IMG/VR virus record: IMGVR_UViG_3300047382_000180
Location: 1-33,901 of that record
Source of the DNA: a virus
Strand: one strand, 5' to 3'
Length of the DNA stretch: 33,901 bases
The notes beneath the pieces were generated by a model. It had not been told where the DNA came from. It did no database searches and saw only the letters and a program-made list of their open reading frames with translations. Below, in pieces: positions 1 to 33,901 of the stretch. Each line of letters begins with the position of its first letter. The stretch's first letter is position 1. Position numbers and translations under genes: made by a program.

Positions 1-39
1 GAAGACTACGAACCACTAGATACCATAGCGGGGTACTAA
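1..39 (+). CDS. C-terminal end of an upstream gene, probably terminase large subunit (partial)
   Basis: Frame 1 is open from the first base and ends in TAA at 37-39, giving the last 12 residues EDYEPLDTIAGY. The stop shares one base with the portal ATG (TAATG), the tight coupling seen throughout the window. Being directly upstream of a portal gene, this is most likely the end of the terminase large subunit. That identity rests on gene order only, since no motif is visible in 12 residues. Confidence 0.5.
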   Translation, partial: EDYEPLDTIAGY

Positions 40-1997
40 TGAGTAACGAAGATATATTCGATGACGGGCCGTTCGACGGTGAGTTAGCAGATTGGGTAAT
101 GGGTAAGTGCCAAGAGTGGCGCGACCATTACGAGAGTAACTACGCTCAGCGGCACGAAGAGTACTACCGCTTGTTCCGTAACCAGTGGTCCTCTGAGGAC
201 AACGAACGGTCCAGCGAGCGGTCTAAGCTAATTGCCCCAGCACTGGCGCAGGCCGTCGAGTCCAACGTTGCTGAGGTAGAGGAAGCCACATTCGGTCGAG
301 GTAAGATCTTCGACGTCCGTGACAACATCGGTGACGAGCAGACTGCCGACATGATGTTCCTACGTAAGAAGCTACACGACGAGTTCGCTGTTGCACGCGT
401 ACGTTCATCTGTTGCAGAGGTACTGGTCAACGCCGCAGTATACGGTACTGGTATCGCTGAGATCACTATCGACGAGCGTAAGGTATACCAGCCAGCTAGC
501 CGCCCCATCATGGACGGCGCTATGAACGAGATCGGTGTCAATGAGACTTACAAGCCGATCGTTAAGCTGAACCCGATACAGCCCAAGAACTTCCTGATCG
601 ACCCCGCCGCGTCATGCGTTGACGAGGCTGTCGGTTGTGCGATTGATGAGTACGTCAGCCGCCACGTGGTCGAGGAGTTACAGGAGCAGGGAGTGTATCG
701 CGATGACCAATTCATCGGCGAAGCCGCCGCAGAGGACGAGATCGAATTCGACTCGAAGGTGGACAGCCGACCCAAGGGACGTGTACGACTCACCAAGTAC
801 TACGGGAAAGTACCCAGAGATTACCTTATTGCAGAGGGAGTGGACGAAGACGATATCGCAGAAGCCGGTCACTACGTGGAAGCGATCGTCGTCCTTGCTA
901 ACAAGGGCGTTGTACTGAAGGCCATCCCTAACCCTTATATGTGTCAAGACCGCCCCGTCGTGGCGTTCCAGTGGGACATCGTTCCCAACATCTTCTGGGG
1001 CCGTGGCGTATGTGAGAAGGGCTACATGAGCCAGAAGGCGCTGGACGCTGAGCTACGTGCTCGCATCGATGCGCTCGCTCTGACGACACACCCGATGATG
1101 GCGGTTGATGCTACCCGTATCCCGCGAGGTCATAAGCTGGAAGTCCGTCCGGGCCGAATGCTCTTGACCAACGGCGCTCCGAGCGAGGCGCTCATGCCGT
1201 TCAACTTCGGTAACCTCAACGCCATCACCTTCCAGCAGGGACAACAGCTAGAGCAGATGGTCGCACAGGCAACTGGTGCTGACCTCTCGAAGGCCCAGAG
1301 CATGAACGACATCACGGCGGCTGGTCAGTCCATGTCGCAGGGTGCGATCATGAAGCGGCAGAAGCGTACCTTGGTTAACTTCCAAGAGAACTTCTTGTTG
1401 CCCTTCGTCAAGAAGGCGGCGTTCCGCTACATGCAGTTCAGCCCAGAAGAGTTCCCGATTGGTGACTACTCCTTCATTCCGTTCTCTAGCCTTGGTGCTA
1501 TGGCGCGGGAGTACGAGGTGGCCCAGCTATCGCAGATCCTTCAGACTATCCCGGTAGAGTCCGGGGCGCATGGTCCGATCACTAAGGCTATCGTAGATCA
1601 CCTCAACGTATCGAACCGAGAGGAGCTACTCCAAGCAATCGATCAGGCTAGCCAGCCAGATCCGCAGGCGGAACAGCAGGCTCAGCAGGCACAGCAGATG
1701 CAGATGGCTGTCACGCAGGGTCAGGTATCGCTCCTCAACGCACAGGCCCAAGAGTCCAACGCACGCGCCAACAAGTACAATGTGGAAGCTGAGATCAAGC
1801 CGCAAGAGGTTACGCTCCGTTACTCTGACACCAACCAAGACGGCGAGCAGGACAAGGACTTCGAGAAGCGGGTGAAGATGGCAGACCTGCTACTCCGTGA
1901 GCGAGAGGTTGAGAACAAGGAGCAGGCAAGCGTCGATGCGGCTAAGGCACGCGCAGAGAAGGAGCTGATTGCCCGACTTGCTGAGGAGAACGTATAA
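39..1997 (+). CDS. Portal (head-tail connector) protein
   Basis: A 652-residue protein of the size and character of podovirus portal proteins, the dodecameric ring at the capsid vertex through which DNA is packaged and ejected and on which the tail is built. The N-terminal part is charged and rich in aromatic residues. The middle alternates acidic loops with the hydrophobic strand/helix pattern of portal wing and stem regions. A conserved-looking helix with TGADLSKAQSMNDITAAG lies near residue 420. The C-terminus, from about residue 535, is rich in Gln, Ala and Glu and should form the long helical barrel. It follows the presumed terminase end directly and abuts the next gene without a gap. 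I recognise it by overall features and gene order. A precise family (P22-like or T7-like) cannot be fixed by eye. Confidence 0.85.
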   Translation: MSNEDIFDDGPFDGELADWVMGKCQEWRDHYESNYAQRHEEYYRLFRNQWSSEDNERSSERSKLIAPALAQAVESNVAEVEEATFGRGKIFDVRDNIGDEQTADMMFLRKKLHDEFAVARVRSSVAEVLVNAAVYGTGIAEITIDERKVYQPASRPIMDGAMNEIGVNETYKPIVKLNPIQPKNFLIDPAASCVDEAVGCAIDEYVSRHVVEELQEQGVYRDDQFIGEAAAEDEIEFDSKVDSRPKGRVRLTKYYGKVPRDYLIAEGVDEDDIAEAGHYVEAIVVLANKGVVLKAIPNPYMCQDRPVVAFQWDIVPNIFWGRGVCEKGYMSQKALDAELRARIDALALTTHPMMAVDATRIPRGHKLEVRPGRMLLTNGAPSEALMPFNFGNLNAITFQQGQQLEQMVAQATGADLSKAQSMNDITAAGQSMSQGAIMKRQKRTLVNFQENFLLPFVKKAAFRYMQFSPEEFPIGDYSFIPFSSLGAMAREYEVAQLSQILQTIPVESGAHGPITKAIVDHLNVSNREELLQAIDQASQPDPQAEQQAQQAQQMQMAVTQGQVSLLNAQAQESNARANKYNVEAEIKPQEVTLRYSDTNQDGEQDKDFEKRVKMADLLLREREVENKEQASVDAAKARAEKELIARLAEENV

Positions 1998-4640
1998 GTG
2001 TCCGATGACAACAGACCAGAGTTCCCTATGTTCAAGCTACTGGACAAGTTCCGTAGCGAGATCCAAGGAATCAGGGAAGAGGTTAAGGTAGGCACACGGG
2101 GACCGGAGGGACCGCAAGGCGACCCCGGACCTACGGGTGCGTCTGGCTCACAAGGACCGGAAGGCCCCCGCGGGCGTGATGGTAAGGACGGCGTACTGGG
2201 TACGGACGGTAGGGATGGTACAGATGGTGAGGACGGGGCGGACGGCGCAGACGGCCGTGGTATCCGTGAGATCAGCCAAGCCGCAGACGGCGACCTAGTC
2301 TTCGAGATGAGCGACGGTACTGAAGAGTACATCGACCTACCGTTCGGTCTCACCAACAACAACAGCTCCACCCAGATACTTGTACAGCATAACGGTGGCA
2401 GTGATAACGGCGGCACTGACTCTATACTCGACAAGCTTCCGCCCATGTCATCGGACGCTGATCCAGACACACTGGCCCTACGTGACAGCAACGCGGACTC
2501 TAAGTTCCGTCGCCTCACTATGGATCAGTTCGAGTGGAATAGCGGCACGAACACGCGCTCGGCAGACGACACGTTCTTCAGTGGTGACAGCTCGGCCGAC
2601 GACCGCCTGTACACTAACACGGCTACCGGTATGCGCGAGTCGCTGGACCTCTACAGCAAGTCCGAGGTGGACACGCTGGTAGGTCAGTCACCTAGCGACC
2701 CTACCGACCCAGCCGACCTGATCTCCACCGACGCTAACAACATCATCGTCGAAGGAACGGACGGCAAGCTGTTCGCTGAGGCTCCGCCTAACTCTGGCTC
2801 TGCTATGCTGAAGTGGCTGTACCTTAACGGCACTGCCGCCCCCGGACTGAACTACTTCCGTATGAACAGCACGGACCCGGCGGGAATCACAGAGCTGTAC
2901 TTGAACAAGACGGCCTACCCGAACTCATCAGTGGGCAACATCCTGTCCCTGTTGGATGTGGGCTACATGATCTACATGCAACAGCAGGACTTAGAAGACG
3001 CGTTCATTAACTTCACTGTAACTGGCGCGGTCGTAGACAACGGGGACTGGGTAACCGTACCCGTCGAGTCGTTCGACAACGGCGTGTTGTTCACAATCAA
3101 TACCTTCGTTGGTGCGTTGTTCTATCAAGGCGCTCAAGGAGGAGGTGGTGTAACCCCTGACGATTCCCTATCGAACTCCAAGGGTGCGGCACTAGCACTG
3201 GAGCAGTCCCTCCTAGCGAAGGACGGCCAGCCTGCCTTGACGGTACTAGCGGTAGGCGCTACGAACACAGGCAAGGTACAGGGATGTTCGCTAGGCGACG
3301 GTAACGTGGTCGAGGTGTACGCATCAGGTACGGACTACACCAACGCCAACGTACTGTACCGAGAGTTCATGGCGGCAGGTGAGCCTATCTGCTTCACGGG
3401 CCTGTCAGCGGGCGCGATCATCACATCGACGCAGGGGTTCTACGGATCTAGTGAGCAGGTAGAGGGCAACTATGAGTCGCCTATGCCGCTACTGTCTCTG
3501 GGTCTGGCGTTCACGGGTACGTTCATGTACGCCTTCCGTAACTCCAACAACTACCCCGGCGCAGGTAACTCCACCGGTCAGGTTACCGTGGTAAACGGTC
3601 CACTGCCTTCTACGGTTACGTTCACTAGGAACGGCAATCAGGTACAGGACCAAGAGCCTCGCGACCTTGCGCCGTTCGAGCTGACGCGGTTCTACACAGA
3701 CGCCAACGGAGAGTACTTCCTGTCTGGCACGTCAGCAGTCATGGCGTGTATTCAGGCGTATATGGGTAGCAACCCCGGTAGCAGTACTGCGCGATTCTAC
3801 GACGCACGTCTCGTTATGCCGCTGACCAACGACGGCATGACATGGCCCCGCTCTGGATTCGTGAGTGCACCATACGACAACACCACGTCCAAGTACTACG
3901 TACGTGACGGAGCTACTGGCGACTTCCCACCGGTGAGTCCCGGCTTCCCTGTAGACTTCGACGCGAACAGTAGTACAGGGGCCTCCGATCAGGACTATGA
4001 GCCCAACGGCTGTACACGCCTGCGGGTCAACGGTCTAGCGGTAGCGTACTCTGGTGCGGACTCGGCGGGCCTTGAGGCATCGCCCATGATTCCGGTCAGC
4101 GCCCTGTCGCAGGTGGTGGCACAGCCGTTCTTCATTAACGACAACGGCGACGGCGGTAACTCAGGCGTAGCCATCGGATCACCCTATGAGGGGACGGCCA
4201 AGTACTACGCTTGGAACGACGCCACAGGTAAGGCAGAGCTGGCATACACCGTCCCGCTCACGCGTGGCTCCGGCGGCGTAGGGATCGTACCTACCACCCC
4301 AGAGGATCAGTACTTCCCATGCTCGGGCATAATCGCTAACGAGTCTACCCTCGCCGCAGATCCAAGCGTCGTACAGCTCGCTAGCGACTTAGCCGCGGGT
4401 TACATCGTGGCAGACGTACCGATCACGGTCGTGAGCCAGAACGGTAATCCTGCGTGGCTTCCCACGGTTCGATCGCAGAACGGTACAACCACATCTCAGA
4501 TCATTATGGATGACGATGAGACGCTACAGCTCGGCTGGACGCCTGCAACTCTGAAGGCAGAGATTACTACTGACACAGAAGGCTTCACTAGGAAGCGTGT
4601 CGTAGACAACACGGGCACACCTACATACCCCTTGACCTAA
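1998..4640 (+). CDS. Collagen-like repeat fibre/appendage protein
   Basis: An 880-residue structural protein starting at GTG 1998, immediately after the portal stop, with a GAGGAG ribosome site at 1983-1988. Residues 1-31 form a charged, helix-prone head. Residues 32-87 are about eighteen uninterrupted Gly-X-Y triplets (GPE, GPQ, GDP, then GKD, GTD, GED, GAD), a textbook collagen-like segment that would trimerise as a rod. The remainder is low in cysteine and rich in Gly, Thr, Asn and Ser with alternating hydrophobics, as in beta-structured fibre tips. Collagen repeats are known in phage tail and head fibres. Its site between portal and scaffold instead of with the tail genes is unusual and leaves open whether it is a capsid or a tail appendage. 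Host attachment is the most likely role. Confidence 0.8.
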   Translation: MSDDNRPEFPMFKLLDKFRSEIQGIREEVKVGTRGPEGPQGDPGPTGASGSQGPEGPRGRDGKDGVLGTDGRDGTDGEDGADGADGRGIREISQAADGDLVFEMSDGTEEYIDLPFGLTNNNSSTQILVQHNGGSDNGGTDSILDKLPPMSSDADPDTLALRDSNADSKFRRLTMDQFEWNSGTNTRSADDTFFSGDSSADDRLYTNTATGMRESLDLYSKSEVDTLVGQSPSDPTDPADLISTDANNIIVEGTDGKLFAEAPPNSGSAMLKWLYLNGTAAPGLNYFRMNSTDPAGITELYLNKTAYPNSSVGNILSLLDVGYMIYMQQQDLEDAFINFTVTGAVVDNGDWVTVPVESFDNGVLFTINTFVGALFYQGAQGGGGVTPDDSLSNSKGAALALEQSLLAKDGQPALTVLAVGATNTGKVQGCSLGDGNVVEVYASGTDYTNANVLYREFMAAGEPICFTGLSAGAIITSTQGFYGSSEQVEGNYESPMPLLSLGLAFTGTFMYAFRNSNNYPGAGNSTGQVTVVNGPLPSTVTFTRNGNQVQDQEPRDLAPFELTRFYTDANGEYFLSGTSAVMACIQAYMGSNPGSSTARFYDARLVMPLTNDGMTWPRSGFVSAPYDNTTSKYYVRDGATGDFPPVSPGFPVDFDANSSTGASDQDYEPNGCTRLRVNGLAVAYSGADSAGLEASPMIPVSALSQVVAQPFFINDNGDGGNSGVAIGSPYEGTAKYYAWNDATGKAELAYTVPLTRGSGGVGIVPTTPEDQYFPCSGIIANESTLAADPSVVQLASDLAAGYIVADVPITVVSQNGNPAWLPTVRSQNGTTTSQIIMDDDETLQLGWTPATLKAEITTDTEGFTRKRVVDNTGTPTYPLT

Positions 4641-4694
4641 TAATAACGCCAAGGAAGGCGCTACCCAGAGGCACATTAACCCAAGGAACCCCTA

Positions 4695-6245
4695 ATGAGC
4701 ATAGACTTATCAACTTACGCTAGAGGATACTACGGCTACATGAACGAAGAAGTTCGTGCCGCCTTAGGATCTCTACAAGACACAGGCAACCTCAGAGCAG
4801 TTGTAGATAGCCCCGTTCAGATGAACCTGCTCGAAGAACCGCAGGACAAGGACTGGGCCGTCGATATCACAGCACAGCAGTTATACGTATACAATTCCAA
4901 CAGCGCCTCATGGGTAGCTATTGGAGCTTCAGAGGACACTCTTACCGCATTGATTAACGGATCATTCGACGGTGGGGTGAGTGCTATTCTGAATACCGAT
5001 CTGCGAGTATACGCAGACGGAGCCACCGGTATCGCTGACCCGATGAACCGTACTTCGGGATGGTACTACAAGAACAGTGCGGACGTAACCGACAAGATCA
5101 ACTGGTACTACCTCAGTAACAGCAACCCTGTGCTGACGATGTCTGTACCGAACATCCGCTCCATGTACGCTACCGTAGAGGTACGTGCAGGCGGGGCCCC
5201 TTACTTCACCATGTACACCAAGCCTACCGGCGATGGCAACGATGCGGCCTCATGGTATCGCTCACGCTACGTCTACAGCGTACCGGGACTGGACCTGTCC
5301 GCCTACATCGGTCAGACTATCTTCCTGTACTGGGGCACGGATCCGGGTGACTTCCCGACTCTGACACGCGTCGAGTGCGAGATAGATCTGTTCTCCTCTG
5401 CGGGCTACATGGATGACTCCGAGGAGGTATTGTTCGCTAACCTATCTACATCCAGTGGCTATGGTGCTGGGCACTATGAGTTCGTCGTAAGGGACGCAGG
5501 CTACGACTACATAGGTACAGACGTTCAGTACATCTTCGTAGCTCCTACCGTGGCTTCGGCTGACGAGAGTACACCAGACGATGCGTTCATCCGTATGGAC
5601 GGCGTCAACGACTACATCTCACTGAGCGGCACTGGGGCCATTATGGACTACACCGCGACGTGGACTGTAGCTTGCGAGATCGTCGAGCTTCCGTCCAACA
5701 CATCGGATAGCAAGTTCATGACGCTATGGCGTTCGGGTGACAACGGGCTCTCGCTACGACGAGGCGGAACCAACTGGGGCTTCTACGCGGCCAACGGCTA
5801 CAACTCTGTAGCGCAGGCCAACACGTGGTACGCTCCGTCGGCTGGTTCCCGTATCCTCGTCGAGTGCGACGGAACCAAGATCAGCTACTGGCTGGACGGG
5901 ACTCGCCGGTCGCACACAACTATGAACACTACGCACCGTGACAACAGTGCACACGTATCGGACAGCATCGACTTCGGTCGAGGCGGTATCGCCTTCGGTC
6001 AAGGTACTTACCAAGACTATGAGGGCGGGGTCGACAACCTGCTGTTCACCAACAACATCCTGTCATCGGCTGAGAAGGCTGAGTTCTTCGCAGGAGGGGA
6101 CGTGACACAGCACAGTTACTACACAGCGTCACGTGACTTCGTACCATGTGGAGAGGCTGGCTACCCCAACGTCGTCGGAGAGAAGGGCAACGTAACGGGT
6201 ACGCTTGTGAATGGAACTGCTGACGACTTCGTGGAGAGAACATAA
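4695..6245 (+). CDS. Fibre-like protein with C-terminal LamG/concanavalin-type domain
   Basis: A 516-residue protein with ATG at 4695 and an AAGGA site at 4683-4687. The N-terminal about 95 residues (containing KDWAVDITAQQLYVYN) resemble the attachment end of phage fibres. The middle, about residues 100-290, is beta-rich. From about residue 297 (FIRMDGVNDYISLSG), through an ILVECDGTKISYWLDG strand pair, to a DNLLFTNNILSSAEKAEFF ending near 470, it follows the pattern of LamG-like jelly-roll domains. Those domains bind carbohydrate in many phage and bacterial surface proteins. This suggests a glycan-binding appendage. It follows the collagen-like gene and overlaps the next start by one base. 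Domain assignment is by eye. Virion location is inferred from context. Confidence 0.65.
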   Translation: MSIDLSTYARGYYGYMNEEVRAALGSLQDTGNLRAVVDSPVQMNLLEEPQDKDWAVDITAQQLYVYNSNSASWVAIGASEDTLTALINGSFDGGVSAILNTDLRVYADGATGIADPMNRTSGWYYKNSADVTDKINWYYLSNSNPVLTMSVPNIRSMYATVEVRAGGAPYFTMYTKPTGDGNDAASWYRSRYVYSVPGLDLSAYIGQTIFLYWGTDPGDFPTLTRVECEIDLFSSAGYMDDSEEVLFANLSTSSGYGAGHYEFVVRDAGYDYIGTDVQYIFVAPTVASADESTPDDAFIRMDGVNDYISLSGTGAIMDYTATWTVACEIVELPSNTSDSKFMTLWRSGDNGLSLRRGGTNWGFYAANGYNSVAQANTWYAPSAGSRILVECDGTKISYWLDGTRRSHTTMNTTHRDNSAHVSDSIDFGRGGIAFGQGTYQDYEGGVDNLLFTNNILSSAEKAEFFAGGDVTQHSYYTASRDFVPCGEAGYPNVVGEKGNVTGTLVNGTADDFVERT

Positions 6246-6751
6246 TGAGTAAGCGATACTTCGTTGTCCGCAACGTATCATCAATCAACGACGGGGTACA
6301 GGTGGCCTCTGGGCAAGTACCCGGAACTTCACCTGTCTTGTACACAAGCGGGGAGACCACGGCTGGAGACTGGTACTTCTACAAGGTCCCCTCCGAAGGC
6401 ACACCACCAACGGGGGATGCGGTACATGAGCTAGACCTACGGGAAGCCCAGCTAGTTGTTCAGTCCGAGCTGTTCAACAACGGGACTACCACGTCCGAGT
6501 TCATCGGTGAGGAGCAGAGAGTAGCGCAGATGCTACGTGCGGAGTTCATGGTGGCGCAGGCTTCCTTGAGTATCTCCGACGCAGAGGCACTGTTCACGGC
6601 TCTGGAGCCTACATCACACACCCTGTCGGCTGGTAGCTTGAACCTAGCGTACTTCCGGTTCAACAACTCCGCAGTGGATCAAGCCACTAAGGACGCGTTC
6701 AACCCGATGTTCGAGATGTTCTTCTGCAAGTTCCCGCGTAACTTAACATAA
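6245..6751 (+). CDS. Unknown small protein downstream of fibre genes
   Basis: A 168-residue protein not recognised as any known family. It is translationally coupled to the LamG gene (TAATG overlap at 6243-6247) and is the last gene before the promoter at 6755. The N-terminal third is beta-prone (KRYFVVRNVSS). The C-terminal half is helical and ends in an aromatic tail (FNPMFEMFFCKFPRNLT). It contains one Cys and no signal peptide or membrane segment. Its position makes a fibre-assembly chaperone or an appendage base subunit plausible, but nothing in the sequence proves it. Confidence 0.65.
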   Translation: MSKRYFVVRNVSSINDGVQVASGQVPGTSPVLYTSGETTAGDWYFYKVPSEGTPPTGDAVHELDLREAQLVVQSELFNNGTTTSEFIGEEQRVAQMLRAEFMVAQASLSISDAEALFTALEPTSHTLSAGSLNLAYFRFNNSAVDQATKDAFNPMFEMFFCKFPRNLT

Positions 6752-6754
6752 CGC

Positions 6755-6783
6755 TTGACAGCTTAGAACGGATGTGATATACT
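6755..6783 (+). promoter_or_regulatory. Sigma-70-type promoter for the capsid module
   Basis: TTGACA at 6755-6760, a 17-base spacer and TATACT at 6778-6783, with TGA directly before the -10 giving an extended -10 (TGn). The -35 is perfect and the -10 is 5 of 6. It lies just after the stop of the preceding gene and about 50 bases before the first start of the capsid-assembly genes. Transcription would begin near 6790. It implies use of host RNA polymerase for virion genes. Confidence 0.8.
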
Positions 6784-6805
6784 ATACGTATAGGACGTCC
6801 GTTCT
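6765..6805. repeat. Operator-like inverted repeat around the 6755 promoter -10
   Basis: AGAACGGA at 6765-6772 is the exact reverse complement of TCCGTTCT at 6798-6805. The match extends to 10 of 11 bases. Between the arms lies a perfect 12-base palindrome, CTATACGTATAG, at 6782-6793. The arms sit in the promoter spacer and the early transcribed region, where a dimeric regulator could block or help polymerase. Alternatively the right arm is a leader element. Function is inferred. Confidence 0.55.
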
Positions 6806-6836
6806 ATTCAATCACATGGCCTTCAAGGAGACAACC

Positions 6837-6980
6837 ATGCAACCAGTAAGTACACAGAAGTTCGAAGAGCTAGTAGCTAGCACAACCTCCTACCTTCAGA
6901 AGCTGATGGATAAGTCTTCCGCGTTAGAGAAGCGCATCGAAGCACTAGAAGCTAAGAAGGGAGAGAAGAAGGATGGATGA
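6837..6980 (+). CDS. Short coiled-coil protein at the head of the capsid module
   Basis: A 47-residue protein. The open frame extends upstream to 6774, but that stretch overlaps the promoter and operator. ATG 6837 has an ideal AAGGAG at 6825-6830, six bases away, so it is taken as the start. The sequence is a single amphipathic helix (KLMDKSSALEKRIEALEAKK) with a heptad-like Leu/Ile pattern and a very basic C-terminus. It is a likely small oligomeric accessory of capsid assembly. No family is recognised. Confidence 0.7.
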   Translation: MQPVSTQKFEELVASTTSYLQKLMDKSSALEKRIEALEAKKGEKKDG

Positions 6981-7188
6981 TACGTACTTCGATAACGCCC
7001 GCGAGCTGTTCCTAACGCCGGGGTGGATCACCTTCCAAGAAGAATTACAAGCGGCACTCAACACCTGTACCCTAGACTCATGTAACACTACAGAAGAGTT
7101 CTGGCAGATGCGGGGTCGATTGCTTACACTAAGACAACTGGCAGGCTACGAGAACGCCTGTCTGGTCGCTGAGTCGCAAGATGCGTAA
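6973..7188 (+). CDS. Conserved-looking small protein, capsid module
   Basis: A 71-residue acidic protein overlapping the previous gene by eight bases. The pattern near the N-terminus (ARELFLTPGWITF, residues 9-21) resembles a small protein often found before scaffold and capsid genes of T7-like aquatic phages. Its role is not known to me. It is mostly helical, with three Cys and no membrane segment. It is coupled to the zinc-ribbon gene, whose start overlaps its end. Confidence 0.65.
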   Translation: MDDTYFDNARELFLTPGWITFQEELQAALNTCTLDSCNTTEEFWQMRGRLLTLRQLAGYENACLVAESQDA

Positions 7189-7396
7189 GATCATTGACGT
7201 ACGCTGTGGCTCCTGCGGTCATGTGCAAGAGGAGTTCGGACACCTTACCGACGCTTTCCGGTGCGGCGAGTGCGGTGGGGAGTCCGAGCGAATCATCAGT
7301 CCAGTTCGATGTGCACTTGAGGGTGTGTCAGGGGACTTCCCCGGCGCGGCCATTAAGTGGGCTAAGGACCGGACTAAGCGGGGCGGCAACTCCTAA
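7181..7396 (+). CDS. FmdB-type zinc-ribbon protein
   Basis: A 71-residue protein with CGSCG at residues 9-13 and CGECG at 28-32, two CxxC knuckles that would hold one zinc ion in a rubredoxin-like ribbon, followed by ESERIISP. This is the layout of FmdB-family ribbons. The C-terminal part, with GDFPGAAIKWAKDR, is a pattern shared by small phage proteins encoded just before scaffold genes. It overlaps the upstream gene by eight bases. Its molecular role in phages is unknown. Nucleic-acid or capsid-protein binding are both possible. Confidence 0.75.
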   Translation: MRKIIDVRCGSCGHVQEEFGHLTDAFRCGECGGESERIISPVRCALEGVSGDFPGAAIKWAKDRTKRGGNS

Positions 7397-7453
7397 GCCG
7401 GGAATCGCCCTTACATATAACGTTCCTCCCTGTTGGGATAAAGGAGATCAATA

Positions 7454-8299
7454 ATGGCTACCATAGTAGATGCCGAAGACTTCAAGAAGCAGGCAACCGT
7501 AATCGACGATGACGTTAATGCCGAGAGCACTGAAGAAGAGTTCGCTGAGTTACCGACGGAGACCCCGGAAGTACCAGAACCCGAACCAGAGCCCGAGGCC
7601 GCGGAACCGGAAGAGAACGATCTGCCCGAGAAGTACCAAGGCAAGTCCGCTTCAGATATCGCAAGGATGCACCAAGAGCTAGAGAAGCGATTGGGTCAAC
7701 AATCACAGGAAGTAGGAGAACTGCGACGGCACTTCGACTCCTTCGTACAAGACAGTATCTCGAAGCAATCTGCACCGGAAGTTGAAGTTGAAGCCGAAGA
7801 GGTGGACTTCTTCGCAGACCCAGCTAAGGCTGTAGCACAGGCTATTGAGAACCATCCGTCACTGCGGCAAGCACAAGAAGTTGCGGCAGAGATGGCTAAG
7901 TCTCAAGCACTGGCTAAGCTGAAGTCTACTCACCCCGACATGACCGAAGTCCTACAGGATCCGGGATTCAAGGAGTGGGTAGTGGGCTCTGACATCAGAC
8001 GTGAGCTGTATCGCCAAGCGGACGAGAGGTATGACTTCTCAGCCGCTAACGAGCTAATCACTCTGTACAAGGAGCGCAAGGGGGTGGTGGCGCAGACGGC
8101 CAAGGTCGAGAAGCAACACCAGAAGAACGAAGTCAAGAAGGCTTCGACAGGCTCTACACGCAGTAACCCTGAGGGCTCAACGAGCAAGAAGGTGTACCGC
8201 CGTAGGGATATTATTGAACTCATGAATACCGACCCGAAGAGATACGAAGCTCTCATGCCTGAGATCATGAAGGCGTACTCGGAGGGACGGGTTAAGTAA
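7454..8299 (+). CDS. Capsid assembly scaffolding protein
   Basis: A 281-residue, highly charged protein directly before the major capsid gene, the standard place for a scaffold. Residues 25-60 are Glu/Pro-rich (EVPEPEPEPEAAEPEEND). The centre is long helix and coiled coil (HQELEKRLGQQSQEVGELRRHF). The end is a basic helical segment with YRRRDIIELMNTDPKRYEAL and a final AYSEGRVK, typical of coat-binding ends of T7-like scaffolds. ATG 7454 has an AAAGGAG site at 7440-7446. The protein would direct procapsid assembly and then leave the head. Confidence 0.85.
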   Translation: MATIVDAEDFKKQATVIDDDVNAESTEEEFAELPTETPEVPEPEPEPEAAEPEENDLPEKYQGKSASDIARMHQELEKRLGQQSQEVGELRRHFDSFVQDSISKQSAPEVEVEAEEVDFFADPAKAVAQAIENHPSLRQAQEVAAEMAKSQALAKLKSTHPDMTEVLQDPGFKEWVVGSDIRRELYRQADERYDFSAANELITLYKERKGVVAQTAKVEKQHQKNEVKKASTGSTRSNPEGSTSKKVYRRRDIIELMNTDPKRYEALMPEIMKAYSEGRVK

Positions 8300-8316
8300 T
8301 CCAACAGGAGGCCATC

Positions 8317-9198
8317 ATGGCACTTGGTTCTAACCACGTAACTGGCTCCGGCGTTGCAACCGGAACCGCTCAGACGTTCATCCCAGAGATCTGGAGTGAC
8401 GAGATCATCGCTTCTTACGAGAAGTCACTAGTAGTGAAGCCGCTTGTCCGCGCTATGTCTATGGTAGGCAAGAAGGGCGACACCATTCACATCCCTAAGC
8501 CCGATCGTGGCGACGTATCTGCGAAGGCCGCTGAGACTCAAGTAACGCTAATCGCTGGTACGACCGGCGAGCTGATCGTTACTATCGACCAGCACTTCGA
8601 GTACAGCCGTCTGATCGAAGACATCACAGACGTACAGGCTCTGAACAGTCTGCGACGCTTCTATACTGAAGACGCTGGTTACGCCCTTGCGCGTAACGTT
8701 GACTCTGCGCTCATCGCTGAGTCTGCTGGCTTCACCGCTCAGCTAGACGCTACCTCCTCGGGCGTAGCTACTGCGGCTGGTGCGGCTGTTGCGTTCAACG
8801 ACGAAGCGTTCCGCGCCGCTATTCAGGTTCTGGATGACAACGACGTACCCGGCGACAGCCGATACTTCGTTATCCCGCCTGCGGTGAAGCGTGAGATGCT
8901 AGGCGAGAGCCAGTACATCTCTAGCGACTTCGTAACGGGTCGTCCGGTTGAGAACGGCAAGATCGGTTCTCTGTATGGTGTTGACATCTACGTCACTACT
9001 AACCTGCCTGTCTCCGGCAACGAAGCCCCTTGTATCTTAATGCACAAGGACGCTATCGTCTTCGCTGAGCAGTTGGGTGTTCGTGTACAGACTCAGTACA
9101 AGCAGGAGTGGTTGTCTGACCTCATGACTGCCGACACTCTGTACGGCACTGAGACTTACCGTCCTGAAGCTGGCGTTGTATTGAACGTAGCAGTATAA
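8317..9198 (+). CDS. Major capsid protein (HK97-type fold expected)
   Basis: A 293-residue protein following the scaffold, with a strong AGGAGG site before ATG 8317. It has the character of podovirus coat proteins: a short flexible N-terminus, then IPEIWSDEIIASYEKSLVVKPLVRA, a strand carrying GDTIHIPKP, and the long helix with YTEDAGYALARNVDSALI. A C-terminal domain contains LYGVDIYVTTNLP and ends DTLYGTETYRPEAGVVLNVAV. The two-part E-loop/spine-helix pattern supports an HK97 fold. It would be the most abundant virion protein. Identification by pattern and gene order is firm. The exact family is not determined. Confidence 0.92.
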   Translation: MALGSNHVTGSGVATGTAQTFIPEIWSDEIIASYEKSLVVKPLVRAMSMVGKKGDTIHIPKPDRGDVSAKAAETQVTLIAGTTGELIVTIDQHFEYSRLIEDITDVQALNSLRRFYTEDAGYALARNVDSALIAESAGFTAQLDATSSGVATAAGAAVAFNDEAFRAAIQVLDDNDVPGDSRYFVIPPAVKREMLGESQYISSDFVTGRPVENGKIGSLYGVDIYVTTNLPVSGNEAPCILMHKDAIVFAEQLGVRVQTQYKQEWLSDLMTADTLYGTETYRPEAGVVLNVAV

Positions 9199-9253
9199 GA
9201 CTTACGGGGGAAACCGCAGAGGGAGTACCCCTTCCACATACCCGGAGAGCACA

Positions 9254-9805
9254 ATGGCTATTAATCACTCACGCGCTACACCGTTGTTCGCCCTCAAGGA
9301 CGACATGTCCGCGAGCAACCCTGATAAGGTTCTGTCCGGTGTTCCGTTCGACTCGGAGTTCCAAGCGATAATCGACAGCTTCACGCTGGCGGCTACTGAC
9401 GCTAACCCCACATTCACAGGCACGGCGTCCTTCGACGTTGTGACCACTACCGGTAGCATAACCATCGGCGGCAACTTAACCGTCCAAGGCGCAGTTATCG
9501 AAGACACCAGTGTTGACCCATCGATCAGCGTATCGTACGCTCTGGGCTCCAACACAGCGGCTATCCTACACCACACCACATCAGGCGATCTCGACTACAC
9601 CGACAGCATCGTAGAGGGACAGTCTGTTACCCTTATGCTGAACAACTCAGGAGCGCATGTGGTATCGTGGCCCGCTAACATCAAGTGGGTCGGCGGCTAT
9701 GCCCCTGATCTGGACGAGTCAGCCGACACCTTCAACGTCATATCTATATGGAAGAGTAACAACATCCTGTTCGGAAGTTGGGGCGGCTCCGTAGATGCGT
9801 CGTAA
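9254..9805 (+). CDS. Fibre- or decoration-type structural protein
   Basis: A 183-residue protein, the first gene after the capsid gene, with a GGAGAG site before ATG 9254. Residues 50-90 are a Thr/Gly/Val beta-helix-like stretch (PTFTGTASFDVV and SITIGGNLTVQG) of the kind found in phage fibre shafts. The C-terminal half (SVTLMLNNSGAHVVSWPANIKWVGG onward) resembles a small beta-sandwich common in phage fibre tips. It overlaps the next gene by 11 bases. It could be a head decoration or a short fibre. Position favours a structural role. Confidence 0.6.
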   Translation: MAINHSRATPLFALKDDMSASNPDKVLSGVPFDSEFQAIIDSFTLAATDANPTFTGTASFDVVTTTGSITIGGNLTVQGAVIEDTSVDPSISVSYALGSNTAAILHHTTSGDLDYTDSIVEGQSVTLMLNNSGAHVVSWPANIKWVGGYAPDLDESADTFNVISIWKSNNILFGSWGGSVDAS

Positions 9806-11579
9806 CTTAATAGGCAAGAAGCTACCACAACAGCCTAAGATACGATGGAGCGATACGGTTAGCCTAGACGCTGGGGCCCTCACCGGGGCTCAGCTCAAGG
9901 CCATACGTGACGCTAACATTGACCTTCCGCTGTCCTATGACGTACACTGGACGGCAGTAGCTGACGGCTCTACCAATCAGTTCAAGAAGGGCGACCACAT
10001 GGCCCTGTCCTCTGCGTTCCTATCGCACCGGCAGAACTCCATGTCTACCCCCGCGACGGTGGACCGAAGCCTAACAGCCGGTACGATGTCCTTCGAGCGT
10101 TCAGGGCATAGCTACATGCCAGCGGCAGGCGGTAACACTGTAGCCGATATGAATTACTCGGATGTCGGTAACGGGACCATCACCAATAAGGTAGGCGGCG
10201 GCGTGAACGTAACGACCGGGGCCGCTGACGTTACTAAGGTCGGCATTAAGGTGAGAGGGGAAGACCTACCGGGAGGCGAGGTTACCTACGGATCACTGAC
10301 TAACTACCTAGGCTCTAACGAATACTTCAGAATACGTGTCAAGATATCAGAGCTAACCCTGACGCAGGGTCAGGTAGTGTCCTTCATGATGAACAACAGA
10401 GGGGTCGAGCCCTACCTTGAGATTGACGAGCCGGGCGTCTACACTCTGTACCCACGGTTCATCGGCAATGGGGACATTGAGCTTACCTTATTCATTGCCA
10501 AGAACGAGGGCGGATATCCCTCGCTGGGTGGTTGCTCAATGACCATCGACTACATGCACATAGACATAACCAGCGACATCTCTAATCCGGCTGAACGCAT
10601 CGATAACAAGACGGCAACGTCCCGTGCCTTGCTGATTGGCGTACGGGCCAATGGCGCTACAGCGTACACGACAGCCTACGACGTTAGCATCATTCCCAGC
10701 GGGTCTGGTATCCAGCGCGATCTATACCGAGACGTACTGATGGGTGTAGCCTACAGTCAGGGACGCTCTAGCGATCTCCGCCCGCACCATGAGGCGTCGT
10801 ACGTAGCTTCAGCAGGTGACATAGAGAACGATGGCTGGTACGCCTTGCCTCGCCTTGCGTTCCTTCCGATCGAAGATGTGTGGACTAAGCTCTACGCCAA
10901 CAACCCAGATATCGGTGCGGACATAGACCCCACTGCTGAGTGGTTCGTAGGACACGACATACCGTTGCACATTCCAGACTGGAACACGTCAACAGATCTA
11001 GGGTTATCTAACGGTGACTTCTACTACTGCGACGCGTGGATGAAGGACTGCTACGTACAACAGCAGACCAGCGTAGCCGCAGTGTCGGCCTCTAGCTGGG
11101 ATGGTGACTGGAAGCGCGCGTACAGCGGCTACAACCTGTTCGCACGTAATAGTACGGACGACCCTGTCACGTGGGAGTACGAGAGCTTCAACAACTCGGA
11201 CTTCCCCGACGAGCCTAACGACTTCACGATTGAAGCCCGCGGTATTGTCCTCGGGACTCAGCAGTTCTTCGAGCTGTGCGATGACGCGGACGGTAGCCAA
11301 GTGCACCTCATCGGTACTCCAGCGTTCCGTGGCGCGCGTGGTAAGATCGTTACCAGCGGCCATGACTTCAGCGTCCTAGCATCCGGACATGAGTACGCAA
11401 CGAGCTACGGCGCTGATAGCGACACTAACTACACTAACGCTCCTGCGGAATTCGAGTGGCGCATGGTCACGTTCATCGGCGAGTCACCACAGCTCGTCGA
11501 CATTACGACATCCGCTATAGACACTGAGGGTCTTAACCACTGGTCCCACGCGGGTGGTGTGTTCGGCTTCGCTAACTAA
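9795..11579 (+). CDS. Large unknown appendage/structural protein
   Basis: A 594-residue protein not recognised as a known family. The N-terminus (KIRWSDTVSLDAGALTGAQL) is followed by long beta-rich segments with many aromatic and Gly/Asn/Asp residues and few Lys, as in tail-spike or fibre proteins. There is no signal peptide or membrane helix. It is embedded in a run of tightly coupled appendage genes (11-base overlap upstream, 9-base gap downstream), so a receptor-binding or baseplate-like role is likely. No catalytic motif of a depolymerase could be picked out by eye. Confidence 0.65.
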   Translation: MRRNLIGKKLPQQPKIRWSDTVSLDAGALTGAQLKAIRDANIDLPLSYDVHWTAVADGSTNQFKKGDHMALSSAFLSHRQNSMSTPATVDRSLTAGTMSFERSGHSYMPAAGGNTVADMNYSDVGNGTITNKVGGGVNVTTGAADVTKVGIKVRGEDLPGGEVTYGSLTNYLGSNEYFRIRVKISELTLTQGQVVSFMMNNRGVEPYLEIDEPGVYTLYPRFIGNGDIELTLFIAKNEGGYPSLGGCSMTIDYMHIDITSDISNPAERIDNKTATSRALLIGVRANGATAYTTAYDVSIIPSGSGIQRDLYRDVLMGVAYSQGRSSDLRPHHEASYVASAGDIENDGWYALPRLAFLPIEDVWTKLYANNPDIGADIDPTAEWFVGHDIPLHIPDWNTSTDLGLSNGDFYYCDAWMKDCYVQQQTSVAAVSASSWDGDWKRAYSGYNLFARNSTDDPVTWEYESFNNSDFPDEPNDFTIEARGIVLGTQQFFELCDDADGSQVHLIGTPAFRGARGKIVTSGHDFSVLASGHEYATSYGADSDTNYTNAPAEFEWRMVTFIGESPQLVDITTSAIDTEGLNHWSHAGGVFGFAN

Positions 11580-11588
11580 GGATACACG

Positions 11589-12695
11589 ATGCCAAGAGTA
11601 AGGTCAGACAATGATGCACGGTACGCACTGCGCGCATCGTTCGTTGATCCCGACGGGAATATACTCGAAGGTCCCATCGTAATCGGGTCTGCTAACGACC
11701 CGCGTATCAGCGATACCGACATCGCCAACTGGAACACAGCGTACGGCTGGGGCAACCACGCTGACGCTGATTATGCGTCCCTTACTAGTTCGCACGATAT
11801 CGACCGTGCGGCCGGTGGGTACTGGACCTTCAAGTCAAGTGGCGACATAACGGCGTCGAACGGTACAGCCAACGCGCTACAGGTGTACGCTGACAACAAT
11901 AACGACGCCTTCATGACGTTCCACGTGGGCGGCGACCACGCTACCAACCTAGGCTTGGATGGGGCTACTAACCGTCTCGGCTACGGCGGGTGGAGTGCAG
12001 GCAGTACGTTCTACAAGTTCTGGTCTACGCAGGACTTCGCGTCCGTCCCGTCCAGCCCAGTACAGTCAGGCACTGGCGGCGGCAACTACGGCTCTGTGCA
12101 CATCGACGGAGGTGGTACAGGTGGCTACGAGGGCTACAGCATCGGAGGCCGTGCGGTCTTCATGCACAACAACGGCTCCAACACTGGCCTCTACAACGAC
12201 GTCAACAACCACTGGCTCCTGCGTGGGGACCACAACGGTCCGTCGTACATGTACCAAGCTGGTGCCATCAAGGGATACACCTACGGCTCCGGCTTCCGCG
12301 TCACAGGCAACCTATTGGCTACCTCCGACGTATACGCATACTACTCGGACGAGCGGCTGAAGGACGTCGTAGGAGCCATTGAGAGCCCGCTGGAGAGCAT
12401 TGGGGCGATAGACACCTTCTACTACACCCATAACGATAAGGCCCGTGAGCTGGGCTATGAGGGCTCTGAGAGGCAGGTAGGCGTATCGGCCCAGTCTGTG
12501 CAGGCTGTACTGCCCGAGGTTATCGGACGCGCCCCCATCGACGACGATGGCGAAGGCGGCTCGGTGACGGGTGAGGACTACATGACAGTCAAGTACGATC
12601 GCATCGTACCTCTGCTGATTGAGGGCATTAAGGAGTTGACAAGCGAACTAGAATCTGTTAAACTAGAACTCAAGGAGTTGAAGAGTGACCGTTAG
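11589..12695 (+). CDS. Fibre protein with C-terminal S74 self-cleaving chaperone
   Basis: A 368-residue tail-fibre-type protein. Residues 1-250 are the Gly/Asn/Tyr-rich fibre part (GTGGGNYGSVHIDGGG near 160-175). At S253 begins SDERLKDVVGAI, the hallmark of the intramolecular chaperone auto-processing domain (peptidase S74). Ser253 and Lys258 are the expected dyad that cleaves just before the serine after trimer folding. GVSAQSVQAVLPEV and an EDYMTVKYDRIVPLL helix complete the domain, which ends in a coiled coil (ELTSELESVKLELKELK). The mature fibre would be about 252 residues. The end of the gene also contains a candidate promoter and the ribosome site of the next gene, which it overlaps by 11 bases. 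Confidence 0.88.
   Translation: MPRVRSDNDARYALRASFVDPDGNILEGPIVIGSANDPRISDTDIANWNTAYGWGNHADADYASLTSSHDIDRAAGGYWTFKSSGDITASNGTANALQVYADNNNDAFMTFHVGGDHATNLGLDGATNRLGYGGWSAGSTFYKFWSTQDFASVPSSPVQSGTGGGNYGSVHIDGGGTGGYEGYSIGGRAVFMHNNGSNTGLYNDVNNHWLLRGDHNGPSYMYQAGAIKGYTYGSGFRVTGNLLATSDVYAYYSDERLKDVVGAIESPLESIGAIDTFYYTHNDKARELGYEGSERQVGVSAQSVQAVLPEVIGRAPIDDDGEGGSVTGEDYMTVKYDRIVPLLIEGIKELTSELESVKLELKELKSDR
12636..12664 (+). promoter_or_regulatory. Candidate sigma-70 promoter inside the S74 fibre gene
   Basis: TTGACA at 12636-12641, a 17-base spacer and TAAACT at 12659-12664, with TGT just before the -10 (extended -10). The -35 is perfect and the -10 is 4 of 6. It lies in the coiled-coil coding end and 20 bases before the next start. 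It contains one of the very rare AAA triplets of this window, which hints that the site is kept for a reason. Confidence 0.55.
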
Positions 12696-13485
12696 GATAC
12701 CCCGCACAGGGCAGATCCGACTAAGCGCACACATCTCGGCGTCGTTCAATAACAACAGTGGCTCTCAGACCAACATGAACAACAACGCTGTGACGGCGGC
12801 CTGTCATAACACATTGACGTGGAGCCCGACCCAGCGTAGCATGAACGCGGCACATGGGGTCATCACTGCCTTGATACTGAACGACCGGTACGTCAACACC
12901 AACTACGGGACCAGCGCGTATAACTGGGCGGCCGACACATCGACATATACTAACAGCGCCATCTATAATAAGATCGATGTTAGATCCGATGGCGACATCT
13001 GGAATAAGTCTAGCTACCGCGCTCCGTCTGTTGAGACGTACGGGACGCACGGCCACACCATGAACATGAATATGTATGGTGATAACCCCGGCGCACTCTA
13101 CTGTAACATGTACAAGAAGTTGAACAAGATTAACAGCCGTGAGCTTATACCGTTCTCGCTTGACATGGCTACGTCAAGCAACCTTCAGGGCTTCGGCTGT
13201 AGCGCTGACGCCTACCTGTACAACTACAATAATGGCTACCTAATAGGTAGTCGGTCTGACAACCTTGGCCAACAGGCTGTAGGGCTCGGCTCTGGTAACT
13301 GGTCTAAGTCATGGACGCAGGCGAACTCGCCAACGGGTTCCAGCGGGCTGTACATAGGAGCCTTCGAGCATATTACAGTGGGCTATCGCGGCTTCACTCG
13401 GTACCCCGGCTATAACTCAAGGATCGGCCAACTACGTATTCGACCCTACTACATGCGCCTGCGCGCAACATCAGGATATGCCTAA
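12685..13485 (+). CDS. Unknown appendage protein, Asn/Tyr-rich
   Basis: A 266-residue protein starting at GTG 12685, seven bases after AAGGAG at 12672-12677. It is rich in Asn, Ser, Tyr and Gly, with few charged residues apart from a cationic start (TVRIPRTGQIRLSAHI) and a basic C-terminus (YNSRIGQLRIRPYYMRLRATSGYA). N- and C-terminal arginine-rich strands around a polar core suggest a compact beta-rich fibre tip or collar. No family is recognised. Its end overlaps the next ATG (TAATG). Confidence 0.65.
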   Translation: MTVRIPRTGQIRLSAHISASFNNNSGSQTNMNNNAVTAACHNTLTWSPTQRSMNAAHGVITALILNDRYVNTNYGTSAYNWAADTSTYTNSAIYNKIDVRSDGDIWNKSSYRAPSVETYGTHGHTMNMNMYGDNPGALYCNMYKKLNKINSRELIPFSLDMATSSNLQGFGCSADAYLYNYNNGYLIGSRSDNLGQQAVGLGSGNWSKSWTQANSPTGSSGLYIGAFEHITVGYRGFTRYPGYNSRIGQLRIRPYYMRLRATSGYA

Positions 13486-13886
13486 TGACTAAGTACAACG
13501 ACACTCCAGTTAACCGTATGTACACTAGAGCGCATACGATAACTCTTAACTTCCCTCATCCCAGTACGGGCCTGAGTAACTCTATTCACTTCTACGAGCA
13601 GAACGTGATCGAACAGGCTGACGGTACTGAGATCCCCCTTCCTGATACGGTGGGGCAGGCTGACGTCGAAGCTCCTATGGAGGCTATGGGTACGGAGTTC
13701 CCACTGTGGGACTTGCTGACCGAGGAGCCGCTTGAGGGCGCTACCGCTACCTACGGGCAGTTGGCTACCCTGCTGTACTCCCTGTACTTCCACGCCGCAG
13801 AGAAGCGTGACGAGCGCGAAGCGGCTGAGTCTATGGGAGAGATGCCTGAAGTATTCGAGGGAATGGACGCGGGGATGGGCGGATGA
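13485..13886 (+). CDS. Unknown acidic protein between fibre and virion genes
   Basis: A 133-residue protein coupled to its neighbours on both sides (1- and 4-base overlaps). The N-terminal half looks like a short beta-strand domain (THTITLNFPHPSTGLSNSIHFYEQNVIEQ). The C-terminal half is helical and very acidic, with a Met/Gly-rich end (MPEVFEGMDAGMGG). No membrane segment or known motif is visible. It may be a small tail or assembly factor, but nothing decides this. Confidence 0.65.
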   Translation: MTKYNDTPVNRMYTRAHTITLNFPHPSTGLSNSIHFYEQNVIEQADGTEIPLPDTVGQADVEAPMEAMGTEFPLWDLLTEEPLEGATATYGQLATLLYSLYFHAAEKRDEREAAESMGEMPEVFEGMDAGMGG

Positions 13887-15154
13887 TTAACCTAACACCG
13901 GAGCAGATCGGAGCACTCCAGCAACAGTTACAGGGTGCTGGTATGATGGGCGCTCAGTTGCCTCAAGTACCGAATCCGGGCGCAGAGCTATCCGTTCCGG
14001 TTCCCGAGCCTACGCCGGAGCTACACATACCGGACGTGACGACTCTGTCTCCGGTCGTTAACAGCTTCGCCGCTCCCGCGCCAGACCAGCCTGACCTGAC
14101 ACCGGCTACGCCTACGCCTCAGACTGGTATGTTCCAAGCCAGCGGCAACGAGACGTACGACAACCGTATTCAGGAGCTGATGGATAGGGGCATGACCTAC
14201 GACGCCGCGGTTGCTAACCAGCAGAGCGCGATCAATCAGTTCAAGGATCTCAACGGCGACGGTATCGTTACCGATAATGAGTGGGGCAGTAACTACACCA
14301 GCGCCGCTAACGCTGACGTGGACAGTCGGTACAATACCGGTGAGGGCATGGGCAGTGTGTATATCAGCTCAGCCAAGGACGATAATGGTATCGCAGGCGG
14401 AGGTAAGTTCGAGTCACTCCAGCGGGCTAACGACGCCTTGTTGGGTGAAGGCCAGCAGTGGGGCTTCTCTGGCGGGGCGAGCGGACAGTGGGGTACGTAC
14501 GGCGGTCCCGGCTTCTCGCACTCTGCTGAGAACATAGCGGAGATCAACCTCGACCGTACCGGCTACGGTACGCACGGTCTGGTTGGTGGAGACATGAACC
14601 TCGGTAAGCTGTACGAACAGGCCGAATGGACGCAGGCTGACGTGCATAGAGGTGCACAGCTTGGTCAGGTTATCGATACCCCTATGGGCGAGTACATGGT
14701 AGTTAACGGTATGGACGGACAGCTAGCCCTGAAGGGACTTGAAGGCGCTAGGCATGGGGGAGGTGACTACTTCTTCCGCACCGTCGACGAAGGCTATCAC
14801 ATGGGAATCGATCCCACCACAGGTGACGTATGGTTCCAGCAGGCTCCCGGCGTTGTGGACCTAGCTCAACAGGTGAGGGGCGCAGGCGGTGACTTCACTA
14901 CTGCGATGACCTCTGGCCTTGGGTCGGGTGACCTCGGCGTGTGGGATCAGGAGCGTATCGACCGGTTCAACAACAGCGGCGTTAACGACAGAGTTAACGA
15001 CAGGCCTCAGTGGTCTAATGACTGGGACTGGGGCAACAACACTATGAGTACCGGCAGTACATTCCTAGACTCTTACCGACGGCGCAAGAATGAGATGGCT
15101 AACAAGAAGTCCGTTAAGTCCCTATTCATAGAGATGCAAGACTATGGCATATGA
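13883..15154 (+). CDS. Virion-type protein with EF-hand loop
   Basis: A 423-residue protein of unknown family. The first 100 residues are Pro/Gln/Glu-rich and probably disordered. Around residues 122-134 the string DLNGDGIVTDNEW matches the canonical EF-hand or dockerin calcium loop, with Asp1, Asn3, Asp5, Gly6, a hydrophobic at 8 and Glu12. The middle is Gly- and aromatic-rich (GGASGQWGTYGGPGFSH). The last about 35 residues, with FLDSYRRRKNEMANKKSVKS and a final MQDYGI, closely resemble the end of the next protein. The gene sits inside the structural operon with an 11-base overlap downstream. Calcium binding and virion location are inferences. Confidence 0.65.
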   Translation: MINLTPEQIGALQQQLQGAGMMGAQLPQVPNPGAELSVPVPEPTPELHIPDVTTLSPVVNSFAAPAPDQPDLTPATPTPQTGMFQASGNETYDNRIQELMDRGMTYDAAVANQQSAINQFKDLNGDGIVTDNEWGSNYTSAANADVDSRYNTGEGMGSVYISSAKDDNGIAGGGKFESLQRANDALLGEGQQWGFSGGASGQWGTYGGPGFSHSAENIAEINLDRTGYGTHGLVGGDMNLGKLYEQAEWTQADVHRGAQLGQVIDTPMGEYMVVNGMDGQLALKGLEGARHGGGDYFFRTVDEGYHMGIDPTTGDVWFQQAPGVVDLAQQVRGAGGDFTTAMTSGLGSGDLGVWDQERIDRFNNSGVNDRVNDRPQWSNDWDWGNNTMSTGSTFLDSYRRRKNEMANKKSVKSLFIEMQDYGI

Positions 15155-15719
15155 TTACGACACAAGCACCCCCGGTATCCAGCCGTTGCCGCAGGGTATG
15201 TTCCGTAACGCCGCGGGTCAGATCGACATGGGCCCCGACGTGTACAAGCCCCGCCGCAGTCGTCGTGTAGACAGCTCTCGACAGGACACAATAGGACAGC
15301 TCTGGGGGCAGGGTGGCCGCGCAGGGGTGGACATCACTAACCTGTGGCGTTCGTGGGAAGACACGGGCTTCAAGGACTATGGACTCCTAGCACGTGACTG
15401 GATGTTCTCTGACCGGTGGGACAGTGTGGCGGAGACCGTTGACACTATGGCGTCAGCACGGGCGCAAGGCTACCGCGACGAAGACATACTAGAGATTATG
15501 CGGATGGGACAGCAAGGCGTACGTCCTGACTTCGACAAGTACCGCGGACGTACCCAAGATAACAGCTTAGCTGGCCGCATGGCTAACTACCAGCCACCCG
15601 AGGCGGGCGGTAACTTCCTAGAGGCGTACCGACAGCGGAGAGAAGATAACGCAATGAAGCCGGAGCGTAAGTCAGTGCTAACTATGTTCGACAAGGAGAT
15701 GGGTGACAATAATGGCTAA
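15144..15719 (+). CDS. Unknown virion-type protein sharing a C-terminal motif with its neighbour
   Basis: A 191-residue protein, Arg- and Asp-rich, with a likely flexible N-terminus (GIQPLPQGMFRNAAGQIDMG) and a helical middle. Its C-terminus (NFLEAYRQRRED, then KSVLTMFDKEMGD) lines up with the end of the preceding protein: FL-[DE]-x-YR-x-R, a short gap, KSV-x-[ST], then Phe and Met-x-Asp. The shared tail suggests both proteins dock to the same partner or were partly duplicated. No function is recognised. Confidence 0.65.
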   Translation: MAYDYDTSTPGIQPLPQGMFRNAAGQIDMGPDVYKPRRSRRVDSSRQDTIGQLWGQGGRAGVDITNLWRSWEDTGFKDYGLLARDWMFSDRWDSVAETVDTMASARAQGYRDEDILEIMRMGQQGVRPDFDKYRGRTQDNSLAGRMANYQPPEAGGNFLEAYRQRREDNAMKPERKSVLTMFDKEMGDNNG

Positions 15720-17574
15720 CGAATTAGATAACCCGCTGACGCAGAACGAGATAGCGTACGACTTCTCCGGTGTCGACATTGACATGAACGATATGTACGA
15801 CATGGTCGCTCGCCGTGGTGGGCCCACTGAGCCTCACTGGGATGAGGAGTCAGGCCATTACTACTCAGCGACTGTTGATCCTTACAGTGAGTTCGATCTT
15901 GTGCAGGCTGGTCAGACTGTTGAAGACATTACTACCGTGGACTACAGCGAGCCGGTCTACTTCGTAGGCGGCGGCTCCGTAGAGATGGGCGAGGTCCGCG
16001 AGAAGTACCAGCTTAACGAAGACGGCACGATGGCGAACCGCGCAGGCTGGATGACTGAGACAGAGTTGCGTGAGCAGTGGGATGCCAAGGAAGGAATGGG
16101 CGCGTTCAAGAAGGCCAACCCTGACCTGACGTTCGGCGGCTACATGGACATGATCAAGGACGGTACGCAACGCTGGCACGCTGGCGGCGGTGCGGTAGAT
16201 CAGGACAGCTTCTATACACAGTTGGCCGCTGACCACGGCGTTCAGACCGTGTGGCAGAACAGCGACGGGGACGTGTTCAACTTCTCCGGCGGTGGCTACG
16301 TCAAGACCCACAAGGTTGACGACCACATGAGCCCCGGCGATTGGATGAAGACTGCCATGACGGCGGCTGTTACGGCTGGCGCGGCGGCGGCTCTGGCTCC
16401 CACTCTGGCGGGCGCTATCGGCATCAACCAAGTCACGGCTAAGGCTCTGATTAACTCAGCCATCAACATAGCGCAGGACGGCGAGGTTAGCTTGGGCGAT
16501 GCCTTCGCGCTGGCTGGGGCGAACATCCCCGGCGTCGGCGCACTGGACGAGATAACCGACGTGTCACAGTCAGTGATCGACGACGCCCTTGACGCAGTCG
16601 TTGGCGAGATCCTCGACCAAGACAACTACGACAACCAAGGTAACAGGCCGGTGTTCACGCCAACCGAGTCGGACATCACGGGCGAGACTACGCAGGACGA
16701 AGAGACCGACGAGTTCGAGACAGAGTTCGGCGTTGACGTTGACATCAACATGCCGCAGTTCCCACCTAGGGGAGACAGTGGCGGCGGTGGAGAAGAGGCT
16801 GGCGGTGGTGAGACTGACGGTGAGCTAGGTGGTGGCGAAGAGCCCGGCGGTGGCGAAGAGCCCACTGGTGACGTAGCTCCTGAGATCGGGGGAGAAGAAG
16901 GCATAGGTGATTGGGTCTACCGCAACGGGCGGTGGGAGCAGTCAGGTTCTGGCGAAGTAATCAACGGTCCCGGTCAGGAAGGCGACGTCAGGTCCGACGA
17001 GGAGATGCATGACGCTTGGGAGACCGGCGACTACACGTGGGGCGAGTTCGACCCCGAGAGCCCCAACGTCCCATCAACCGACGGCGGCTCCGATGGTGAG
17101 GGCGAAGATGAGTCAGGAATGCTCCCGCCTATCACGATCGGCGGTGGCAATGACGGAGGCAGTACTGGCGGTACGGGCGGGGAGACCGGAGGGGTTACCA
17201 ATCCTACCGACGGCTCAGATACTGGCGACGATGGCGACTCCGGCGGGGAAGAGGAAGGAGGTAACGGAACTATCGTACTAGGCGGCGGCTCTGGAGGCAC
17301 AGGCGGTGGTTCCGGTGGCAACGCCGGTACAGGTAGCGGCGCTGGCGGATCCGGCGGCGGCACTGGCACAGGCACAGGCAGTGGCTCTGGCGACGGCAAC
17401 GGTAATGGGGATGGTATAGACCTAGGCCAAGAGCAGGGAATGATGGCCGCGGCTGGCAGTGACTACACTCCAAGCTGGGGCGAGTTGTTCGAGTACACCA
17501 CGCTGACACCGTACCAGAAGAAGGCGCTTGCGCCCTACAAGGACTTCATTAGACAAGCTAAGGAACTAGCATGA
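15712..17574 (+). CDS. Large glycine-rich virion-type protein
   Basis: A protein of about 620 residues. ATG 15712 is preferred, with AAGGAG at 15693-15698. GTG 15703 in the same frame is possible. The N-terminal 200 residues are acidic and aromatic. About residues 210-250 (AAVTAGAAAALAPTLAGAIGI) form a hydrophobic, glycine-zipper-like stretch that could enter a membrane. From about residue 355 to 565 the protein is a low-complexity Gly/Ser/Asp/Glu/Thr linker. The last 50 residues are ordered again (SWGELFEYTTLTPYQKKALAPYK). The layout suits an ejected virion protein or an extended surface protein. No family is recognised. Confidence 0.65.
   Translation: MANELDNPLTQNEIAYDFSGVDIDMNDMYDMVARRGGPTEPHWDEESGHYYSATVDPYSEFDLVQAGQTVEDITTVDYSEPVYFVGGGSVEMGEVREKYQLNEDGTMANRAGWMTETELREQWDAKEGMGAFKKANPDLTFGGYMDMIKDGTQRWHAGGGAVDQDSFYTQLAADHGVQTVWQNSDGDVFNFSGGGYVKTHKVDDHMSPGDWMKTAMTAAVTAGAAAALAPTLAGAIGINQVTAKALINSAINIAQDGEVSLGDAFALAGANIPGVGALDEITDVSQSVIDDALDAVVGEILDQDNYDNQGNRPVFTPTESDITGETTQDEETDEFETEFGVDVDINMPQFPPRGDSGGGGEEAGGGETDGELGGGEEPGGGEEPTGDVAPEIGGEEGIGDWVYRNGRWEQSGSGEVINGPGQEGDVRSDEEMHDAWETGDYTWGEFDPESPNVPSTDGGSDGEGEDESGMLPPITIGGGNDGGSTGGTGGETGGVTNPTDGSDTGDDGDSGGEEEGGNGTIVLGGGSGGTGGGSGGNAGTGSGAGGSGGGTGTGTGSGSGDGNGNGDGIDLGQEQGMMAAAGSDYTPSWGELFEYTTLTPYQKKALAPYKDFIRQAKELA
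16831..16863 (+). repeat. Short tandem repeat in the glycine-rich gene
   Basis: GGTGGCGAAGAGCCC occurs at 16831-16845 and again at 16849-16863, a period of 18 bases coding for repeated GGGEEP. It lies in a longer GC-rich low-complexity coding tract (about 16780-17420) built of Gly, Ser, Asp and Glu codons. Such in-frame repeats readily expand or shrink. Confidence 0.7.
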
Positions 17575-18236
17575 GTCACAACTACACATACTTAGAACTA
17601 GTCAACGCGGTACTAACACGGCTCAGAGAGGACACTGTACTGACCGTAGCCGGCACGGATGACGTGGTTGTGGAGCTAGTCAAGGGCTTCGTCAACGACG
17701 CTAAGCGTACGTGTGAGGACGCCTACGTGTGGTCCGCTCTGGCCTTCGAGAACACATTCGTTACCGATGCTAGTACCGACAGAGTGGTCTTGACAGATAC
17801 CCATAAGTCTGCTATAATAGAAGACATATTGGACAATAACGGCAACCAGCTTCCGTCGGTCAATAAGACTCATATCAGGAAGAAGGCATTACAGGGTGGC
17901 AATTCGAATACACCTGTGTATTACGCTGTTGTGGGTACTGAAGCAAGCACTGGTGATATAGAGTTACAGTTGTGGCCTCGACCTAAGGAAGCCGCTACGT
18001 ATCATGTATATGGATACCAGCGAACGCATCCCTTCACGTCCGATAGCGATATCCTTACTATCCCCGCTGGTCTTGCGGTGATCTACATGGCTCAAGCTCT
18101 GGCGTCACGTGAGCGTGGTGAAGCGGGGACGCAACCCCCACAGGAACTCATCATGCTGGCGCAACGCTACCTCTCAGACGCCATCGCTATGGACTCCTCC
18201 AACACCGAGATGGATAACATCTGGACTAGTGTATGA
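17571..18236 (+). CDS. Head-tail adaptor (tail tubular A-like) candidate
   Basis: A 221-residue protein with features of phage adaptor proteins that form the ring below the portal. The helical N-terminus (YLELVNAVLTRLREDT) is followed by helices with VKGFVNDAKRTCEDAYVWSAL. A beta middle follows (DIELQLWPRP, TYHVYGYQRTH) and then a C-terminal helix (IYMAQALASRERGEAG). Order and size match T7 gp11-type and gp7-type adaptors, and it is followed by a 573-residue protein as expected for the tail nozzle. It overlaps both neighbours by four bases (ATGA) and contains a perfect promoter consensus. Confidence 0.7.
   Translation: MSHNYTYLELVNAVLTRLREDTVLTVAGTDDVVVELVKGFVNDAKRTCEDAYVWSALAFENTFVTDASTDRVVLTDTHKSAIIEDILDNNGNQLPSVNKTHIRKKALQGGNSNTPVYYAVVGTEASTGDIELQLWPRPKEAATYHVYGYQRTHPFTSDSDILTIPAGLAVIYMAQALASRERGEAGTQPPQELIMLAQRYLSDAIAMDSSNTEMDNIWTSV
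17790..17818 (+). promoter_or_regulatory. Perfect-consensus sigma-70 promoter inside the adaptor gene
   Basis: TTGACA at 17790-17795, exactly 17 bases, then TATAAT at 17813-17818: 12 of 12 consensus positions with ideal spacing, on the coding strand. It would start transcripts near 17825 that carry the end of the adaptor gene and all tail, internal-virion and lysis genes to 25378. The chance of such a site arising in a coding frame is low. Confidence 0.75.
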
Positions 18237-19954
18237 CACAGCCCCAGCAGAATATATCTCTAGCCGCTCCCGCATTCCAAGGCATTAACACCGAGGATAG
18301 CCCGCTGACGCAGGACGTTACGTTCGCGTCACGTGCTAACAATGCGGTGATCGATGACTTCGGTCGTCTGGGTGCGCGTAAGGGATTCTTAGAGTTCCAG
18401 ACCGCCTTCGATCCCGTAGCGCACTCCCCGCCAGCAGGCTGGTCGTCAGATACTACTACGTTCACGATCGGCTCTATGGCCCACAGCGAGGGGCTAGACG
18501 TTATATGCGTAGCCACCATCAACTGGACTAACGCAACCGGAGTCGGCCTAGGTCAGGACACACTGCTGTGCCACATGGTAGGCACGGAGCTAAGAGTCCT
18601 CAACCACAGCGCGAACGCTGAGGCCACTATACAGGCATCACCAGAGGACAGCCTGAGGGCGCAGATCGTAGCGTTCGCTGAGTCGTACTACGTATTCATT
18701 GCGGGACAGTCTGCTATCGAAGTGACTGGAACGCAGTGTGAACTGCTGAAGGACACGGCTGGCTTCCTGCCACCACAGGACGACAGCCCTAACAGTCCCT
18801 TAACTGGCGGCGACCTCAAGGGCGACATCGCTTGCTCTGCGTACGGTCGCTTGTGGGTCAGCGGTATAGACGGAGACTACCAGAAGATATGGTACTCAGA
18901 TCTCCAAGACGCACGTGTATGGTACGACGGCAAGGCTGTACCGACTGACTCGCTTAACACCGCTGGTGGTATCGAAGTGTCGCAGTACTGGCCCGGAGGC
19001 CGTGACCAGATCAAGGCGATCAAGGCACACAACAGTATGCTGATTGTGTTCGGCCGCGCTAGTATCCTGATGTACGGTAACCCAACCGGTGACCCTGCGG
19101 CTGTCGGCGGCATCTTCTTGCAAGACACCATCGAAGGTCTCGGCATTATTAGCCGGGACGCTATCGCCGCATCCGGTAACGACATGATGTTCGTTGACGA
19201 CACAGGCGTACGCTCACTAGGCCGCTCCATTCAGGAGCAGTCGGTGGCTATCGGTGACCTGACCGCTAACGTACGTACCGACATCGGTAGGCAGATTCAA
19301 GAGACAGAAGACAAGGCATCGATTAGCCTCAGCTACTGGCATCATGAGGGCTTAGTGGTCTGTAACTTCCCTACCCAGCGTCAGGCGTATGTGCTAGACG
19401 TTCGGAAGCTGTCCTCTACCGGAGGCTCCCGTGTTACCACGTGGACGGAGACTACGTTCGATCGGATGATTCACGTAGAGGATCCTCTCTTCGATGCTAT
19501 CCTCTTGGGCGGCACGTCCTCAGGCGTGCTTCAGTACGAGGGATCTATCGACGCAGATAACGCCACGTACCAGTTCAGCTATCAATCTAACCCGCTGTCG
19601 TTCGGTGACTCCGTACGTCAGAAGTTCCCGAAGCGCATGGACGTATCGATCCTTAGCCGCACAGCCGACACGGAAGCAGTGGCCCGGTGGGGCTTCGGCA
19701 ACGAGTTAACTTACAGCAAGGCAATCAACGTAGAGGCACTCGTTCCCGCATACTGGGGCGAGGCGCTGTACGCTACGCCCGGCGACCCTGATGTGTACAA
19801 GTACGGGCCCGGCGCTACGACCGTGAAGCGATACCGTATCAACACTAAGGGATCAGGTGCGCTTGTATCTGTAGGCATCGACGCTACAATCGACGGCGGG
19901 GTGTTCTCGCTACAGGAACTTAACTTACAACTACTACTAGGAAGGATCTACTGA
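18233..19954 (+). CDS. Tail nozzle / stabilisation protein (tail tubular B-like) candidate
   Basis: A 573-residue protein directly after the adaptor. The start (QNISLAAPAFQGINTEDSPL) and the following FASRANNAVIDDFGRLGARKGF are typical of phage stabilisation or tubular B proteins that build the short tail below the adaptor. The rest is a beta-propeller-like series of strands (YGRLWVSGIDGDYQKIWYSD, then MLIVFGRASILMYG), as in gp12-like nozzles. It shares four bases with the upstream gene, and its stop overlaps the next start. The call rests on pattern and order. Confidence 0.72.
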   Translation: MTQPQQNISLAAPAFQGINTEDSPLTQDVTFASRANNAVIDDFGRLGARKGFLEFQTAFDPVAHSPPAGWSSDTTTFTIGSMAHSEGLDVICVATINWTNATGVGLGQDTLLCHMVGTELRVLNHSANAEATIQASPEDSLRAQIVAFAESYYVFIAGQSAIEVTGTQCELLKDTAGFLPPQDDSPNSPLTGGDLKGDIACSAYGRLWVSGIDGDYQKIWYSDLQDARVWYDGKAVPTDSLNTAGGIEVSQYWPGGRDQIKAIKAHNSMLIVFGRASILMYGNPTGDPAAVGGIFLQDTIEGLGIISRDAIAASGNDMMFVDDTGVRSLGRSIQEQSVAIGDLTANVRTDIGRQIQETEDKASISLSYWHHEGLVVCNFPTQRQAYVLDVRKLSSTGGSRVTTWTETTFDRMIHVEDPLFDAILLGGTSSGVLQYEGSIDADNATYQFSYQSNPLSFGDSVRQKFPKRMDVSILSRTADTEAVARWGFGNELTYSKAINVEALVPAYWGEALYATPGDPDVYKYGPGATTVKRYRINTKGSGALVSVGIDATIDGGVFSLQELNLQLLLGRIY

Positions 19955-20862
19955 TGGCACTATCAGATGCGGTGGAGAGCGGCTCATTGTTCGGCGCTAT
20001 CCAAGGACTGGGAGCCGCGGCGGGAGGCTTAGCTTATGCCGACCTCATCAGCCGTCGTGGTGAAGGATACGCCACGGACATGGGTACGCTGGCTGGTGAC
20101 TTACAGAGCGACGCCGCGTTCAGGGGATACGGTGTAACTACCGGCCTTGGGACTAGCTCCGTAGACGGTAACGGCAATACGACTGTCGGTGTCGGGCCGA
20201 ACCAAGCCATGATGAACCAAGGCGCGGCCATGATGGGGATGAACAACCCCTACCAGCAGTACGGGCTACAGGCGGCAGGCAACGCAATGGGCATGAACAC
20301 AGCGGCCCGTGAGCAGGATGTATACAACCGAGCAATGGCTATGCAACAGCCCATGCTTGACCAGCAACGCGCATCGTCTAACGCTCAAGAGTTCGCCGCA
20401 GGACGCGGCGGTGTCATGGGCTCACAGTTCGGTGGCTCTGGTGAAGACGCGGCAATGGCTCGCGCACAGGCGCAGGCACAGAACCAAGCCAGCTTCCAAG
20501 CTATGGGTCAGGCCCAGCAGGAGATGATGAACCAAGGCAACCTAGCTAGCCAGTTCGGTCAGCTCGGTACAGCTACAGGACAGCTCGGTTCGCAGATGTA
20601 CGCGAACAGCTTCATGCCTATGCAACAACAGCTTAACGCTATGCAAGTGGCGCAGAACAACGCAACTATGGCACAGACCGGTCAGCTTACTGGTACAGGA
20701 TACGGCGCACAGCTCGGCCTCGGCGGTATCCAGACTCAGGTTAATGCCGATAAGGCGGCATCTGAGCTGTATGGTAACATAATCGCGTCCATGATGAACA
20801 ACGCTAACTCAGGTAACGGACAGTCTAGCTTCCTTGGCTCATTGTTCGACGACTTATTCTAA
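19954..20862 (+). CDS. Internal virion / ejection protein candidate, Gln/Met/Ala-rich
   Basis: A 302-residue protein of low complexity, extremely rich in Gln, Met, Ala, Gly and Asn (MARAQAQAQNQASFQAMGQA, then GQLGTATGQLGSQMYANSF). It begins with a small hydrophobic segment (LFGAIQGLGAAAGGLAYADLI). Such Ala/Gln/Met helices are usual in phage ejection proteins packed around the portal axis. It is the first of three consecutive genes after the tail nozzle, the same place as the T7 internal core genes. Function is inferred from composition and order. Confidence 0.6.
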   Translation: MALSDAVESGSLFGAIQGLGAAAGGLAYADLISRRGEGYATDMGTLAGDLQSDAAFRGYGVTTGLGTSSVDGNGNTTVGVGPNQAMMNQGAAMMGMNNPYQQYGLQAAGNAMGMNTAAREQDVYNRAMAMQQPMLDQQRASSNAQEFAAGRGGVMGSQFGGSGEDAAMARAQAQAQNQASFQAMGQAQQEMMNQGNLASQFGQLGTATGQLGSQMYANSFMPMQQQLNAMQVAQNNATMAQTGQLTGTGYGAQLGLGGIQTQVNADKAASELYGNIIASMMNNANSGNGQSSFLGSLFDDLF

Positions 20863-20875
20863 GGAGGGAACAACC

Positions 20876-22018
20876 GTGGCTGGATCAGATCAATCAGTTA
20901 ACCTAGGCGGTATGCTTAGCCAGATCGGCGACACCGTCGGTAGTATGGCTGACCCCTACAAGAACGTTATGCAGGCGGCCACGAAGCCGCGTGGTGACAT
21001 GAACGACCCACAGCACCTGATGAATCTAGCACAGTGGGCCAGCTCTAACGGCGACAGCGCGGCCGCTGGCGCGTATATGCAACAGGCTAACCGTCTGGCA
21101 GATACGTCTAAGGCTGACGCCAAGCAACTCCGCAAGGAGCAGGGCGCTACGGCTATGGGTAACATCTCCGTTGCCATGCAACAGGTACTGAAGGACGGTG
21201 GTCCTAACGCAGATGCACGTATGCAGGCGCTCCAAGAGGCGGCTCAAGTGCAGGCGGCCAAGTACGGCATGGACGGGGTAGCGGCATCTAACATGGGCAA
21301 CGAAGCCCAATCGGCCCACACTCAGCTCCTCCGTCAAGAGAACGCTATGCAGACAGAAGAGCGCGCACTTGCTGACCGTTCGGTACTGGACGGACTAGAG
21401 GCGGCGGCCGCTGAGAGCCCCGAGAAGCTGGCGGCTATGGTTAAGCGCGAGACGGCGAAGGGCAACGGCTCTATCGTACGTCAGTTCGAGACGGCCCGCA
21501 TACAGTACGAGGAGACAGTAGCGACGGCAGAAGAGAACGCGGCTAAGCGCGGAGAACTGTCACCCGAGGAGAAGGCTAAGGCCGCGGAGTTCAACATCAG
21601 CATCGAAGGTCCACCACCTAGCACCGTTCGTACTGCTATTAAGAACACTGAGGTGTCTAAGGCTAGTCAGGCACTGAAGACCGAGAAGGTTAAGACGATC
21701 GGCTTGACCACCGTCAAGAGCCTGTTGCCTACCGTCCTCGACCAGATGGGCAGTAGTAACTGGATATGGGACTCCGGCAAGGACGACTGGATCGAAGACG
21801 TTATCGATGACCCAGTGGTACTGGAAGCTGTCGCCGCGTACGTAGCGGCACAAGGTACGCCCGAAGGTCCGCAAGTCTTGGAGTCCGTAAGGACAGCCGT
21901 TGAGGACTACATCCTCGCTACGCAGGGCAATAGTGGCGCATCGGACCAGATCCGCGAGGAGCGCGCGGCGGCGAAGACAACAGTAGGCGACGTAACCATT
22001 GAGGTAATTGAAGAGTAA
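20876..22018 (+). CDS. Internal virion / ejection protein candidate, helical
   Basis: A 380-residue protein. The open frame reaches back to an upstream ATG at 20834, but that part overlaps the previous gene. GTG 20876 has a perfect AGGAGGG at 20862-20868 and is taken as the start (AGSDQSVNLGGM follows). The protein is almost wholly helical, rich in Ala, Glu, Gln and Lys, with long heptad-like stretches (KADAKQLRKEQGATAMGNIS, AAAESPEKLAAMVKRETAKG). It follows one ejection-protein candidate and precedes the largest one, whose start touches its stop (TAATG). It is probably the second internal core protein. Confidence 0.62.
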   Translation: MAGSDQSVNLGGMLSQIGDTVGSMADPYKNVMQAATKPRGDMNDPQHLMNLAQWASSNGDSAAAGAYMQQANRLADTSKADAKQLRKEQGATAMGNISVAMQQVLKDGGPNADARMQALQEAAQVQAAKYGMDGVAASNMGNEAQSAHTQLLRQENAMQTEERALADRSVLDGLEAAAAESPEKLAAMVKRETAKGNGSIVRQFETARIQYEETVATAEENAAKRGELSPEEKAKAAEFNISIEGPPPSTVRTAIKNTEVSKASQALKTEKVKTIGLTTVKSLLPTVLDQMGSSNWIWDSGKDDWIEDVIDDPVVLEAVAAYVAAQGTPEGPQVLESVRTAVEDYILATQGNSGASDQIREERAAAKTTVGDVTIEVIEE

Positions 22019-24699
22019 TGCCCACGTATAAGATTACGCAGGACGGCACAAGCTACAAGGTCACCGCTCCCTCTCAGGAGGAGGCGTTGGCCGCGCTTGG
22101 CATTATGAACGAGCGTGAGAATACCCTTGAGGAAGACATACAGGGTGCAGGACAGAAGCTACTCGACGGCTTGTTCTTCGGCTACGGGGATGAGATCTCT
22201 GCGGCCGGACGTGCAGGCTTGGGTGCGTTGTTCGATGAGATGGGCGGCCTAGAGGACAGACGTTCACTGCGTGAGCGTTACGAGTTCGAGGTAGATAAGG
22301 GACGTCAGATCGAAGAGGCGTTCAGCCGTGACAACAAGGCGCTCTCTATGGGCCTTGAGATCGGCTCTGCGCTGACCACTGGCGTAGGTCTGTCACGTCT
22401 GGCAGGCACAGCCGCTACCCGTGGTGCGAACGCCGCGCGTAACGCTGGCATCGCCACGGCTGACATGGCGGCCTACCAGATCGGTGAGAAGGAAGGCTCG
22501 TTCAGTGAGCGTCTTGAGTCGATGGACAGCACCGACGCACTGGTTATCGGTGCGGGTACGGTACTGGGTGGTGCGGCTGGTTCGCTTATACGCGGCACTG
22601 ACCCCGCATCGGCCACGATGGGTGAGCTGATCGGCTCGGCTAACAAGGCTGTCGCCAAGGGAGCCACGAAGACGGGCGAGGTATCTGCTGACGTCATCAA
22701 GGGTACAGGACGGTACGTCGAGGCAGTCGGTGACAAGATGACTGGCGGGCGCATCAGCCCTGTAGTCGACCTGATACAGGAAGAGATCGTTATGCCCACA
22801 GCTAAGGCCGTGGCGCATGAGATCAAGCCACTGGCGGAGGCGGTCAGCAAGTACGCTAGCAAGGCGTTCGTCCCTGTACGTGAGACAGCTAACAGAATAC
22901 AGGTAGGCTACGGTAACAGGATGGAGCGTGGGGCCATCAACGGCCAGCGCAACACCGAGCGTGTCGACAAGCTGATGTTCGACCAGCACAGCCTCGGCCG
23001 CATCCGAGAAGCTACCGTAGATAACCACCGCTTCATGGCGGCTATGGCTGACTTCGGTAACCCCGAGCTGAAGCAGGGCCAGCGTGATCTCGCTAAGCGG
23101 GTCATGCAGGATGAGCTGGGGCAGACAGACTTCGACGATCTGATGAAGTTCTTCGACGATCAGGAGGAGATCCTGAACGAGCTGGCTGGCAACACCCAGA
23201 CGTACAAGCGTAACTACGGGTACGTATCGGTGGCCCGTCAGACCAAGGGTCAGGAGACTCTGCAGGAAGTAGCGGACAAGACGCTGAAGCAACAGCGTGA
23301 GGCTGGCGAGGCGGCCGCACGGCTGTCGACTAGCGACGCCACGGCCAAGGAGAAGCTCAAGCTGGCACGTCTCAGCAAGGACGGCTCTGACCTGTCCAGC
23401 TACGGCAGGGACAACCCGATACACCACCCCGTCGATAGTCACCACTACTTCATGCGCTCGAACGCACAGATGGGTAGCATGAACAAGGCGCTGGGTATCC
23501 GGGGAGCGCAGACTGCGGAGGAGATGGAAGAGGTAGCGGCTGGTCGGTTCTATCAGGGCCAGTTGCGTCAGGCATTCGCTGACCCCAAGAAGGCAGAGGA
23601 CGCAGTCGAGCTATACAATCAGGTGGTGTGGGGATCGCAACGCTCCATGCACAAGGGGCTACAGGTTCTGCGTAACCTAGGCTACTCGTCCACCATCGCT
23701 AACCCGTACGGTGCATTCCTCCAGCTACACGACGGCATGAACGCGGCGTTCGCACACGGCTCGGACAACATGGTCAAGTCGATGCTGAACAAGGCGGGCT
23801 TCAACCTGACTATGGAAGAGGTGGGTATCGTACGCCAGCACTTCAACGAGATGACCTCAACCGCTAGCCGTGCTGGTGGAGGTACGGATCGTATGTTCAA
23901 GCTGGCGCAGGCTACCGAGTCGTTGCTTGAGAAGGCCATGCAGTTGTCTGGCTTCAAGTACGGCGACACGGTCATGAAGGGCAAGATCATGAACAGCGGT
24001 CTGCTACAGGAGCAGGCTATCCTGAAGAACAACCCAGCTAAGTTCCGTGACAAGTGGAAGTACACGTTCGACAAGGCGGAGCTGGACGAGCTGGAAGTTG
24101 CACTGCGTAACGCTGACAACAGCAACGACTTGCTCAAGCAGTTGGGCCTGTTGAAGCTGTCTAAGCTACAGCCCATCAGTGCGGCGAGCAACACGTACTA
24201 CCAGTTGGCTAAGCCAGACGCACGTATCTTCTATATGCTGAAGGGCTTCGCCATCACACAGCTAAGCATGATCCGTAACTCCATCGCGGCCGCGCACAAG
24301 GAAGGCGGTGTACGTGCGGCGGGTGCTGACATGGCACGCTACATGGTCCTATCAGGCGGCGGCTACGGTGTCGTACATGAGACACGTCAGGTCGCTAAGG
24401 GTGACTTGCCTGACTACAGCAACGTGCCTGCACTGGCCTTCTACCAGCTACTGTCGATTGGGACAATGGGTGGCTCGGGCGGTACGCAGTACGGATACAA
24501 CCAGTTCACGCAAGCGCCGATCCCTACGCTGATCGCGAACTTCACGGTCCCGCCGACGGGTCCGATAGAGGGCGTCGCTAAGGATGCCATTGAGCTAGCG
24601 TTGGGTAGCTCCGACAATCCCAACAAGTTCGTCCCTGATGAGACACTCAAGGACATCCCAGTAATCGGGCCGTTGCTCGGCTCCTTCTTCGATGATTGA
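22018..24699 (+). CDS. Large internal virion / ejection protein candidate
   Basis: An 893-residue protein, the biggest in the window, in the position of T7 gp16. A small N-terminal beta domain (YKITQDGTSYKVTAPSQEEA) precedes mainly helical sequence with glycine-zipper-like hydrophobic patches (about residues 175-195, VIGAGTVLGGAAGSLI; about 775-800, MVLSGGGYGVV). Such patches could cross the host membrane during DNA ejection. I do not see a lytic transglycosylase or peptidase signature. It ends four bases before the membrane-protein gene. Assignment is by size, order and composition. Confidence 0.65.
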   Translation: MPTYKITQDGTSYKVTAPSQEEALAALGIMNERENTLEEDIQGAGQKLLDGLFFGYGDEISAAGRAGLGALFDEMGGLEDRRSLRERYEFEVDKGRQIEEAFSRDNKALSMGLEIGSALTTGVGLSRLAGTAATRGANAARNAGIATADMAAYQIGEKEGSFSERLESMDSTDALVIGAGTVLGGAAGSLIRGTDPASATMGELIGSANKAVAKGATKTGEVSADVIKGTGRYVEAVGDKMTGGRISPVVDLIQEEIVMPTAKAVAHEIKPLAEAVSKYASKAFVPVRETANRIQVGYGNRMERGAINGQRNTERVDKLMFDQHSLGRIREATVDNHRFMAAMADFGNPELKQGQRDLAKRVMQDELGQTDFDDLMKFFDDQEEILNELAGNTQTYKRNYGYVSVARQTKGQETLQEVADKTLKQQREAGEAAARLSTSDATAKEKLKLARLSKDGSDLSSYGRDNPIHHPVDSHHYFMRSNAQMGSMNKALGIRGAQTAEEMEEVAAGRFYQGQLRQAFADPKKAEDAVELYNQVVWGSQRSMHKGLQVLRNLGYSSTIANPYGAFLQLHDGMNAAFAHGSDNMVKSMLNKAGFNLTMEEVGIVRQHFNEMTSTASRAGGGTDRMFKLAQATESLLEKAMQLSGFKYGDTVMKGKIMNSGLLQEQAILKNNPAKFRDKWKYTFDKAELDELEVALRNADNSNDLLKQLGLLKLSKLQPISAASNTYYQLAKPDARIFYMLKGFAITQLSMIRNSIAAAHKEGGVRAAGADMARYMVLSGGGYGVVHETRQVAKGDLPDYSNVPALAFYQLLSIGTMGGSGGTQYGYNQFTQAPIPTLIANFTVPPTGPIEGVAKDAIELALGSSDNPNKFVPDETLKDIPVIGPLLGSFFDD

Positions 24700-24702
24700 G
24701 AT

Positions 24703-25062
24703 ATGAATGAGGCAGAGATAACACGGAAGATAGGACACGTCGAGAGGGAACTCGTAACTCACTCGACGGTACTGGCGGCTAACGCTGAGTCCATGAAGGG
24801 TATGCTTGAGCGGTCGGACGAGAGGCTGGAGTACATACGCGAACGGTTCGACCGAGTCGAGGTGCTTATCAACGATGAGAGGGAGCAGTCCGAGGCGGCG
24901 AGCCGGCGCATCGTAGGCGCGGCGACGACCGCGTTCGCTACTGTGCTTACTGCTGTATGGTTCGCCGTCATCCAGCCGATACATGCGGAGATCGCGCTAC
25001 TAGAGAGGAGGCTGTTGGATGTTGAAGAGCGTACTGTTGTGCTCAATCGTCATGCTGGCTAG
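24703..25062 (+). CDS. Coiled-coil membrane protein, lysis cassette candidate
   Basis: A 119-residue protein. Residues 1-68 are charged and helical with heptads (ERSDERLEYIRERFDRVEVL). Residues about 71-92 (IVGAATTAFATVLTAVWFAVIQ) form one membrane helix. The rest (EIALLERRLLDVEERTVVL) is a second short coiled coil. One membrane segment flanked by coiled coils resembles XhlA-type or holin/spanin-like accessory proteins. Its last 44 bases overlap the lipoprotein gene, the nested arrangement common in spanin pairs. It could be a holin, an inner spanin or a signalling protein. The sequence cannot decide. Confidence 0.6.
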   Translation: MNEAEITRKIGHVERELVTHSTVLAANAESMKGMLERSDERLEYIRERFDRVEVLINDEREQSEAASRRIVGAATTAFATVLTAVWFAVIQPIHAEIALLERRLLDVEERTVVLNRHAG

Positions 25063-25378
25063 CTGTAGCACACTCGCACCGATAGCTAAGGATGCCCTCC
25101 TAGGAGGCGCTCAGCGGGGCATAGAGGCACGTGCTAACTTAGGACAGGCCAAGACAGAGGGTGCTGACAGCGTCGCTCAGAACGCTAATACGGCTGTCTC
25201 AGTGGATGCAGGTAGGCGGCAGGAGTACGGGGCGGTTGACACCGTGGTGAACGAGAGTGGCCTGCCAGTGCACGTGTTACTGTTGCTCGTACTGCTGGCA
25301 GGCTGGGCCATTCCGTCACCCGAAGAGATGGGTCACGGGCTGGCGCGGGTCGCCCGGTCCGTTAGGGGAGCGGGTTGA
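25019..25378 (+). CDS. Lipoprotein with C-terminal membrane segment, spanin candidate
   Basis: A 119-residue protein with a strong AGGAGG seven bases before ATG 25019. Residues 1-16 (MLKSVLLCSIVMLASC) are a lipoprotein signal with lipobox LASC, so Cys16 would be lipidated and placed in the outer membrane. About residues 80-95 (LPVHVLLLLVLLAGWAI) form a hydrophobic helix, followed by an Arg-containing tail. A lipid anchor at the N-terminus plus a membrane helix near the C-terminus is the design of one-piece spanins (T1 gp11 type) that fuse inner and outer membranes at lysis. An alternative is an outer spanin working with the upstream gene. No endolysin lies beside it. Confidence 0.6.
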   Translation: MLKSVLLCSIVMLASCSTLAPIAKDALLGGAQRGIEARANLGQAKTEGADSVAQNANTAVSVDAGRRQEYGAVDTVVNESGLPVHVLLLLVLLAGWAIPSPEEMGHGLARVARSVRGAG

Positions 25379-25808
25379 AGTCCGGGTTGGTGGGACAGTA
25401 GCGTACGAAGTTCTGGTCTTCGAAGGTGTAGCCGTTAAGGAACGGGGTGTAGTCCTCGCAGTACTTGTACGAACTGTTACCGTTAGTGTCACAGATTGAC
25501 AGCCAGTCCTGACTCTCGAACGTAGGCGTCCCGTCCCATGCCTCCTGCTTGTAGGTGCAGTACTCTACGCTACCGACGTCGCATAGGTCAGGGAACTCAA
25601 GGCTACATTCCCCAGCAGGTGGGATAACCACCACAGCCTCGTCGATGTTGACTGCCTCGACCGCAGTACCTCGCGTGTACAGTTGCTTCTTGGTAATGTA
25701 CACCTTCTCGTTGGGCTCAATGGCGATTGTCTCACCGTTATCCAGTACCAGCTCAGCCGAGATAGCACTGACTGATAAGGCACTGAGTATTGCAATTGCG
25801 TACTTCAT
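25362..25808 (-). CDS. Secreted cysteine-rich protein of unknown function
   Basis: A 148-residue protein with AGGAG five bases before its ATG. Residues 1-18 are a clear Sec signal peptide (MKYAIAILSALSVSAISA), cleaved before ELVLDNGE. The mature part has a small beta domain (ETIAIEPNEKVYITKKQLYT) and then six cysteines in an aromatic, acidic C-terminal region, suggesting three disulfides in the periplasm. It is the last gene of the leftward block, and its end overlaps the lipoprotein gene tail-to-tail by 17 bases. Lysis modulation or exclusion of rival phages are possible roles. Neither is shown. Confidence 0.7.
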   Translation of the reverse strand: MKYAIAILSALSVSAISAELVLDNGETIAIEPNEKVYITKKQLYTRGTAVEAVNIDEAVVVIPPAGECSLEFPDLCDVGSVEYCTYKQEAWDGTPTFESQDWLSICDTNGNSSYKYCEDYTPFLNGYTFEDQNFVRYCPTNPDFNPLP

Positions 25809-25817
25809 GTGATTCTC

Positions 25818-25982
25818 CTAGTTATCTTCCTTACTCTCCGTTACCGCCACGTATGCCTGTTCAAGCGCGTACGTAGCGAGTGCCAGAGTGTTCCTGTATA
25901 TCTGTATGCGGGTCCATTGGTAGCTGATGAACAGCCCCTGTCCCACACACAGAACCGCAAGTAGTATCTCGCTCTCGCTCAT
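25818..25982 (-). CDS. Small membrane protein
   Basis: A 54-residue protein starting at ATG 25982, which overlaps the stop of the upstream gene (ATGA), with GGAGGAG just ahead. The sequence runs MSESEILLAVLCVGQGLFIS, then YQWTRIQIYRNTLALATYAL and an acidic end (ESKEDN). The first half contains a moderately hydrophobic helix (residues 6-20) that may insert in the inner membrane, with the basic YQWTRIQIYR following inside. Function is unknown. Small membrane proteins in this place can be holin-like. Confidence 0.6.
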   Translation of the reverse strand: MSESEILLAVLCVGQGLFISYQWTRIQIYRNTLALATYALEQAYVAVTESKEDN

Positions 25983-26281
25983 CGTTGTAACTCCTCCGGA
26001 TGGTGCTTCAGTTGGTGGAGCATCTGCAACAGGTTACACATCGCGTGGCCTAGGTGACTGCGTCCTGACTCTAGGTCAAGATCCTCGCCTGCCTGCCACG
26101 CTGACATGTGACGCATGAGACACGCATACGATACGGTCCAGTGCGTCGGCCTCTTCCAGTTGTCACGCTCGTACTTACTGGCTCCGTACTCAAGCACCCG
26201 TGCCGCCTCTTCGAGAAGCTCCATAGGTACGAGGGAGTAGTCGGGCTTGCCTTCGTTGTAGCGCAAGGACCTCTCGCTCAT
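25979..26281 (-). CDS. MazZ-like dATP/dGTP diphosphohydrolase-type protein
   Basis: A 100-residue protein with a GGGAGG site before ATG 26281. LRYNEGKPDYSLVPMELLEE near the start, then VLEYGASKYERDNW, LMRHMSAWQAGEDLDLESGR and HLGHAMCNLLQM form the all-alpha pattern of the phage domain known as dATP/dGTP diphosphohydrolase N-terminal (DUF5664, MazZ-related). The His and acidic residues of GEDLDLESG and HLGHA are the likely metal and nucleotide ligands. In phages using 2-aminoadenine, MazZ supplies dGMP for PurZ. In many others the domain occurs alone, perhaps cleansing dNTP pools. No PurZ is seen in this window. Confidence 0.75.
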   Translation of the reverse strand: MSERSLRYNEGKPDYSLVPMELLEEAARVLEYGASKYERDNWKRPTHWTVSYACLMRHMSAWQAGEDLDLESGRSHLGHAMCNLLQMLHQLKHHPEELQR

Positions 26282-26445
26282 GACTCAGCCTCCCATCCAT
26301 CACACTGCAAGGAGATTACGGCCATGTAGCCCCACTCGGGTACGTCATCGTCTACCAGTACAGCATCAGGGAACCCCGCCTCAATAGCGCGGTCCTCAGT
26401 CTCGTAGTATATCGTGATAGTTAGGTCACTGTATGGTTGGCTCAT
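26278..26445 (-). CDS. Small acidic unknown protein
   Basis: A 55-residue gene read from ATG 26445 to TGA at 26278. Its stop overlaps the next ATG (ATGA), and a GAGGA site precedes it. The start is MSQPYSDLTITIYYETEDRA and the end includes VPEWGYMAVISLQCDGWEAE, a small alternating-strand protein with many acidic residues and two aromatic clusters. Coupling to both neighbours (20-base overlap upstream) supports reality. No family is recognised. Confidence 0.6.
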   Translation of the reverse strand: MSQPYSDLTITIYYETEDRAIEAGFPDAVLVDDDVPEWGYMAVISLQCDGWEAES

Positions 26446-26698
26446 CGTCTTCCTCGTTCATGTATTGCATGACGATCGCTGTCTTACCAAGATCCAGCAT
26501 GGTGTTCAGCCCATCGTTACCAGTAGCACTGTTGCCACACAACGCTACGCCTAGGTCAGGTACTAGTGCGACGCCTGCTACCTCTACGTCTACACCCCCT
26601 ACCTCGAACTGCTCAAGAAGATCCGCGAACTCACGCAACGCCTGAGACGCTGGTGTGCGGTCATCCTGCTTGCCTCCGGGGAACTCTATCACGGTCAT
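26426..26698 (-). CDS. Small unknown phage protein
   Basis: A 90-residue acidic protein whose ATG overlaps the stop of the upstream gene (ATGA at 26695-26698). It begins MTVIEFPGGKQDDRTPASQA, a pattern I have seen at the start of small phage accessory proteins. A helix (LREFADLLEQFEVGG) and a beta-rich middle (DVEVAGVALVPDLGVALCG) follow, with an acidic end (MNEEDDEPTIQ). No catalytic motif or membrane segment is visible. Function is unknown. Confidence 0.65.
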   Translation of the reverse strand: MTVIEFPGGKQDDRTPASQALREFADLLEQFEVGGVDVEVAGVALVPDLGVALCGNSATGNDGLNTMLDLGKTAIVMQYMNEEDDEPTIQ

Positions 26699-26856
26699 TG
26701 GTCTAGCTCCAAGTGCTTGATGAAGCGGTCGCTGTTGTCTAGTATCAGATCGCGCAACGCCTCGACCAGCACATCCATGTCTACGTCCAGAACCTCTACG
26801 ATCTCGTCGGGGTTCATGGTCTCGGTTACTTCTGTTATGATAATATCAGGAGTCAT
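26695..26856 (-). CDS. Tiny acidic helical protein
   Basis: A 53-residue gene from ATG 26856 to TGA 26695, coupled by ATGA to the next gene and overlapping the upstream one by 11 bases. GGAG lies eight bases before the start. The sequence (MTPDIIITEVTETMNPDEIV, then EVLDVDMDVLVEALRDLILD) is strongly acidic and helical in its second half. The pattern NPDEIVEVLDVDMDVL resembles short phage proteins that may bind other proteins. Function is unknown. Confidence 0.62.
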   Translation of the reverse strand: MTPDIIITEVTETMNPDEIVEVLDVDMDVLVEALRDLILDNSDRFIKHLELDQ

Positions 26857-26977
26857 CGCCCCATCTCCGTGAGAACATGGACTCTGCGTCGCATGTGTCG
26901 GTGAATGTCAATACCAATAAGATAGACGTGGTGACTCCCCATGTCAAGAGGAATGGTATCAGTAGGCCGTGTGTCAT
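26846..26977 (-). CDS. Tiny single-pass membrane protein
   Basis: A 43-residue protein. A longer in-frame reading exists upstream, but ATG 26977 overlaps the metallophosphoesterase stop exactly (ATGA) and has AAGGTGA ahead, so it is taken as the start. Residues 4-27 (GLLIPFLLTWGVTTSILLVL) are a membrane helix. The remainder (DTCDAESMFSRRWGDDS) is charged. It may act at the host envelope, but no family is recognised. Confidence 0.6.
   Translation of the reverse strand: MTHGLLIPFLLTWGVTTSILLVLTFTDTCDAESMFSRRWGDDS
26919..26947 (-). promoter_or_regulatory. Possible leftward sigma-70 promoter in the small membrane gene
   Basis: On the minus strand TTGACA lies at 26947-26942, followed after 17 bases by TATCTT at 26924-26919. 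The -35 is perfect and the -10 is 4 of 6. It would serve the small-gene cluster down to 25362. It lies within coding sequence and has no other support. Confidence 0.35.
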
Positions 26978-27657
26978 ACGCGTCTCACCTTCTTGCCTAG
27001 GTTCATGTACTCTATGTGTGGCTCGCCATCGATGACGACACCACATGCTACCACTGGCTTCTTGGCGAAGTGCTTGCCGTACGCGAACGCCATGTGCGCG
27101 TGGTCGACACCGCACCCGACAGCCATCCCCCAGACCAGCTCCTGATCCGTAGCGGTAGCACTGATGCCGGCGTTGCTGTGGTTATGGCCTGACACAGTAC
27201 ATCGCATACGAGTCTCAGCGTCCTTGCGGAAGCCGTTGATGCCTCCTGCTGTCTCACCGTGGTGGTACAGGACGTCATCGATCAGGAGCTGATCTGTCGC
27301 TCCCCAGCCCTCAGGCATGTTGAACAATTCCTCGACTGGTCGCATGAAGATACTCGGCTCCATGCCCAGCTTGCGTAGCTGACGTGCGGGGATGCGGTCG
27401 TGGTTACCCATGATGAGGGTAGCTACCGGGAACGCATCGTACCAGTCCTGCGCTCTCTCACGGGCAGACTCGTACTCGCCCATCACGTTGTGTAGCATGG
27501 GCTCGCTGTCGTGGAAGGACAGGCTGTGGTTGTCGAACATGTCTCCGATGTGTACTACGGTATCTACATCCCATGCGTCGAACGACTCCTGACAGAACTC
27601 AAGGTATCCATCTAGCTCGAATGGGAGATGAGTATCACCTATGATTCCTACGCGCAT
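26974..27657 (-). CDS. Calcineurin-like metallophosphoesterase
   Basis: A 227-residue enzyme with all the family metal-binding blocks: GDTH (Asp8, His10), GDMFDN (Asp39), GNHD (84-87), the lone histidine pair near 132, and GHNH (157-160). These coordinate two metal ions for phosphodiester or phosphomonoester hydrolysis. A GGAGGAAG site precedes ATG 27657, which shares one base with the endonuclease VII stop. It lies downstream of the exonuclease and endonuclease genes, so action on DNA ends, nucleotides or host RNA is plausible. The exact substrate cannot be read from sequence. Confidence 0.85.
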   Translation of the reverse strand: MRVGIIGDTHLPFELDGYLEFCQESFDAWDVDTVVHIGDMFDNHSLSFHDSEPMLHNVMGEYESARERAQDWYDAFPVATLIMGNHDRIPARQLRKLGMEPSIFMRPVEELFNMPEGWGATDQLLIDDVLYHHGETAGGINGFRKDAETRMRCTVSGHNHSNAGISATATDQELVWGMAVGCGVDHAHMAFAYGKHFAKKPVVACGVVIDGEPHIEYMNLGKKVRRV

Positions 27658-28049
27658 TATCTCTTCCTCCGCTTACGACGCTTCGGCTTACCGTGCGTCG
27701 GGTGAACAGGGTTGTTAGTGTAGTCGACCTGCCAGTACTCCAGCAGATTCGTTATGAATTCAGCCGGGTCATCGCCCTTGCTACGCTGGCCTGCCCAGTG
27801 AAGTATCTTCCCCTCGGCAGAGTTACAGCTACGGTGTAGCGTCTGGCGTACATGTCCGGTGGTGTGGTCGTGATCTAACGCTGACTCGGTTGGGTCGCAG
27901 GGTAAACCGCACAGGGGGCATACGCCACCCTGCCGGTCTAGTTGCGCCAAGCGCCACTCCCGTATATCGGAGTGCTTCACGCTGGTGGCGACCACAGTTG
28001 CTGTGGTTCCCGTCGTATCCAGAGGCAGTGGCCCTGCTGGGCTAGCCAT
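27657..28049 (-). CDS. Recombination endonuclease VII
   Basis: A 130-residue nuclease of the T4 gp49 family, which cuts branched DNA such as Holliday junctions before packaging. CPLC at 44-47 is the first zinc pair. LDHDHTTG at 58-65 is the catalytic His-Me finger. HRSC at 72-75 is the second pair, with His where T4 has Cys, followed by Asn76 and AEG. The end is strongly basic (KPKRRKRRKR). The start is uncertain. ATG 28049 has AAGGTG upstream but lies 73 bases inside the exonuclease gene. GTG 27980 makes a 4-base GTGA overlap with the exonuclease stop and would give an N-terminus of the usual family length. Confidence 0.85.
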   Translation of the reverse strand: MASPAGPLPLDTTGTTATVVATSVKHSDIREWRLAQLDRQGGVCPLCGLPCDPTESALDHDHTTGHVRQTLHRSCNSAEGKILHWAGQRSKGDDPAEFITNLLEYWQVDYTNNPVHPTHGKPKRRKRRKR

Positions 28050-28699
28050 CTAGTTACGTCACCTTCGTCACTGGACATGCGCTTATCCTTTACCGCTTCC
28101 ATGTACACTTCGAGCACGTGAGCGTACATGTCGCGAGGATCAGTCATCTCTGCCAGCGGAGCCTTGACCTTAGCCGTAGCCTTGCGTCCTGTCCGCTGGA
28201 AGATACCGGGTATGTTATCCACCCGATCTCCAGTGAGTAGCTGAGTGTAGAAGAAGCGGTCGGCATCGTGACCCCCTACGTGGTAGACCTCGTCTCGGTT
28301 CCAGTTATAGTGCCAACCGGGTACTCCGTCGAGATCCTTGTCCAGCGTAGCGATGCCCCATCCGTCACGCACTGCGTATATCCCAAGTAGATCGTCAGCT
28401 TCTTCGTTGTCGGCTGTTATACCATCTAATTCGGTCATGACATAATGCTTCAGTGCTTGGAAGTGTACTGGCTTATCCGTACCTGTCCGGTTCGCCTTGT
28501 ACGTTGGCACTGAGTTACGGTAGTTGTCAGGCCCAGTCAAGAAGACTTGAGCTTGGCTACACTCGCACCCATCCATGATCCGTTGCAGTGTGTGGCGGAA
28601 GGAACGGATAGCTTCTTCCTCCGTGTCCTCGTTAGAGGCGAATCCCACTGCGTACAGCAGGATGTCGCCATCAATGCCCCATATACTAGGGCGATTCAT
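27977..28699 (-). CDS. 5'-3' exonuclease (FEN/T7 gp6-like)
   Basis: A 240-residue flap/5'-3' exonuclease. The acidic metal ligands are in order: Asp10 and Asp12 (WGIDGDILLY), Glu99/Glu100 with Asp102/Asp103 (NEEADDLLG), Asp120 and Asp122 (TLDKDLDGVPGWHYNW), and Asp158 with Asp161 (LLTGDRVDNIPGI, also the helix-hairpin-helix start). In T7-like phages this enzyme removes primers and degrades host DNA. It starts at ATG 28699, overlapping the SSB stop by one base, in the order SSB, exonuclease, endonuclease VII. Confidence 0.88.
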   Translation of the reverse strand: MNRPSIWGIDGDILLYAVGFASNEDTEEEAIRSFRHTLQRIMDGCECSQAQVFLTGPDNYRNSVPTYKANRTGTDKPVHFQALKHYVMTELDGITADNEEADDLLGIYAVRDGWGIATLDKDLDGVPGWHYNWNRDEVYHVGGHDADRFFYTQLLTGDRVDNIPGIFQRTGRKATAKVKAPLAEMTDPRDMYAHVLEVYMEAVKDKRMSSDEGDVTRWLAQQGHCLWIRREPQQLWSPPA

Positions 28700-29139
28700 T
28701 ACAGTACTTCTTCTTCAGCGAAGTCCTGCACCTCTGGCTTAGCCAGCTCCTCTACGATCAGCGCCACGATGCTGGGCTTAGCGTCGCCCTGCTTGGTGGT
28801 GTACGTCTTGATCTTAGCCTTAACAACAGAGCCGTAGCCGATGTCAGAAGGCAGGCCCTCGAACGGTGTGCGTCCGTCTGCCTCGAACAGTGTGTTGAAG
28901 CGACCGCCGTTAGTGATCGGGAACTGAGAGCGGCAGTGGATGAACTGCCCACGGTTAAGCTCGTCGTCCTTGAACTTGACTTCGATACCTAGCTCTTCCA
29001 ATCGCTCGACCGCAGGGCCGGAGAGGTTAGCAAGTTGCACCCCGTACTTGTCAGTCGGCTGTCCCTTGAACGTCTCGAACACGTCGAGTGCGGGGAAGCT
29101 AACGGTAGCGCGGATAGTTACTGTGTCGTTGTTAATCAT
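28699..29139 (-). CDS. Single-stranded DNA-binding protein (T7 gp2.5-like)
   Basis: A 146-residue OB-fold type protein. An N-terminal strand set (VTIRATVSFPALDVFETFKG) is followed by YGVQLANLSGPAVERLEELG, a loop with GQFIHCRSQFPITNGGRF, and YGSVVKAKIKTYTTKQGDAK. It closes with an acidic tail (EVQDFAEEEVL), the feature by which gp2.5-type proteins contact polymerase and helicase. It begins its own transcription unit after a 66-base gap holding a promoter candidate, with GAGGA before ATG 29139. It would coat single strands at the fork and aid annealing. Confidence 0.8.
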   Translation of the reverse strand: MINNDTVTIRATVSFPALDVFETFKGQPTDKYGVQLANLSGPAVERLEELGIEVKFKDDELNRGQFIHCRSQFPITNGGRFNTLFEADGRTPFEGLPSDIGYGSVVKAKIKTYTTKQGDAKPSIVALIVEELAKPEVQDFAEEEVL

Positions 29140-29180
29140 GTTGAGTCCTCGTTTAGTCTCAGCAACATGCTGATTAGTTT

Positions 29181-29209
29181 AAGGTACACGGTATTGTACC
29201 TGTTGTCAA
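29181..29209 (-). promoter_or_regulatory. Leftward promoter candidate for SSB and downstream genes
   Basis: On the minus strand TTGACA at 29209-29204 overlaps the polymerase stop codon. After 17 bases follows TACCTT at 29186-29181, a weak -10. The 66-base gap (29140-29205) is one of only two real intergenic gaps in the leftward block and holds two of the rare TTT triplets. A 6-base inverted repeat overlaps the -10, which supports a regulatory site. Confidence 0.45.
29182..29201. repeat. Inverted repeat at the SSB promoter
   Basis: AGGTAC at 29182-29187 and GTACCT at 29196-29201 are perfect reverse complements separated by eight bases. One arm covers the candidate -10 and the other lies in the spacer. 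This geometry suits a repressor or activator site. A small hairpin in the polymerase transcript tail is the alternative. Confidence 0.45.
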
Positions 29210-30843
29210 TGGGTATCACTCCAGTTATCTCCGATCATGTAGTCCCCCTCAAGTGGACATCTCATGTCGAAGTGTCTACCCGCATCACGTATAGCGTTGC
29301 GGAAGCAGACAGCTACGCGCTTGGCATCAGCCTCAGCGCATTCGATCTGCCATTCATCGTGTACGTTAGCGACTATGTTGTAGTCCAAGCCGTAGCTGTC
29401 GGCCTTGGTTATGCCTAGTTGCAACGCCTTCTTCATCACGATAGCCCCAGCAGACTGGAGCAGAGAGTTGAGTGCGGCGTGCTCACTACGTACGTTGATA
29501 CGCCTGCCATCAAGCCCCGGTACTGTGCCACCCTTAGCAATGCGGGTAGTCTTGTTAATCAGTTGTCGATACCCCGGCCAGCTAGCCTCGTATCGTGAAC
29601 GCATCTTGCGTCCTGCATCCCTGCCCTTACCTACCACGCTACCCAGCTTGGCGTCACCCGCACCGTACAGCAGTGCGTAGATCAGCGTCTTCGCTTGGTC
29701 ACGTGTCGCGCAACCGAAGGCGTTCTGGTTGGCGGTGTGGATGTCACCGTCGGTCACCTCATGGGTGAAGCGGTCATCGTCCATGTAGTGGGCCAGCATC
29801 CGTAGCTCCAGACCGGAGGCGTCTACACCCACCAGCTTCTTGCCCTCTGGCACAGTGAAGCAGGCACGGTAGTCTGAGCCGCTTGGTATCTGTGCGAGGT
29901 TAGGTCTGCTGTGTGTCATGCGCCCGGTCACGGTCCCGTTGCTGTTGACGTAGCCATGTATGCGCTTGTCGTCTGCGTAGTTATCCAGCCACGACTTCAC
30001 CATACCACTGCGCTTGTTCAGCGTGAGGTACTCTAAGACCAGCGCCGCCTCAGGAATGTGCGTGAGGTTAGCAAGGGTGTTCTCATCAACAACAACCGAG
30101 CCCTTCTCTGTGCGCTTCTTCCACTTAGCACCCTTCTCCTCAAGGCGTCGGGCAATCTGTTGGCGGGATGCGACGTTGAACGTCTCGACCCTGTCCTTGA
30201 GTTGCTTGCCAGTCTTCTCCGACCACCTCTCATGTACGATGGGAGTGAACACCTCCTGAAGGATCTCGTTAATCTCAAGCTGTCTCTCCTTCTGTGCGTT
30301 GTACGTTGCGTTCGCTCTGTCGTAGTCGAAGAAGAAGCCGTGCTCCTCCTGCTTACGCAACGCCGCTGACACGTAGTGCTCTAGCTCGAAGCACTCGTCC
30401 TTGAAGCCCTCTTCCTCGAACCTCTGGAGTAGGTAGTGGTACACGTGCCAGTTGACACGGCAGTCACGCAGGCAGTACTCAATCATCTCGTCCGTCAGTC
30501 CACCATCGAAGTCGGTGAAGTCACCCTTCTGTTCGTGACCGGCGAGCGTGGCGAGGTTAGCAAGTGAGTTGCTGAACTGACTGCCAGCGCCGTTAGGATT
30601 AAGCAGACGAGCAAGAACAAGTGTATCAGTAATCGTAACCGACGGGTCAGGTTCCCAGCCCAGCGCATCACGCAGTACCGGTAGGTCGAAGTGAAGGATG
30701 TTGTGGCCGATCATCTCGGTCATGTCCTTCGGGATGTCCGACGCTGATGAACTCCAAGAAGTGTTCCCATCTTCGTCGCACCACCCAATCATCCACACCT
30801 TGGAGTGTGTCCGGTCCGTCTCTATGTCTAGTACGTAACGCAT
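29206..30843 (-). CDS. DNA polymerase, PolA family with 3'-5' exonuclease
   Basis: A 545-residue replicative polymerase, taking ATG 30843 as start because AGGAGG lies six bases ahead (the frame opens further up at 30870). Exonuclease motifs: Asp6-x-Glu8 (LDIETD), GHNILHFD with Asp53, and Tyr123/Asp127 (YCLRD). Polymerase motif A has Asp341 (GVDASGLELRMLAHYM), motif B Arg381, Lys385 and Tyr389 (RDQAKTLIYALLYGAG), motif C His-Asp496-Glu (NVHDEWQIE). It aligns by eye with T7 gp5 but lacks the roughly 70-residue thioredoxin-binding insertion in the thumb and is about 160 residues shorter. Tyr389 matches T7 Tyr526, the residue often Phe or Leu in other aquatic phages. Confidence 0.93.
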   Translation of the reverse strand: MRYVLDIETDRTHSKVWMIGWCDEDGNTSWSSSASDIPKDMTEMIGHNILHFDLPVLRDALGWEPDPSVTITDTLVLARLLNPNGAGSQFSNSLANLATLAGHEQKGDFTDFDGGLTDEMIEYCLRDCRVNWHVYHYLLQRFEEEGFKDECFELEHYVSAALRKQEEHGFFFDYDRANATYNAQKERQLEINEILQEVFTPIVHERWSEKTGKQLKDRVETFNVASRQQIARRLEEKGAKWKKRTEKGSVVVDENTLANLTHIPEAALVLEYLTLNKRSGMVKSWLDNYADDKRIHGYVNSNGTVTGRMTHSRPNLAQIPSGSDYRACFTVPEGKKLVGVDASGLELRMLAHYMDDDRFTHEVTDGDIHTANQNAFGCATRDQAKTLIYALLYGAGDAKLGSVVGKGRDAGRKMRSRYEASWPGYRQLINKTTRIAKGGTVPGLDGRRINVRSEHAALNSLLQSAGAIVMKKALQLGITKADSYGLDYNIVANVHDEWQIECAEADAKRVAVCFRNAIRDAGRHFDMRCPLEGDYMIGDNWSDTH

Positions 30844-30885
30844 CAGCGCCCTCCTGTATGCGGTATACATGCCGCGTCATCTTAC

Positions 30886-31134
30886 TCATAGTTGTTCCTT
30901 AGCTCGGAAGCTCTGACCAACGTAGTAGCTCAGCTCGCAGTGACCTTCCTCACCAATAAGACTGAACACACTATCGATAATAGCACGGCCGATAGCGTAG
31001 CGCAAGCGGTGACGTCTCAGCCAGCATGTCTCACTCAGTGTGTACGGGTAAGGTGCGTTCCCTAAGTGTAACGTCTGGTTGAACAGGATGCTAACACATG
31101 CCGCCCAAGCACGTAGCCTGTAGCCTAAGGTCAT
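30886..31134 (-). CDS. Conserved small phage protein between polymerase and helicase
   Basis: An 82-residue basic protein starting at ATG 31134, overlapping the primase-helicase stop by four bases (ATGA). The pattern FNQTLHLGNAPYPYTLSETC, then WLRRHRLRYAIG, and the late GEEGHCELSY matches in outline a small phage protein family (an N-x-L-x-x-G-x-P...T-x-S core followed by a His-Cys) commonly encoded near replication genes. Its function is not known to me. It contains four Cys and two His and may bind metal or nucleic acid. Confidence 0.7.
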   Translation of the reverse strand: MTLGYRLRAWAACVSILFNQTLHLGNAPYPYTLSETCWLRRHRLRYAIGRAIIDSVFSLIGEEGHCELSYYVGQSFRAKEQL

Positions 31135-32750
31135 AGCGTCTCCTCCTCAAGCTCGGGTGTGTATGACTTCAGGCGTCCGGTGTGTCGGTCGTACAGTAGG
31201 TGACCAGCCGGGCCGGTGATACCACTGAACCTGTTCTTCAGCACACGGATGTGTGTGGTGTTGCGCTCGGTCTCATCGTCAGCCTGACCGTTACGCTCCA
31301 GCCCGATGACGAAGTCGGATAGCTGAGCGATGGACGCCGATCCGCGTAGCTGTGCCACGCTTGTTACTGCTCCCTCTTCGTGGCCCTTACCATCTGGCCG
31401 CTTGAGGTGGCTCACTGCGAACAGCACGATCCCTGTGTCCTGCGTCAGTGTCCGGAGCTTAGTCATGATCTCGTCAAGCGCCCGTCGCTCGTCTCCGAAC
31501 TGCCCACCCGATACGAGGATACTGATATGATCCAGCACCACGATCTTGCAGTCCATAGCCTTAGCCATGAAGCGCACACGGCTGACCACCTGATCCACTG
31601 TCGCACCAGTGTCGAAGCTAGCGTCCATGATGAACAGCTTGTCGTCACCGAACGTGCGGTCGAACGACTGCTTGTACTCTTGGTCCTTGCGTGTGACGCT
31701 CGACGTGGGTAGGTGGATAGGCTCGCTGAGGTCGATGCCCATGAACCCCTCGGCTGTACGCTCGACGCTCTCCTCCATGAACAGGACGCCTACCTTGTGG
31801 TCTGTCGTCTGCTTGATATGCATCACGATCTCACGTAGGATAGACGACTTGCCTAGGCCAGAGCCAGCACACAGGGTGACCAGCTCGCAGGGTCGGAAGC
31901 CATAGGTCAGCTCGTTGAGCGGAGCCCACGGGTATTCACCCATCGCCTCGGGTCTGGCCTTCTGAAGCCGCTCCCATAGGTCAGTTGCTGACAGCACACC
32001 GTCAGGCGTGAACGCCCCGGCTGAGTAGGTCAGGTCCATGAACTCCCTCTGCTTGCCAGCCTTGAGGTAGTCACATGAATCCTTGCCAACCAGCGGGTCG
32101 AGCTTGATGACACGTAGCTTACCAGCGAAGACGTCTGCGGCCTGCTCAATACCAGCACGCCCAGCCTCGTCTGCGTCGAAGCACAGTATGATCTCACGGA
32201 AGCCGTCGAGGAACTTGTAGTTGTCCTTGAATGCCTTGGCTACAGCGGTAGCACCAGCAGGCACAGACACTACGTCGTACTTGCCGTCGTACATCTGGCG
32301 TGCGGCCAGCGCATCGAACTCACCCTCGGTAACGATGATGCGGTAGCGGTCGTGGTTGCCGTACTTCTGCTGACCGAAGAGCGCAACGCCCTTCATGTCA
32401 CCGACAGTGCGGAACCTCTTGGCTCCCTTGTCCCGTACCTTGAAGCCGCACGGCTCTGACTCACCATCCCTGAAGTACGGGAAGGCAATCAGTCGGTCGG
32501 TCTCAACAGCACCATAGAACTTGGTCTGCTCTGGTCGGATGCTCCGGTCAGGCACAGCGAACGGTGCGTTGGTTGCCCACGCCTTCACCAGCCTATCGAA
32601 CTCACCCGTGTTGGGTTGTAAGTCTACTGACATACTGTCTCCTTCTTGGTCAGCGTGCTTGTGATCTTGACAGACGAAGCAGTGCTCGCCTCCGTCGGGG
32701 TAGATATGCCGGCCGTCGCTGGAACCACACTTGTCACAGCTCGTCTTCAT
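31131..32750 (-). CDS. Primase-helicase (T7 gp4-like)
   Basis: A 539-residue bifunctional replication protein. Residues 5-27 hold the zinc-binding primase domain (CDKC, 15 residues, CFVC, the same spacing as T7). Toprim motifs are VTEGEFDALA (Glu142) and CFDADEAG (Asp192, Asp194). The hexameric helicase has Walker A AGSGLGKSS (295-303) and Walker B IVVLDHIS (Asp407), then LFAVSHLKRP and AQLRGSASIAQLSD with its arginine. AGGAG lies five bases before ATG 32750. An internal Met40 also has an ideal ribosome site, so a helicase-only form may be made. It unwinds the fork and primes lagging strands next to the polymerase. Confidence 0.95.
   Translation of the reverse strand: MKTSCDKCGSSDGRHIYPDGGEHCFVCQDHKHADQEGDSMSVDLQPNTGEFDRLVKAWATNAPFAVPDRSIRPEQTKFYGAVETDRLIAFPYFRDGESEPCGFKVRDKGAKRFRTVGDMKGVALFGQQKYGNHDRYRIIVTEGEFDALAARQMYDGKYDVVSVPAGATAVAKAFKDNYKFLDGFREIILCFDADEAGRAGIEQAADVFAGKLRVIKLDPLVGKDSCDYLKAGKQREFMDLTYSAGAFTPDGVLSATDLWERLQKARPEAMGEYPWAPLNELTYGFRPCELVTLCAGSGLGKSSILREIVMHIKQTTDHKVGVLFMEESVERTAEGFMGIDLSEPIHLPTSSVTRKDQEYKQSFDRTFGDDKLFIMDASFDTGATVDQVVSRVRFMAKAMDCKIVVLDHISILVSGGQFGDERRALDEIMTKLRTLTQDTGIVLFAVSHLKRPDGKGHEEGAVTSVAQLRGSASIAQLSDFVIGLERNGQADDETERNTTHIRVLKNRFSGITGPAGHLLYDRHTGRLKSYTPELEEETL
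32631..32644 (-). promoter_or_regulatory. Internal ribosome site and start in the primase-helicase gene
   Basis: On the minus strand AAGGAG at 32644-32639 lies five bases before an in-frame ATG at 32633-32631 (Met40). Starting here gives a 500-residue protein without the zinc domain but with complete Toprim and helicase parts, matching T7 gp4B, which starts inside gp4A. Most internal Met codons lack such a site, so it is likely used. Confidence 0.65.
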
Positions 32751-32931
32751 CCTTCACTCCTGTGTTATACCTCCCCAATGTATCATAGTGGTCATCCTTA
32801 CGCAACCACGGTGCGGCAAGCCGCCGCTTCACCTGTTGGTAGTGATAGCACAGCCCGTACCACTCTTGTATGCTGATCTCTACACCGTCGTAGAAGTATG
32901 CTCCATTGTTCTCAGTCATTCTGCTATGCAC
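32734..32931 (-). CDS. Small charged unknown protein before the primase-helicase
   Basis: A 65-residue protein. GTG 32931 is chosen because AGGAGG (32945-32940) lies eight bases ahead. ATG 32919 in the same frame has no good site. The sequence (MTENNGAYFYDGVEISIQEW, then YGLCYHYQQVKRRLAAPWLR) ends in a very acidic tail (KDEDEL). Its end overlaps the primase-helicase start by 17 bases. An aromatic helix followed by a basic patch could bind DNA or protein. No family is recognised. Confidence 0.6.
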   Translation of the reverse strand: MHSRMTENNGAYFYDGVEISIQEWYGLCYHYQQVKRRLAAPWLRKDDHYDTLGRYNTGVKDEDEL

Positions 32932-32961
32932 TTGACAAGCCTCCTGTTGACCGGTTATACT
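32932..32961 (+). promoter_or_regulatory. Rightward sigma-70-like site opposing the leftward genes
   Basis: On the plus strand TTGACA at 32932-32937, an 18-base spacer and TATACT at 32956-32961. Both boxes are strong, but the direction is against the surrounding genes. It would start an antisense transcript near 32968 into 33028 and beyond. The ribosome site of the small gene on the other strand overlaps the spacer. It may be a true antisense promoter or chance. Confidence 0.4.
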
Positions 32962-33021
32962 ACAATAACATAACGTCACTTAACGATACTCTGCTGTGGT
33001 TCTTATGTAACAACCACCACA

Positions 33022-33051
33022 GTAACGTTAAGTACTTAAAGTATACGTTAC
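33022..33051. repeat. Nested palindromes near an intergenic gap
   Basis: GTAACGT (33022-33028) pairs with ACGTTAC (33045-33051). Between them is a perfect 12-base palindrome TTAAGTACTTAA (33028-33039). Just to the left, GTGGTT (32996-33001) pairs with AACCAC (33012-33017). The cluster is AT-rich compared with its surroundings, contains a rare AAA, and borders the 96-base gap 32932-33027. An operator or a replication-linked element is possible. Confidence 0.5.
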
Positions 33052-33270
33052 GTACTCAGTATCGTCGTCCTCTGGGATGTGAACTGCCTCACCAAGAGCC
33101 TGCCACTGACCAACACGTGCCATGATCTCTGCTGTGGGGTCGTACGGTAGGTAGGTAATCTCACCACCCCGTGCCAGATACTCTTCGGTATGCCTCGCGA
33201 TCTCCTCGCGTTGCTGTTGCTTGTTATCCAAGTTGACCCCGGACTTACTGAACTCAAGTCTATCCTTCAT
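33028..33270 (-). CDS. Small unknown protein, possible DNA-binding type
   Basis: An 80-residue protein. ATG 33270 overlaps the upstream stop (ATGA) and has GGAG five bases ahead, so it is preferred over ATG 33285. The segment REEIARHTEEYLARGGEITYLP (residues about 21-42) matches a pattern (helix, GG, x-[IV]-T-x-L-P) frequent in short phage proteins thought to be regulatory or DNA-binding. The rest is acidic. Function is not established. Confidence 0.62.
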   Translation of the reverse strand: MKDRLEFSKSGVNLDNKQQQREEIARHTEEYLARGGEITYLPYDPTAEIMARVGQWQALGEAVHIPEDDDTEYVTYTLST

Positions 33271-33479
33271 GACCTCTCCACGCACTGTCTCAGTGCTTCA
33301 ATCTCATCGATGCTCAGCGGTGCTTCCACCCTGTGCTCAGCCTGCACCTGTACACGCTGTAAGCGTATGTCTACATAACCCTTGGCGGTAAGCCTGTCCT
33401 TGTCACACAAGGCGTCAGACTCATGAGCGTAGATCATACGTAGCTTGCCCTCGCTGTACATAACAATCACTTCAGTCAT
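33267..33479 (-). CDS. Small unknown protein
   Basis: A 70-residue protein with ATG 33479 preferred (GAGGAG upstream). ATG 33497 in the same frame is possible. The first half is beta-prone (MTEVIVMYSEGKLRMIYAHE) with DALCDKDRLTAKGYVDIRLQ following. The end is helical (LSIDEIEALRQCVERS). It is coupled by ATGA to the next gene and overlaps the tiny membrane gene by eight bases. No family is recognised. Confidence 0.6.
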   Translation of the reverse strand: MTEVIVMYSEGKLRMIYAHESDALCDKDRLTAKGYVDIRLQRVQVQAEHRVEAPLSIDEIEALRQCVERS

Positions 33480-33564
33480 CCTTGTGATTCTCCTCATTCC
33501 ACTGAGATATAATCAGGGCCAGCATGAACACAATCACTATACCAATCGCTAGGTCAGCCATCAT
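33472..33564 (-). CDS. Tiny single-pass membrane protein
   Basis: A 30-residue gene from ATG 33564, which overlaps the upstream stop (ATGA), to TGA 33472. Residues 3-20 (ADLAIGIVIVFMLALIIS) are a membrane helix. The tail (QWNEENHKDD) is charged. Coupling on both sides and the clean hydrophobic helix make it a likely real gene despite its size. Function is unknown. Confidence 0.55.
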   Translation of the reverse strand: MMADLAIGIVIVFMLALIISQWNEENHKDD

Positions 33565-33782
33565 TGCAGGTTCTCCTTACTGAAGCGTTGCACAACGTCG
33601 CGTATCTCACGTAGCTCAGTGACCCGCTCGCACATGTCGTCGAGGATACCCTCAAGCGGGACCAGTGCGGCGGCGGCAACCCAGTCATCGGTCTGCGCTA
33701 GGTCGTAACATGCTTGAGCAAGTGCGTCACATGCCTTGTCTATCATCTTGATATTACTCTTGTTGTTCTCTACCCCACTCAT
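33561..33782 (-). CDS. Small helical unknown protein
   Basis: A 73-residue protein with GGAGG nine bases before ATG 33782. It is nearly all helix (MIDKACDALAQACYDLAQTD, then LVPLEGILDDMCERVTELRE) with regularly spaced Leu and Ala, two Cys in the first half and one later. It resembles small dimeric helical bundles. The upstream stop overlaps its start by two bases and its stop overlaps the tiny membrane gene. No family is recognised. Confidence 0.62.
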   Translation of the reverse strand: MSGVENNKSNIKMIDKACDALAQACYDLAQTDDWVAAAALVPLEGILDDMCERVTELREIRDVVQRFSKENLQ

Positions 33783-33901
33783 ATGTATGGCCCTCCTAGA
33801 GCTTCCTCTGACACCGCCTCCGGCAGTGTTCCGTCTATCTGATCCATCAGGTTAGAGTAATGCGACACGTTGATCCACTGCTGAGTGTGCGTGTACTCAC
33901 C
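33779..33901 (-). CDS. C-terminal end of an upstream leftward gene (partial)
   Basis: Open to the right edge and ending with TGA at 33781-33779. The visible 40 residues include EYTHTQQWINVSHYSNLMDQ and end EEALGGPYI. The end of the gene also carries the GGAGG of the next gene. Tight coupling supports coding. Too little is seen to name it. Confidence 0.55.
   Translation of the reverse strand, partial: GEYTHTQQWINVSHYSNLMDQIDGTLPEAVSEEALGGPYI

Follow-up and report, generated by a model that had tools for sequence, protein, structure and literature searches.

Motif avoidance in phages is already known for restriction sites and for PAMs. Restriction-site avoidance represents the near-complete selective loss of a short motif from virulent double-stranded DNA phages (PMC6286503). 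PAM depletion linked to CRISPR-bearing hosts likewise concerns a short motif, was examined with codon-preserving controls and is attributed to selection and not mutation (PMC4246573). In the co-evolution of Rok and Bacillus, a genome is short of the very k-mers that a protein reading the minor groove prefers (PMC6212790). The phage genome described here resembles each of these systems and departs from each of them.

The window analysed in this study is the whole of a phage genome contig, positions 1 to 33,901 (33,901 nucleotides) of IMG/VR record IMGVR_UViG_3300047382_000180, and nearly all AAA and TTT trinucleotides are missing from it. What sets it apart from restriction-site avoidance is that the lost motif, a non-palindromic homopolymer, spans 3 bp, that the loss of hundreds of sites was gradual, that hundreds are still present in intermediate relatives and that flank preference varies by lineage. 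The flank independence of a restriction site was not found, given that avoidance is flank-dependent in the relative G003 and different again in the window lineage. Compared with PAM depletion, the effect reaches about 50-fold and extends to TTTT, and a sister lineage loses AATT, for which no TTT PAM accounts. TpA-rich DNA, preferred by Rok, MvaT and H-NS, is retained here, and the present effect is far stronger and occurs in a phage. Alteromonas phage ZP6, a marine podovirus with a 2-aminoadenine genome, carries nucleotide-pool genes and is comparable to the window in that respect, since the window carries a dATP/dGTP diphosphohydrolase domain.

No paper on phages that avoid AAA/TTT or A-tracts came up in narrow literature searches, and a broader search returned general motif-avoidance papers. 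We are aware of no published genome from which all AAA/TTT has been purged, nor of any account in which the purging of A-tracts evolves as a graded trait. If an outside factor causes the depletion, the pattern is a readable footprint of the specificity of that factor and could help to find it. Should the phage itself be responsible, the pattern is a chemistry-free way of telling its own DNA from that of the host. The question can already be tested, since close relatives represent every stage of depletion.

Extent of the loss and the runs that remain

Open reading frames were called mechanically, and open-ended calls were used for the coding/non-coding split. The reading frames and their annotation describe a tailed phage with portal, capsid and fibres, and a replication block with a family A polymerase and a DnaB-Toprim primase-helicase. 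Structural genes lie on the plus strand left of about 25.4 kb, and replication genes lie on the minus strand rightward.

Exact counting gave seven AAA and four TTT (Table 1), compared with about 415 and about 296 expected from mononucleotide composition and 230 and 152 expected from a first-order Markov model. The original prediction, made by eye, had listed six AAA and four TTT where hundreds of each were expected; this expectation and all ten listed runs proved correct, and the AAA at 3593 had been missed. GGG and CCC were near normal (0.75 and 0.98), and AAT/ATT were mildly low (0.65–0.68).

Synonymous codons were permuted within each gene, thereby preserving every protein and all codon counts. 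Outside the reading frame, AAA occurred 2 times against 163 expected and TTT 2 times against 121 (combined, 4 against about 284), and no shuffle approached the observed value. In frame, AAA served 2 of the 375 Lys codons, one more than the single exception reported earlier, and TTT served none of the 353 Phe codons, as had been stated. The proposed dependence of codon choice on the next base was also recovered: before A, GAA was used 0 times and GAG 147 times, compared with 122 and 146 (122 of 268) before G, and CAA was used 0 times and CAG 79 times before A. The non-coding DNA of the window contained 1 AAA/TTT against 47 expected, with TAA/TTA at 48 against 47, and AAAA plus TTTT in its coding DNA stood at 0/27. 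The depletion was present in both gene orientations and strand-symmetric, and the Lys and Phe content was nearly unchanged. About 98% of AAA/TTT has been removed from the DNA of the window lineage with the proteins left unchanged.

Codon preference alone was ruled out by the shuffle with protein and codons fixed and by the equally depleted non-coding DNA; together with the agreement of both strands, these results uphold the earlier claim of a strand-symmetric pressure at the DNA level. An RNA-level cause was rejected because the pattern is strand-symmetric, ranks the flanks alike on either strand and extends to non-coding DNA. A sequencing or assembly artefact was rejected on the basis of intact reading frames and the recurrence of the pattern in relatives across several metagenomes.

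Eight of the 11 residual runs recur at matching places of G001, L162 or G003, and several of the 11 occupy a ribosome-binding site (7440) or intergenic and regulatory spots. Function apparently keeps the regulatory runs, as judged from this conservation, with G001 so close that some sharing is expected regardless. The palindromic stretch listed last among the runs lies upstream of the replication genes and is likely a control region.

Table 1 Coordinates of residual runs and candidate genes in the window
Feature	Coordinates	Strand	Remarks
Whole window	1..33901		AAA/TTT at about 2% of expectation (counts versus expectation)
Residual AAA in portal gene	807..809	+	Exact count
Residual AAA in collagen-like fibre gene	3593..3595	+	Exact count
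Residual TTT in ACGCTTTCCGG	7255..7257	+	Conserved in L162
Residual AAA in GGATAAAGGAG	7440..7442	+	Ribosome-binding site just upstream of ATG 7454; same sequence in L162 and G003
Residual AAA in non-coding gap after capsid gene	9211..9213	+	Kept in L162 (GGGGAAACCGT); similar in G003 (GGGGAAAGCAC)
Residual AAA (TGTTAAACTAG) near 3' end of tail-fibre gene	12660..12662	+	Exact count
Residual AAA (27904) and TTT (28089), endonuclease VII/exonuclease overlap region	27904..28091	-	Both kept in G001
Two residual TTT (29152, 29178), regulatory gap separating the polymerase from the SSB-like gene	29152..29180	-	Both kept in G001
Residual AAA in AT-rich palindromic stretch 33020-33060 (GTTAAGTACTTAAAGTATACGTTACGTAC; AACGTTAAGTACTTAAAGTATACGTTACGTAC)	33038..33040		Kept in G001
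dATP/dGTP diphosphohydrolase domain gene	25979..26281	-	PF18909, E 7e-30
90-aa acidic protein	26426..26698	-	In 9/14 depleted, 0/5 non-depleted relatives
82-aa protein between polymerase and helicase	30886..31134	-	In 9/14 depleted, 0/5 non-depleted relatives

Gradient among relatives and the case for selection

Relatives were picked by homology: viral contigs were searched with portal, polymerase, capsid, helicase and diphosphohydrolase-domain queries, and several hundred loci were returned, many of them short. Composition was compared over about 420 loci at least 4 kb long, and the portal served as the marker for the gradient and the tree. Relative to mononucleotide expectation, AAA/TTT stood at 0.02 in the window, 0.04 in G001, 0.08 in G044 (20 kb) and 0.10 in G003 (38 kb), at 0.2–0.6 in the wider clade and at about 1 in other relatives. 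The depletion thus recurs among relatives, graded from 0.02 to about 1. In the portal tree, the window and G003 fall in different subclades, the other members of each being intermediate, and in the helicase tree the strongest cases all lie within one supported clade. Both trees, taken with the gradient, indicate that depletion is a graded trait, which has changed more than once or been relaxed in places.

A mutation bias, with AAA/TTT hypermutable or A converted in that context, could in principle give a near-complete, genome-wide and strand-symmetric loss if it were strong and context-dependent. At fourfold sites before AA, the base frequencies in the window were A 0.01, C 0.40, G 0.18 and T 0.41, compared with A 0.17, C 0.30, G 0.12 and T 0.41 in normal relatives. 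The lost A was not turned specifically into G because C, T and G all replace it, and this replacement contradicts A-to-G conversion. In the depleted pair G003/G044 (89.8% identical), 10 run sites were shared and 17 were unique, so that 10 of 17–20 were shared; in a normal pair (91.6% identical), 41 were shared and 43 unique (41 of 59–66 shared). Unique run sites numbered 1.5 per kb in the depleted pair versus 11.9 per kb in the normal pair. The similar pace of loss combined with few unique sites shows that new runs are kept from fixing, and not that old ones are mutated away. Hypermutability of AAA/TTT was rejected: existing sites decay at a near-normal pace, and the creation of runs is missing and not merely transient.

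The creation of runs was examined through isolated nucleotide differences in run-capable contexts, and the fraction involving the run-making base was compared with that in control contexts. In these comparisons, where differences are unpolarised (no outgroup), numbers are modest and pairs from one lineage are partly dependent on each other, the fraction was 0.12 versus 0.39 in controls for G003/G044 (odds 0.22, p 7e-11), 0.11 versus 0.43 for the window and G001 (odds 0.17, p 5e-5) and 0.00 (0/26) versus 0.60 for the window and L162 (odds 0, p 5e-9). The pair L028/L014, at about 0.2 of expectation, gave 0.24 (p 0.004). The odds were 0.78–1.2 in normal pairs and 0.52–1.07, not significant, in intermediate pairs. 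Run-creating differences were about 5-fold or more under-represented, and in depleted lineages only. Under a mutation–selection balance, an observed/expected ratio of 0.10 predicts 0.26, and 0.22 was observed, with 2Ns about 2–4. Because the suppression fits this simple balance, per-site effects are tiny and additive, and lethality of single runs is not required.

We conclude from the close-pair comparisons that ongoing purifying selection on DNA very probably keeps the runs out and is satisfied by synonymous changes. Near-normal decay of AAA, missing run-creating differences, replacement of A by C, T and G alike and conservation of regulatory runs leave a mutation bias scarcely credible as the explanation. 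Of the selection or mutation that had been offered jointly before this analysis, the former is supported and the latter is rejected.

Exchanged segments bear on how the selection could act. In L162 (capsid 93% identical), three runs in 5.6 kb are followed by 20 runs in 640 bp. The run-rich segment (L162 5630-6273) is the distal part of a tail fibre, in frame with the depleted proximal part, and the last 2 kb of L013 likewise show ordinary run density. The L162 segment looks like a recent uptake of ordinary DNA, a module swap visible by composition, with a chimera possible at this position near the contig end. Persistence of such segments disfavours a factor that kills at single sites, and the nuclease suggested originally is hard to square with 20 runs in 640 bp if it killed in that manner.

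Avoided words and possible readers of A:T runs

In most members, AAAA, AAAT and AATT are lost first, then AAAC and then AAAG, and TTAA is kept. The words lost by most members (AAAA, AAAT and AATT) coincide with the published definition of an A-tract, namely AnTm with n+m at least 4 and without TpA (PMC6212790). In the coding DNA of G003 and G044, A-tract words occurred once against 219 expected, AATT stood at 1/52, and AAAG/CTTT remained at 0.36. Ordered by flank, the values in these two genomes were 0.36 for AAAG, 0.06 for AAAC and 0 for AAAA, and both strands agreed (AAAG 0.32 and CTTT 0.41; AAAC 0.05 and GTTT 0.08). In the window lineage, AAA is near-absent in every flank (AAAG 0.04; GC-flanked AAA 0.04), and AATT stands at 0.32 versus 0.47 in non-depleted relatives. 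The pattern expected of an A-tract reader, in which AnTm words of at least 4 are avoided and TpA words are not, was seen in G003 and most relatives, with AATT in the window lineage at just 0.32 against 0.47 in non-depleted relatives. AATT and AAAG numbered 19 and 9 in the lineage of the window and 1 and 78 in that of G003 (p 2e-13), a double dissociation that counts of recent changes repeat. We read the two flavours as two specificities, AAA in any context for the window and A-tracts plus AAAC for G003, because no single scale of strength or stiffness accounts for the two lineages together. TpA-containing words in the window compared with the shuffle were at 1.24–1.51 (TTAA), 0.92 (TATA) and 0.87 (TAAT).

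A-tracts are stiff, and the minor groove is narrowed along them. An intrinsic physical cost, by which A-tracts slow the replication, packaging or ejection of this phage, is consistent with the loss of the rigid motifs (AAAA, AAAT, AATT) and the retention of TTAA and TATA in most members. However, the window lineage tolerates AATT and not GC-flanked AAA, the reverse of the stiffness order and of G003, and in many related phages AAA/TTT is normal despite shared replication genes; we regard this explanation as quite unlikely.

Lsr2 belongs to actinomycetes. Its preference for A-tracts and its insensitivity to TpA steps agree with the G003 flavour (PMC4466236, PMC6212790), and the depletion of Rok's preferred 5-mers in the genome of its host is a precedent for such an imprint (PMC6212790). 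Escape from a known xenogeneic silencer of the H-NS, MvaT, Lsr2 or Rok type is nevertheless very unlikely. H-NS and MvaT favour TpA-rich DNA, but TTAA, TATA and TAA are not avoided, and MvaT and Rok disfavour A-tracts. The A-tract-binding silencer put forward in the original prediction fares poorly on this evidence: MvaT, Rok and H-NS predict a loss of TATA and TTAA that is not seen, and Lsr2, which fits better, is itself unlikely in a host that is probably Gram-negative.

The PAM of Cas12a is TTTV, and TTTT and AATT would be spared. To our knowledge, no restriction enzyme has a 3-bp A-run site. Avoidance of a type V, TTTV-like CRISPR PAM or of a restriction site is highly improbable here, given that TTTT is avoided too and AATT is avoided in G003, even though a PAM load could act additively per site and short-motif depletion in phages is documented for both (PMC4246573, PMC6286503).

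Gene content and the favoured explanation

The gene content of 14 depleted and 5 non-depleted relatives was compared, and this comparison yields correlates and not a cause. Homologs of the diphosphohydrolase-domain gene with at least 73% identity (73–100%) were present in 14 of 14 depleted members, and a close form was present in 0 of 5 non-depleted relatives. The gene is 93–100% conserved in most of the strongly depleted members, where the polymerase is 54–88% identical. A dATP shortage during infection, brought about by the encoded protein and making A runs costly to copy, would account for this association. AATT and TTAA need the same A's, however, and are treated in opposite ways in G003. 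The family occurs in 931 phage records, measured loci with more distant homologs have normal or high AAA/TTT, and within one clade the association may reflect shared descent. Such a shortage is very unlikely, and the gene as a sufficient cause was rejected on the grounds that the family is common elsewhere and the association is correlative within one clade.

No modification gene tracking the depletion was found, and the modification system raised earlier is not confirmed. PurZ (PF00709) was absent from 13 related records, including ones of 36–40 kb, and 14 of 14 control genomes were positive. In ZP6, AAA/TTT stands at 1.21 and AATT at 1.33 of expectation; with PurZ absent from the relatives and ZP6 undepleted, 2-aminoadenine (Z) DNA was rejected.

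A phage-encoded means of telling self from non-self would have a nuclease, repressor or transcription-blocking protein of the phage act on run-rich host DNA, with its own genome purged. The small 82-aa and 90-aa genes are confined to depleted members, and the trait follows the replication-gene tree. Against this, neither Pfam nor PHROGs reveals a DNA-reading domain in the candidate genes, and recently swapped run-rich segments persist. Endonuclease VII (27657-28049) is the sole recognisable nuclease candidate of the window and was not found in depleted G003 and L083, by which it was dismissed as the cause. Self/non-self discrimination is unlikely on balance; it ranks next after a host factor and is followed by intrinsic mechanics. 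At the endonuclease VII position, G003 and several relatives carry a different 143-aa gene (G003 28987-29415).

Our preferred explanation, which we advance tentatively, is continuing selection by which the phage evades a host factor able to recognise short A:T runs, with a host-dependent preference. Purifying selection very probably acts on double-stranded DNA against A:T runs with all A on one strand (AAA/TTT, and A-tracts in sister lineages). Run-rich segments are tolerated, so that each run carries a small cost, and a synonymous third-base change can remove any genic run, thereby allowing the genome to near zero without protein cost. The cost would come from something in the infected cell that recognises such runs, most likely a DNA-binding or DNA-cutting protein of the host whose preference differs between hosts. 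Phages with fewer sites would be bound, silenced or damaged less, and residual runs would stay largely at conserved regulatory spots where they are needed. It is conceivable, and we suggest it with reserve, that these hosts carry an undescribed antiviral or nucleoid factor reading at least three A:T pairs, with hundreds of sites purged and the two imprints produced by differing flank preferences.

No usable host was obtained from genome contigs: portal alignment and capsid protein searches matched just distant-phage contigs, with 44–57% capsid identity and assignment to MAGs of several phyla. The probable Gram-negative host comes from a spanin-like lipoprotein gene with a lipobox at 25019-25378. 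Further features of the window and its relatives were observed. A small protein at 33028-33285 matches the SutA RNA-polymerase-binding domain (PF20661, E 1e-8) and, as judged from this domain match, may serve the phage by modulating host RNA polymerase; used as a query against phages, it gave no matches. A short, very basic Lys/Gly-rich protein of about 80 aa is encoded at 6913-7164 and in L162 (272-535), and its composition makes it a possible DNA-binding virion protein. G003 and relatives have a 650-aa gene (L242 6239-8188, minus strand) in which a reprolysin-like metallopeptidase motif is recognised; the window lacks it. In the synonymous-shuffle comparison, GTAC, CTAG and TTAA were over-represented in the window, and TGCA and CGCG were under-represented. 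Enrichment of CTAG is unusual for many bacteria and may offer a clue to the host.
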